From Imbricaverruca yamaguchii (Eukaryota > Arthropoda > Thecostraca > Neoverrucidae), in contig JAOTOL010001270.1 in the NCBI GenBank assembly GCA_034440575.1, positions 191,001-255,000 on the forward strand: a stretch of 64,000 nt of DNA, read 5' to 3'. Under the pieces are notes generated by a model. The model ran no database searches, was not told the DNA's origin, and saw only the letters and a list, made by a program, of their open reading frames with translations. Of the stretch, positions 1 through 64,000 are shown piece after piece (the stretch's first letter is position 1; each line of letters starts with the position of its first letter). The position numbers and the translations under genes are program-made.

Positions 1-529
1 TATGTAGCTACATAGCAGCTACATAGTTGCCAGTGGCCGCAATTGGAAGCGCGCACCGACCACGTGCCGCACGAGATTCCAGCACATCTGCCGCGAGAGC
101 GCCACAGCAGACCCGACAAACAAGCGACGAGCGACGCGCGTGGGGAGCGCATAGCTGGAATTCCCCGCTTACAATCGTCAGGGTGACGAGATTGGCCGCC
201 AGACGCGATAAACAGAGTCGGTCGCCCAATGTGGCGCACTAGTCTGGCCGGCCAGCTCCAGTCGCGCTGCCCGGCCGACAAGATGGCCGCAGGGCGTCTG
301 GAGTGCGTCAGGCGGCGGCAAGGGCGACCGTGCCCCGCCCGCACGGCCGGCGTGTCGCGTCAGCTGCCGGTGACGGCACGACAGAGAGCGGCGTACCGGC
401 GCGACTGGTGTTTATTCAGCTCGGCACCGCTGTCACGGTCTGACGGTGGTCAGGCATCTGGCGGTGACGGTGGTCACATCTGGCGCGCACACACTCAGCT
501 GCCGCCGCCGCGTACACAGCTCACGGCCA
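1..529. other. No gene recognised (left edge)
   Basis: G+C-rich sequence with open frames on both strands that match no family I know. The open frames running rightward are carried by the satellite that starts near 530. I see no splice structure or motif supporting a gene. Confidence 0.5.
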
Positions 530-1715
530 CGTGTCGCCCGGCGGTCCGAGGGGTGTCGGCCACACACCGCCCGGCGGACCGAGGGGTGTCGGCCACACAC
601 CGCCCGGCGGACCGAGGGGTGTCGGCCACACACCGCCCGGCGGACCGAGGGGTGTCGGCCACACACCGCCCGGCAGACCGAGGGGTGTCGGCCACCCACC
701 GGCCCGAGGGGTGTCGGCCACACACCGCCCGGCGGACCGAGGGGTGTCGGCCACACACCGCCCGGCGGACCGTGGGGTGTCGGCCACACACCGGACCGAG
801 GGGTGTCGGCCACACACCGCCCGGCGGACCGAGGGGTGTTGGCCACACACCGGACCGAGGGGTGTCGGCCACACACCGCCCGGCGGACCGAGGGGTGTCG
901 GCCACACACCGCGACCGAGGGGTGTCGGCCACACACCGCCCGGCGGACCGAGGGGTGTCGGCCACACACCGCCCGGCGGACCGAGGGGTGTCGGCCACAC
1001 CGCCGGCACCGGACCGAGGGGTGTCGGCCACACACCGCCCGCCGGCGGACCGAGGGGTGTCGGCCACACACCGCCCGGCGGACCGAGGGGTGTCGGCCAC
1101 ACACCGCCCGGCGGACCGTGGGGTGTCGGTCACACACTGGACCGTGGGGTGTCGGCCACACACCGTCCGGCGGACCGCGGGGTGTCGGCCACACACCGCC
1201 CGGCGGACCGAGGGGTGTCGGCCACACACCGCCCGGCGGACCGAGGGGTGTCGGCCACACACCGCCCGGCGGACCGAGGGGTGTCGGCCACACACCGGAC
1301 CGAGGGGTGTCGGCCACACACCGCCCGGCGGACCGAGGGGTGTTGGCCACACACCGCCCGGCGGACCGAGGGGTGTCGGCCACACACCGTCCGGCGGACC
1401 GAGGGGTGTCGGCCACACACCGTCTGGCGGACCGAGGGGTGTCGGCCACCCACCGGACCGGGGGTGTCGGCCACACACCGCCCGGCGGACCGAGGGGTGT
1501 CGGCCACACACCGGACCGGTGTCGGCCACACACGCCCGGCGGACCGAGGGGTGTCGGCCACACACCGGCCGAGGGGTGTCGGCCACACACCGCCCGGCGG
1601 ACCGAGGGTGTCGGCCACACCACCGCCGCGACGAGAGGTGTCGGCCACCCACCGGCCCGAGGGGTGTCGGCCACACACCGCCCGGCGGACCGAGGGGTGT
1701 CGGCCACACGTCTTG
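530..1715. repeat. 33-bp G+C-rich minisatellite, about 35 copies
   Basis: The core unit is 33 bp and contains GGGGTGTCGGCCACACACCG followed by CCCGGCGGACCGA. A shorter variant lacks the CGCCCGGCGG block, giving about 24-bp units in places. All six frames stay largely open because the unit length is a multiple of three and lacks stops, so the long open frames across it are repeat artefacts and not genes. It lies outside METTL14, beyond its stop codon. Confidence 0.95.
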
Positions 1716-1991
1716 CGGACGGTTCGGGCTAGTAATGGCCCAGACAGAAGTTGGACTGGGGCAGCTGCTGTCAGCTTAGGACGGCTGCGGTCAGCTGAGG
1801 TCAGCTGGGTCAGGCTGGGGTTGCCCGAATGACATCGGTCTTCATTCATACAGAATATCGTCGCAAAAAATGGCCATCAGACACAGAGTCTCGTGTCGTT
1901 GGACAGGCGCCAACGGACGGCCGTGAAGACAGAGCAGCAGAGAAGTCACATTCAAAATACATCCATCAAATGAACAGGGTAATCACAATCA

Positions 1992-2175
1992 GGGGTGGGG
2001 ATGACCGAGTGGTTAAGGTGTTGGGCTCTGGGTACCAAAGGTCCCGGGTTCGACACGCGCACCGCTCAAGACATTTCCAAATCCGCCGCCCACCGGCGAA
2101 ACCGTGTGGGCGGCGCCATTAGCCGTGAATGTGTAAAAAAAACGCGTCGTGAATCACTCAATAAACAAACAAGGC
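1992..2175 (+). mobile_element. tRNA-derived SINE, copy 1
   Basis: The 5' part looks like a tRNA(Ser)-type pol III promoter: an A box within GACCGAGTGGTTAAGG and a B box GGGTTCGACAC. A family-specific body follows (CGCCGCCCACCGGCGAAAC, GCGCCATTAGCCGTGAA) and then a tail of AAACAAAC type. The 11-bp sequence AATCACAATCA flanks the element on both sides (1981-1991 and 2176-2186) as a target-site duplication. It is not a functional tRNA, since the cloverleaf is incomplete. Confidence 0.85.
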
Positions 2176-2186
2176 AATCACAATCA

Positions 2187-2873
2187 CACAACACAAGCAG
2201 GCCCCCTCTGTGGCATTCCTCTGAGCCGGGAGCCTACTCAGCGCACGACAAAATGTTCAAAGTGAAAGTGATCGGTCTCGACGCAGGAAGCCGACATTGA
2301 CAGTGACGGCAGGCAGGCGACCGGCGACGGACACTAATGTCAAACTCGGCTCGCAGGCACGAACAATGGTCAAATTATTCAATGGAAGTCGGCGGGCGCG
2401 ACCACGACAGGGAAATCACATTTCACCTGCACGAATATCCAGGCAGCGATAGCTGACGAGGCGTGACGTCATCAGCGGCGACAACGGTTCTCCGCGACAG
2501 GGAATTTCCAGCCTTCGGTATCCAAATCTGGCTCGCTGTCATAGGAGCAGCATGTTATAGGATTCAGCACCTACGACCTGACATACCTGTGCTGACAACC
2601 AGGTGCCGTCATGCAATCATAATTAGGACGAAAACGTGTTTTTCGCTTTCCATTTATGGCGCGCCATAGATTCTCTACCCGGCCACCGGGTTTGGCCAGC
2701 CGGGATCCTACACCCGGCCAAAGTCGATACCAGGCGCAGGCAGTTCTCGCGACTCCTCACATAAAACACCGGTCAAAGTTCACCAGCGCGCTGAGACGGG
2801 CAGCCGCGAGTGTAACCGGTGGCGCCGTCTATACCGATTCGGAGAGACAAGTGGCGCCACCACGCGGTTCAGT
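2187..2873. other. 3' flank of METTL14, no gene recognised
   Basis: This lies directly downstream of the METTL14 stop on the minus strand and should contain its 3' UTR. No clear AATAAA is seen on the minus strand. No other coding signal is recognised. Confidence 0.4.
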
Positions 2874-2968
2874 TCAGCGGCCGCCCCTGCCGCGTCCGCG
2901 ACTGTAGCCTCCGCGACTCTTCGGCGGCGGCGACTTGGGCCTGAGCGCTTCAATCCGCTCCGTGCACC
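2874..2968 (-). CDS. METTL14 exon 8 with stop
   Basis: GG completes a Gly codon, then [20 protein letters not shown] and a short tail of RGR/RGG type, with TGA at 2874-2876. Acceptor GGTTTCAG|GG. The [14 protein letters not shown] block is diagnostic of METTL14, and the RGG tail, which helps bind RNA in the human protein, is much shortened. Confidence 0.93.
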
Positions 2969-3595
2969 CTGAAACCAGGCACGCTCACGGTTATGTGCGC
3001 CGGTGCAGAGCCACTGTATGACACGTGCACTGGGGGAGCCAGTCTTCCTTGTACTAGCAGAAAAGATACAAACTGAGCGGCAGTACGATCATCACGTTGT
3101 CCAGAGGCTTACAACGGCATTATACAGACCCACTGAATATGCACGGAAGAAAATCTGCATTCTTCCATGATAATAATAATAGTAATAATACTAATTATGT
3201 AAATACAGATACTACAAATAATACTAATATTACAAAGAATACTAATATTACCAATAATACTAATAATACCAATAATACTAATATTACAAACATTACTCAT
3301 AACATTACAAATACCAATGCTGATCTTAACAATACAAATACCAATAATAGGAAAAATACAAATTCAAAATAATAAAAATACACGACCGAAATCCGCTCGC
3401 GCCACCGCCGCTGCCACCGGCGGCGGCGGTGGCGGTGGCGGTGGCGGTGGCGGTGGCGGTGGCGGTGGCGGTGGCGGTGGCGGTGGCGGTGGCGGTGGCG
3501 GTGGCGGTGGCGGTGGCGGTGGCGGTGGCGGTGGCGGTGGCGGTGGCGGTGGCGGTGGCGGTGGCGGTGGCGGTGGCGGTGGCGGTGGCGGTGGC

Positions 3596-3629
<34 letters not shown>

Positions 3630-6600
3630 ATGCACATCAAAGCGCACCACGGAACGGGCGAGTGGCACCAAGGCGTGCTTGGCGCCAAACGAATACCACC
3701 GGTGCTGACTATCCGTCGGGCATAATTTCGGTGTGACTGGGCCAATGTGCTGTACGCGAGGCACATACCTTCACCTTCGCGCGAAGGTGGCGCGAGGTGA
3801 TGTTTCGCGTGAATCGACAATCACCCACAGGCTTAGCACGCGATACGGGAATCGTATCGTTCCGAGTATCGTCAATTTAGTGCACCAGGCAGGCTCGGTT
3901 TTAGCAGGAATAACTGGTGAACCAATAAACCGATTCACACGAACCCGACGCCACGGTGTAGTCACCACAGTCGCCATGGTCAGCCACGACAGTCCGAGTC
4001 GCCACGGTGAAGCCAAGACAGTCGCCACGGTGTAGCCACGAGTCCCCACGATGTAGCCACTAGTCGCCACGAGTCGCCATGGTGCAGCCAAGACAGTCGC
4101 CACGCTCGACAACGCGACCAATTTGATCTCACGTGTCGTGTCCACACGGGCAGCGGTGAGACGCCAAAGCAGTCCTTATCGCCGCTCTCCATGATTGGTT
4201 CTGGTGCGAAAAAACCCGGGTAAGACGTCCAAACCCCGCTGCTTGCAGTACTCGGGTCCATGCAACGCCTATGCTTTTAAATGCCACCATCGCTACCTGC
4301 TGTGCCCCGTGGTGCCGGCATTGTGACAAGAGTGGTGCATGTGTCGTGGCCTAGAATATCGATTCTGCTTCTCGTCGAATTTACACTCTGCAAGACGCTA
4401 TTTTCTGGTTAAGAGTGGGACGTACGGATGGTTCCAATCGCTGTGATGCCCATGGTACCTGTACATTTTCCCACCGAAGATACTTTGGGTACAAGCAAGA
4501 CTGCCCCTAACAACTACGTAACAGGTTTCACTTTCGGTCTTCTTAAGTGGCTCAATATTCTTGCACAGGGCTCGGCTAAAATTTGGATATCCTGCGTATC
4601 AAAAAATAAATAAGGATACTGTTCCTGAGAATGCCACACAGCAACTTCAAAAATAAAAAGGCGAAAAAATGGGGTACCGACTATTGAGAAGAGGTAGCGA
4701 GCGAAGAGACGCAGCGATGGTGATCCACTAGATCACCCCCCGGGGGGAGTCGTCCTGCCACTACACCCGGGACCCGGCCGGGTGAGGTTGGCAGGGTGAG
4801 GGTTGGCAGGGTGAGGGGTGAGGTTGGCCAGGCACGGTGGCCTGTCCCCCACCACGTCTCCCGCCCACCGCGCGGGTTCGACTCACCGGTGGTCATGTTG
4901 GCGCCTACGAAGTGGCCGTTGTAGACGTCCGGGTCGAAGTTCGACGAGGTCAGGCCGGGCCCCACGGTCAGCCAGCCGGGCCGGATGGTGGACTCGCGGC
5001 CAAACAGGTGTAGTCTGTCAACAACGGCCCACTGTCATATACTGGCCAAACAGGTGTAGTCTGTCAACAACGGCCCACTGTCATATACTGGCCAAACAGG
5101 TGTAGTCTGTCAACAACGGCCTCACTGTCATACTCTGGCCAAACAGGTGTAGTCTGTCAACAACGGCCCTCTGTCATATACTGACCAAACAGGTGTAGTC
5201 TGTCAACAACGGCCCGCTGTCATACTCTGGCCAAACAGGTGTAGTCTGTCAACAACGGCCCACTGTCATATACTGGCCAAACAGGTGTAGTCTGTCAACA
5301 ACGGCCCACTGTCATATACTGACCAAACAGGTGTAGTCTGTCAACAACGGCCCACTGTCATATACTGGCCAAACAGGTGTAGTCTGTCAACAACGGCTCA
5401 CTGTAATACTGGCCAAAAGTAGTCTGTCAACAACGGTCACTGTCATACACTGACCAAACAGGTGTAGTCTGTCAACAACGGCCCTCTGTCATATACTGAC
5501 CAAACAGGTGTAGTCTGTCAACAACGGCCCACTGTCATACTCTGGCCAAACAGGTGTAGTCTGTCAACAACGGCCCTCTGTCATACTCTGACCAAACAGG
5601 TGTAGTCTGTCAACAACGGCCCTCTGTCATATACTGACCAAACAGGTATAGTCCGTCAACAACGGCCCACTGTCATACACTGACCAAACAGGTGTAGTCT
5701 GTCAACAACGGCCCTCTGTCATACTCTGACCAAACAGGTATAGTCCGTCAACAACGGCTCACTGTCATACACTGACCAAACAGGTGTAGTCTGTCAACAA
5801 CGGCCCTCTGTCATACACTGACCAAACAGGTGTAGTATGTCAACAACGCCCTCTTCTACACTGACCAAACAGGTATAGTCCGTCAACAACGGCCCTCTGT
5901 CATATACTGACCAAACAGGTGTAGTCTGTCAACAACGGCCCACTGTCATATACTGACCAAACAGGTATAGTCCGTCAACAACGGCCCTCTGTCATATACT
6001 GACCAAACAGGTGTAGTCTGTCAACAACGGCCCTCTGTCATACACTGACCAAACAGGTATAGTCTGTCAACAACGGCCCTCTGTCATACTCTGACCAAAC
6101 AGGTGTAGTCCGTCAACAACGGCCCTATTCTGACCAAACAGGTAGTCGTCAACAACGGCCACTGTTATACTGACCAAGCGTCAACAACGGCCCTCTGTCA
6201 TATACTGACCAAACAGGTATAGTCTGTCAACAACGGCCCTCTGTCATACACTGACCAAACAGGTGTAGTCTGTCAACAACGGCCCTCTGTCATACTCTGA
6301 CCAAACAGGTATAGTCTGTCAACAACGGCCCACTGTCATACACTGACCAAACAGGTATAGTCCGTCAACAACGGCCCTCTGTCATATACTGACCAAACAG
6401 GTATAGTCTGTCAACAACGGCCCTCTGTCATATACTGACCAAACAGGTATAGTCCGTCAACAACGACCATGTACGTTTGGTGATCACTGTTCGTATAGGG
6501 CAGCCCACATGATTCAATGCCACTGGTCACCCAACAATCATGGGGACAGTACATTGGCGTACAACACAGCAGGCACAGTGCGCACAAGTTCACTGAACTC

Positions 6601-9600
6601 CGCACTCGTCCACACAGACACACAACCCTAGACCGTGTCGCCCGGCGTGCCTACGCCAGCGAAAGCAGACACACACACACCCAACCCTCTCCCCCCCCGC
6701 CCACCAGAGACAGCAGACACACACAACCCTAGACCGTGTCTCCACACACGACAGGAACACACACAACCCTAGACCCCCGGCGTGCCCACACCAGCGACAA
6801 AAAAAACCGTGTGCCCGCGCCACACCAGCGCGCCCCCGCGCGCGCACACACACCTGCCGTGCGCCCGGCGTGCCCCCAGCAGACACACACACCACCCTAG
6901 ACCGTGTCGCCCGGCGTGCCCACACCAGCGAAAGCGGACACACACCACCCTTGGCCGTGCACATAGCGCGGGTTTATTTTCAGAGTTCAGCCGGGTGCAC
7001 CGCCCGAGGGCAGTGCTGATGGTCCGAAGGTATCGGCCGTACGCGTCAGGACTGACGCCGCACAACGGGCGGTCAGATCCATCGCCGGCGCAGGTCAAAG
7101 GCCACAGACAGAGCTGGCGGATAGCGGACGTTTTGGGACCGAAGCCCGCCGCCGGCTTGGCTGGAGCTCGGTCCATATGCGGTGACGACCGGTTAAAAGG
7201 CTGGAGTGTTTTTATGCATGTAGGTAGCACTAGTGTGTTATTGCATAACTTGAAGGTGGGACTGCCAACAAAGGCAGTGCCTTGAGCTGATATGCTCAGG
7301 TTATTCACCTGTCAGAACAAGGTGCTGTTGTTAACAAATATCTGGTCAAATACATTTGAACTTCTAAAGGCACGTAGTTTGAAACACGACAAGAATTATG
7401 ACAGAAGCTTATGATGTTACATAAAATCGAGCCACGTTCTAGCGGATGCCTGATGACATTGTAATTTGCTGTCAGATTCATCTAAGGTGAGAGATGACCC
7501 CATACATTTGTGTATTTCCCACCAGCTATTTCCTAGTTTTATCTGAGCAGGCAAAGTCATTTTGCAGACATCTAAGGTTTGTCATAATTTCATCAATGAA
7601 AGTTCCTCAAGTCACTGTCTATTTAAGCAACCCTTCTTATTTCTCAATTTCAGTACCTTCAATACTGCCAGATTAGAGCACCTTAAACAAAAGGGATGTA
7701 CATGTGGAAGAGCCCAGGTAGTTTTGTGTTGTTCCACAAATTCGGATTGATATATCTACGTTCGATGAGTTGATGATGACGAGAATCGGTGGCAATGATG
7801 ACGACGAGGACAATGATGATGAATTCACGAACTGATCAGGCAAGTGAAAGTGCTGTCTGATATTTTATGTGTTCTTAGAAGTTTATGGTGGTCAAAAATA
7901 TGCTGAATTTGCCAGGTTTTACCCTCTTGCCCAAAAAGGAACAGAACAAGACATCAGGTCAAAGGGGGTGAAGCCTTGCAGGATGAGAAGTGGAAAGAAA
8001 CAGGTAGGTACGATTTCTGCCATAAGTCGAGCTTGTTTTCCCGTTTCGGGTGTCTGAAAGCAGTGGACTACTGGGGCGAACGAACTCTCGAGTAGCACGT
8101 GGGAGCAAACACCTATGCAGATAGGCGATTGCTTTATCGCAGAGCTAACGGCGAAGTGCGAATGCCTTCTGCCGTCCAAAGACTGTCTCTGTATAACTTC
8201 GAAAGATAATTGTCTGCCTGGTCGACTTCTTTCAACGTGCACTTCTAGAAACGATGCTGACCTCTCGTGTTGGGAAAGTCCGGCAGTGTGTCCAGAAATA
8301 AGCCGTTGTCAGACATAATGCCACTGTAGAGTAGCCACGCTATCACTTAGTCAGGGCCATTCCATGTCCACAGAAAACAAACCAAACAGCATTAAAGGAT
8401 ACTTTCGCGCTAATTGGCTACGATATAAAAACAGGCACAAATAGTTCCCTTCCGCCATCATATTAGTCGGGGGTTTTCGAACCTGTCCACTAAACTGCCA
8501 GTTACAACAGTTCACAACCAGAAATACGCACATCCCAGCAGAATTGCTCTGGTGCCGGAATATCCATGCATCTGGCGACAAACAACCAAAGGTAAGAGTT
8601 TGATATTTTTATGTGTAATCTGGTTTTGTAGGTAGGCGCTAAGCATGGCAAAATCAATTCAGCTTTTGAATTGTGTAAATATTCCTGTTGGTTGAATGCC
8701 AGTTGGTATCGCTGTTTGATTCATGACATGGCAATGTCAGGGAACATTTGAACGGCATCTAACGGCATTTGAACGGCACCTGACCAGTATTTGACTGGAA
8801 TCAGACCGGAATCTGACCAGCATCTGACCAGTATTTGACTGGAATCTGACCAGCATCTGACGGGCATCTGACCAGTATTTGACCAGCATCTGACCAGCAT
8901 CTGACGGGCATCTGACCGACATTACACTGGCATCTGACCGATATCTGATCGGCATCTGACCGATATCTGATCGGCATCTGACGGGCATCTGACTGGCGTC
9001 TGACCAGTATCTGATCGGCATCTGACTGGCGTCTGACCAGTATCTGACTGGCATCTGACCAGTATCTGACTGGCGCTACATCTACTGGCGTCTGACCGAT
9101 CTGACTGGCATCTGACCAGTATCTGACTGGCATCTGACCAGTATCTGACTGGCATCTGACCAGTATCTGACTGGCATCTGACCAGTATCTGACTGGCATC
9201 TGACGTATCTGCTGGCGTCTGATACACTGGCGTCGACCTATTGACTGGGTCTGACCGTATCTGACGGGTCTGACCGATCTGACTGGCTCTGACATCAGAC
9301 CGGCATCTAACCAGCATCTGACCGGTATCTGACCGATATCTGACCAACATCTGACCAACATCTGACCGACATTTGACTGGCATCTGACCGGCATCTACCG
9401 TCAAAATGACGGCAGACGAAACACGAGAAGTGTTCCCGTGTACCGACTTTTCCTGACGTCACGCTGCCGTACTGGCGCCGGAATCGGTGCAATTGTCGCT
9501 GTCGACGCCGGGCCGTATGACGTCACAGGGGCGGGCGTCAACGCGCTCCGCCGGCCGGCGTACTCCCAGTGCTCGGCGGCCGGCGCAACTGCACGGGGTG

Positions 9601-12600
9601 ACCCCACAACAGCCGCCGGCTGTGTCGAACGTGCCCAAGGTCACCGTGGCGAGCCAACAGAGACGACCTCGTCCGACGGCGAGCCTCCTCGAAACGTTGC
9701 GAGCGCGAACAGCCGACGACGCATTTCCGGCCGAAAAAGGGTTGGTGGAGCGAGCGCGACCCATCGACCCCGATAACAAACCGAGCCGAACTGCTCGAGC
9801 TGAGCCGGTCCGGTTGAGCAAATGTTCGGCTGCGGGTCACCGACTGCGTTTGCTCGGCCGCCAATCGGGCTCTGAGATCTGTCCTGGCCCACACACAGAA
9901 AAGTCCTCACCCGAGGGGGGTCAGAGACGAACGGCCATCGAAAAAAAACTGCTGGCTCACATGAGATGCGGTCGGCGCATGGGGCAAACAGCCAGCTGGA
10001 GCCACAGCCGTGTCGGATACTAAGGCTAAGAGCCCCATAAAGGGCATCCTACCCCAGGATGCAGGACATACCGGTAGCACCTCGCAAAGCACACGACAAA
10101 CACCCCGGCAATACCCTGCATGGAGCACAGCACAACCACCCCGGCAATACCCTGCATGGAGCACAGCACAACCACCCCGGCAGTACCTCGCATACAGAGC
10201 AGGACATACACCCCGGTAGTGTCTGGCCCGCCGGCGCAGGACATAGAACCCGGCAGCGTGACCCTGGGGCTATGGCAGACCGCGTGCGCGGCCTTCACTT
10301 CCTGTCACAGTCGACACGGTCGTCACGCGGGCGCGCGTACTATACACACATTGCATACGCATTTGGGCGTCACGCGTGGAGGCGGTACACGTGTTGCCGG
10401 CACACGTGTGAAAACGGCGCACGTGTTGCCGGCGCACGTGTGACGTTGCACAGTCGTGATACTCCAACTGCAAAGGGAGAGTCGCTGGCGTTTGGCGATT
10501 GGTGTCGTGCCAAAACAAGAGTGCCCGTCATCTGAACATGGACGATACACACAAGAGGCGCAGCCGAGGGTAACTGCGATCGATCTGAACATGGACGCTA
10601 CGCACAGAGGCGTAGTCAAGGGGAGGGGCAGTCCGCCCGTTAAAGAATAAATCAACAAGAAATTTGGGGATTTACATTACGCCATACAAAGTATTGTTGG
10701 CGCGGGAAACGGGCCGAAAGCAGCCTTAGCTAAATCACATCTTGGGTCCCCCCCCGCCCCCCGCGTCCTAAAAAGAATACAGGCTGCGTACCTGGATACC
10801 GTGTATAGTTCTAGACAACAGGTGGTAATTTGTGTTTCTGTGCTTCAATACATGTGGTGGACGCACCAAATGTGAGCAGTGGCGATGACGGAGTCATACA
10901 TTCGCAACCATCCACGCACCTCAGGGACGTCACGGTAGATAATCGCCAGCAAAGCCCCTGCACGCCCTTCTTTCCTAGCACTAGCAGTATTACTAGTAAT
11001 TCCTAGTAGTAGTCGCATGTTCAATACGTAATTTTCCGGAACTTTCAGCTGCATCAGATGTAAATTGTATTTGATGAAGGACGGAGGATCAGCAGTCCTA
11101 CTGAGTTGGCACAGCTCATGCTGTACGTGTCCGGAATTATCGTGCAGAACAGCTCGTGTCGGTAGTCTCCACCTGCTACAAACACACATTTACTAAGCCG
11201 ATCGCATGGTGCATAGCGCACGCACCTTCACCTCAGCATCGGCACCAGGCCTCGGTCATCTTCACCTCCTGTCACCGCACGTGCACGCGTATACGTGCGC
11301 GTCTCACTCTCACTCTCCCACCCACACCGGAACTGTGTGTACAGCCGGGATCTTTGTGCGCGTCAGTTGCCTTGGCTGCGCTGCGCCCAACACACCGGAA
11401 CTCGGTGAGTCAGTGAACCTTGCCGCCGCCCGGAAGCCCGATGGAGCACGCCGACCCGCCCCCGTCCGCACCAAGTGCAGCCCAGTGCACAGCGCGGCAG
11501 CGCCCCACACGGCGTACCGAGGAATGCAGCCGACACCTCGCCCGCGAGTGTGTCAGCAGCCGCCCGGAATGTAGCGAACACCTCGCCCGTGAGTGTGTCA
11601 GCAGCCGCCCGGAATGTAGCGAACACCTCGCCCGTGCGCGTGTCAGCAGCCGCCCGGAATGTAGCGAACACCTCGCCCGTGAGTGTGTCAGCAGCCGCCC
11701 GGAACGTAGCGAACACCTCGCCTGTGAGCGTGTATCAGCAGCCGCCCGGCATGTAGCGAACACCTCGCCGCGAGCGTGTCAGCAGCCGCCCGGAATGTAG
11801 CGAACACCCCCCCGTGAGCGTGTCAGCAGCCGCCCGGAACGTAGCGAACACCTCGCCCGTGAGTGTGTCAGCAGCCGCCCGGAACGTAGCGAACACCTCG
11901 CCCGTGAGCGTGTCAGCAGCCGCCCGGCATGTAGCGAACACCTCGCCCGCGAGCGTGTCAGCAGCCGCCCGGAATGTAGCGAACACCTCGCCCGTGAGTG
12001 TGTCAGCAGCCGCCCGGAATGTAGCGAACACCTCGCCTGTGAGTGTGTCAGCAGCCGCCCGGCACGTAGCGAACACTTCGCCTGTGAGTGTGTCAGCAGC
12101 CGCCCGGAACGTAGCGAACACCTCGCCTGTGAGTGTGTCGGCGGCCGCTCACACACTGCGAAATGGCACGTCCATTCAGGGGAAATTGTACACGGACAAC
12201 GCGTGCACGCACAGCCGAGGCAGGGCACTCGGAAGAGACACAATGGCCGCCAGTCGTGTTGCGGACGAACACAGCTCGGCGAGTGCGGCAGAATTGCTTC
12301 TGACATTCTGGAAGGGTACATGATGAGCCTGCGGACCGTTACTGTCGGCGACAGACCGCCCGGCTGACGGGACCGCCGTTTCGGAAGTAGCCACAGCGCC
12401 GGCGCTCCAACAATAACATCCTCATTCCGCATTCCACTGCGAGCCGGCCGTGCAAGGCGGAAGTGTGGGGTGGGGTGGGGTGGGGGCGGAGCGCTGCGGG
12501 ACGGGGCGACCCGGCGCACAAGGAACCCCTACCGACAACCTGAAAACATGGACTTAATGGCGTGCTTCCTCAAAACCACAAAAATCGTCTGGATTCCCTC

Positions 12601-15313
12601 TTGATCAAAGTACGCCTTCGAAATTCCATGAAGCGTTTTCAAATCTCCTAGAAACGCTGCTATAGGTCCATAGTTCTTCAATATCATAAATTGTATGAAC
12701 TTCCGGAGTCGTATGGAATTGTATAAACAACCTTTTACCCCGTTTCTTAACCAGCCTGGACGCGTCTCTGGCAAGCATAAGTACCACAACTTTCCAACTC
12801 ATCTAATCAATGGTCTTCTTTCAACATCGCCTGCCAAGATTGGTGAGCAACGCTCGAATACTTTCGATGATTATGACAAAAGCCAACAGTATGAGAGCAG
12901 CAAGTCGAAAGTTACTTTGCTCTGAACGTTGCCTGCATAAATATCATCATGACCATTCTAATATAAAAATGCATTAAGTTACTTTGCCTCGTGTATATTC
13001 GGGTATCTTGGGGTACATTCCCTTCGTCACACAACATAAAAGCAAGTAATTCCAACTACAGAGAACTACACCCAACGGTTGAATTATCACTGCCATATTC
13101 TATTATCTATGTCACGTCGTGCCTAGCTAAGCATACGCTTTTTGACCCCAGAGACGCCTTCAATGATGATAAGTACAAGACATACATTTATGCACATTTG
13201 CTTACATTGGTCATACACAGCGGTGCCTATTGCGGACATGTTTATCAAAAGCACTAAAGTTAACTGAAGTAAGGTACATATTTTTTTGGTGGCGGGCCTC
13301 TTTTCAAGCCTATCGCATCTATCTGTTTTTCCTTGGTAGACATGTACGAAGGAGAAAAACATCCGGAAGCTACTGTTCATCATAATCTGTGATGAACAGT
13401 ACATGCAGCATTTTTCTCCTTCGTCCTGGTGCAGCAATGCAGGGTGTACATATTTACCAAGGAAAACCAGATAGCTGCGATAGGCATTAAATCCCCCCCC
13501 AATGACTAGTTTACTCTAGTTAACATTAGTGCTCTGGATACCATTTTTTTACGGTAGGCACCGCCGTGTGTGACCAATGTAATCAAATGTGCATAAATGT
13601 ATGTATTGTACCTGTCATCATTGAAGGCGTCTCCGGAGTTTAAAAAAAAAACATATGCTTAGCAAGGTATGAAATCACATGGAAAATAAAGCATGACAGT
13701 AAGAATTAGACTGTTAGATGGAATTCCATGTTTTTTTGTGGTTTAAAGAAGGGTTGTACCCGATCATACACCGAGAGCAAAGTGGCTTTCGGCTGTAGTA
13801 TCTAATTATGGAGGAAAGGTCGTCGCATGATATTGTTGAAATGATATGTTCCTCGCCAGAGCGCTTAATAATTTATATCACTAGAAATTGCCACTATGTC
13901 AAAACAAAAGTTGGAAAAACCACCAAATGCACTAGATAATCGCTCCAAGTGTTCAGGAGCTACAAACAAAAACGACGATGGGTCGGGAATCGGCAGGGGT
14001 GTGACTTTGCACCATTCCCACTCCCGCAAAAGAGCAAATTCCGTGCATCGGCACACCTCCGCAGCACGCGCCTGCGAGCCTTCAGACGATGTTATCGAGA
14101 CGCGGTCGCATCATGCTGAATGGCACCTGGCACGGCCGAGACGGAAGAGCAGCGGACGTTCCGCAGATGAAGGTCATGTGGTGGACGTACCGTATTAGAG
14201 CACCACCAACTGCGACACATCTCCGAACTGGGCGGGCATCAGTCGAACTCGTCACCGTCCAAGGCCGTCTCAGTTGCATTGTTAGCAACTACCGGCACGG
14301 AGTACGAAGTCCTCTCCCAAGCAGAGTTGGGTTTTTCCACAGGCTCCCTGTGTTCCGGAAGCAATCTTTGATAAATATCCAAGCCGCTCGAATGGTGTGC
14401 AAGGGGACTCCGGGACTACAGTTAGATATAGATAAAGTGACAGAATGAGTTAGTAAGAGAGATAGGGATAGGGATAGAAATATAGATAAAAATAGAGAAT
14501 GAGAATGAGAATGAGAATGAGACAGAGACAAAGACAGAGACAAATACAGAGACAGAGACAAAGACAGAGACAGAGACAGAAACAGAGACAGAAACAGAGA
14601 CAAATACAGAGACAGACAGAGAGAGACAGAGAGACAGAGAGACAGTGAGGCAGACAGATACAGAGACAGATACACAGAGACAGATACAGAGAGACAGAGA
14701 CAGAGACACAGAGACAGAGACACAGAGACAGATACACAGAGACAGAGACACAGAGACAGAGACAGACGAGAGAGACAGAGACAGAGACAGAGACAGAGAC
14801 AGAGACAGAGACAGAGACAGAGACAGAGACAGAGAGAGACAGAGACAGAGACAGAGACAGAGACAGAGACAGAGACAGAGAGAGACAGAGACAGAGACAG
14901 AGACAGAGACAGAGACAGAGACAGAGACAGAGACAGAGACAGAGACAGAGACAGAGACAGAGACAGAGACAGAGACAGAGACAGAGACAGAGACAGAGAC
15001 AGAGACAGAGACAGAGACAGAGACAGAGACAGAGACAGAGACAGAGACAGAGACAGAGACAGAGACAGAGACAGAGACAGAGACAGAGACAGAGACAGAG
15101 ACAGAGACAGAGACAGAGAGAGACAAGACAGACAGACAGACAGAGACAGAGACAGAGACAGAGAGAGAGACAGAGAGAGAGACAGAGACAGAGACAGACA
15201 GAGAGACAGAGAGACAGAGAGACAGAGAGAGAGAGAGAGACAGAGAGACAGAGAGACAGACAGTGACAGAGACAGAGAGACAGACAGACAGAGAGACAGA
15301 GAGACAGAGAGAC

Positions 15314-15344
<31 letters not shown>

Positions 15345-18300
15345 CAGAGAGACAGAGACAGAGAGCTAGAGAGACAGAGACAGAGAGAAAGAAAGAAAAA
15401 TAAAAAGTAAAAGATAAAGAGAAAGAGAGAGAGGGGAGAAAGAGGAGTGGAGATTGAAGGGAGAGCTTGGCGACCACGAAACACGACGGTCTCAAGTTAG
15501 CACACCCCCGCCTGGTACAGCTGATAATACTGATGATGAATTGGAGTCTAGTGGCGCGCCGACTTCGAGGGTCATTTTGCGCCCATTGGTATAGCTCCTT
15601 TCGCATAACATACACTATATAGGTAAGCGTGAGCCTTCAATAACTCTGGAACATGAAGTGTGATAGCATTGTACACTTACAGGCATGAGGCGCATACAGG
15701 GGTGCTGCACGAGCAATATCACGTGTAAAAGAGCGCAGTTGTTGTCCAACATCACTGTACATCGGTCTAAGAATTACCTTTACGGCCTTCAAAGATGCAT
15801 GCAAAGCTAAAGATATTTCGGATGCGGTGCATTTACCAAATTGCATCACTAAAGCCCATACGGCGCCATTCCTTCCTGGGATTTCACGACACCTCGGGGT
15901 ACCAATGATAAATTTTACGAAGTTGCCCTATGAGGCGATGGCTTCCCATACTGGTCATTTCCCTGGGGTGCGGATGGCTTCCCATACCGGCAATTATCCT
16001 CGGGGGCGGGTTGCTTCCAATACTAGCAATTGCCCTTGGGGACGGATGACTTCCCATATTGGTCAGCTTAAGGTGATTTAAAGAGACGATAGACACGCTT
16101 AATCGTTCCGGTCTGTAAAACAAACTTAACTGGTATACAATCACCGTTACCTGAAGTGCGTAGTCAAGGATGGAGCTTAGGAAGACCGGTTTGTGACAAT
16201 TATGAGTAGTTCAGAGCAAAATCAGAATGCAAGTTAGCAAAAGAAAGAAAAGAGTACCGTCAGCTTTCGGTAAAACAAACGAAACCTTACAGGGGCAGAC
16301 ATAAGGGAGCACTGGGGGCATGTGCCTCCCCCATGGGAACGCCCCTCTGGACGGAAGTACGCATCCCTTTGAGAAGGCTCGAGTCCACCCCCCTCTCCCC
16401 TCGAATTTGTTAGCTAAAGGCGCCTTCTGAGAAAAGACGTCCTTCCTTGGAAGGAAAGGCTTCCAAGGAACTCGGGCTGCTGTACTTGGGCCTCCAGGAA
16501 TGCCCGAGTACAACACCCTCTATTTTTTTCAGCCAGAGGCGCCCCTCTGAGAGCAAAACACGCCCCTCCGGAAGGCTCGAGTGGACCCCCACCTTCCCCT
16601 ACTGGGTTTTAACTAGAGGCGCCCCTCGGGCCAGACATCCCTCCGGACATATTCCCCATGTAAGCTCCTTGATTTGCCCCTAATCTCACGCCGTGCAACA
16701 AAAATAGTCATCAAGCTTTACACGGTGCGATGGTCGGGTGTGGTCTGGTGTGGTCTGGTGTGGTCTGATGTGGTCTGGTGTGGACTGGTGTGGACTGGTG
16801 TGGTCTGGTGTGGTCTGGTGTGGTCTGGTGTGGTCTGGTGTGGTCTGGTGTGGTCTGGTGTGGTCTGGTGTGGTCTGGTGTGGTCTGATGTGGTCTGGTG
16901 TGGTCTGGTGTGGTCTGGTGTGGTCAGGTGTGGTCTGGTGTAGTCTGGTGTGGTCTGGCCTAGCATGGTCTGGCCTGGCCTGGCCTGATCTGGTCGGGTC
17001 TGGCCTGATCTGGTCGGGTCTGGCCTGATCTGTCGGGTCGGGTCGGGTCTGGTCGGTGGGCGGGTCTGGTCGGGTCGGGTCGGTCGGGTCGGGTCGGGTC
17101 GGGTCTGGTCGGGTCGGTCGGGTCGGGTCGGGTCGGGTCGGGTCGGGTCGGGTCGGGTCGGGTCGGGTCGGGTCGGGTCGGGTCGGGTCTGGTCTGGCGT
17201 GGTCGGGTCTGGTCGGGTCGGGTCGGGTCGGGTCGGGTCGGGTCGGGTCGGGTCGGGTCGGGTCGGGTCGGGTCGGGTCGGGTCGGGTCGGGTCGGGTCG
17301 GGTCGGGTCGGGTCGGGTCGGGTCGGGTCGGGTCGGGTCGGGTCGGGTCGGGTCGGGTCGGGTCGGGTCGGGTCGGGTCGGGTCGGGTCGGGTCGGGTCG
17401 GGTCGGGTCGGGTCGGGTCGGGTCGGGTCGGGTCGGGTCGGTCGGTCGGGTCGGGTCGGTCGGGTCGGGTCGGGTCGGGTCGGGTCGGGTCGGGTCGGGT
17501 CGGGTCGGGTCGGGTCGGGTCGGGTCGGGTCGGGTCGGGTCGGACTGTGCCATCTGAGGTCCGGTAGACATCACGCCGTATTGTACTCACGCCCACTTTG
17601 GACAATGTATTTGTTCCTCACACAACGGTCGGATAATTCGAATATCTTCCCGTCGAGCATCACATAACAGGAGGAGAGGCCTCGTGCCCCACGCCCCAGG
17701 AACACCACGAGTGACTGTGAGCCGCGGTGGCGGCATGTCCGGACACAACTGCCGACACGCCAAACACGCAAAGAAGCGGCGGCGGCCGCCGCTGTCCACC
17801 ATCCGGGAAACGGCGCGGAAGCGGAACCGCGCGCCGCGTGGATCTGTCGGCGCCGCGTCGACCTTCAGCCGGCCGCCGGCAGCCCGTGTACATATAAAGG
17901 CGCCGGCGGCCGGGTCAGCGGCATCAGTGGCGAGTGCCCGTCCCGCACCCGGTCCCGCACCACACCCGCCCCGCTCACACGATGGCTCACACGATGGCGA
18001 TGTGCCTGCTGGCGCTGAGCGCCGCCGCCGGCGCCGACGTCGGCGTCGGCGCCGCGCTCAACCTGGCCGACGTGCCCTGCGGAAAGCCGACGGCCGGCAC
18101 GCGCATCGTGGGCGGCGCCGAGGCGCGGCGCGGCCAGTTCCCGTGGCTGGTGTCGGTGCAGCGGCGCGGCCAGCACTGGTGCGGCGGCACGCTCGTCTCG
18201 CGCTGGTTCGTCGTCACGGCGGCGCACTGCCTCAAGACGCGGCCGGCGGCCGAGTTCAGCGTGGTGGTGGGCGAGCACGACCTGAGCCGCGCCGACGACG

Positions 18301-21300
18301 GCCAGCGCCGGCTGCAGGTGCGCGCCGTGGCGCTGCACCCCGGCTACACGCCCGGCAAGTTCCGGCACGACCTGGCCGTGCTGCGGCTGGCGGCCGCCGC
18401 CGAGTGGGGCGCGCGCGTCCAGCCCGCCTGTCTGCCGCCGCCGGCGCCGGCTCCGGCTCCGACTCCCGCTGCGGCAGCGGCTGCGACTGCGTCTCCGTCT
18501 GCGGCCGCGGCGGCCGAGCCGGCGGCGCAGCGGGCCGGGTCGCCGGTCGGCCGCACGGCCACCGTCGCCGGCTGGGGCTGGCTGGACGAGGTGGCCAACG
18601 GCGGCCGGCGCGCCGACACCGTGCACGCAGTGCGCGTGCCCGTCATCGGGCCGGCAGAGTGCAGCGCCTGGTTCGCCGACGCCGGCAAGCGCAACCAGCT
18701 GCGCGCCGGCCAGCTGTGCGCCGGCTACCGGGCCGGCGGCAAGGACGGCTGCCAGGGCGACAGCGGCGGCCCGCTGCTGCTCACCGAGCAGGGCCGCGTC
18801 ACGCTGGTGGGCGTCGTGTCGGCCGGCATCGGCTGCGGCAGGCCCAGCCTGCCCGGCGCTGGCGTGCCGGTACACTGGATCCAGAAGATGACAAGTGGCC
18901 TAGGTCTGGCCCGGTATATGGACTGGATCCAGAAGATGACCAAGTCGGCCTAGGTCTGGATCCAGAAGATGACCAAGTCGGCCTAGGTACATGGACTAGT
19001 ACATGGACTGGATCCAGAAGATGACCAAGGCAGCCTAGGTCTGGATCCAGAAGATGACCAAGTCAGCCTAGGTCTGGATCCAGAAGATGACCAAGTCGGC
19101 CTAGGTCTGGATCCAGAAGATGACCAAGTCGGCCAAGGTACATGGACTAGTACATGGACTAGATCCAGCAGATGACCAAGACGGCCTAGGTGCATGGACC
19201 AGTGCATGGACTGGATCCAGAAGATGACCAAGTCGGCCTAGGTGCCGGCACGACGGTCCGCTGGGCCGACGCGGCGCCGTCGGTCGGCGTGACGTCAGCG
19301 CTGGCTGCCAGACACACGAGCGGGAGCAGCGCACCCGGCCTTCTCAACAGGAAATTGAGCGTGTGGCGCCACCACACCATATGCGGCGCCGACAGGGGGC
19401 GGAGATGGGCCGAGAGCGGACGTGCTCCCCCCCCCCCCCCCCCACCTCAAACGTCGTGAAGCTTAGCATGACGCCTTTGGGCAGCGCATGGAAAGAATCA
19501 ACCAAGAAATCATCATGCCGCACGGCACGTAGGTCCGTGGCCGCGACGCTGATCTCCACCACAGACAAAACATGCGCCGGTGTCGAAGACGGGCATGCCA
19601 TTGACGGTCCGTCTCAGTCCACCTTTGTTTGATGATCATGATGTTCATTGGTTGGTTCACGACACACTTTATGCACGTTCACGGCTAATGGCGCCGCCCA
19701 CACTGTTTCGCCGGTGGGCCGCGGGATTGGGAAATGTCCTGAGTGGCGATAGAGTCGAACACCCGGGACCTTTGGTACCCATAGCCCGACACCTTAACCA
19801 CTCGGTCATCCCCGCCCCTTTGATGATGATGAATTGGGGTTTAGGGGTGCGTCGACTGCCATGCTCACCTCTGTTTTCTTCACCCAGATAATGAGTCGTC
19901 ATTTTTGACGTAATTCACAACGTTAATGCCGGTCACATGATGGCGACAAGCAAAGCAGATACTTGGTAGCTCTCTCATGTCAGCCAGCTCGCATAGGTTC
20001 GGCAGCTATCTCAAGTCAGCCAGCTCGCATAGCTCGTGAGCAGCCACAGGCGCTTCTGCCGCAGCAGCGTGTCATCGATCTCATCGCAAATGACGTGGAT
20101 CAGTCACCGGAAGTTAACAACAGAGTGTGACAGAGTTGATTATTGTGTAATGCCAGTAATGTGATATCCATTTCTGTGTCTATATCGCAAACTGTGGGCA
20201 AGGTGATAGACAAACCAAAGGTAATTATTGTTGCGGAATATTGTGGGTCAGAGTGGCCCGCACGTGTGAAGATTGTAAGCACGCTTGCTATCCGGGTGAA
20301 TCATACGTGAGCGCACGGTTGTCATGTAATTCAGCAATGGCATGCATGTTACTTAACTTATGAATGTGCTGGAATGTACAAGGCGTCGGCCAATCTTTTC
20401 AAGTGTGATTTGTAGTGCACGCAACGGCCGATTCGTGGCTAATATACTGTGACAGCCCGTGCGATACAGCTGCTTTATTACATCAGAAAACAGCCTTGTC
20501 GCGGCTCGCCTACACTCGGCGCAATTCGCCGCTTTCACCGCAGAATGAATTCGATGGCAGACTTCCAATTGGCGCCGCTGCCGAGTGTGGCTCGTACTAC
20601 CTCCAGGGTGAGATCAATAGCTTCTGCGCTCGCATCACTCCGTGCACTCTTGTCAAAAATGACCGGCATCCTGGTACAGAACGGGATGTTCTTTGACACC
20701 GTCCGTCGGGAAAAAAGCGCCAAAATGCGGCGGGAGAAGGCGGCGGTGAAAACCTGCTTCGCAGAGGGGAACTGTCGGGGCCTACGAGCATATCGCAAAC
20801 AGAACATTTATCGTCTCAATGCTAGCGACGGTTTATTCGCTGCTGCATTCAGGCTAATAGCCGGTGAGGTTCCGAGTATTATCCGAGTATTACCCCGCCT
20901 GGTACAGCTGATAATGATGATGATGATGATCAATTGGAGTTTAGTGTCGCGTCGACTGCTAGGGTCATTTTGCGCCCATGGGTATAGCTCCTTTCGCATA
21001 ACATACACTATATAAGTAAGCGTGAGCCTTCGCTAACTCTGGAACATGAAGTGTAGGGTGGTTCTTAGTATATAGGGAACAAATAAACACAGGAAAGTAC
21101 TTCTTCCTACCCCTGGGAATTGTTCCTTTGGGAGCAAAAAACGTGTGAAGAAAGTTTTGTTCAAATCCGATCGTAATAACATGTTGCACATCAACCTCGT
21201 AAATATACCCAATATCTGGCTCCAGGTTCCTCTCCCACAGGAGTGTACACACTGATCAGGAGTATTATCCGCCCCGCTCATCGTGGGGGCCAAACCACTC

Positions 21301-24300
21301 ATTGTTGCCTGGTCTGGGCAAGTGTTGTCTTTTTTGTGTCCGGAAACTGTTTCCGGTGGGCCGCCACTACCTGGAGGAGGAACTGGAGCTGCTCCTCATC
21401 CTTGGTCAGCGACCGGTTGTATTCATTGATGAGGGCCACTCCACGTTCCGCATGGTCGTTGACCACCGCCAGCTTGTGGACCACTGCTGCTGCCGCCTTG
21501 AACGGCTCCCGTTCCTCCCACGTCTCCGGGGGGAAGTCCAGGAACGACTTGTCCAGGTTGAGCTTCTCGAAGAAGCCGAGCGTTCGATCCGTGACGAAAT
21601 CTTCAAGATGGACACTGCGGATAGATTTCTTCGGCAACATGACCCTCTTCGGAGCTGACTCCTCCCTCTCACCGCTCTCTTGCCTTGTAGCCATCGCCAT
21701 CGTCTTCTTCCTGTCAACGGAGACTTCAGGGTCGAAAAAGGCGAGCCCAACCAGCTCCTCCGACAGGTACCAGAGGTGGTTGGAGAGTTTCTTCAAGGCA
21801 ACGTTCCCCACCTCGGCGTCAATCTTTCCGTACGTGTCCAGAGCCTTCAGTAGGTCCAGATCGAGCCGAGGAGCTTGAGCGGGGAACCCTGCCTTCATCC
21901 ACGCCATTGCGTACACTCTCGCAGAGAAGACGCACATCTTCATCAGTGCGTTCTCTTCTCTCTTCTTGAGGGAGAATTGATCGCGAAACATCCATACCTT
22001 GAACGAATAGATGATCTTACTCATCCAACGTGCCTGATGCATTGGTCCAGGAGCTCGAAACCGGACGCCGCGAGCAGGAACCCCGCCAAGGAAGATGATG
22101 ACAAGCTCGACCAGCTCCTTGTAATCATCACGCAAGTCACTGCGATCCTGAAGGACTTGCATTGCCAAGCCCAGGCCTTCGTCCTTCATGTCCTGCAGAA
22201 GAGTGGCTATCTCTGCACTCTGCATCCCTGTGGCTTCGCGGTCAATGTTCTCCCAGTAGGTCTGGAAGCGTTTGAAGAGGAGGACATCGGGGGAGAGGAG
22301 GCTCCGAGGAGTTGGGTGAAGACGGCTTGAACCATGACTTCCAGGGTACGGTGTCGGCAGGCAAAGTGAAGCATGTCCTTCTCGAGCTGTTGTTCGATGA
22401 GCACACAGGCGCCATTGTTCCTGCCAGTGTTCGCAGCCGTGGTGTCGAACGACAGTCCGGCCACCTGATCTGCAACTCTCCATTCCTCCAGAGCGGACAC
22501 CACGGCGCGAGCGATGTCGTGTCCCGTCCCGCTGGCAAGCTTGGCAACACTCAGTAGCTGAGATGTTCCCTTCCCTGTAACAAGAATGGGAAGCCTGTCC
22601 ACATGGTCTTTGGTGGTTAGGTCAGGCATCAGCTTGCCATCCCAATGGACAACAGGCGGAGTGTCCGCTCGGAACTCTTCCTTGAGCTTGGAGGCCAGTG
22701 CTTCCCGGTGCTTTCTCCGATGACGGCGGATGGAAGAGCGGTTGATGTGTGGAAGACAATTAGATTAGACATCTTGTTTATTTATTTAATTTAAAAAAAG
22801 CAAATAAAAAAACAAACAATTGTTAAATAGTTTCTGCTTTTCTTGAGGTACTCAGATAATTAACTGACAGTATAGGAGGTAGCGATTTATAGTGAATGAT
22901 AGTTAGCTTTTTTGTCGGTTGTTTAGCGAGTTAATTTGAATCTAAATCTAGGCATAAGCTGCAGCGTTTAGGATGGTTTCGACCAGGATGCAGGCACTAG
23001 AGGAAGAAATTAGGACCCTTAAGGCAGAGGTTTCCAAGCTCAAGGCTGCCCTTGTTGCACAGGGTAGGCAAGATAAAGCAACAAGGGGTCACTCCGTAGC
23101 AGGGACATCATATGCCCAGGTGGTCGCAGGCCACCAGGTAGCTGAGGCTTCCCCTACTGTGGAGGTGGCTGGGATCTCTCGAGAGGGGAGTGTTAATAGT
23201 GAACAGAGGAGGGGTAGTTCTGGTAGGTCACAGGAGGGGAAGTGGCATGAGGTCAGGGGGTGGAGGATTTGGAGACGCGAACCTAAGGAAAGGGTCAGTG
23301 AGTGGCAGGTGGCAGGTGGTAGGAGCGGGAGGAAGTCTAGCCGACAGGCCCAGCGGGCAGGCATATTAACAACAAATATGTTCCAAGCATTGGATGACTG
23401 CCCCCAGGATAGTAGTATTAAGGAGTCAGTGCTGGTCATAGGAGACTCTCGTGTGCGACATTTAGAGCGGGCATTTTGTAGAGGTAGGAGGGACAGGAGG
23501 TGCATCACCAGGCCTGGTGCCAAGGTGAAGGACCTGGTACCTGCGGTGGCACAGGTCACCAGTGATCACCAGTTTAACACAGTCATAGTGCATGTAGGGG
23601 TAAATAACATAGGTCATACTAGGAATGAGGAGCTTCTGCGGGAGTACAGGGCCCTTCTGGCCACCCTGAAGGGTACCAATAGAGTCATTGTAACAACAAT
23701 TTTGCCTAGGGTTAGAGCCTCCCCTGAGTGGAGCTCTAGGGCACTGGCAGCTAACGCCAGGGTAGGAAAGCTTTGCCATGAGCTAGGTTTTACATTTGTA
23801 GACGAGTGGAGCAGGTTTTATGCATCGTGGGACCTCTATCAGAGGGATGGCCTGCACTTTTCTGAGAAGGGGGTCCATGTGTTAGGCAAAGTATACGAGC
23901 ATGTCCTTCAGGGAAACTAGGAAATGGGGTGGGGAGGGATGAAATTGCATTGCCAACTCAGGAATATTCCAATAGTGTCAGCCAAGGCAATAGAACCTCA
24001 AAGTCTGCAAATAGGGACAGCAGCAACTCAAGGGGACAGAGTTATAGTTCATCTAGTGATAAAAGAACTCCTCAATATCAAAAAGCTAAAGGTGGTTATG
24101 GAGCATTTGTTAAGTGTATGATGTTTAATGCTCAGAGTATCCGTTCCAAATTTGATGAGTTCAAGTGTTATGTTGCTGAGGAGGAACCAGATTTTGTTTG
24201 CATTACGGAGGCATGGGTCAGTGAAGGGTATTTTGGAGATAACTTACAGGACTATGAGATCCAGGGATACAATATGTTTTCGTGCAATAGGGGTCCAGCA

Positions 24301-27300
24301 ATGAAAGGGGGTGGTGTAATACTCTATATGAATAGATTATTCAGTTCTCAAAAAGTAGCAGGTGGGGATACAAATGTGTCTGTGGAGTCCATTTGGCTTG
24401 ATGTCACTGTGGGAAAAGGCAACAGCAATACTCTTAGGATAGGAGCTTTCTACCGATCAGGAACCCTGCCACATTCTCAGCAACTGGAGCTTGACAACGT
24501 GATTTGTGAGGAAATCAGTAGAAACTTTAAGAGGAAGTGCCTTATTCTCGGTGACTTTAATCTAAAAGGTTATGAAAATGCTGGTGTTGGCTCCGCATCA
24601 TGCAAAATGTTTAGGAAATGCCCTGAAGAGAACCTGTTCTTACACCAGTTTGTATCGGAACCTACCAGGCATGGTTCATTCTTGGAACTTGTATTCTCGG
24701 ATTTAAGTGACTTGGTTCAAGACTTGACTGTAGGCGAAACTCTGGGAAAAAGTGACCACAACATAGTTAGATTCAAGGCACATGTAGGGGGAAATTATCA
24801 AGGATAATTTGGTAAAGGTTCCAAATTTCAACAGAGCAGACTTTGACGGCATGAGAGCGGCTTTAAGGGCCATCAGATGGGAAGAAGAAGTCTCCAATTT
24901 AAATGCCTGTGAAATGTGGGAAAAGTTCAAATCTTATTTGAAGGAAAGTGAGATTAGACATGTCCCCCAAAAGCAGACGGAGAAGAAGGACTGGAAAGCC
25001 AGCATGGCTTACACCAAACTTGATAAAAGCAATTAAGGTTAAGAAAACTGCATTTAGAGTTTTTAAAGAAGCCTCAAATGTCGTTAATCTAAAGGAGTAT
25101 TGAAAAGCTAGAGAAACTGTGAAGCAAAAAACCAGAGCAGCAAAGCGAGCAAAAGAACTGGATTTAGCTAGAAACTGTAATGGGGACAGTAAAAGTTCTT
25201 TAGTTTCTACAAGCTGAGTAAAATTTCTAGCACAATTGGTCCACTGGAAGTAAACGTGACTACATTGGGTGAGGATAGTGAGATGGTTGAGGAGCTGAGC
25301 AAGCAGTTCAAATCAGTGTTTACATTGGAAGATATGACCAATCTGCCGACCGTACACCATAGTTCAGTGGCATGGCATCTGACAAATGATGTTGATTTCA
25401 TTGATAGTGATGCTGTTTACAATCATATCAGGAAAATAAAGCCAAACAAGGCAGCAGGACCTGATGAAGTTTATGCTAGGGTGTTGCGGGAAACTGAAAA
25501 GGAACTGGCATTTCCACTTAGTATAATATTTTGTAGATCAGTTTCGCAAAATGAAATTCCAACCGATTGGAAAAGGGCAAATGTAGTTACTATTTTCAAG
25601 AAAGGAGAAAGAGGGAAAGTTTAAAACTATAGGCCAATAAGTCTCACATCCCTAGTCTGCAAGGTACTCGAATCAATTATCAAGGATAGACTAGTTGGTT
25701 ATCTGGAAGGTAGCAGATTGATTCAAGATACTCAACATGGGTTTAGAAAAGGACGATCGTGTCTCACAAACCTCTTGGACTTTTTGAACTTCGCCACAGA
25801 ACAATTTGATCAGGGAAATCAGGTTGATGTAGCATATCTTGACTTTAGTAAGGCCTTTGACAAGGTACCCCATAAACGGTTAATGATACAGCTTCAGTCC
25901 CATGGTATTGCAGGTAGCATCTTAAAATGGATAGAGTTGTGGATTTCAGATAGACAGCAAAGAGTGATGCTAAATGGTACAAAGTCATCATGGCAAAATG
26001 TTCTTAGTGGAGTCCCCCAGTGGTCAGTACTAGGGCCATTACTGTTCATTATATTTGTAAATAACATTGAAAGTGGCCTAAGCAGTAAAGTTTTGAAATT
26101 TGCGGATGATTTGAAGGTCTTTAGGGCAATAACAGGTCAGGATGAGCATATCTCGCTGCAAAAAGACTTAGACGAACTTGTGAAGTGGTCCGAAGAATGG
26201 CAAATGAAATTTAATTTTGATAAGTGCAAAATAATGCATGTAGGTAAGCAGCATATGAAGGCTCCATACTTGATGGGTGGCCAAGTGCTATCAGTGACTC
26301 AACAGGAGAAGGATTTAGGTGTTATTCTAAACACAAAACTGGCGGCATCAGAACAGACCAAGGAAGCCAGGAAGAAGGCACTGAGAATGCTCGGGGCAAT
26401 AAATAGGAATGTATCATACAGAAGTGAGGAAGTGATCAGGAAGCTTTACTGTGCATACGTCAGGCCACATTTCGAATACTGCATCCAAGCTTGGTCTCCT
26501 AGCTATGAAAAACATTGTTGGCTTTTAGAGAGAGTACAAAAGAGGGCTACAAAAATGGTTAATGGCATGAGCAACCTGGCATATGAGGAAAGATTGAAGA
26601 AATTGAATATATTTTCACTTAGATATAGAAGGCTGAGAGGATATCTCATCGAGGTCTTTAAATTTGTCCATGGTCTGGAGAAGGGATACCTTGGGGAAAT
26701 GTTTGAATTTAACAGAAATGATGCAATTAGAGGTCATAAATTCAAAATTAAAGTTAACCACAGCAGAACAAGGTTAAGGCAAACTTTCTTCACCAACACG
26801 GTAGTGGAACACTGGAACCAGCTGCCAGAAAACATCGTCGGTAGCAGCACATTGAACATCTTTATAAACAGCATGGACAATCATTATAAGAATAGAGGGC
26901 TTGCTTTTCAGTATTACAGGGAGGGCTGAATGACAGATTTGGTGGGCAACTGGTTCAGTGTACAGAGTGCAACCAAGAAGGGCCCTTGTGGCTCATAGTT
27001 GCACTAATCTTTATGTCTTTATGTCTTTATGATGTTTAGCTCCTTGACATCGCGTCCGAGAACACTAGCAGTCGCAGTCAGGATGTGAACGGCCGATCGA
27101 TCCGTCATCTTCGTCCTGTCTAGCGTTGCCGCAAGAGCTGGACTGATCATGTTGGTGGTGGCTCTCCGGATCCGTTTTCGCGGACTCGCTCCGCCAACAT
27201 CATCACGGACTTCGGCAGCTTCAGCAGACGACTCTGGATCAGATGCGCTGGAACTGGTGGAGGACTCCAGCTCAACCACTGCGGACGAAGACGTTGCCTC

Positions 27301-30300
27301 TTCCTGCGCGCGCCTCTGTTGCTCCAGCTCTCTCTCTCTCTCTCCGTTCTCTGGCATCGTCGAGCTTCTTGTCCAGCAAGGACAGTATCCATATTCCCCA
27401 TCCTCCCCAGTCGGCCTGGTTCGCGTTGGGCAAGCAGAAACGCCTTATCTTCCGCATTCCTCATCGTCTTCAAGGCGTCTGCGTGGGCCACGTCGAAGAG
27501 ATTCTCCAAGACGACCATGAACGCCTCCTCCTTGGCCACCTGCGGCACCGAGCGTCGATGCTTCCCCTTCTTCAGGAGCTCGTACTCCCGATGCAGCTTC
27601 TCCATTTTCGTCACCACGTTGTCCTTCCTCATCATGGGAATCCGAGCCATGCTCCAGTATCGCGCCACCATGGGAGCAACGACAAGCGTCACATCACGGA
27701 GCGATGTCTTCTTCAAATGTAAGTTGTGCAGAATAACGGCTAAGACATCGCCGTTGGATGGAAGTTTGGACCCCACCAGCTCTGGCTCGGGCACAACAAG
27801 GAAATTTTTGCTACGTGTAGCCATAATAATCTGAGAAAAAGAAGAGAGGGGCGAGGTTAATGCAATACCGATACTGCCTAAGTACACTGGTGTACTTACT
27901 GTGGTAAAGAAAAATGTCAACGTCATATGGCACTGTGGTAAAACACTGGGGTAGAGTAAAAATCAACTTCGATGTGCAACATCTTCACACAAAGCCGATT
28001 TTGAAGAAAAAATACCTACGCGGTTTTTGCATGTATATAAACAGATTCCCGGGGTAGGAGCAACATAATTCAAACTTTTGATTTTAAGGACCACCCTAAT
28101 GAAGTGTGATAGCATTGTGCAGGCATGAGGCGCATACAAGGGTCCTGCACGAGCAATATCACGTGTAAAAGAGCGCAGTTGTTGTCCAACATCACTGTAC
28201 ATCGGTCACAGAATTACCTTTACGGCCCTGCGCCTTCAAAGATGCATGCAAAGCTAAAGATATTTCGGATACGGTGCATTTACCAAATTGCATCACTAAA
28301 GCCCATACGGCGCCATTCCTTCCTGGGATTTCACGACACCTCGGGGTACCAATCAGACATTTTACGAAGTTGCCCTATGAGGCGATGGCTTCCCATACTG
28401 GTCATTTCCCTGGGGTGCGGATGGCTTCCCATACCGGCAATTGTCCTCGGGGGCGGGTTGCTTCCCATACTAGCAATTGCCCTTGGGGACGGATGACTTC
28501 CCATATTGGTCAGCCTAAGGTGATTTAAAGAGACGATAGACACGCTTAATCGTTCCGGTCTGTAAAACAAACTTAACTGGTATACAATCACCGTTACCTG
28601 AAGTGCGTAGTCAAGTATGGAGCTTAGGAATACCCGTTTGTGACAATTATGAGTAGTTCAGAGCAAACTCAGAATGCAAGTTGGCAAAAGAAAGAAAAGA
28701 GTACGGCCAGCTTTCGGTAAAACAAACGAAACCTTACAGGGGCAGACACAAGGGAGTACTGGGGGCATGTGCCTCCCCCATGGGAACGCCCCTCTGGACG
28801 GGAGCACGCGCCCCTTTGAGAAGGCTCGAGTGCACCCCCTCTCCCCTCGAATTTGTTAGCTTTACACGGTGCGATGGTCTGGTGTGGTCTCGCCTGGTCT
28901 GGTGTGGTATGATGTGGTCTGGCCTGGTCTGGTCTGGTCTGGCCTGGCCTGGCCTGGCGTGGCCTGGCGTGGCTTGGCGTTGCCTGGCGTGGCCTGGCGT
29001 GGCCTGGCCTGGCCTTCCCTGGTCTGGCGTAGTCTGCCCTGGCCTGGCCTGGTCTGGCCGGACCGGGTCGGGTCTGGCCGGACCGGGTCGGGTCTGGCCT
29101 GATCTGGTCGGGTCGGGTCGGGTCGGGTCGGGTCGGGTCGGGTCGGGTCGGGTCGGGTCGGGTCGGGTCGGGTCGGGTCGGGTCGGGTCGGGTCGGGTCG
29201 GTCGGGTCGGGTCGGGTCGGGTCGGGTCGGGTCGGGTCGGGTCGGGTCGGGTCGGGTCTGGCGTGGTCGGGTCTGGTCGGGTCGGGTCGGGTCGGGTCGG
29301 GTCGGGTCGGGTCGAGTCGGGTCGGGTCGGGTCGTGTCGGGTCGGGTCGGATCGGGTCGGGTCGGGTCGGGTCGGGTCGGGTCGGGTCGGGTCGGGTCGG
29401 GTCGGGTCGGGTCGGGTCGGGTCGGGTCGGGTCGGGTCGGGTCGGGTCGGGTCGGGTCGGGTCGGGTCGGGTCGGGTCTGGCTGGTCGGGTCGGGTCGGG
29501 TCGGGTCGGGTCGGGTCGGGTCGGGTCGGGTCGGGTCGGGTCGGGTCGGGTCGGGTCGGGTCGGGTCGGGTCGGGTCGGGTCGGGTCGGACTGTGCCATC
29601 TGAGGTCCGGTAGACATCACGCCGTATTGTACTCATGCCCACTTTGGACAATACATATGTTCCTCACACAACGGTCGGATAATTCGAATATCTTCCCGTC
29701 GAGCATCACATAACAGGACGAGAGGCCTGGTGCCCCACGCCCCAGGAACACCACGAGTGACTGTGAGCCGCGGTGGCGGCATGTCCGGACACAACGGCCG
29801 GCACGCCAAACACGCAAAGAAGCGGCGGCGGCCGCCGCTGACCACCATCCGGGAAACGGCGCGGAAGCGGAACCGCGCGCCGCGTGGATCTGTCGGCGCC
29901 GCGTCGACCTTCAGCCGGCCGCCGGCAGCCCGTGTACATATAAAGGCGCCGGCGGCCGGGTCAGCGGCATCAGTGGCGAGTGCCCGTCCCGCACCCGGTC
30001 CCGCACCACACCCGCCCCGCTCACACGATGGCTCACACGATGGCGATGTGCCTGCTGGCGCTGAGCGCCGCCGCCGGCGCCGACGCCGACGTCGGCGTCG
30101 GCGCCGCGCTCAACCTGGCCGACGTGCCCTGCGGAAAGCCGACGGCCGGCACGCGCATCGTGGGCGGCGCCGAGGCGCGGCGCGGCCAGTTCCCGTGGCT
30201 GGTGTCGGTGCAGCGGCGCGGCCAGCACTGGTGCGGCGGCACGCTCGTCTCGCGCTGGTTCGTCGTCACGGCGGCGCACTGCCTCAAGACGCGGCCGGCG

Positions 30301-33300
30301 GCCGAGTTCAGCGTGGTGGTGGGCGAGCACGACCTGAGCCGCGCCGACGACGGCCAGCGCCGGCTGCAGGTGCGCGCCGTGGCGCTGCACCCCGGCTACA
30401 CGCCCGGCAAGTTCCGCCACGACCTGGCCGTGCTGCGGCTGGCGGCCGCCGCCGAGTGGGGCGCGCGCGTCCAGCCCGCCTGTCTGCCGCCGCCGGCGCC
30501 GACTCCGGCTCCGACTCCTGCTGCGGCAGGGGCTGCGACTGCGTCTCCGTCTGCGGCCGCGGGGGCCGAGCCGGCGGCGCAGCGGGCCGGGTCGCCGGTC
30601 GGCCGCACGGCCACCGTCGCCGGCTGGGGCTGGCTGGACGAGGTGGCCAACGGCGGCCGGCGCGCCGACACCGTGCACGCAGTGCGCGTGCCCGTCATCG
30701 GGCCGGCAGAGTGCAGCGCCTGGTTCGCCGACGCCGGCAAGCGCAACCAGCTGCGCGCCGGCCAGCTGTGCGCCGGCTACCGGGCCGGCGGCAAGGACGG
30801 CTGCCAGGGCGACAGCGGCGGCCCGCTGCTGCTCACCGAGCAGGGCCGCGTCACGCTGGTGGGCGTCGTGTCGGCCGGCATCGGCTGCGGCAGGCCCAGC
30901 CTGCCCGGCGTCTACACGGACGTCGCCCGGTACATGGACTGGATCCAGAAGATGACCAAGTCAGCCTAGGTCTGGATCCAGAAGATGACCAAGTCGGCCT
31001 AGGTACATGGACTAGTACATGGACTGGATCCAGAAGATGACCAAGGCAGCCTAGGTCTGGATCCAGAAGATGACCAAGTCGGCCTAGGTCTGGATCCAGA
31101 AGATGACCAAGTCGGCCTAGTTCTGGATCCAGAAGATGACCAAGTCGGCCTAGGTACATGGACTAGTACATGGACTAGATCCACATGACCAAGACGGCCT
31201 AGGTGCATGGACCAGTGCATGGATTGGATCCAGAAGATGACCAAGTCGGCCTAGGTCTGGATCCAGAAGATGACCAAGTCGGCCTAGGTACATGGACTAG
31301 TACATGAACTAGATCCAGCAGATGACCAAGACGGCCCAGGTGCATGGACCAGTACATGGACTGGATCCAGAAGATGACCAAGTCGGCCTAGGTGCCGGCA
31401 CGACGGTCCGCTGGGCCGACGCGGCGCCGTCGGTCGGCGTGACGTCAGCGCTGGCTGCCAGACACACGAGCGGGAGCAGCGCACCCGGCCTTCTCAACAG
31501 GAAATTGAGCGTGTGGCGCCACCACACTATATGCGGCGCCGACAGGGGGCGGAGATGGGCCGAGAGCGGACGTGCTCCCCCCTCCCCCTCAAACGTCGTA
31601 AAGCTTAGCATGATGCCTTTGGGCAGTGCATGGAAAGAATCAGTCCAAAAATCATCATGCCGCACGGCACGTAGGTCCGTGGCCGCGACACTGATCTCCA
31701 CCACAGACAAAGCATGCGCCGGTGTCGAAGACGGGCATGCCATTGACGGTCCGTCTCAGTCCACCTCTGTTTGATGATCATGATGTTCATTGGTTGGTTC
31801 ACGACACACTTTATGCACGTTCACGGCTAATGGCGCCGCCCACGCTGTTTCGCCGGTGGGCCGCGGGATTGGGAAATGTCCTGAGTGGCGCTAGAGTCGA
31901 ACCCGGGACCTTTGGTACCCATAGCCCGACACCTTAACCACTCGGCCATCCCCGCCCCTTTGATGATGATGAATTGGGGTTTAGGGGCGCGTCCACTGCC
32001 ATGGTCACCTCTGTTTACTTCACCCGGATAATGAGTCGCCATTTTGGACGCAATTCACAGCGTTGATGCCGGTCACATGATGGCGACAAGCAGATCAGAT
32101 ACTTGGTAGCTCTCTCATGTCAGCCAGCTCGCATAGGTTCGGCAGCCATCTCAAGTCAGCCAGCTCGCATAGCTCGTGAGCAGCCACAGGCGCTTCTGCC
32201 GCAGCAGCGTGCCATCGATCTCATCGCAAATGACGTGGATCAGTCACCGGAAGTTAACTACAGAGTGTGACCGAGTTGATTATTGTGTAATGCTAGTAAC
32301 GTGATATCCACACGCGTCGTATTTCTGTGTCGATATCGCAAACTGTGGGCGAGGTGATAGACAAACCAAAGGTAATTATTGTTGCGGAATATTGTGGGTC
32401 AGAGTTGCCCGCACGTGTGAAGATTGTAAAGCACGCTTGCTATCCGAGTGAATCATACGTGAGCGCACGGTTGTCATGTAATTCAGCAATGACATGCATG
32501 TTACTTAACTTATGAATGTGCTGGAATGTACAAGGCGTCGGCCAATCTTTTCAAGTGTGATTTGTAGTGCACGCAACGGCCGATTCGCGGCTAATATACT
32601 GTGACAGCCCGTGCGATACAGCTGCTTTATTACATCAGAAAACAGCCTTGTCGCGACTGCCCTACACTCGGCGCAATTCGCCGCTTTCATCGCAGAATGA
32701 ATTCGATGGCAGACTTCCAATTAGCGCCGCTGCCGAGTGTGGCTCGTACTACCTCCAGGGTGAGATCAATAGCTTCTGCGCTCGCATCACTCAGTGCACT
32801 CTTGTCAAAAATGACCGGCATCCTGGTACAGAACGGGATGTTCTTTTACCCCGCCCGTCGGAAAAAAAGCGCCAAAATGCGGCGGGAGAAGGCGGCGGTG
32901 AAAACCTGCTTTGCAGGGGGAACTGTCGAAGCCTACGAGCATATCGCAAACATAACATTTATCGCCTCAATTCTAGCGACGGTTTCTTCGCTGCTGCATT
33001 TAGGCTAACAACCGGTGAGGTTCTGAACGCACCAGTAATAATTTGCAGGGCGACATGGTGCACTGTACTCAGAATGCACTTAGCACTACACCATCGCATA
33101 CTCATAAGTCGTAGTCTAGCCTGGACCGGATAGGTGATGGATAAAATAGCCTCAGGGTTTGACGCGTCGCGCCGTTATCATCAATAGTTAATTACTTATT
33201 TGTTAAGTCGTTTATGCCAGCGAAAGTCGGTTTAAACCAGTTAAAACCAGCTACTGGGAGAAAAAAAATACTCCGAGACTGAAATATCAACCTAGATTAT

Positions 33301-36300
33301 CCGAGTCTCACGAAAATGTACGCATGACAAGAGGCAGTGCGTCAGGGTGGGAACTGGAGAGCACACTGTGTGCAGTCTCCCAAATGGTCTTTCCACGAAT
33401 GATCAAGATTGCGCCAGGGAGAGCGAGTCTGCAGCAGTCATACCACAAGACCATTGCGGCTTGAATGCACCAATAGCCGAGAGCACAACGGACAATCAAA
33501 GTCGCGGGCCACAATATCGGGGTGCTTCGAGTCCAGACCTTATCATCTGATTCACAACATAGCGAGTATTTCTCTCGGATCCAGTCCCATACCCGTTCAC
33601 AAATCTGCTGTAACGATGCAGACTTACTCGGCCATAGCAGAATGATTAGTGCTGTTAATGCGCGAAGCCGCCAATAAGCTATGTTCCGGATGTAGTTGTC
33701 GCCATTCCAAAGCTATAACGCTTGCCCATGTATGGTGTCAGCTTTCCCAGTGCGGGGGTTGTTACAACGCCTGGCATCTCCATGCTGAGTGTCAGCGATA
33801 CGGGACAAAACAAAACAGCGGGCTGCGTGTGGTGAGACCTTGCGATTTATACCCAAGTTGTATACTTGTTTGTGCTATTGACCTCCTAGATCAGGTCAAA
33901 GTTTAATTGCTCGATCGGGTGTTTTGTGAGTGCCGCATGCAGGATCACCATACGAGACCGCCTTACCCTGCAGTAATGCTAATACAATGGGAAATTGACA
34001 CTTGCTGCGGAGGGTTACAACCACGACTGAAGTGTAATGGCTTCCATAGGTTCTATGTCTGAGGAGGTTCCGACTCCCACATAAGCCCCTTCAGTCTTAT
34101 GTAACCTCATCACACATTGCCTATCACTTGCGCCTACTCTGACCAGATAGCTCCTTTAAAATCTCATCCAAAATCCATGGAATCAAAGCTGCTACTTGCA
34201 CAATAGCTTTGGCAGTCTCTCTAAAGCTAACATAAGCGAACAAATACTCATCGGTCAGTACTTTTTATTGGTGGCGAAAATCATGCAACAGATGCAAAAT
34301 ATTTCCGGATGAATATAGACATATATTGGCCGGCAATTCTGTGACTTGCACTCTGTGAAATGCATTTGTTTTCAATTTGGAATGGTATATACAGTAAAAC
34401 TTGATTTCTTGTTGCATGTTTTTGTATTTTCTATCAATTTTCCTAGAGCGGCACAACATTGCGCTTTGAGCCTACCTACTTGCAAATGTTCGTGAGCCGT
34501 GTCTGGGTAGGACCTGCCGGAGAGAGTATCTCCCAGCCATCCAGAGCCACAGAACTCCTGTCCAGGGCGCCGACGGCGGGCTGGTGCGACCCCACAGGTA
34601 CACTGGCAGCGTCTTCTCTTCACATGTTCTGAGCGTGCAGCTCCGTCCGCCACAAACACCGGCAGTGCTCCCGTGGCAGCGCACGGCGCAGGTCGGTGTG
34701 CAGAATACATTTTGCAACGATACATTTTAAATGATACCTGGATAAATGTTTGGTCCCAAGTTGTCAGGAATGCTATGATGTGTCATTTATATCCTCCACT
34801 CGTATGAGTTCTACACTTCGTTGTTCCGGGGTGGATAACGTTCAATGTCACGAGCATAAAAACAAGGTTGTCATCCAAGTTTGAGTGCGATCCCAATAGT
34901 GTGCGGAACAAAACACTTCATAGAACTTTGTTCCCAGACCGACATCTAGGACGCAGAACCTATTCGGAGATAACAGAACAACCATTTGCACGAGCCAAGC
35001 CACGTTATGTTGCCTGAAAGACGATTTTTTATCCGATCACAGCGTACTAAAAAAGAAGATGAAACAACTTTGAAGTAACTACGAACGGTGACCAATAATA
35101 TGGTCATGACCGATTAAGTCATTGTGCCAACCAGCCTCAGCAGAAAGTTTTCAGCGCTATTTGACGCCCATGTCACTTGGAACGATTATGCTGCAATGTA
35201 CCACAGCATACTGTACACAACGCGCGCGAACTTCTATATTGTTTTCCAAGTTGGGACGTGTATGTTCATTTGCAACAACTGCTTGTTATGCCGGACACCA
35301 TTTCGTATTGGGAGTACTTAAGGTGACCGCCAGTATAACAGGTTCCTTTGGTATCCGAGTTCAATAAATATATGTGCCGAGTCCATGGAAGCAGGAGGCC
35401 AGCGATAACATCGCAAGCATTCCAGCATCAGCTTCGAACGACTGTGTCATTGACGCCATATTCAATTCCGCGCATTGCGTCAGCTTGGCCAGGACTCTCA
35501 GCTGATTAGTTGATGATGATGCATTGGGGTTTAGGGGCACGACGACTGCCATCAGCTGATTAGTTGCGCTAACGGGCGCATCAACTGCATTGCTAGCACA
35601 GGGTTCACGCCGGGACTCAACAACGAATGACATTCATCCAGAAAGAGCCTGGCCGGGACTGACCTGCGCTTGCCAAGGCAGAAGTGCTCGATGATGTGGA
35701 ATATCTCCTTGGCTTTTTCAAGAGAGCCGTAGCCGGGATCTTCGGCTATGATGAGGTCGATGTCCACATTGGCGTGGATAAAGTCCCCGTCCACTGACCG
35801 ACGTACTGTGCCCTTAATGCCCATCAGGCAGTGCTCCTGGAAATATCACACCACAGACCTATCAGGCAGTGCTCCTATCCACACCAATTAGTGATGCAGC
35901 TCAGAAAAAAGCATTGCTCACTGGACAATGCCAATGCACGTGGCAACGATACGACCAGCATATCACAGTAAAATTTGACCAAGCCAGGCACAGTGAAGAA
36001 CGCATCACCACCACACAACACCAGCGTGTGCCAGACGCCATTCCGGCCGTGCCGGCGGCTACCTTGGTGCGCTGGAAGATGGCCTTCGACTCGAGGTTCT
36101 TGTTGTGGCCGGGGTTGCCGATGTTGGTCTTGATCCAGCAGATGTCCTCGCAGCGGCGGTAGCCCCAGCGGCGCAGGCACTGCCGGCCCAGGTCGAGCCC
36201 GTCCGACGAGCCGCACCACAGAAACACGAACGACCGGTGGGCGGCCACCTGGTCCAGCTGCAGACTCATGATCTGCCGACACCGGGTCATCATGTCACCG

Positions 36301-39300
36301 GGTCACACCGGGTCATCGGGCACTCAGACGGCGCCGCACCACCTCTGCCACCGGCGGCGTCTCCTGTCAGCTGTCGGTCCGGTGGGCGGCCACCTGGTCC
36401 AGCTGCAGACTCATGATCTGCCGACACCGGGTCACCATGTCACACCGGGTCATCGGGCACTCAGACGGCGCCGCGTCACCTCTGCCACCGGCGGCGTCTC
36501 CTGCCAGCTGTCGGTCCGGTGTGACGGCCAGACATATGGCGAATATAGCGCATGTGCCCAGGATGGAGGCGCCGGTCATCAGCATCGTCGTCCGAGTGTG
36601 CCGCGCACGCAGTAGTGAAGCAGTGGCATTCAGCAGTGTAGCAGTGTATCAGCAGTTTAACAGTATATCAGCACTGGTGCAGTGTATGAACAGTGTAGAA
36701 GTGTATCAGCAGTGTAGTAGTATAGCAGTGTAGTAGCAGTGCAACAGTGTAGCAATGTAGCAGTGCAACAATGCAGCAGTATACAGGCAGCACATAAACA
36801 GGCAGCCCCGCCCCCAGCTGACCGCATAAACAGGCAGGCCCCGCCCCCAGCTGACCGCATAAACAGGCAGGCCCCGCCCCCAGCTGACCGCATAAACAGG
36901 CAGGCCCCGCCCTCAGACGGCCGCATAAACAGGCAGGCCCCGCCCCCAGCTGACCGCATAAACAGGCAGGCCCCGCTCTCAGACGGGCGCACGCCCACGC
37001 ACCTCGTCCCAGCTCCAGAAGCGCTCGTTGGTGACGCCCAGCGTGCGCTGGTACTCCTCCAGTGGCGGCTCCACCAGGATCACGTCGAACTCGCTGCGCA
37101 GCTGACGCAGCTCGAACGAGAGCAGGTCCGTCTTAGTAATAGGGGGTGGTTGCTATCATCGCCGCGGCGTCAAAAGGGCCCAGAAAACCCCAACATTTGG
37201 TACATGGGCGGCGTGGCAGTGTCGGCTATCAGCTCGTCCTGCGTGGCGTCAGATCAGATCAGAGACGGGGTCAGATCGGACGACAGCAGGTCCGTCTTGA
37301 GGTACATGGGCGGCGTGGCAGTTTCGGCTATCAGCTTGTCCTGCAGGACGTCAGATCAGGGTGGGCACCAGATCAGAGTCGGAGCAAGCCAGAAAAGAGA
37401 CAGCGCTAGATCAGAGACGGTGCCAGATTAGAGACGGCGTCAGATCAGAGACGTCACCAGCTAGATCAGAGGCGGAGCCATATCAGACGACAGCAGGGCG
37501 CCGATGCCGCGTTGGTGTGCCGACGGCGGCCGGCGGCGTCCTGTTCTGGAACGGAGCGTTCCTGAACAGCGACGCACTCCTCCACCATCTGCATCGCTCA
37601 GCACCCCCACAACGTGGTGGCTTCATCCCAGCAGAACTACAGCACACCCACGACAAGCTTGCCGGTTACTGAGGCTTAGGCTAGCAGAGCTACAGCACAC
37701 CCATGGAAAGCTTACTGATTACTGACTGAGGCTTAAACCACCAGAGTTGCAGCACACCCACAAGCTGACTGACTGAAGTTTATAACAGCAGAGCTGCAGG
37801 GCACCCACGACAAGCTTACTAGTTACTGACAGAGTCTTACATTGCATCAAAAGCCGTGGGACCACCACACACTCGATGCATGACCTCCACACAGAGGCGT
37901 GCGCTCACCTTGAGCTTGATCAGCTCGCGCAGCTTGGGGTACTCCTCGAACCTGTCTTCGAGGCCGACGTCGCGGATGAAGTTCTGCGGTCGCTGGCCGG
38001 TGTCCACGAAGTGTTGGCAGTAGTCGTTGTGCGGGTTGGCCGACTGTGTGCCCTGCGGCAGGGAGAGGGGGGGGGGACGTCGGTCACACAACCACAGCGG
38101 CGTAGGTAGCCAGCACGCTGCCACGCCTACCTCGTCGGTCTGTCCACACTGGCCTGTCCACGTCGGCCGGCGTGGCGACGAGTGGCTGTTCCCAGCCCTG
38201 GGCACGTGACGAGAAATAGGAGCCCGGCCGTGCGGGCACGCAGGTGGACTGGTGACGAGCTGGGTCTAGAGATCAATGTAAGCACTAATATGGGGAGCCA
38301 CTCAGTCATAAAAGTGGAAGGAGAAATCTGAAGTTGCGTGGCTGGGTGTGGGGAGTGCACATGAGCCTTGCCGTCTGGGGGCTGGGACTCTGGGAGTGTG
38401 TGCACTGGCCCTGCCATCTGGGGGTTGAAACTCTGGGAGTGTGTGTTGGCCCTGCCATCTGGGGGCTGTGATGGTCTGGGACTCTGGGAGTGTGTGCACT
38501 GGCTCTGCCATCTGGGGGTTGAAACTCTGGGAGTGTGTGCATTGGCCCTGGGTTGGAACCTGGGGGTGTGTGGGTGCCATCTGGGGGCTGATTGTGCATT
38601 GGCCCTGCCATCTGGGGCTGGGACTCTGGGAGTGTGTGTATGTGAGCCCTGCCATCTGAGGGTGAGCAGTACTATCCAGGGGTTGGAACGCTGGGGGTGT
38701 GCATGGGTGCCATCTGGGGGCTGGGACTCTGGGAGTGTGTGTATGTGAGCCCTGCCATCTGAGGGTGAGGAGTACCATTCAGGGATGGGACTCTGGGAGT
38801 GTGTGTATGGAACCTCGCCCTGTTGGCAAGCAGTGCTATCCAAGATGGGTCGCATGCAGATGACCCCGCCACGTGAGTTCAGCAAAGTTCCCACACAATT
38901 TAATGTGCCAAACAAAATGAGTGTACTGGTGCGCAAATGATGCTGTGGGATGGGCCAAGCAATCCACAGCTACACCAGAGTAAATACAGTTGCATCAGGG
39001 GCCAGACAGGGTGCCGGCGCCGTCCCGTGGCTATCGCGGCGAAACGCCACCACCGTCACCACCCACAGCTCAATACGGGGCGGGGACGGCCGAGTGGTCA
39101 AGGTGTTGAGCTCTGTATATATAGGTCCCAGGTTCACCGCTCGGGACATTACCCAATTCCGCGGCCCACCGGCGAAACAATGTGAGTGGCGCCATTAGTC
39201 GTGATCGTGCATAAAGTGCGTCGTGAACCATCTGATGAAACAAAAACAGCTCAGCATGACTCTCATCAAGTTCTAGTCTGCTACCAAGTTTACCAAATCA

Positions 39301-40169
39301 ATTATCAATCTGGCAAATATACAACAGTGCCATCAAGCCTGTTCAGCCTGCCAGACAGCTAACTAACTACCAATTGTTGGCACCAATGCTGTCCACCATC
39401 ACTGACCTTGAGGAATGCCGACGAATCTGTGTACACCATCTCCTCTGCAGCATCCCCCTCATCAGCCTTTGTCTTCTTGGACTCTGGCTCCTCCTTTTTT
39501 TGCTCGCTGGCTTTATCAGCAGCACATGAGGCACTGCCCAGGACCTTGCCGATGTTTTGTGGACTGGATACACCCAGCTGAAGAGGAGCACAATCATTAA
39601 ACGATCACATGTCATCTCACGTGCAGAACACATGTCTGCTATAATACAGCATGCCAAACTGTCTTGTCAGCAATCACAGTGACCAGAGGTTATGTCAGTA
39701 GGGCATGGTCCTTGTGGTTGATCCTTTGGTTTTAGGGGTTCATCAACTGTGTTGGTCATGTGGTGCCTGCATGGTCCTTGTGAAAAAGGACCATGCTGCT
39801 GTAGAAAGCACCATCATGCTGCCCTTGAGTGAGTGCTCCAAGACAAAAAGAACATAGATAATTGAACAGTCAGCACTGCATCAGCCAAACACAAACAAGT
39901 ATGCACACATGGAAGGTCATAGATGAACCATCACCAAACAGTTCCCAGTGGGATCAATTGTGGTAATGGATTGACACAATTGGCAAAGACATGAAGCAAC
40001 TTGAATTTGAATACATGGCACACATGCACTCTAATCACCTGCATAAAGATCCCACTGAATGGGTACCACATAAAGATAATGCATCACACATCATGATCAT
40101 CACCTGTTGTGCAAGCAGCTGTCTTCTTTTCTGGGACTTCTCCCTCATCAGTTTCAGCTTCTCAGACAT
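2874..40169 (-). CDS. METTL14, m6A methyltransferase non-catalytic subunit (whole gene, 8 exons)
   Basis: Ortholog of METTL14, which pairs with METTL3 in the nucleus to form the mRNA N6-adenosine methyltransferase. METTL14 holds the fold together and binds RNA but is catalytically dead. Eight exons join in phase to about 386 aa (human METTL14 is 456 aa). Recognisable blocks are the N-terminal basic helix ([14 protein letters not shown]), [20 protein letters not shown], the MT-A70 core with EPPL in place of the catalytic DPPW of METTL3, [73 protein letters not shown] and [16 protein letters not shown]. The protein ends in a short RGG-type tail. Intron 6 is about 30.6 kb and contains two trypsin genes on the other strand. 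Exon 4 is interrupted and partly duplicated, so an intact product needs transcript proof. Confidence 0.92.
3150..3375. repeat. AT-rich trinucleotide repeat, (AAT)n-like
   Basis: Imperfect AAT/ACA trinucleotide array inside METTL14 intron 7. Repeated Asn/Thr codons in one frame are a by-product. Confidence 0.9.
3418..3630. repeat. (GGCGGT)n then (GGC)n microsatellite
   Basis: About 30 near-perfect GGCGGT units followed by nine or so GGC units, in METTL14 intron 7. On the plus strand it is a run of closely spaced G pairs; on the transcribed METTL14 RNA it is C-rich. The poly-Gly and Ala-Val frames are artefacts. Confidence 0.97.
3960..4110. repeat. Short degenerate repeat with GTCGCCACGGTG core
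   Basis: About eight imperfect units of 15-25 bp built on AGTCGCCACGGTGTAGCC, inside METTL14 intron 7. Confidence 0.75.
4111..4886. other. METTL14 intron 7 remainder
   Basis: No gene recognised. A short GGTGAGGGTTGGCAG-like repeat sits at about 4780-4830, just beyond the exon 7 donor. Confidence 0.5.
4887..5014 (-). CDS. METTL14 exon 7
   Basis: A (completing Arg), then [18 protein letters not shown] and [18 protein letters not shown] to NMTT, ending in phase 1. Acceptor GTTGACAG|A, donor ACCG|GTGAGT. It lies 30.6 kb from exon 6 but in the same orientation and the right phase. Its acceptor and first 17 exon bases are the core of the adjoining 46-bp satellite. Confidence 0.93.
5015..6470 (-). 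repeat. 46-bp satellite made of METTL14 exon 7 splice acceptor
   Basis: About 32 units, mean 45-46 bp. Read on the minus strand, each unit carries GTTGTTGACAG|ACTACACC then TGTTTGGCC, which is the acceptor and first 17 bases of the adjoining real exon 7, followed by AGTATATGACAG-type spacer. In about seven units a T-to-C change (plus strand TCCGTCAAC) destroys the AG; most keep it. Each unit read as exon hits an in-frame TGA about 14 codons in. The array sits immediately upstream of exon 7, at the end of the 30.6-kb intron. Confidence 0.95.
6600..6960. repeat. Degenerate 50-60-bp repeat with ACCCTAGACCGTGTC core
   Basis: Five to six imperfect units containing CCCTAGACCGTGTCGCCCGG and CAGACACACACA, in METTL14 intron 6. 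CA-rich spacers vary in length. Confidence 0.85.
6961..8744. other. METTL14 intron 6, no gene recognised
   Basis: Mixed-composition sequence. Open frames up to about 180 codons exist on both strands near 6770-7310, but none shows a known domain or plausible splice structure. Confidence 0.5.
8745..9395. repeat. About 10/20-bp minisatellite, CATCTGACCAGTATCTGACTGG type
   Basis: Tens of units of a decamer of type RTCTGACYRG, mostly arranged as 20-22-bp dimers, degenerating at the right end. Lies in METTL14 intron 6. Confidence 0.95.
9396..10065. other. METTL14 intron 6, G+C-rich stretch without recognised gene
   Basis: Open frames of 110-180 codons overlap on both strands, as expected of G+C-rich DNA. 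No known motif was found. Confidence 0.45.
10066..10250. repeat. 36-bp minisatellite, about five units
   Basis: Unit contains CCCCGGCAATACCCTGCATG then GAGCACAGCACAACCA; the last units diverge. Confidence 0.9.
10251..11539. other. METTL14 intron 6, no gene recognised
   Basis: Contains a small repeat of CGCACGTGTTGCCGGCACACG type at about 10380-10445 (several CACGTG-like boxes) and a doublet of ATCTGAACATGGACGMTAC at 10530-10605. No coding signal is recognised. Confidence 0.45.
11540..12150. repeat. 45-bp minisatellite, about 13-14 units
   Basis: Unit contains GTGTCAGCAGCCGCCCGGAA then TGTAGCGAACACCTCGCC. As 15 codons it stays open in several frames on both strands, so its peptide readings ([12 protein letters not shown] and others) are not evidence of a gene. 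Confidence 0.95.
12151..12955. other. METTL14 intron 6, no gene recognised
   Basis: A GGGGT-type run at 12465-12485, then moderately AT-rich sequence. No support for coding. Confidence 0.4.
12956..13800. repeat. Large imperfect palindrome / foldback element
   Basis: Two inverted arms of about 400 bp meet near 13390 at CTACTGTTCATCA and TGATGAACAGTACATG. Matching inverted blocks include TTTTTCCTTGGTAGACATGT with ACATATTTACCAAGGAAAA, GCCTTCAATGATGATAAGTAC with its inverse at 13612-13635, and CTAAGCATACG with CATATGCTTAG. Outer parts are more diverged. This is the form of a foldback or MITE-like element. No coding capacity is evident. Confidence 0.85.
13801..14439. other. METTL14 intron 6, no gene recognised
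   Basis: Mixed composition; no gene supported. Confidence 0.4.
14440..15440. repeat. (GAGACA)n microsatellite, about 1 kb
   Basis: Long run of GAGACA hexamers with GATAGG and GAATGA variants at the left and AGAGAGACAGA variants at the right. Very long open frames on both strands (Thr-Glu or Ser-Val/Leu-Cys repeats) are artefacts. Confidence 0.97.
15945..16070 (+). repeat. 38-bp tandem repeat, four units (copy A)
   Basis: Units of type GATGGCTTCCCATACTGGTC then ATTTCCCTGGGGTGCG, read as [16 protein letters not shown] 13-residue peptides. Present in both segmental copies. No larger reading frame or domain goes with it. Confidence 0.85.
16412..16715. other. About 300 bp present only in copy A
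   Basis: In copy B the sequence runs straight from AATTTGTTAGCTT to TACACGGTGCGATGG. In copy A about 300 bp intervenes, rich in GGCGCCCCTC and CCTCCGGAAGGCTCGAG blocks, with AGCT at both edges. The symmetry suggests deletion in B by microhomology or insertion in A. Confidence 0.8.
16735..17541 (+). repeat. TGGTCTGGTG then (GGGTC)n satellite upstream of trypsin copy A
   Basis: About 230 bp of TGGTCTGGTG decamers grade through GGTCTGGCCT units into about 500 bp of the pentamer GGGTC. The array ends about 350 bp before the TATA box. Readings such as PDPTR or VGSGR repeats are artefacts. Confidence 0.97.
17893..17898 (+). promoter_or_regulatory. TATA box of trypsin copy A
   Basis: TATAAA in GTACATATAAAGGCG, 84 bp before the ATG. 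A start of transcription about 30 bp downstream would give a 5' UTR of some 55 nt. The identical box precedes copy B at the same distance. Confidence 0.8.
17982..18953 (+). CDS. Trypsin-like serine protease, copy A (altered C-terminus)
   Basis: Intronless, 323 aa. A short hydrophobic N-terminus ([14 protein letters not shown]) serves as a probable secretion signal, then a propeptide ends at GTR|IVGG, the zymogen cleavage site. The S1 catalytic triad is intact: His in TAAHC, Asp in HDLAVLRL, Ser in GDSGGP. Asp six residues before the serine ([10 protein letters not shown]) predicts cutting after Lys/Arg. An Ala/Pro-rich insert follows ACLPPP. Compared with copy B the end after GRPSLPG is scrambled: [11 protein letters not shown] is lost and a repeat unit read in another register ([14 protein letters not shown]) is inserted before [12 protein letters not shown]. 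The lost GVY segment lines the S1 pocket, so activity is doubtful. It lies antisense inside METTL14 intron 6. Confidence 0.9.
   Translation: MAHTMAMCLLALSAAAGADVGVGAALNLADVPCGKPTAGTRIVGGAEARRGQFPWLVSVQRRGQHWCGGTLVSRWFVVTAAHCLKTRPAAEFSVVVGEHDLSRADDGQRRLQVRAVALHPGYTPGKFRHDLAVLRLAAAAEWGARVQPACLPPPAPAPAPTPAAAAAATASPSAAAAAEPAAQRAGSPVGRTATVAGWGWLDEVANGGRRADTVHAVRVPVIGPAECSAWFADAGKRNQLRAGQLCAGYRAGGKDGCQGDSGGPLLLTEQGRVTLVGVVSAGIGCGRPSLPGAGVPVHWIQKMTSGLGLARYMDWIQKMTKSA
18868..19240 (+). repeat. 33-bp minisatellite of trypsin 3' end (copy A)
   Basis: Unit GGATCCAGAAGATGACCAAG then TCGGCCTAGGTCT is the last codons and TAG stop of the protease ([13 protein letters not shown]). About nine units, some with TACATGGACTAGTACATGGAC inserts, follow the gene. 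Nearly every unit carries its own stop. Confidence 0.95.
19241..19640. other. 3' flank of trypsin copy A
   Basis: Contains a C run at 19430-19442 that is shorter in copy B. No clear AATAAA. No gene recognised. Confidence 0.4.
19643..19820 (-). mobile_element. tRNA-derived SINE, copy 2
   Basis: Same family as 1992-2175, reversed: on the minus strand GGGGCGGGGATGACCGAGTGG, then GTCCCGGGTGTTCGAC, then the GCGCCATTAGCCGTGAACG body. Flanked by TTTGATGATCATGA / TTTGATGATGATGA, a probable target duplication. The same insertion is at 31784-31960, so it predates the segmental duplication. Confidence 0.85.
19821..19875. repeat. Dispersed repeat, TTGGGGTTTAGGGG family (1)
   Basis: GATGATGAATTGGGGTTTAG then GGGTGCGTCGACTGCCATG. 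Related sequence occurs at about 15530, 20920, 31962, 35512 and, more weakly, 39725. Probably the end of another retroelement family; its full extent is not visible. Confidence 0.6.
19876..20892. other. Duplicated trypsin 3' flank
   Basis: Well conserved between copies A and B but with frame-breaking differences, so the open frames near 20415-21015 are not supported as genes. Contains a doublet of CAGCCAGCTCGCATAG at 19980-20033. Confidence 0.5.
21299..22747 (-). pseudogene. hAT transposase, catalytic and C-terminal part
   Basis: After [20 protein letters not shown] comes [11 protein letters not shown], then the family block [17 protein letters not shown] and [13 protein letters not shown], typical of a hAT-like transposase clade common in arthropods and cnidarians. 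One frameshift lies near 22310. The C-terminus has WEEREPFK and [16 protein letters not shown], the hAT dimerisation end, before the stop. Not functional as it stands. Confidence 0.85.
22973..23920 (+). CDS. LINE ORF1, coiled coil plus SGNH esterase-like domain
   Basis: 315 aa. An N-terminal heptad-rich coiled coil ([20 protein letters not shown]) is followed by a basic Ser/Arg linker and a C-terminal SGNH-hydrolase-like domain: [12 protein letters not shown] (block I GDS), [10 protein letters not shown] (block III G-x-N) and [14 protein letters not shown] (block V D-x-x-H). This matches the esterase ORF1 of CR1/L2-type LINEs, thought to act in RNP or membrane contact during retrotransposition. 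The frame is intact from an ATG, unlike ORF2. Confidence 0.88.
   Translation: MVSTRMQALEEEIRTLKAEVSKLKAALVAQGRQDKATRGHSVAGTSYAQVVAGHQVAEASPTVEVAGISREGSVNSEQRRGSSGRSQEGKWHEVRGWRIWRREPKERVSEWQVAGGRSGRKSSRQAQRAGILTTNMFQALDDCPQDSSIKESVLVIGDSRVRHLERAFCRGRRDRRCITRPGAKVKDLVPAVAQVTSDHQFNTVIVHVGVNNIGHTRNEELLREYRALLATLKGTNRVIVTTILPRVRASPEWSSRALAANARVGKLCHELGFTFVDEWSRFYASWDLYQRDGLHFSEKGVHVLGKVYEHVLQGN
23929..26929 (+). pseudogene. LINE ORF2, endonuclease-reverse transcriptase, broken
   Basis: The apurinic-type endonuclease is complete in sequence: [40 protein letters not shown] and LGKSDHN. A frameshift near 24805, then stops at about 25036, 25101 and 25624, break the linker. RT motifs include [37 protein letters not shown] (usual G replaced by W) and FADDLKVF. 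The C-terminal block [20 protein letters not shown] and [10 protein letters not shown] is typical of CR1/L2-type ORF2. Non-functional. Confidence 0.9.
27034..27824 (-). pseudogene. hAT transposase, N-terminal part
   Basis: Starts [20 protein letters not shown] and continues through [18 protein letters not shown] frameshift near 27340 moves the frame to an acidic serine-rich stretch ([16 protein letters not shown]) and [18 protein letters not shown], ending DVKELN where the LINE interrupts it. The frame continues at 22747 with [13 protein letters not shown]. Confidence 0.82.
28390..28520 (+). repeat. 38-bp tandem repeat, four units (copy B)
   Basis: Counterpart of 15945-16070, a few substitutions apart. 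Confidence 0.85.
28873..29589 (+). repeat. GGTCTGGCCT then (GGGTC)n satellite upstream of trypsin copy B
   Basis: Counterpart of 16735-17541 with its own interruptions (GGGTCTGGCGTGGTCG blocks) and different unit counts. The pentamer array is again about 350 bp from the TATA box. Confidence 0.97.
29939..29944 (+). promoter_or_regulatory. TATA box of trypsin copy B
   Basis: TATAAA, 84 bp ahead of the gap before the ATG, in the same context as in copy A (CCGTGTACATATAAAGGCGC). Confidence 0.8.
30028..30969 (+). CDS. Trypsin-like serine protease, copy B (intact)
   Basis: Intronless, 313 aa, chymotrypsin-fold S1 protease, probably secreted. Short N-terminal hydrophobic segment, propeptide with CGKPTAG (Cys35, likely disulphide-tethered to the catalytic domain), activation site R43|I44 (IVGG). 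Triad His84 (TAAHC), Asp132 (RHDLAVLRL), Ser263 (QGDSGGP). Asp257 at the S1 base predicts trypsin-like cleavage. An Ala/Pro/Thr insert at about 154-190 is unusual. C-terminus [20 protein letters not shown] is normal for the family, so this copy is the likely functional one. It is antisense inside METTL14 intron 6 with its own TATA box. The first ATG after the TATA box was chosen; an ATG five codons later is possible. Confidence 0.93.
   Translation: MAHTMAMCLLALSAAAGADADVGVGAALNLADVPCGKPTAGTRIVGGAEARRGQFPWLVSVQRRGQHWCGGTLVSRWFVVTAAHCLKTRPAAEFSVVVGEHDLSRADDGQRRLQVRAVALHPGYTPGKFRHDLAVLRLAAAAEWGARVQPACLPPPAPTPAPTPAAAGAATASPSAAAGAEPAAQRAGSPVGRTATVAGWGWLDEVANGGRRADTVHAVRVPVIGPAECSAWFADAGKRNQLRAGQLCAGYRAGGKDGCQGDSGGPLLLTEQGRVTLVGVVSAGIGCGRPSLPGVYTDVARYMDWIQKMTKSA
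30935..31394 (+). repeat. 33-bp minisatellite of trypsin 3' end (copy B)
   Basis: Same unit as 18868-19240 (last codons plus TAG), about ten units in a different arrangement. The array therefore existed before the duplication and has since changed independently. Confidence 0.95.
31784..31960 (-). mobile_element. tRNA-derived SINE, copy 3
   Basis: Same insertion event as 19643-19820, duplicated with copy B. On the minus strand it has GGGGCGGGGATGGCCGAGTGG and GTCCCGGGTTCGACTC, a better-preserved B box than copy 2. Confidence 0.85.
31961..32010. repeat. Dispersed repeat, TTGGGGTTTAGGGG family (2)
   Basis: GATGATGAATTGGGGTTTAG then GGGCGCGTCCACTGCCATGG, counterpart of 19821-19875. Confidence 0.6.
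33024..35507. other. METTL14 intron 6, no gene recognised
   Basis: Single-copy-looking sequence of balanced composition. Short open frames on both strands (for example a Cys-rich one at 34372-34725 minus) have no family match and no supporting splice sites. Confidence 0.5.
35508..35560. repeat. Dispersed repeat, TTGGGGTTTAGGGG family (3)
   Basis: GATGATGCATTGGGGTTTAG then GGGCACGACGACTGCCATC, flanked by CAGCTGATTAGTTG on both sides (35499-35512 and 35554-35567), which looks like a target-site duplication around a very short element. Confidence 0.65.
35664..35836 (-). CDS. METTL14 exon 6
   Basis: Encodes [19 protein letters not shown], then [14 protein letters not shown] and [14 protein letters not shown]. 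Acceptor TTCCAG|GAG, donor AG|GTCAGT. It ends in phase 2 (AG of an Arg codon), which exon 7 completes with A. Confidence 0.95.
36063..36272 (-). CDS. METTL14 exon 5
   Basis: 70 codons, [20 protein letters not shown] through [13 protein letters not shown] to [10 protein letters not shown]. Acceptor GGCAG|ATC, donor AAG|GTAGCC. This is the core of the MT-A70 fold. The exon start and its acceptor are duplicated upstream (boundary copy at 36417). Confidence 0.95.
36233..36525 (-). repeat. 145-bp tandem duplication including METTL14 exon 5 start
   Basis: Two units. The upstream one ends a copy of the first 38 exon bases (ATCATGAGTCTGCAGCTGGA and onward to GCCCACC) with the same acceptor GTGTCGGCAG|ATC at 36417, then returns to intron sequence. 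The real exon starts at 36272. Confidence 0.92.
36640..36785. repeat. CAGTGTAGYAGTG-type short repeat
   Basis: Imperfect units of 10-16 bp with CAGTGTAGCAGTG / CAGTGCAACAGTG, in METTL14 intron 4. Confidence 0.8.
36786..36990. repeat. 33-bp minisatellite, six units
   Basis: Unit CCCCGCCCCCAGCTGACCGC then ATAAACAGGCAGG; two units have TCAGACGG in place of CAGCTGAC. In METTL14 intron 4, just downstream of exon 4. Confidence 0.95.
37003..37238 (-). CDS. METTL14 exon 4, interrupted
   Basis: Two blocks belong to one exon in other animals: [13 protein letters not shown] (37200-37238) and [20 protein letters not shown] through [14 protein letters not shown] to FWSWDE (37003-37134). The EPPL motif replaces the METTL3 catalytic DPPW. 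A 65-bp stretch (37135-37199) separates them, carries an in-frame TGA and has no usable GT donor. A second partial copy of the exon start lies upstream at 37272-37340. Either the allele is damaged or the assembly is wrong here. Donor GAG|GTGCGT, phase 0. Confidence 0.8.
37272..37340 (-). pseudogene. Partial duplicate of METTL14 exon 4 start
   Basis: After CTGCAG| it reads [20 protein letters not shown] and then leaves the gene sequence. It differs from the downstream copy by several bases, so it is not a simple assembly echo. Unlike that copy it retains the uninterrupted TACCTCAAGACGGAC join. Confidence 0.8.
37380..37500. repeat. AGATCAGAGACGG-type repeat
   Basis: Six or so imperfect units of about 19 bp upstream of METTL14 exon 4. 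On the minus strand the same TCTGATCTGACG motif directly precedes both copies of the exon 4 acceptor. Confidence 0.8.
37620..37845. repeat. About 55-60-bp repeat, four units
   Basis: Units contain GCAGAGCTACAGCACACCCA and AGCTTACTGATTACTGA, in METTL14 intron 3. Confidence 0.85.
37909..38052 (-). CDS. METTL14 exon 3
   Basis: 48 codons, [20 protein letters not shown] to [11 protein letters not shown], a near-exact METTL14 signature. Acceptor CCGCAG|GGC, donor AAG|GTGAGC, phase 0 at both ends. Confidence 0.95.
38340..38830. repeat. Minisatellite with CTGCCATCTGGGGGCTGGGA core
   Basis: About 11 imperfect units of 38-57 bp with GACTCTGGGAGTGTGTG, in METTL14 intron 2. Confidence 0.93.
39073..39245 (+). 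mobile_element. tRNA-derived SINE, copy 4
   Basis: GGGGCGGGGACGGCCGAGTGG, a degenerate B box (CCCAGGTTCACCGC), the shared GCGCCATTAGTCGTGATCG body, and an AAACAAAAAC tail. ACAGCTCA at 39065-39072 and 39246-39253 is the target duplication. In METTL14 intron 2. Confidence 0.85.
39407..39577 (-). CDS. METTL14 exon 2
   Basis: 57 codons, from [14 protein letters not shown] to [10 protein letters not shown]. The acceptor is TTCAG|CTG and the donor AAG|GTCAGT, both phase 0. The middle is a Lys/Glu-rich linker ([18 protein letters not shown]), typical of the poorly conserved region before the MT-A70 domain. Confidence 0.85.
40104..40169 (-). CDS. METTL14 exon 1
   Basis: 22 codons beginning [16 protein letters not shown] and ending LLAQQ. 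The donor is CAACAG|GTGATG. The start is chosen because the peptide matches the usual METTL14 N-terminus (short acidic/basic leader, then RRQLLAQQ). Confidence 0.88.
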
Positions 40170-40984
40170 GGTAGCAATAGTGTAGAATGAATGATGTAGC
40201 TTCTAAGATAACCTGTAGAAGAGGTAAGCACTTGTGATCACAGTTATATGTACAACTCAGCACTGTCCTGAAATGCATTGCTTGTATAATGGAGAGGAGC
40301 AAAAGAGAAAATGGTGTGAATGTATGTTAATGTATGTGAATAATATCACCTGTAGTGACATGTGGTTAATTTTTTTCCTATTCTGGCCTAATTTGTATGA
40401 GATGTAAATTACTTCAACTTTTTCAAGTTCACAATGCATTATGTAATGTCAAGTGACTGCTGCTAGGTAGGCTGGAATATATAGTTCCTTTGGAATTTGA
40501 GATAATGGATCAATTTGAGTGTGAGCATTTACTTTTCTAGTATCTTTTCAAGATAAAGTTGAAGTTAATTTACATGTAATACAAATTATGTCAGAGTGGA
40601 AAATCGTAGTGTCACAACAGGTGATCTTATTCACATACATGAATATATGTTTTTTATATTTTTCACCAACTGTCTATAATCTAGGGGACTAGCATACCTA
40701 TGGATAAAGGCTCCTTTGATTGACCACAGAATTCATCTCTGGGTGAGTGATGCAGAGCATTTGAAAAGCCAACCAGGTGAGGCAACCAGGTGAGAGGCTT
40801 AACCCAGATGGCCCTTATTAAGCCATAACACTTTATGAACCTTATGAACTTTATTGAACTCAATATCACTCAGACTGCATTGACCAAATTACATAGCTTG
40901 TACCCAGGTACTGATCAGTGCACACCAAAGTCGAAAGGCCACCTCATCCTGCACTTATCTATATTGTAAACGTTCATATGTGAC
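40170..40984. other. 5' flank of METTL14
   Basis: AT-rich. Should contain the METTL14 5' UTR and promoter on the minus strand; no TATA box or other element stands out. Confidence 0.4.
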
Positions 40985-42875
40985 ATGAATCGTGGGACCT
41001 TATAGAGGGGTTTTGAGAAGGGGAAAAAAAAAAAAAAAAAAGGGGGGGGGGGGGAAAAAAAAAAAAAAAAAAAAATGTGATAAAGAACTCATAAAAAGCC
41101 AAGGTGGTTTGGGCATTTGTTAGGTATGATGTTTAATGCTCAGTACCGTTCCATTTATGAGTTAGGTATGTTGCTGGAGAACCGTTTGTTGCATTACAGA
41201 GGCTGGGTCAGTGAAGATATTTGAGATAACTTCGGACTATGAGACCAGGATACAATATGTTTCGTGCAATAGTCCAGCAATGAAGGGTGTGTAATGCTCA
41301 TGTGAATAGCTTATTCAGTTTCAAAGTAGCAGGTGGGGAAAAATGTGTCTGTGGAGTCCATTTGGCTTGATGTCACTGTGGAAAAGGCAACAGCAATACT
41401 CTTGGATGAGCTTTCTACCGATCAGAACCCTGCCACATTCTCAGCAACTGAGCTTGACAAGGTGATTTGTGAGGAAATCAGTAGAAACTTTAAGAGGAAG
41501 TGCCTTATTCTTGGTGACTTTAATCTAAAAGGTTATGAAAATGCTGGTGTTGGCTCCCATCATGCAAAATGTTCAGGAAATGCCTTGAAGAGAACCTGTT
41601 CTTACACCAGTTTGTATCGGAACCTACCAGGCATGGTTCATTTTGGACCTTGTATTCTCGGATTTAAGTGACTTGGTTCAAGACTTGACTGTGGCGAAAC
41701 TCTGGGAAAAGTGACCATAACATAGTTGATTCAGGCACATGTGGGGAAATTATCAAGGATAATTTGGTAAGGTTCCAATTTCAACAGAGCAGACTTTAAC
41801 GGCATGAGAGGGCTTTAAGTGCCATCAGATGGGAAGAAGAATTCTCCATTTAAATGCTGTGAAATGTGGGAAAAGTTCAAATCTTATTTAAAGGAAACTC
41901 AGATTAGACATGTCCCCCAAAAGCAAAGATGCAAAGAAGGGTAGGAAAGCCAGCATGGCTTACACCAGACGGATAAAAGCAATTAGGGCTAAGAAAACTG
42001 CATTTAGAGTTTTTAAAGAAGCCTCAAATGTCATTAATCAAAACAAAACCAGAGCAGCAAAGCGAGCAAAGGAACTGGATTTAGCTAGAAACTGTAATGG
42101 GGACAGTAAAAAGTTCTTTAGTTTCTACAAGCTGAGTAAAGTTTCTAGCACAATTGGTCCACTGGAAGTAAACGGGACTACATTGGGTGAGGATAGTGAG
42201 ATGGTTGAGGAGCTGAGCAAGCAGTTCAAATCAGTGTTTACATTGGAAGATATGACCAACCTGCCGACCCTACACCATAGTTCAGTTACATGGGATCTGA
42301 CAAATGATGTTGATTTCATTGGTAGTGATGTTGTTTACAATCATATCAGGAAAATAAAGCCAAATAAGGCAGCAGGACCTGATGATATTTATGCTAGGTG
42401 TTGGGAAACTGAAAGGAACTGGCATTTCCACTTAGTATAATATTTTGTAGATCAGTTTCACATAATGAATTCCAACCGTTGGAAAAGGGCAAATGTAGTT
42501 CCTATTTTCAAGAAAGGAGAAAGAGGGAAAGTTGAAAACTATAGGCCAAAGTCTCACATCCCTAGTCTGCAAGGTACTCAAATCAATTATCAAGGATAGA
42601 ATAGTTAGTTATCTGGAAGGTAGCAGATTGATTCAAGATACTCAACATGGATTTAGAAAGGACGACGTGTCTCACAAACCTCTTGGCTTTTTGAACTTGC
42701 CACAAAACAATTTGATCAGGGAAATCAGGTTCATGTAGCATATCTTGACTTTAGTAAGGCCTTTGACAAGACCCATAAACGGTTATGACACTTCAGTCCC
42801 ATGGTTTGGGTAGCATCTTAAATGGATAGAGTTGTGGCTTTCAGTAGACAGCGTGATGCAAGGTCGACATGGCTG
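40985..42875 (+). mobile_element. Eroded LINE copy, ORF1 end to RT
   Basis: Same family as 22748-27033. Starts with the ORF1 tail (ATCGTGGGACC). A homopolymer A/G/A block at about 41027-41075 replaces roughly 200 bp. The sequence then follows the endonuclease and first half of the RT to about 42875. It differs mostly by many 1-6-base deletions and few substitutions, so no frame survives. It lies about 800 bp upstream of METTL14. Confidence 0.9.
41027..41075. repeat. A-G-A homopolymer block
   Basis: About 20 A, 14 G and 23 A in succession inside the LINE copy. More like a sequencing or gap-closing artefact than natural sequence. Confidence 0.7.
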
Positions 42876-45800
42876 TTAGTGCCCCGGCCGCCATATTTTT
42901 TTAAGGGGCATGTTTTTGTCTTTAACAATCCTTGCATAATGCCTACAAGTTGAAATTGTCTACATCCCTGCGTGGGCACTCAAAACAAACAGACACTTCT
43001 TGAGAGCCTTGTTATTATTTCAAATCAGACTAAATAATTAGGGTTATTTATTTCTTTATGGTAGGTACACATTGTTGAGGTCTACCATGGCTCTCATGCT
43101 ATACATGCTATATTTTTAGTTATCCACTCATAGGGTCTGTGCTACAGACTATAAATATTGTGCAGATTGTCCCACCACCACCCTGAAGGAAATCAACACT
43201 CACACAATCAACTCAGTTTAGTAGGTATGAGTAGATCTGCTTATATATTTAGATATTTTGGTAGCCAACCATCTACCTACATGTTATATCAATTACAATT
43301 TAAGGTCAAGACTACACTGACATTCCCATGTATATAGGCAGCTATGATAAGGTATTGAAAAGCTTTGATATCTAAACTAGGTAATCCTGTTATTAGTCAA
43401 TAGCAAAACTTAACTGATCGGAAATTAAATTATAGATTAATAATAGGGAGTACAATGATATTTGTGCTGCTATGAAAGAAGTTGTTTAATTAGCATAGCC
43501 AAATTGCCAGATACAAATCATATATAGAAGCTATTTCTCATCTACTCACACTGGATCAACTAAAGCATACTGATGTTGGATCATCTAAAGCCTACTGATG
43601 CTGGGCAACCTAAAAGATAGTGATGCTGGACCACCTAAAACCTACCAATGTCAGATCACCTAGAATCTGATATCATTATGATCTGAAACCTACTGATGTG
43701 ATTTGATAGTTGTGATGATACTTGCATATCCTGATGCCTAGGTTGGTACCTATACACAAGTACCAAAAGAAGTGTTAGAGTAAGGTCACTAGGTAGGTAA
43801 ACTTAAAGAAGTCCAGTCCATACATTTCTTTCTGGTTTTCATTCAGGGTTTCAGTGGTTCTGTGCTTTAAGGTGTTTGACTAATTCTTGGAATTCATCAT
43901 TTCAGTTCAATGTTCCTTAATGTGATTAAGATGAAGAAACCGCTAATTTGCTGTGCAAATGCATTATTTTGCTCAGGTTGTGAGCAGTGATGATGGACAG
44001 TGTTGTGAGTTAAGTAGGATGGCACTAAACAAAATGTTTCAAAGTAAAATAAAATGCAACATAACATAAGATAACATAACCTAACCTAACCTAGCCTACT
44101 CTAGCCTTCCTTTGGAAAAGGAAAAAAGTATAAAAACTGAAGGCAATTAATTTCCATAAAGCGTTATAGTTAAAAACAAATTATATCTCAACCTTACCTA
44201 GCTTAACATAAGCTGCTTTTGAATCAAACACTTTCCAAACTATTGCAGCTTAAATCACCTCAAGCTGCAGTTATACCGAAGAACGGAAAACCGCTCCTAG
44301 CACTCCAACTGCACAAGGATTCGTACTAAAAAATGCGGCGGTAATGTACCACACACGTATTATCTGTATTATCAGCCGCCTTTGAAAGTAAAATAATTTT
44401 TTTCATTAGTATTTTTCGTTACTCATGTGCTGCCGGAATGCTATTATTACGCGTTATTTGCGCCATAACTACTATTTTACATATCCCACACTACGCAGGT
44501 ACTTAGTTGTGGAATGACCACGTATATGTGATTTGCCACATAATTGGCGCATAGAACTTACGGAATGGATACTTCTTAAAATAGCTGAGAAAAAAAAACA
44601 GGAAACCGCAAAACAGCGCAGAAACACCAATATGATTCCAAAGCGCTCAACCCGCCCAGTTCGCCACGCCAAGAAATGTTACATTATCGCCATTATTTGA
44701 CTGGAGCAGAGCCATGGCTACAGCAGACTGGCGCACCATCAAGCACGGAGAGTATGGAGCATGGGAGCATTGAGTAAAGGAGCAAAGGAACCCGGAGTCA
44801 GAGCATCAGATAGGAATAGTGAGGAGCATTTAAGCTTTGGAAAGAACTTAACTCTGATGTTACAATAGCAGCATAGGATAACAGCCAAGCCCTTTGATTG
44901 CTTGGAAAAGTCTTATCTGTTGTGGACTCCGTGCGGCCCTACCTAATGCGGAAATAATAATTTGGCAATTATTGGCGTAGCCCCATCCATTTGGGTTTCC
45001 ATTTCTCTTCGTGTATTTTGCCTCCCCACCCCGCCTAGTAATTTTCAGTTATACAGGCATGGACGCCTAGCAATCAGTTTTGTGTGCATGGTAATGGGCA
45101 ATTGAGCGACTAGCCGCGCACCAATGCTTAAGGAAATCTGGGTGGACTGACCTCGATGACTTTGACTTGAAATAGCTCAGCGGTTTCCGAACACTCCCTT
45201 CAATTCATGTACACGATGAGCTGTCCGCCAAGGAATATTTTTTCCTCAGTCGTACGCATATCCAAGTGATCCGACCTCGGTAACCACTGTACTTTAACCC
45301 CTCGAATATCCAGAAGGTCTATGAACGCAATTTTGTCTTCCGTACGCATGATATTCAACGTACTACCTGGATGTCGATTTTGAAGGAAATGTGAGTAGTC
45401 CGCTCGTTTTGGATATTTATCGAATATCAGGCTGAATGTCATTATGCTAATAATTTCATGGCAGCTTGAAGAACGCCTGGAAACCTGCGCATGGGTGCGT
45501 CATTACTGTCATCGATCTCGGCATTTTGATAGCCGCGTATCTCAGCAGAAGCAAGGTTTCTAGCAGCAAGAAGCACTGGTGGCAGCCGGTGAATGTTGTG
45601 AAGCAGATGGCTTTGCTTTGGCTGTGAGCAGCGAATGCGACAAGAGGAAAGCAAGGAGTGTAAGGATGCGCAGATAGTAAAACGGGTTTACCAGATCTTA
45701 TTTTACCGATTTAATTGATGGCTGATTCGATCATTATTACCTACCTAGGTAGGAGCCATCTGCAATGAACTGAAAGAAATGAGCCTTTCCTCATTGTTAC

Positions 45801-48657
45801 AACAATGGGTATTATTGCAGTTTAAGATAACCACAAGACAAATCTTATGCGCATTTTATCTCCATGAAGTACACAACGAGTGGTTTGCTGAAGTTAGGTT
45901 AGGCTATGCATATGTTGTGGGTTATGAAAACTTATCTGGACATTTTTATTAATATAACTTCAATAATAGATAAGCCAAAGTTGGGTCATGTTAGGGCCTT
46001 TAATTTTAATTGTTAGAGAACAAACATTCCTTTGGGATTTTCCATTAAAAAAAATTAGTATGTTCTTGCATGGAAGGTTGTGCCAGGTTAGGTTGGGTTA
46101 CATTTTCTTCTGATTTGGAATGCTACTTTCATGCCATATTACACAACTCTACACCCCTTTCTGGGTGTCACTTTCCTTTCACTTTCACAGTTTGCTTTCC
46201 AACTGTAAAGTATGCATTTGCAAAAGAAATGAGTGGTTACATGTGCATTCATATTCATAAGCATTGCATTAAAAAAATTAATTCCAAGCAATGAGAAATT
46301 ACCTGAAACTGCAAATTTACCAAGTCAAGTTCAAGTACCAATATCTGAAAAAGTAGTTCTGCCACCAAAAACTTTGACACTACAGATGTATGCTGTTCCT
46401 TATCTCCCCATCTCCCCAGCAAGATATAGGAAATGTATGATGAAAAGGTGTTTTTAGTTTTGATGGGGTAATATACAATGATGAACAATTAAAAATTACA
46501 AAGAGCATAACCTAACACAATCTAAACTGACATATTCAATGCTTGATCACCTACAACCTACTAATGTTGTATACTATAAAACATATGGATATTGGATGGC
46601 TTAAGACCTTTGGATGTGGGATTACCTAAAACCTACTGATGTTGAATCACCAAAGGAATGCTTCATCTGCTGTGCCAGTCCTATGTGGTATGATAGTAAA
46701 TAGTGGATATTTTGCTTGCATGTGATTTCCAAAGAAATTTTACAACTCCAGGTAACTTGATGAATAATTGCATAAGAAACTTCTGATGTTTCTACATGCA
46801 TGCAAGGATAAGCTAAGATGGTTAGAAGAACACATCTTTCAGTAATAAGAAAATTGGCACACAATAGGCAAAAAACAAATCATAGATGTGTTGCAATGTT
46901 AGCATTGGAAATATGTAAACAGCACCAGGCCAACACATCATTTATCATAATTTGCAGAAGCAGCACTGGGCCTAAAATGGGAGATGATTGTTGGTCATAA
47001 CCATTGAAAAGAACAGGATTGTTGTTATAGACAGTAGTAATTCCTCTATCAATTGATACCTTTTGTTTTGCACATTTTGAACATGTGCCTGCAAGCCTTA
47101 TTTCAGCATTTCAGATCATATTGTGCTTATTATTTCATACCATACCATGTTCAGTTGCATTTGTATGCAACAGTAAGCAGTGTTAGACATGGTTCACAAG
47201 TCAACTGGTAAGCCAATAAGTGGTGGTAAAACAAAAGAGGTTAGAATATCATTTGCTATATTAGTGATGCATTCCATTAAAAAATGAATCCCACTCCTTT
47301 CATGATACTCCATAACATAATGTTCAATGATAAAATGTATTGCTTGTTGTATTCTGGTTACCTTGGCCAATTTTTCATTTGTTTACACCATGCCTTTTGC
47401 CATTTGAGAATGATCAACCTGGTGCATGGTGGGTCAAAACATTAGTGTTGCATGGCAGCATATCAATGTTGTGCTTGCAGAAGTATGAGTATCCACCCCT
47501 GCTTCTTATCTAAAGCAAATATTTTGGTAGATTTATCCCAGATATTGCTCTATTTGTGTGTGATGAAATGCTTCCTTATGAAATATTTATGCACTGCAAA
47601 TTCATGCATATTAGTGCATATTCATTCACTGATTGTTTTCAGTGATGGTTAACTATGATTTATTGAACGTTTCAGTGGCATGCATTTTTGTCCACATTTC
47701 TCTGGAATACATGTTGAGCACTAGAAAAGTTCATTTTCTAGGGTTTGCCCATGATTTTTAGCTCTTCAATTCCTGTCTGGACCCACATGATGCTTATGAA
47801 GCATGTTAGTGGTGTACTTGCAAAAGCATGTATGAGTATCCACCCCTCCTTTCATATCTAAAGTAAGTATTTTATTCAATTTATGTGAAATATTGCTCTA
47901 TTTCTGTTCAATGAAATGCTTGCTTCAGAAATATTTATGATTGGGTTTAAGTAAGGTATTTTAAAGTTAAGCAGTCTTAATGCAAATGTGTATAGCCTTG
48001 TGTCTGTAGCTTTGAAACAAGTGTACATGTTCACTGCTGTTGGTAGTGGAACACCTTTATTTCATGATAAAATTCCATACACTGTGATTGCTTATAGTGC
48101 AGTCCATTATACTATTGCCCTAGACATAATATTTTCACAAAGCACATATGCCAGCTCTACCTTTTTTGGTCCCACACTACTATGCCATTTCTTCATCGTT
48201 TGCTAATTGCAAATGGTGAAGCATGTGGACCATGTAACTCAAGAATAAGCCAAAGGCAATTAGGCCAAAACTGAGAGAACGGAAATCATCTTTGCCTAAA
48301 TCCAGAAGAGAAGAGGTGACACTCTGTCTTCTCAGAATTGGTCACTGACATCTTTTATGCAGAAACGGCCACCACTGTGTCCTCTATGTCCTGCATGTTT
48401 GATAGTACATCTTGTTTTGTACTCATGTGCAGGTTATGATGGGGCATGCATGCGACACTTTAGGACTGGTCGCTGACACTTTAGGCCAGGTCGATGACAT
48501 GTTCAGGCAAGTTTTATGATGACTCACCAATTGTATGCAATGGTAATCTCTTTCATTTTCTCTCAGAGATATGATTCAAGGCTATTTATATGTCAATATG
48601 AAATAATTCCTTACTACTGACTCCTGCAGATGAATTGATACTATGGCAGGATTATTT
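42876..48657. other. AT-rich intergenic stretch, no gene recognised
   Basis: Composition differs sharply from the G+C-rich rest of the window. It lies between two same-orientation LINE fragments. Holds two degenerate clusters of GATCACCTAAAACCTACTGA-type repeats (43550-43700, 46535-46660), a duplicated 130-bp block (47455-47600 and 47815-47940) and a short CCTAACCTAACCTAG run at about 44080. Open frames are all under about 95 codons and match nothing. Confidence 0.55.
47455..47940. repeat. Pair of diverged 130-bp direct repeats
   Basis: Both members contain AGTATCCACCCCT, AATATTGCTCTATTT-like and ATGAAATGCTT blocks ending GAAATATTTATG. They are about 210 bp apart. Confidence 0.8.
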
Positions 48658-49487
48658 AAATGAAATTTAATTTTGATAAGTGCAAAATCATGCATGTAGG
48701 TCAGCAGCATATGAAGGCTCCATACTTGATGGGTGGCCAAGCACTATCAGTGACTCAACAGGAGAAGGATTTAGGTGTTATTCTACGCACAAAATTGGGG
48801 CATCAGAACAGACCAAGGAATCCAGAAAGAAGGCACTGAGAATGCTTGGGGCAATAAATAGGAATGTATCATACAGAAGTGAGGAAGTGATCAGGAAGCT
48901 TTACTGTGCATATGTCAGGCCACATTTGGAGTACTGCATCCAAGCTTGGTCTCCTAGCTAAGAAAAAGATTGTTGGCTTTTAGAGAGAGTACAAAAGAGG
49001 GCTGCAAAAATGGTTAATGGCATAAGGAACCTGGCATATGAGGAAAGATTGAAGAAATTGAATATGTTTTCACTTAGATATAGAAGGCTGAGAGGAGATC
49101 TCATCAAGGTCTTTCAATTTGTCCATGGTCTGGAGAGGGGATATCTTGGGGAAATGTTCGAATTGAACAGAAATGATGCAATTAGAGGTCATAAATTCAA
49201 AATTAAAGTTAACCACAGCAGAACAAGGTTAAGGCAGACTTTCTTCACCAACAGGGTAGTAGAACACTGGAACCAGCTGCCAGAAAACATTGTCAGCAGC
49301 AGCACATTGAACATCTTTAAAAACAGCATAGACAATCATTATAAGAATAGAGGGCTTGCTTTTCAGTATTACAGGGAGGACTGATTGACAGATTTGGTGG
49401 GCAACTGGTTCAGTGTACAGAGTGCATCCAAGAAGGGCCCTTGTGGCTCATAGTTGCACTAATCTTTTATGTCTTTATGTCTTTATG
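48658..49487 (+). mobile_element. LINE 3' fragment
   Basis: Matches 26203-27030 at high identity: the ORF2 C-terminus (with [20 protein letters not shown] and [20 protein letters not shown]), 3' UTR and three TCTTTATG-type units. One stop and one frame break. About 220 bp of RT sequence lies between its start and the end of the 40985-42875 fragment, so both may be one element split by later sequence. It ends about 560 bp before the MTMR start codon. Confidence 0.92.
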
Positions 49488-50048
49488 ACCAAATACATAT
49501 TGGTGGAATATGATCAATAAAATGCTTGACATGCCATTAAACCACAATAACTAACCAACCTAAAAATAACAAGCAAACAAAATATGCTAGAAGTATTCTG
49601 TTGTTCTTTTATTGAGCTTGCATTAGAAGAAAAATATTGCAAATAATTCAGTTCATAATTATTTTGTGCATTTACTAAGCCAATTTTCCTGCATTGCACT
49701 CAATGAAGTCTCACTATTTTGCCCTGCTGCAATGACCTCTCCAGTTCTGACAAGCCGAGGTTGGAGTCACAAACGCACACACTTAGCTCGTGGCAACGAG
49801 GGTCAGCTGCCAGCTGGCTGATATAACGGAAACCTTGCCATATCAGGCAGCAATAACACGCCAAACTCTGGTGCCAACTGTGCAGTGGTCGCTGCAAACG
49901 AGGTGCTGAAGCGGCGACTGTTGCAGGGTCGGGCGGGTCTGTTGGGCTCACCGTGGACCAGTTCCTGAAGGGAGTCGGGCGGCAGCTGTCCCAGCTGCTG
50001 CCCGGTGGCAACGAAGTGGAGGCGACCGCCCGCGACCAGCAGCACACC
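49488..50048. other. 5' flank of the myotubularin gene
   Basis: Becomes G+C-rich from about 49900, probably the promoter/5' UTR of the gene starting at 50049. The frame is open for about 30 codons upstream of the ATG, but lacks an upstream ATG and homology. Confidence 0.4.
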
Positions 50049-50072
50049 ATGGAGATCATCAAGAAGCCGAAG
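50049..50072 (+). CDS. Myotubularin exon 1
   Basis: MEIIKKPK, matching the family N-terminus M-E-x-I-x-x-x-K before V-E-x-V. CACCATGG is a good start context. Donor AAG|GTGGGG, phase 0. Confidence 0.78.
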
Positions 50073-53000
50073 GTGGGGGACTGGGCGGCAGCTGAGTCAC
50101 CACGTCTCTGTATTTCAGCATGCCAGGCCGTCTCTCTTTCGATTCTGATCCGGGTTATTCCTTTCTGCACTAGAGACGAATGGAGTAGTGTTGCAGCAAT
50201 TGCTGCAGTGTACATGCTTAGCTATTGGTATGTGCACTGCAGCTATTAGCATGTGGGTGGTATTTGAACATGTTTTGAAGTCGATACAACTCGTAATGAA
50301 TTCGTTCCGGTGTCGAGTCGACTTGGAATATTTCAGTTTGGCTGGCGTTGTTTGGCCAACAGTGCAGAGATGAAGAAGCAAGTTCATTTGGCTCAAGTGA
50401 GAGCATACACACAGCCTGTTTTCATGTATTGCATAGATAGTTTGTGTTTTTCTGTGTGATCGTTGGAGCTCGTTCCTATGTTGGCTCTTCATTGGTCAGG
50501 TTTGAGGTCTGACCTGGTGCGATACACCATTTGGAGCATTTTCTTCATGAACGTGTTGGATGGAACTGTTTACCATCTATTCCACCTGGCACATTTGCCA
50601 ATGGTAACGATGCGAATTGTTATCGGATTTTATGACACTGGTGCATAGCAATGCTGGTGGTGATGCTGGCCTGACCGGCTGTTGCCGACGGTGCTGGTGT
50701 CAGGTGGAGAAGGTGCGCATGCTGGAGCGGTTCTCCTCGGCCGAGCCGGCCCCGGGTACCCTCTACCTCACGGCCACTCACCTCATCTTCGTGGACCCCA
50801 GAAACAAAAAGGAGACATGGGTGAGTGTGTAGCAGTGCTGGCAGCCTGAGTGGTGCTGTCAGCCAGGTGTGAGCATTCAAAAAGTAGTGGTCCGACGTTT
50901 TCCTCACGGACGTTCACTTCGGGTGATGTATGATTGAACATCTCGCCAACCCCAGTTCCATGGGCGCTGTGTGACCAACGCAGTCGATGCCCCTAATCCC
51001 AAATAGTCGAACCAACCCCAGTTCCACAAGACCTTGTGGCTCGTATTATGCTACATGTCGAGCCTTTCCCTCCACGTCTCCGCCTTTCTAGCTGCAACTG
51101 CTTTGTCGCGATCTTTTGTCCTGCGCCGAGATCAAGCTGGCCGGACGATCCCTGGCCGGCAGATATCCCACATGCACATCGCGTCGGTGGAGAAGTTGGC
51201 GCTGACCCCCGGCGGCTCGCCGCTGCTGGTGCGCTGTAAAAACTTCCGCTCCGCCACGTTCATCATCCAGCGCGAGCCGGACTGTCACGACATCTTCATG
51301 TCGCTGCAACAGCTGTCACAGCCGGGTATGTCTCTACAACAGATGCCGCAGCCGGGTATGTCGCTGCGACAGCTGTCACAGCCTGGTATGTCGCTGCAAC
51401 GGCTGTCACAGCCAGGTATGTCGCTGCAACAGTCGTCACAGCCGGGTATGTCGCCGCGACAGCTGTCACAGCCGGGTATGTCGCTGCGACAGCTGTCACA
51501 GCCTGGCATGTCGCTGCGACAGCTGTCACAGCCTGGTATGTCGCTGCGACAGCTGTCACAGCCGGGCATGTCGCTGCGACAGCTGTCACAGTCGGGCATG
51601 TCGCTGCGACAGCTGTCACAGTCGGGCATGTCGCTGCGACAGCTGTCACAGTCGGGCACGTCGTTGCAACAGCTGTCACAGTCGGGCGTGTCGCAGCTGT
51701 GTGGCACGTGTGTGCAACAACTGCCGAGTTTTAGGGCGCATCGAATGTCGCCACTGTCGCCACATGTTGGGGCGTACTGCTGCAACGGCCGCCCAGCGGG
51801 GAATGTGCTGCAGCAGCCGGCTGTCAGGATGTGTTGTTTCAATGGCCGGATTGTCATTGAATGGTCAGCCAGATGTGCCCGGCGGAACGTCTGTATGGCT
51901 ACTTCAGTGTCACGCGTGACGGGTCGTGGTGGCAGAAACGTCAGCATGCTGATTTTCGGTCAGAATGTCTCGACTTCCTAACCCACCACAGCCTAACCAG
52001 AACCCTGCCTAGTAGAACACTAACTGTTGAAATTTAGGAAACCATGGGCGATTAATTGCCCCAAGGTGTTGAAATTCATTTATATTTGGTTCGTCGATGC
52101 AGCATGCGAGACGTTTCACCGGAGTTGCCTTCGATGTCCAGATAACAGTCTGCGTTGCGGCGGTGGGTCAGAGCGGGGCCGAGATGGCGGTGTACTGTTA
52201 TCAGTGCACGGCCACTGACGTCCTCTGCCGCGGCTGACAACACGTAGCAAGAGCACTAGTTCGAGCAGAGCGTCAGCCCAGCCTCACGTGTTTGTGTCTG
52301 GCCCCACCGTATGCATCTGAGTTCGGTGTGCCACTGCCTCACCGCGGCGGCGTCGATGTTTCAGCGGAGCTGGAGAAACTGTACTGTTTCCAGTACACAC
52401 CGCGCAGTACAGAGCTGAAGCAGGCCGACGGCTGGCATCTCTACAGTCTGTCGGGCGACTTCAGGTCGGTGCTGAGCTCGTGCGGGCTGTTGTGATCTCT
52501 GGTGTCTGGTCGCCGAAGGTGTGATGTTGATTGGTACTTGTTGCACGTCCTGTCTCCAATATGTAGCGAGGCTCAGCTCCGACCGGGAGCCGCCGAGCTT
52601 CTCGTGGCCTGGGTGGCAGCTGGTGCGGTGGTGCCTGATTGTCGGACAACCGAGCTGATCGCGATCGATCTGACTCCCGCACGCGTTCCGGAGTGCGGGG
52701 ATTCATGTTTCTAATATACCGGGGTACGGTCCGAAATAGTGGATTCGCCACCTCCCCCCTCCTAGGGTCTCGGAAACTGCTGAAGCTAGAAGCACGACAT
52801 TTGTAGGGTAAATAGCGGCTGTAGTGAACTTGCTGCCGTACTATTTCACCCCCAGCCTTCAGGCTCGAGTGAGGTCAGTACGCTGCGCCGACGAAACCTT
52901 TGTATGGGCGCTAAATGACCAAACCTGGTCAGCCTGTTTGTCCGACTGCTCCTGCGGGAAATTTCCCAATCAACTGCGACTGTCGACGCAGTTTTTTATG

Positions 53001-56000
53001 TTGGCAAATAAATTTCGAAAATTCGTTTGATATAGGAAGCGCTTATCAATTTTTAACATTTACACGATTTAATGACAATATCCCTGCTCATGTATGGGAT
53101 ATAGTCGAAAAGCAAGACGGGTGGGCAGATTCTCCCCCCCCCTGCCTCCCCCGATGTGCGTGTTAAAGCGGGTGTTGGTCCTGTGTCTTCTGGCGTGTGT
53201 TGCGGCTCATGTATCTTATGGCTGTTATCTCACGATCTCGTGCGTCTTATGGCCAGTGCTGGAGGACACCGTGTCTCGTGACAGGTGCTATTGTGTCAGC
53301 CCGGTCGGGGGCCGGTGCCACACACCGTACGTGTCTCGCTCGCTGATGGTGCTCGTGCGGCCGCCTCAGGAGGATGGGCGTGCCGGTGCCACACACCGTA
53401 CGTGTCTCGCTCGCTGACGGTGCTCGTGCGGCCGCCTCAGGAGGATGGGCGTGCCGAACTCGCTGTGGTGTCTGACGGACGTGAACGGCGCGTACGAGGT
53501 GTGCGACACGTACCCGCCGCTGCTGTGCGTGCCGGCGGCGGCCGGCACCGCCGTCCTGGTGGGCTGCTCACGCTTCCGCAGCAAGGGCCGCCTCCCCGTG
53601 CTCAGCTACCGGTACCGCAACGACGTGAGTCGGCTAGTTTCCGTGCTGGGACCGCAACGTGAGTCGGCTAGTTTCCGTGCTGGGACCGCAACGTGAGTCG
53701 GCTAGTTTCCGTGCTGGGACCGCAACGTGAGTCGGCTAGTTTCCGTGCTGGGACCGCAACGTGAGTCGGCTAGTTTCCATATGGGCACCATTTGTTTGTT
53801 GGTTTATTGGTTGGTTCACGACACACTATGCACATTCACGGCTAATGGCGCCGCCCACACTTTCGCCGGTGGGCCGCGGGATTGGACAATGTCCTGAGTG
53901 GCGCTAGAGTCGAACCCGGGACCTTTGGTACCCATGGCCCGACACCTTAACCACTCGGCCATCCCCGCCCCCCATATGGGCACCAGAACGACATGAGTCA
54001 GGAGTTTCCTTACCTGCACAACATCGGCGCGAGTCGTTTCCGTATCTCGTGACGCACCCCCCCCCACCGTCAAGGCCCACGAATCCTGCGTCGCAGCGAG
54101 CAACGACGAAGATGTTACTGTCGACAAATTTGCTTTAAATAGCTTTGTTGCTTTGTTCGATATCCTGATTCCTCTTTTGGAATGGGCATGTACTGTTGCG
54201 TCAGCTAGGCAATGTCACCGGTCAGGACTAATGCTGCCATCCAGATAAATTTCCTGCGTGGATGTGCCAGCGTGTTGTTCCAGGTGGCGGTCCGTTGGCG
54301 TGTTCTTCCAGCAGTTGACACGCTGATGTGTGTTTCAGGCTACGATATGTCGCTGTAGTCAGCCCCTGTCCGGGTTCAAGGCGCGCTGTCTGGAGGACGA
54401 GCAGATGCTGGAGCTGATCCGGGCGACGAACCCCTCCGACAGCCTGATGTACGTGGTGGACACGCGTCCCAAGGTGAGAGCCGCCGTGCATCCTGCACGC
54501 TCTTGCGTTGCGTGCAATTTTCACTGTATGTAGTGTCTCGAGCGGACTACAGGGAAGTATCAGTGTGGCAGGACATGGGTAAGAGTGGAAAGATGCGAAG
54601 GAGTTGGTGCAGTGGTATATATACATATGGGTGTTTGTGGGTATAGCTGGCGGATTTTTTTATTTCATTCGAGAATAGGCTGCGCTGACGGCTATGTTAA
54701 CCCTCGCAGTGCAGAATAATTATCTACCACTCACAATGCAAGGAGTAGTCTCAGTTTACCCCCTCCCTCCCCCCCACACACTGGTTTTTCTTCTAAGCAA
54801 GGTAGAGATGCAGTAAATGGCATGGTGCAATGACGTCCTATAGCTTTTAAGGTTGTTTCACGAAGTTTTGTATACCACTTTTTGTCGACCTTCCAGATCA
54901 CGGCAAACAGGGAAATGAGTGCAGTCGAACACCCGTCTTCGCCATAGTCTTCTGGTTGTAGTAAAGCAAATATGATTCCGTGCTTCAGTGTTGATGGTAT
55001 GCAAACTGAAGAAAACCTCAACGTCGCCAATCCGTCAAGGACATATACTAGGACATGTGTAATTATCTACCGAAAATGACAATTTTGGAAACAACTGGCT
55101 GTCAGGATAAGGCAAGGTGTGGAACCAATCCGAAACGTACAGTAATATGCATAGTGGTACTACACAACGAACATTTTCAGTGAAGAGCTAGTCTATACCA
55201 TGAACTAAACCGGAATATAATATGCAGCCTGGGATGCATATGATTCATACCTGGCGATCTGGCTACGAACTACTGTACTAAGTGGTGAGTCATATATCTA
55301 ATGCATGCTGAATTTCTCTCCAGATAAATGCCATGGCGAACCGAGCGTCCGGGAAAGGCTACGAAAACGAGAACTTCTACCAGAACATAAAGTTCTACTT
55401 CTTCGGCATCGAGAACATACACGTGATGCGTAACAGCTTGAACAAGCTCGTCGAGAGTAAGTGTGCTTGGTTGGTCGGCTGGGCGGTCGGTCGGTCTGTC
55501 GCGGTAGGGTGGATAGGTGGTTGGTTGGTTGGTTGGTTAGGTGTTTGGGTGGTTGATGGATTGGTTGAGTGGTTGGGTGGTTGGTTGATTAGTTGGGTAG
55601 GTGGCTGGGTGGCTGATTGATTAGTCGGGTAGGTGGTTGCTGGTTGATTGGCAATGTGCAACGAGTCATCAATTGTTGTCAGCGGTGCGCCATATTCGCT
55701 GCGTATCTTGGCTGACGTTGCGGCGCGATGTGTAGCGTGTCACCAGCCACTGATGTAGCACGTCACCAGTCGCTGGTGTTGCAGTGCGTCGCCAGCCGCT
55801 GATGTAATGCATCACCAGCCGCTGATGTGTAGCGCGTCACCAGCCGCTGATGTAGTGCATCACCAGCCACTGATGTGTAGCGCGTCACCAACCGCTGATG
55901 CAGCGCGTCATCAGCCGCCGATGTTGCAGCGCGTCATCAGCCGCTGATGTTGCAGTCCATCACCAGCCGCTGATGTTGCAGTGCATCACCAGCTGCTGAG

Positions 56001-59000
56001 TGTGCGTCACCAGCCGCTGATGTAGTGCGTCACCAACCGCTGATGTAGCGCGTCATCAGCCGCTGATGTTGCAGTGCGTCACCAGCCGCTGATGTAGTGC
56101 ATCACCACCCGCTGATGTAGCGCATCACCGGCCGCCGATGTTGCAGCGTGCGAGGGCAAGACGTCGGCGATGACGACGTTCCTGTCCGGCCTGGAGTCGG
56201 CCGGCTGGCTGCGGCACGTGCGCTCCACGCTGGAGGCGGCCCAGTTCGTGGCGACGTCCGTGTCGGCCGGCGTCACCGTGCTGGTGCACTGCAGCGACGG
56301 ATGGGACCGCACCTCGCAGACGTGCGCGCTGGCAGAGCTGCTGCTCGACCCGCACTACCGCACCGTCGACGGCTTCCAGGTGGGCGCTGTCGCGGCTGGC
56401 GGTACCCGCCGTCACGGCCGGCTGGCGGTACCCGCCGTCACGGCCGGCTGGCGGTACCCGCCGTCACGGCCGGCTGTCGCACGCCAGCGGTTCGGTCGGT
56501 CGGTGTTCGAGTCACGAATTGGCGTCGGTTGTTAGTACCTAGTCCCCCCCCCCACACACACACACGCACCCAATAGCTCTGTTGGATGCGGTCTGGTGAT
56601 GTACAACTCAGCTGTAAATTTGCATGTTAGTTGAAATTACTAAGTTGCTTAATTCAGGGCCCAGCTTGACCTTAGGTAACCTCTTCAGATTGTAAGTCAA
56701 TTGGTGGTTAATTTGAACCCTAAAACTTGACTTTGTGTCTATTTTTACCTCTGAATGCAAGACCACGTTACGTTCGGCACTATGCCTGAAGATTCCGACC
56801 GGAATGAAACACTCCGACCTGGTCCGACGCTTGCCCTTTGAGTTTAGTTGTAGCAAGTCGCATATTTAATGCCATATGGAACATGGACGAAAGATCTGAC
56901 CGAGCCATCATATCGAAAGGAGTCTCGTCGTAGGATATCTCATGGTGGGACGAAAGCAGAATACTTTTCGCATATCTGTTCTATTTTCCATTTCGGTTGC
57001 ACCGCCAATCTCGCCGAATTGTGACGTTGATGGCAAATGTATTTATCATTATCAAAAGATCGACATATGCTCCTTTTGTGTGGTAGCATAGTAACTAGGA
57101 CTCCTCAGGTACTTTCCTTGTCAAGTCCCTACTATCTTTCGCGGTCTCCTTGCGATTTGGCACGGCCTCCGCGCAGTCTGCTACGGCCTCCATGACCGCA
57201 CGGCATTCCTGCGATCTGCTCCAGCCTCTACGCGGTCTGTTGTGGCCTCTCTATGATCTGTCCCGGACTCTATACTCCATCATGGTCTCTATGATCTGCC
57301 ACGGCCTCTCTATGATCTGTCCCGGACTCTATACTCCATCATGGTCTCTATGATCTGCCACGGCCTCTCTATGATCTGTCCCGGACTCTATACTCCATCA
57401 TGGTCTCTCTATGATCTGCCACGGCCTCTCCATGATCTGTCCCGGACTCTATACTCCATCATGGTCTCTATGATCTGCCACGGCCTCTCTATGATCTGTC
57501 CCGGACTCTGCACTCCATCATGGTCTCCATGATCTGCCACGGCCTCTCTATGATCTGTCCGGACTCTGTACTCCATATGTCTATGATCTGCCACGGCTCT
57601 CTATGATCTGTCCCGGACTCTCTCCATCATGGTCTCTCTATGATCTGCCACGGCTTCTATGATCTGTCCCGGACTCTATACTCCATCATGGTCTATGATC
57701 TGCCACGGCCTCTCTATGATCTGTCCCGGACTCTGCACTCCATCATGGTCTCCATGATCTGCCACGGCCTCTCTATGATCTGTCCCGGACTCTGTACTCC
57801 ATCATGGTCTCTATGATCTCCCACGGCCTCTCTATGATCTGTCCCGGACTCTATTCTCCATCATGGTCTCTCTATGATCTGTCCCGGACTCTGTACTCCA
57901 TCATGGTCTATCTATGATCTGCCACGACCTCTCTATGATCTGCCACGGCCTCTCTGTGATCTGTCCCGGTCTTCCTGGTCCGTCACGGCCTCCCCGATCT
58001 GCCACGGCCCCTCTGTGACCCGTGACCGTGCCGGCGGCCGCAGGCGCTCATCGACAAGTGCTGGCTGGCGCACGGCCACAAGTTCACCGACCGGTGCGGC
58101 TTCATCCAGGTGGACTCGAAAGAGGTGTCGCCCATCTTCACGCAGTTCATTGGTGAGGCCGGCGCGCGCGCGCACTGCCGGCTCAGGGCGCGCGGTCGTG
58201 CGTATCGAGCGTGGTGTGCCGTGGTGAGCTGGTGCGCCGTCACCACTGGTGCGCCGTCACCACTGGTGCGTCGTCACCACTGGTGGGCCGTCAGCACTGG
58301 TGCGGTCCGGTGTTGCCGCCATCTATGGCCGGGTCTGATGTGTGTGCTGCACTAAGCCTGTCTATTGGCCGCGTTGTGGCGAACTGGTGCGTTGTGGTGT
58401 AGCCTGATTTGGTAAGCGTGTGCTGGTTCGGTGGTTTGCGTACGTGGAGTGTTGAGTTCAGAAAGCTGCGTCCTGAGACTGATTTGCTGGTGCTGCGCGG
58501 CTTTTATTCTGTCGCCTGCATGGTCAACCATTGCGACGTACATTTTCTGCGCCTCAGTTAGTTGTGGACTCGTTGGCGATGTTCGTCGGCAATGTGATCT
58601 GGCCGGCCTTCGCAACGTGCAAGACCCGCCCACGCGAAGATTCCCAAACAACTTATGCTCGAGTCACTCCATAACTTCCTGAAGCATGACGCAACTCCTG
58701 TCTAACGTTGAGTGCAATGCAGCACCTGACCCTGCATGTGGAAGTGGTGTGTCAGCTGACCTGACCTGACCTGGCCTGACTTGTCACAGACGCGGTGTGG
58801 CAGCTGACTCAGCTGGAGCCGCAGGCATTCCAGTTCAACGAACGGTACCTGCTGACACTGCATGACCACCTGTTCTCCTGCCAGTTCGGCACCTTCATCG
58901 GCAACTGTCACAAAGACCGCGAGGATCTCAGGTCAGTCATCGGCAACTGCCATAAAAACCGCAGAAACTGAAATCAGTCATCGGCAGTTGTCAGAAAGAC

Positions 59001-62000
59001 CGCCAGGATCTCGAGTCAGTTATCGGCAACTGTGATAAAGACCGCAAGGATCCCAGGTCAACGATCGGCAACTATCACAAAGACAAATTGGATACAATTT
59101 TATCAAGAGATATTAGGAAGTGGTGGTGCAGTGCTTTCCAGACCATGTACTGTTAACGCACCAACATCAGGACAGGACACGTACGTGATGTAAAGCTACA
59201 CCTCTAAAGATCGTGCAGTCGTGTCCTTCATTCCATTAACTTATTCTAAATTAGTCCATATTTGCACGTATAAAAATGAAATGCTGGCAATGGAAATGCA
59301 TCGAATTAGTAAGTACACGTTATCATGTACGGTGTTATCTAGCGAGGATGGGATGGCTTGTTGCGCTGGTGAAGTGGTGGCAGTATGGTTTTGTTAACTG
59401 TGCACAGTGCGTGAACATCTGGTTCATGTTACCAACAGGCTGTCTTCACGCACCTACTCGCTGTGGGGATACACAGCACAGCACCTGGCCGAGTACCTCA
59501 ACCCGCTGTACGACCCGAACCTCTACCAAGACGTGATGCAGGTCAACCTGGCGCCGCAGGCCATCAGGTCAGTCGGGGGCAACGTGGTGCTGCAGGTCAT
59601 CAGGTCGGCCAGCGATAACCCGGCGCTGCAGGTCATCAGGTCTGTCAGGGGCAATCTGATGCTGCAGGACACCAAGTCGGCCAAAGTTAACCTGGCGCTG
59701 CAGGCCATCGGATCAGTCGGTGCCAATTTGCTTCCCACGTTTGGTTAGGGACCCCAGTTATTAGGAAGGTGAAGACCACGGATAAGATCCACGAAGTTTG
59801 AACGGAGTACCGACAAATTTCTGTGTCAGGTCAAAGCTATGATATCGGCGTACCCGTGCCATGTCCCAAAACTTGTGGAGCTGACCCACCCCTTGCATGG
59901 CATTGCTCGGTGTGCGTTATGCGACACGAGTAGGTGTTGGAGGAGCGAGGTCAGCGGAAGACATGTCTGCCGTGCTGTAGGCGCAGCTGCGGTGGCGAGC
60001 TGACTGTGTGTCCAGCTTCTGGCTCGGTGTGCTGACAGGTGTGTATGCCTAGGTTCTAGTGCGGTATGCTGACTGGTTGGCGTGTGGATTCCCAGGTGCT
60101 GACGGGTGCAGTGAGTGGTATGCTGTCTGTGTGGCCCAGCGGTTGCTGGCTGGTGTGCCCAGGTTCTGACGCGGTATGCTGCGGTCCCAGGTTCTGACGC
60201 GGTATGCTGACTGGCGTGTGTGTGCCCAGGTTCTGACGTGGTATGCTGACTGGCGGTGTGTGCCCAGGTTCTGACGTGGTATGCTGACTGGCGTGTGTGT
60301 GCCCAGGTTCTGACGCGGTATGCTGACTGGCGTGTGTGTGCCCAGGTTCTGACGCGGTATGCTGACTGGCGTGTGTGTGCCCAGGTTCTGACGTGGTATG
60401 CTGACTGGCGTGTGTGTGCCCAGGTTCTGGCGCGGGATGTACACTCGGTTCGAGTTCGGCGTCCATCCGCGCGAGACTCTGCCGGAGGTGGCCGGCTTCC
60501 TGGCCGACCACAACCAGTCGCTGCGACAGCACATCCGTCTGCTGGAGAAGGTGCCGCCCGGCTGTTGTGCTGCGCATCTGGACGACGGGGTTTTGCGGCT
60601 AGGATGAGAATGATTTGTGTATTGGATCTGTCGTCAGACCGGAAACAAGCTGTGTGTTAGCTTTACTGCCCGGCTGGGAACGAGCTGTGCGTTAGGTCTG
60701 TTGTCAGGTTGGAAACAAGCTGTGTGAGGTCTGATGTCGGGCTGGGAACACGCTGTGTGTCAGGTCTGATGTCGGGCTGGGAGCACGTGTCAGGTCTGAT
60801 GTCGGGCTGGGAGCACGCTGTGTGTCAGGTCTGATGTCGGGCTGGGAACACGCTGTGTGACAGATCTGATGTCGGGCTGGGAGTACGCTGTGTGTCAGGT
60901 CCGATGTCGGGCTGGGAGCATGCTGTGTGTCAGGTCTGATGTCGGGCTGGGAACACGCTGTGTGTGTCAGGTCTGATGTCGGGCTGGGAGCACACTGTCA
61001 GGTCTGATGTCAGGCTTGGGAAAAGCGTTATGTCAGGTCGGCCGTCTAGTTGGGAACGAGCTGTGTATCAGGTTTGCTCCCGAGGTGGGGACACGCTGTG
61101 TGCCAGATCTGCTGTCTGGCTGCAGGTGAGATTTTGTGTCGTCCCTCCTGGTTCGAGGGAAGGTCGGGTGGGGAGGGGGGGTGAAGAAAACATGCTCCTA
61201 TGGCTGTCGGTCAGAATTTGATTTAATTCTGGTCGTTCGACCCTGTGCTCACGTTTTACATCCATTTTGTGTCTGTTGATCCCGTTTCCCATGTTAACTT
61301 TCACTAACCTGACGTTCAGCTACGAAACTTAACGAGTTATGCTTTTGCTAATCGCAATCCTAGTCTAAGTTCTGATTCGTAACTAAGCAACCAAGCCAGC
61401 TAGACTCATGGCCGCCCTGACTAGACTGTGCTCTTAATTAGCTGTGCTTCGCTGGCGTTGCTGCAGTTGATCCGCCAGCTGACATCACGGTCTTGTGGCA
61501 GAGGGTGGCGATGCTCGAGGGCCGTATCAATAACTGTGACGAGGAGCAAACCTCCGACACTGGAACCGGCTCCGGCCCTGATAAACTCATCGACCGGAGG
61601 CACATCAATGACCAGGTGAGACTCCACTGTGTATCTGCATCCAGGTGAGACTCGATTGCGTTGAGACTCGACCACGTATTAACCAGGTGAGACCCGACTG
61701 CATATCGACAGATAACACCCGAGTCAAACCCGACCACCTGCAGACGAGATGAGACCCGACGACTTCAGCGACCGCATGCCGGCTGGTGCGCGTCAGTGAT
61801 AAATTATCTGTGAAATAGGGTGGAATATACCACTTTCTGAACACTCAATCGACATCCTTCTCCAAAAAGTATCGACATCCTGGTCCTTGGAACCTACGCC
61901 ATCAGCTCGAATTTGAGTCTGTACATCAAAATCATATTATATGACACTAATTCCAAGGCAAATTTCGACGTCCTTCGGTGCTCGTTTCGACATCTCACAC

Positions 62001-62912
62001 CTAACGAAAAACCATTATTTTAACCCTGGTGCGCGTCACAAATCGTTCAGAGGTGGTGATCCGATGGGGATATGTTGGCGTGCCACCGTGACCGTGACCT
62101 TATGGTGGGGGTGATAAGGTGACTGTGATCCGACGATGGGAGCTCCAATGTGACCGTGACTCGGTGGTGGGAACGATAAGGTGACCCTGACCCGATGATG
62201 GGGCTATGATTTGGCGGTGACTTGATCGGTTATCATGTGATCATGACCTGGCGGTGAGATGCTGACCCGGCAGATGATTGAGTGCTGTTGAATGGCTACA
62301 CTTTGACGGCCACGCCGTTTTGCGAGCGGGGATTTCCGCTCTCACATCATCTGACCTGCTGATGTGTGATGTATTGATGTGTGTGACGTGTTGATATTTG
62401 ACGTGTTGATGTGCTTGTGTATGTTTGCGTGACATGTCGATGTATGTGACCTTTTGAGGTGTGTGACGTAATGATGTGTGTAACGTGTTGAGGCGTGTGG
62501 CGTGTTGATCTGAGTAACGTATTGATGTGTGGTGATGTTAATGTGTGTGACGTGTTGACGTGTGTAGCGTGTTGATGTGTGTGGTGTGTTGTGTGTGACG
62601 TGTTGATATATGTGTAACGTACTGATGTGTGTGACATGCTGATGTGTGTCTGCATTTTTACATGGCCGTGCCGTTGGGCTTCATTGCGAGGTAAACTGGC
62701 GTGGCGCGGTGATTGTCCCGCCGCCCGAAACCTTGACCCGGCCCGGTGACCTGACGGGGCGCACCGGCCAGGTGAACGCCAATCTGCAGCTGGCGCCGCT
62801 GACCTGTGAACAGCTGACGCGCGAGCTGGAGTCGGTGGCTCTGGACTGGACGGCGCCGCGCGGCGTGCGCGAATGCAGCTGCACCACGGCCTTCGACCAC
62901 TTCAGCAAGAAG
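50049..62912 (+). CDS. Myotubularin-related phosphatase, MTMR6/7/8 group (14 exons, 3' partial)
   Basis: Phosphoinositide 3-phosphatase acting on PI3P and PI(3,5)P2 of endosomal membranes. Fourteen exons with consistent phases sum to 1851 nt, 617 codons, without a stop. Order: PH-GRAM domain (exons 1-4; GTLYLTATHLIFVDP, MHIASVEKL), then the phosphatase (exons 5-12; MGVPNSLW, CRCSQPLSGFKARCLEDE, VDTRPK, ANRASGKGYENE, GIENIHVMR, FLSGLESAGWLRH, VLVHCSDGWDRTSQ, EVSPIFTQF, SLWGYTAQHLAEYLNPLY), a short coiled-coil-like segment (exon 13), and ECSCTTAFDHFSKK (exon 14), the likely start of a FYVE-like zinc finger. The CX5R signature is intact, so it should be active rather than a pseudophosphatase. 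The remaining C-terminus lies beyond the window. Several exon edges are amplified into intronic minisatellites. Confidence 0.93.
50704..50820 (+). CDS. Myotubularin exon 2 (GRAM)
   Basis: 39 codons, VEKVRMLERFSS through PGTLYLTATHLIFVDP to KKETW. Acceptor GTGTCAG|GTG, donor TGG|GTGAGT. Confidence 0.95.
51163..51325 (+). CDS. Myotubularin exon 3 (GRAM)
   Basis: ISHMHIASVEKLALTPGGSP through KNFRSATFIIQREPDCHDIF to SLQQLSQP, ending phase 1. Acceptor GGCAG|ATA, donor CCGG|GTATGT. The last 27 bases plus the donor recur about 12 more times downstream, in frame. Confidence 0.92.
51298..51695 (+). repeat. 30-bp in-frame repeat of exon 3 end plus donor
   Basis: About 13 units ATGTCGCTGCGACAGCTGTC-ACAGCCGGGT, each coding MSLRQLSQPG without stops. 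The first is the true exon end. Units ending CCGGGTATGT or CCTGGTATGT keep a GT donor; those with GGGCATGT lost it. The frame stays open to about 51979. Confidence 0.95.
52365..52464 (+). CDS. Myotubularin exon 4
   Basis: AELEKLYCFQYTPRSTELKQ, ADGWHLYSLSGDF, ending phase 2. Acceptor GTTTCAG|CG, donor AG|GTCGGT. Confidence 0.9.
52465..53300. other. Myotubularin intron 4, left part
   Basis: No further gene recognised; small open frames only. Confidence 0.5.
53295..53455 (+). repeat. 71-bp duplication including exon 5 acceptor
   Basis: Two full units and a partial third. The first has GCCGCCTCAG|GAGGATGGGC-GTGCC at 53370 and then returns to intron sequence (GGTGCCACACACCG); the second leads into the real exon at 53441. 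Confidence 0.92.
53441..53624 (+). CDS. Myotubularin exon 5
   Basis: RMGVPNSLWCLTDVNGAYEV, CDTYPPLLCVPAAAG, SRFRSKGRLPVLSYRYRND. Acceptor CCTCAG|G, donor GAC|GTGAGT, ends phase 0. Confidence 0.95.
53612..53775 (+). repeat. 34-bp repeat of exon 5 end plus donor
   Basis: The exon end CCGCAACGAC|GTGAGTCGGC is followed by four more units of GACCGCAACGTGAGTCGGCT-AGTTTCCGTGCTGG. Each repeats a consensus GTGAGT donor (53625, 53659, 53693, 53727, 53761). Confidence 0.95.
53791..53971 (-). mobile_element. tRNA-derived SINE, copy 5
   Basis: On the minus strand GGGGCGGGGATGGCCGAGTGG, GTCCCGGGTTCGACTC and the shared body, ending in a CCAACAAACAAA tail. Perfect 14-bp target duplication CCATATGGGCACCA at 53777-53790 and 53972-53985. 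The best-preserved copy in the window, in myotubularin intron 5. Confidence 0.92.
54339..54473 (+). CDS. Myotubularin exon 6
   Basis: 45 codons, ATICRCSQPLSGFKARCLED to LMYVVDTRPK. Acceptor TTTCAG|GCT, donor AAG|GTGAGA. Confidence 0.96.
54474..55323. other. Myotubularin intron 6
   Basis: Moderately AT-rich, no gene or repeat of note. Confidence 0.5.
55324..55456 (+). CDS. Myotubularin exon 7
   Basis: INAMANRASGKGYENENFYQ, FYFFGIENIHVMRNSLNKLV, ending phase 1. Acceptor CTCCAG|ATA, donor GAGA|GTAAGT. Confidence 0.95.
55500..55645. repeat. GGTTGGTTGGGTGG-type short repeat
   Basis: Imperfect GGTTG tetramer/pentamer array just after the exon 7 donor. Confidence 0.85.
55700..56146 (+). repeat. 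Minisatellite CACCAGCCGCTGATGTTGCAG, including exon 8 acceptor sequence
   Basis: About 17 units of 22-30 bp. Five or so have GATGTTGCAG followed by TGCGTC or CGCGTC, closely matching the real acceptor GATGTTGCAG|CGTGCGAG at 56147. Confidence 0.9.
56147..56379 (+). CDS. Myotubularin exon 8 (catalytic)
   Basis: TCEGKTSAMTTFLSGLESAG, then VLVHCSDGWDRTSQTCALAE and DPHYRTVDGFQ. The catalytic cysteine codon is 56290-56292, with CX5R complete and the D-G-W-D of active PI3P phosphatases. Donor CAG|GTGGGC, phase 0. Confidence 0.97.
56380..56485. repeat. 26-bp repeat, three units
   Basis: GGCTGGCGGTACCCGCCGTC-ACGGCC directly after the exon 8 donor; it does not include exon sequence. Confidence 0.9.
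56486..57239. other. Myotubularin intron 8, left part
   Basis: No gene recognised. Confidence 0.5.
57240..57965. repeat. Minisatellite, CTATGATCTGTCCCGGACTC core, about 12-13 units
   Basis: Two alternating half-units, CTATGATCTGYCACGGCCTCT and CTATGATCTGTCCCGGACTC-TRYACTCCATCATGGT, about 56-60 bp together. No exon sequence is included. Confidence 0.95.
58044..58152 (+). CDS. Myotubularin exon 9
   Basis: ALIDKCWLAHGHKFTDRCGF, VDSKEVSPIFTQFI, ending phase 1. Acceptor GCCGCAG|GCG, donor ATTG|GTGAGG. Confidence 0.96.
58153..58789. other. Myotubularin intron 9
   Basis: Contains a short GTGCGCCGTCACCACTG repeat, four units at about 58228-58305, and a TGACC run before the exon 10 acceptor. Otherwise nothing recognised. 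Confidence 0.5.
58790..58931 (+). CDS. Myotubularin exon 10
   Basis: DAVWQLTQLEPQAFQFNERY, LHDHLFSCQFGTFIGNCHKD, ending phase 2 (AG). Acceptor TCACAG|AC, donor AG|GTCAGT. Confidence 0.96.
58894..59085 (+). repeat. 42-43-bp repeat of exon 10 end plus donor
   Basis: The exon end ATCGGCAACTGTCACAAAGA-CCGCGAGGATCTCAG|GTCAGT recurs four more times with increasing divergence. Donor-like GT is kept in some (GATCCCAGGTCAAC) and lost in others (CTGAAATCAGTC). Confidence 0.92.
59439..59567 (+). CDS. Myotubularin exon 11
   Basis: LSSRTYSLWGYTAQHLAEYL, NPLYDPNLYQDVMQVNLAPQ, AI, ending phase 2. Acceptor CCAACAG|G, donor AG|GTCAGT. Confidence 0.94.
59542..59735 (+). repeat. 36-bp in-frame repeat of exon 11 end plus donor
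   Basis: Five units of AACCTGGCGCTGCAGGCCAT-CAGGTCAGTCGGGGGC, twelve codons each. The first is the true exon end. Three keep ATCAG|GT. The open frame continues to a TAG at about 59746. Confidence 0.92.
59736..60039. other. Myotubularin intron 11, left part
   Basis: No gene or repeat recognised. Confidence 0.45.
60045..60423 (+). repeat. 38-39-bp satellite made of exon 12 acceptor and start
   Basis: Seven clear and two degenerate units GTGTGTGCCCAG|GTTCTGAC-GCGGTATGCTGACTGGC. The last runs into the real acceptor GTGTGTGCCCAG|GTTCTGGCGC. In each clear decoy the second exon codon is TGA in place of TGG. Confidence 0.96.
60424..60550 (+). CDS. Myotubularin exon 12
   Basis: FWRGMYTRFEFGVHPRETLP to SLRQHIRLLEK. 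Acceptor GCCCAG|G, donor AAG|GTGCCG, phase 0 at the end. Confidence 0.94.
60640..61110. repeat. About 36-bp minisatellite, GTCAGGTCTGATGTCGGGCTGGGA
   Basis: About 12 units with GGCTGGGAACACGCTGTGTG, in intron 12. No exon sequence in the units. Confidence 0.93.
61111..61501. other. Myotubularin intron 12, right part
   Basis: No gene recognised. Confidence 0.45.
61502..61615 (+). CDS. Myotubularin exon 13
   Basis: 38 codons, RVAMLEGRINNCDEEQTSDT to DKLIDRRHINDQ; a short helical then acidic linker. The acceptor TTGTGGCAG|AGG is preferred because it keeps phase 0 and a plausible peptide; an acceptor at 61467 in the same phase is less likely. Donor CAG|GTGAGA. Confidence 0.7.
61607..61710 (+). 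repeat. Repeat of exon 13 donor, three units
   Basis: GACCAG|GTGAGACTCCAC, ATCCAG|GTGAGACTCGA and AACCAG|GTGAGACCCGAC at intervals of 30-45 bp. Confidence 0.8.
61711..62771. other. Myotubularin intron 13
   Basis: Contains GGTGACCGTGACCCGATGAT-type repeats at 62080-62230 and a GATGTGTGTGACGTGTTGAT array at 62350-62650. No gene recognised. Confidence 0.6.
62772..62912 (+). CDS. Myotubularin exon 14 (start of FYVE-like finger)
   Basis: 47 codons, VNANLQLAPLTCEQLTREL to RGVRECSCTTAFDHFSKK. The acceptor CGGCCAG|GTG fits phase 0, but the frame is open upstream to about 62650, so the left edge is uncertain. Donor AAG|GTGAGC is good. CSCTTAFDHFSKK resembles the first half of a FYVE zinc finger; the HHC/CG half must be in the next exon. 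Confidence 0.8.
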
Positions 62913-62924
62913 GTGAGCTGGTCA

Positions 62925-64000
62925 CGGCCGCCGCCGGCACGTCCTTCACTGGAGAGGCACGCTGCGCTGATGTGGTGGCCGCCGGCACGTCCTTCACTGG
63001 AGAGGCACGCTGCGCTGATGTGGTGGCCGCCGGCACGTCCTTCACTGGAGAGGCACGCTGCGCTGATGTGGTGGCCGCCGGCACGTCCTTCCCTGGAGAG
63101 GCACGCTGCGCTGATGTGGTGGCCGCCGGCACGTCCTTCACTGGAGAGGCACGCTGCGCTGATGTGGTGGCGCCGGCACGTCCTTCACTGGAGAGGCACG
63201 CTGCGCTGATGTGGTGGCCGCCGGCACGTCCTTCACTGGAGAGGCACGCTGCGCTGATGTGGTGGCGCCGGCACGTCCTTCCTGGAGAGGCACGCTGCGC
63301 TGATGTGGTGGTCCGCCGGCACGTCCTTCCCTGGAGAGGCACGCTGCGCTGATGTGGTGGCCGCCGGCATGCCCACTGGAGAGGCACGCTGCGCTGATGT
63401 GGTGGCGCCGGCACGTCCTTCACTGGAGAGGCGCGCTGCGCTGATGTGGTGGCCGCCGGCACGTCCTTCACTGGAGAGGCGCGCTGCGCTGATGTGGTGG
63501 CCGCCGGCACGTCCTTCACTGGAGAGGCGCGCTGCGCTGATGTGGTGGCCGCCGGCACGTCCTTCACTGGAGAGGCACGCTGCGCTGATGTGGTGGCCGC
63601 CGGCACGTCCTTCCCTGGAGAGGCACGCTGCGCTGATGTGGTGGCCGCCGGCACGTCCTTCACTGGAGAGGCACGCTGCGCTGATGTGGTGGCCGCCGGC
63701 ACGTCCTTCACTGGAGAGGCACGCTGCGCTGATGTGGTGGCCGCCGGCACGTCCTTCACTGGAGAGGCGCGCTGCGCTGATGTAGGGGCCGCCGGCACGT
63801 CCTTCACTGGAGAGGCGCGCTGCGCTGATGTGGTGGCCGCCAGCACGTTCTTCACTGGAGAGGCGCGCTGCGCTGATGTGGTGGCCGCCGGCACGTCCTT
63901 CCCTGGAGAGGCACGCTGCGCTGATGTGGTGGCCGCCGGCACGTCCTTCCCTGGAGAGGCACGCTGCGCTGATGTGGTGGCCGCCGGCACGTCCTTCACT
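62925..64000. repeat. 48-bp minisatellite, at least 22 units, reaching the right edge
   Basis: Unit CCGGCACGTCCTTCACTGGA-GAGGCACGCTGCGCTGATGT-GGTGGCCG. Starts 12 bp after the exon 14 donor. As 16 codons it is open on both strands (TSFTGEARCADVV and SAQRASPVKDVPAA readings), which is not evidence of coding. Confidence 0.97.

Follow-up and report, generated by a model that had tools for sequence, protein, structure and literature searches.

Tandem arrays containing exon edges in a barnacle match amphioxus mirages and show no excess at edges under simple shuffling

In a 64,000-nt stretch of DNA from the barnacle Imbricaverruca yamaguchii (the window), several separate tandem arrays, built from different units, extend over real exon edges, donor and acceptor alike. 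Structurally these arrays belong with the 'mirages' of amphioxus, for which the barnacle is a new host. Repeats exceed chance, but under simple shuffling their placement at edges does not. We consider it probable that minisatellites grow at random, are removed from exon interiors and are tolerated at edges, which gives the appearance of seeding at edges.

The window carries METTL14, an MTMR6/8-type phosphatase gene (MTMR) and two trypsins, both of which sit within a 30-kb intron of METTL14. The named proteins closest to its genes come from Pollicipes and Amphibalanus; amphioxus as the source of the DNA is ruled out, since barnacle proteins are the nearest named ones. The gene models are as follows:

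50049–62912, + strand: MTMR6/8-like gene, exons 1–14 modelled, further exons past 62912
50049–50072, 50704–50820, 51163–51325, 52365–52464, 53441–53624, + strand: MTMR exons 1–5
54339–54473, 55324–55456, 56147–56379, 58044–58152, 58790–58931, + strand: MTMR exons 6–10
59439–59567, 60424–60550, 61502–61615, 62772–62912, + strand: MTMR exons 11–14
2874–40169, − strand: METTL14 gene, exons 1–8
40169–40104, 39577–39407, 38052–37909, 37238–37003, − strand: METTL14 exons 1–4
36272–36063, 35836–35664, 5014–4887, 2968 to about 2874, − strand: METTL14 exons 5–8

Joined MTMR exons 1–14 give a single open frame of 617 codons in a model that uses the exon-adjacent splice sites, and GT or AG is present at all 40 splice edges of the main model set (MTMR and METTL14). 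The METTL14 exon 8 acceptor at 2968, additional to this set, is also AG, and a search nearby for copies of its edge found none. METTL14 exon 4 contains a frame-breaking insertion of 65 bp; a search of the window for a second copy returned nothing beyond 10-base matches. TRF arrays occupy 23% of the entire window, and a further array was seen at 62930–64000. Tandem unit lengths in MTMR and METTL14 range from 17 to 145 bp without a common family, and an Rfam scan of the whole window at gathering thresholds gave 0 matches.

TRF arrays (period ≥10) hold 10 of the 40 modelled splice edges: MTMR 3D, 5A, 5D, 8A, 10D, 11D and 12A and METTL14 4A, 5A and 7A, where the number is the exon, A the acceptor and D the donor. 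A strict 24-base test retains eight edges (the donors of MTMR 3, 10 and 11 and the acceptors of MTMR 5 and 12 and METTL14 4, 5 and 7) and loses MTMR 5D and 8A; the same test on reversed sequence as a control found 0/40. Copy counts below include the real edge and require identity at ≥70% of 28 bases, lowered to 60% for MTMR 10D and 11D.

51298–51694, + strand: MTMR 3D, end of exon 3 and donor, 30-bp unit, 13 copies (TRF)
53311–53456, + strand: MTMR 5A, acceptor and start of exon 5, 71-bp unit, 2 copies (TRF)
53623–53778, + strand: MTMR 5D, 34-bp array from the exon 5 donor (TRF; weak)
55730–56149, + strand: MTMR 8A, 145/23-bp array (TRF)
58895–59084, + strand: MTMR 10D, end of exon 10 and donor, unit of about 42 bp, 4 copies (TRF)
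59544–59718, + strand: MTMR 11D, end of exon 11 and donor, 36-bp unit, 5 copies (TRF)
60186–60439, + strand: MTMR 12A, acceptor and start of exon 12, 39-bp unit (TRF)
61607–61700, + strand: MTMR 13D, CCAG|GTGAGA at the exon 13 donor, 3 short copies (60% threshold)
37199–37453, − strand: METTL14 4A, acceptor and start of exon 4, 2 copies 102 bp apart (TRF)
36234–36530, − strand: METTL14 5A, acceptor and start of exon 5, 2 copies 145 bp apart (TRF)
35822–35875, − strand: METTL14 6A, first 14 bases of exon 6 again 38 bp upstream (weak)
5000–6465, − strand: METTL14 7A, acceptor and start of exon 7, 46-bp unit, 31 copies (TRF)
18875–19243, + strand: trypsin copy 1, 33-bp unit holding the last codons and stop (TRF)
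30930–31395, + strand: trypsin copy 2, paralogous array (TRF)

The first-pass annotation had named 12 splice edges within arrays; eight of them are solid and four are weak. At MTMR 5D the match on the exon side starts only past a 3-base difference and the 24-mer test failed; MTMR 8A was rejected as an edge array, as it covers just 3 bases of exon 8 and failed the same test. No TRF array was found at MTMR 13D, and METTL14 6A lies under the TRF threshold, with intron sides that differ between the two copies. That the arrays are not a single repeat family, as also stated there, holds: differing units and periods exclude one common family.

Many copies carry splice signals of their own: GT is found in 7/13 copies of the MTMR 3D array and GC in the remaining 6, while AG is present in all 11 copies of MTMR 12A (a total that includes looser ones reaching back to about 60015) and retained in 23 of the 31 copies of METTL14 7A. 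The MTMR 3D array leaves the reading frame open (ORF 51007–51981), and the 11D array lies in an open frame as well (ORF 59398–59748). The two MTMR 5A copies are identical at 28/28 bases at the edge, and the ends of this 71-bp duplication share a microhomology of 4 bp (GCCG). MTMR 10D includes 37 exonic bases, and its copies lie at offsets 41, 83 and 125; a preference of edge arrays for periods divisible by three was dropped on account of these offsets. In 8/8 strict splice-edge cases the extra copies are on the intron side, and no TRF array overlaps exon sequence by more than 37 bp in MTMR or by more than 40 bp in METTL14 exons 1–6.

The trypsin arrays span the stop codon and contain no splice site. 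Last codons and stop are present in both copies, as originally described, but the two cases are not independent: the copies form a segmental duplication (90.9% identity across 4,233 aligned columns), which carries one event twice, and the arrays therefore count as one. The paralogous arrays differ, with 8 and 9 matches to CCAGAAGATGAC.

Counting nulls covered MTMR (13 arrays) and METTL14 exons 1–6 (6 arrays); they took in neither the trypsins nor METTL14 exon 8, nor the array at 62930–64000, nor the 30-kb METTL14 intron and the exon 7 array in it. All placement P values are uncorrected, and the window was selected because of the pattern. Amplification had been proposed to begin preferentially at coding edges, with comparison to shuffled positions as a check. 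Within the window, rotating the arrays lent this claim no support: it gave 7 edges against 7.48 expected in MTMR (P = 0.67) and 2 against 2.87 in METTL14 exons 1–6 (P = 0.86). Results were similar for edge-touching arrays (MTMR 7 vs 5.21, P = 0.16; METTL14 exons 1–6 2 vs 2.63, P = 0.85) and in a 24-mer version (5 vs 6.68 and 2 vs 2.71 expected, respectively). Across MTMR and METTL14 exons 1–6, where neighbouring positions are not independent, the repeated fraction was 0.225 at edge-straddling positions (825 positions), 0.253–0.360 in intron bins and 0.042 in exon interiors (2,378 positions). Edges are thus repeated about as often as introns, and the data do not demonstrate any mechanism directed specifically at them.

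Under the reading that we prefer, short tandem duplications would originate at many intron and gene-flank sites in this minisatellite-rich region, presumably by slippage or short-homology joining, and some would expand. The depletion within exons suggests that arrays there are purged by selection. Edge-straddling arrays would persist because the exon-adjacent copy stays intact and every added copy goes into the intron; the true splice sites would be used normally.

That exon edges are instead preferred starting points of duplication, through replication- or transcription-linked breaks or a bias of G+C-rich edge sequence, appears unlikely to us, although part of the placement data points that way. 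When each gene's arrays were collapsed and single units were placed randomly on tolerated positions, edge-touching arrays were in surplus in MTMR (7/13 vs 1.74, P = 0.0004; G+C-matched 2.40, P = 0.002), also at ≥6 exonic bases (5/13 vs 1.54, P = 0.011; G+C-matched 2.09, P = 0.032). METTL14 exons 1–6 alone showed no excess (2/6 vs 1.25–1.63). Pooling both with G+C matching yielded 9/19 vs 3.97 for any exonic base (P = 0.005), 7/19 vs 3.59 for 6 bases (P = 0.039, about two-fold) and 7/19 vs 3.14 for 12 bases (P = 0.017); for near-exon arrays the values were 9/16 vs 4.98 (P = 0.022), 7/16 vs 4.47 (P = 0.109) and 7/16 vs 3.86 (P = 0.048), respectively. The G+C tolerance (0.075 for separate genes, 0.1 pooled), exonic-base thresholds and overlap limits were the analyst's choices. 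A constrained placement null, its limit set near the observed maximum, gave 7 vs 1.05–2.07 for MTMR (P ≤ 0.0003) and 2 vs 0.54–1.12 for METTL14 exons 1–6 (P = 0.09–0.31). For the 10 non-touching arrays the median distance to an exon is 84 bp compared to 138–144 bp in the null (a median without P value), but clustering near exons was not upheld by mean distance (148 vs 163–168 bp, P = 0.32–0.36). The proposed role of G+C content fared partly well: intronic 24-mers with 55–70% G+C are repeated more than those with 40–55% in 5/5 distance bins, but above 70% there is no further rise in 4/5. With 19 arrays, uncorrected thresholds and a window picked for its pattern, and with no surplus under simple rotation, a roughly two-fold edge preference, perhaps via G+C content, may exist but has yet to be established.

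Edges could also act as lasting anchors, where an exon copy fixed by selection renews the adjoining array and purely intronic arrays decay; we give this little credence. Likeness to the exon copy increases exonward in two of the three arrays tested, METTL14 7A (rho = 0.54, P = 0.002, n = 30, exon copy excluded) and MTMR 12A (rho = 0.73, P = 0.016, n = 10), and in METTL14 7A AG is kept in 14/15 near copies vs 8/15 far copies (P = 0.035). Plain random growth alone does not predict this exonward increase in likeness. MTMR 3D shows no significant trend (rho = −0.43, P = 0.17, n = 12), and the remaining edge arrays have few copies. Equal gradients could also arise through ordinary homogenization within arrays or if selection disfavours false sites that are distant. 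A related proposal, similarly doubtful, is that barnacle exon edges serve as fixed templates from which arrays are renewed at the exon end, pushing introns outward and leaving rows of decoy splice sites. If so, this would be a steady, polar mode of intron growth, and alternative donors could add protein repeats (frame-neutral at MTMR exon 3, 30 bp, and exon 11, 36 bp). Assembly error, in which edge duplications would stem from repeats that were collapsed or expanded or from copies joined wrongly, is highly improbable in our view. The frame-breaking insertion in METTL14 exon 4 speaks for it; against it, substitutions distinguish many copies and MTMR keeps one open frame over 14 exons.

The first-pass annotation knew of no described mechanism. 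The pattern itself was already on record: PMC3087553 and PMC3902484 describe mirages in amphioxus as tandem repeats across exon–intron boundaries, in Adh3, the globins BflGb6 and BflGb9, troponin C and PGBD5. According to PMC3087553, they occur at both boundary types with units of 10–160 bp, and their origin is termed unclear, which agrees with the annotation on that point. As in these accounts, the barnacle arrays are minisatellite-like repeats at 5′ or 3′ boundaries, with a unit length that varies by locus, and many of their copies carry additional splice signals; units span the exon–intron boundary at 8/40 edges by 24-mer and 10/40 by TRF, with donors and acceptors both affected. They differ in their arthropod host, in reaching up to 31 copies and in being known here from genomic sequence alone. 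The AGGT model of intron gain by tandem genomic duplication, as outlined in PMC3443670, likewise involves tandem duplication that copies splice signals, but it duplicates exonic sequence and creates a new intron, whereas the barnacle arrays lengthen existing introns. The arrays also resemble ordinary intronic minisatellites in their tandem units (17–145 bp in these genes), the lack of a common family and the higher frequency in G+C-rich than in mid-G+C sequence; the edge arrays differ from them only by some exon bases in the unit.

Mirage-like repeats, described from amphioxus in the papers cited here, are now found in an arthropod, and their apparent targeting of exon edges largely disappears after allowing for the repeat density of introns. 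Should the remaining two-fold surplus prove true of the whole genome, barnacles would lend themselves well to studies of intron growth, the avoidance of false splice sites and intron gain by duplication.

Among the best named matches, the translation of MTMR, the MTMR6/8-like phosphatase gene (query exons 2–12, 524 residues), showed 83% identity to Amphibalanus amphitrite, and the same query showed 88% identity to Pollicipes pollicipes over 84% of its length; comparison with solved structures led to MTMR6 (2yf0, E 3.5e-196). The METTL14 translation (query exons 1–6, 312 residues) is 91% identical to that of Pollicipes. These matches identify the DNA as that of a barnacle. MTMR exons 1 and 13 and METTL14 exons 4, 7 and 8 were fixed by comparison with homologs. 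A single 617-codon open frame runs across MTMR exons 1–14 (the model ends at 62912), and every edge in the set of 40 is GT or AG. The identity of the two trypsin genes is confirmed by their matches to Pfam PF00089 (E 8.2e-57 and 4.8e-62). The features are arranged as follows:

40169 to ~2874, - strand: METTL14
35663 to 5015, - strand: sixth intron of METTL14, containing both trypsin genes
15653-20875 and 28099-33026, opposite strand to METTL14: segmental duplication with both trypsin genes, inside the 30-kb METTL14 sixth intron

The TRF output comprised 100 rows covering 23% of the window, and merging of rows with a period of at least 10 gave 46 arrays; 10 of the 40 splice edges lie inside a TRF array of such a period. 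We then applied a strict test, in which the 24-mer at an edge (12 exonic and 12 intronic bases) had to recur at ≥19/24 within 1.5 kb. Eight edges passed (8/40), compared to 0/40 in the reversed-sequence control, and every additional copy at these edges sits on the intronic side. The same 24-mer check found no copy near the METTL14 exon 8 acceptor, an edge outside the 40. The splice dinucleotide is kept in 7/13 copies (GT) at the donor of MTMR exon 3, in 11/11 (AG) at the acceptor of MTMR exon 12 and in 23/31 (AG) at the acceptor of METTL14 exon 7. In the array at the latter exon (5014-6453, - strand) AG is kept in 14/15 near and 8/15 far copies. The edge repeats are real; of the twelve splice edges named in the first-pass annotation eight are solid, but four are weak or fail (MTMR exon 5 donor, exon 8 acceptor and exon 13 donor; METTL14 exon 6 acceptor). 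The list was somewhat inflated.

Tandem repeats across exon-intron boundaries have been described in amphioxus as ‘mirages’, with units of 10-72 bp in Adh3 and 150-160 bp in the globins BflGb6 and BflGb9 (PMC3087553). They occur at both boundary types and carry splice signals in many, not all, copies; normal splicing is apparently intact, their length is unstable, and their origin was called unclear, with a role in intron gain proposed (PMC3087553). PGBD5 and troponin C have been added as mirage genes (PMC3902484), and intron gain through tandem duplication has been reviewed (PMC3443670). For barnacles we found no report of boundary-spanning repeats in the open-access literature searched, and none is mentioned in the repeat passages of the genome descriptions of Capitulum mitella and Sacculina (PMC8416341, PMC9582164). 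The barnacle is a new host of an already known type of structure.

Whether the placement at edges exceeds chance depends on the null. The shuffle proposed in the first-pass annotation, with all arrays rotated within the gene, yielded no edge excess in MTMR (7 observed versus a mean of 7.48) or in METTL14 exons 1–6 (2 versus 2.87). Rotating the edge positions in the 24-mer test likewise gave no excess (MTMR 5 versus 6.68, METTL14 exons 1–6 2 versus 2.71). The repeated fraction was 0.225 for edge-straddling 24-mers, 0.277, 0.360, 0.311, 0.253 and 0.305 for intronic 24-mers <50, 50-100, 100-200, 200-400 and >400 bp from an edge, and 0.042 for exon-interior 24-mers: the salient signal in these per-position counts is depletion within exons. 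Shuffling favours chance because shuffled arrays can swallow exons, which real arrays do not.

We collapsed each array to one unit and restricted the placement of units to introns and to positions straddling a single edge. For MTMR, 7/13 units included any exonic base versus 1.74 expected (P = 0.0004; G+C-matched 2.40, P = 0.002) and 5/13 included at least six exonic bases versus 1.54 (P = 0.011; G+C-matched 2.09, P = 0.032); METTL14 exons 1–6 showed no excess (2/6 versus 1.25-1.63). Pooling both with G+C matching gave 9/19 versus 3.97 for any base (P = 0.005), 7/19 versus 3.59 for six (P = 0.039) and 7/19 versus 3.14 for twelve exonic bases (P = 0.017). With near-exon arrays only, the pooled values were 9/16 versus 4.98 (P = 0.022), 7/16 versus 4.47 (P = 0.109) and 7/16 versus 3.86 (P = 0.048), respectively. 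A second selection-aware null placed arrays freely but capped their overlap with exons; under it MTMR showed an excess (7 versus 1.05-2.07) and METTL14 exons 1–6 none (2 versus 0.54-1.12, P = 0.09-0.31), the caps being chosen close to the observed maximum. An approximately two-fold edge surplus is possible, from 19 arrays with uncorrected thresholds in a window picked for the pattern. The claim that arrays are ‘seeded on exon boundaries’ overreaches the evidence.

The last codons and the stop are indeed part of the trypsin arrays, which the first-pass annotation listed for both copies; the two genes, however, belong to one segmental duplication (90.9% identity over 4,233 aligned columns). The end of trypsin copy 1 (18860-18953) is unlike that of copy 2, in that an additional fragment of the 33-bp repeat lies in frame within the C-terminal part of copy 1; the array therefore seems to have extended into coding sequence. 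Long GGGTC/TGGTC 5-bp arrays lie upstream of each trypsin gene (16731-17543, 28875-29589; TRF), and a GAGACA array at 14519-15386 (TRF). A short dispersed element, which we take to resemble a tRNA-derived SINE, has similar sequence at 19640-19820 and 31790-31960, near the trypsins, and at 53800-53975 in an MTMR intron. Open frames resembling pieces of non-LTR reverse transcriptase were seen by eye at 23866-26926, 41330-42740 and 48680-49384. METTL14 exon 4 carries a frame-breaking 65-bp insertion (37135-37199, - strand), absent from the tandem duplicate of the exon's start that lies immediately upstream and with no other copy within the window beyond 10-base matches; it may represent an allele, a pseudogene or an assembly error.

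The simplest account of the edge repeats requires no edge targeting: tandem duplications would appear at many sites, expand and then be filtered by selection, and an edge-straddling duplication would be tolerated because one exon copy remains intact. Slippage or short-homology joining may supply the duplications; in the one case examined, the two-copy duplication at MTMR exon 5, the ends share 4 bp of microhomology. Intronic 24-mers of 55-70% G+C are more often repeated than those of 40-55%, and this higher repetition of G+C-rich sequence somewhat favours edges. Copies closer to the exon resemble the exon copy more at the acceptors of METTL14 exon 7 (rho 0.54, P = 0.002) and MTMR exon 12 (rho 0.73, P = 0.016); at the MTMR exon 3 donor the trend was not significant (P = 0.17). 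The two gradients are compatible with homogenisation or with renewal from the conserved exon copy, and they underlie a less likely reading in which arrays would be renewed from the exon end. Array copies keep an open frame at MTMR exon 3 (ORF 51007-51981) and exon 11 (ORF 59398-59748), so that later donors, if used there, would add 10 or 12 residues to the protein per copy.
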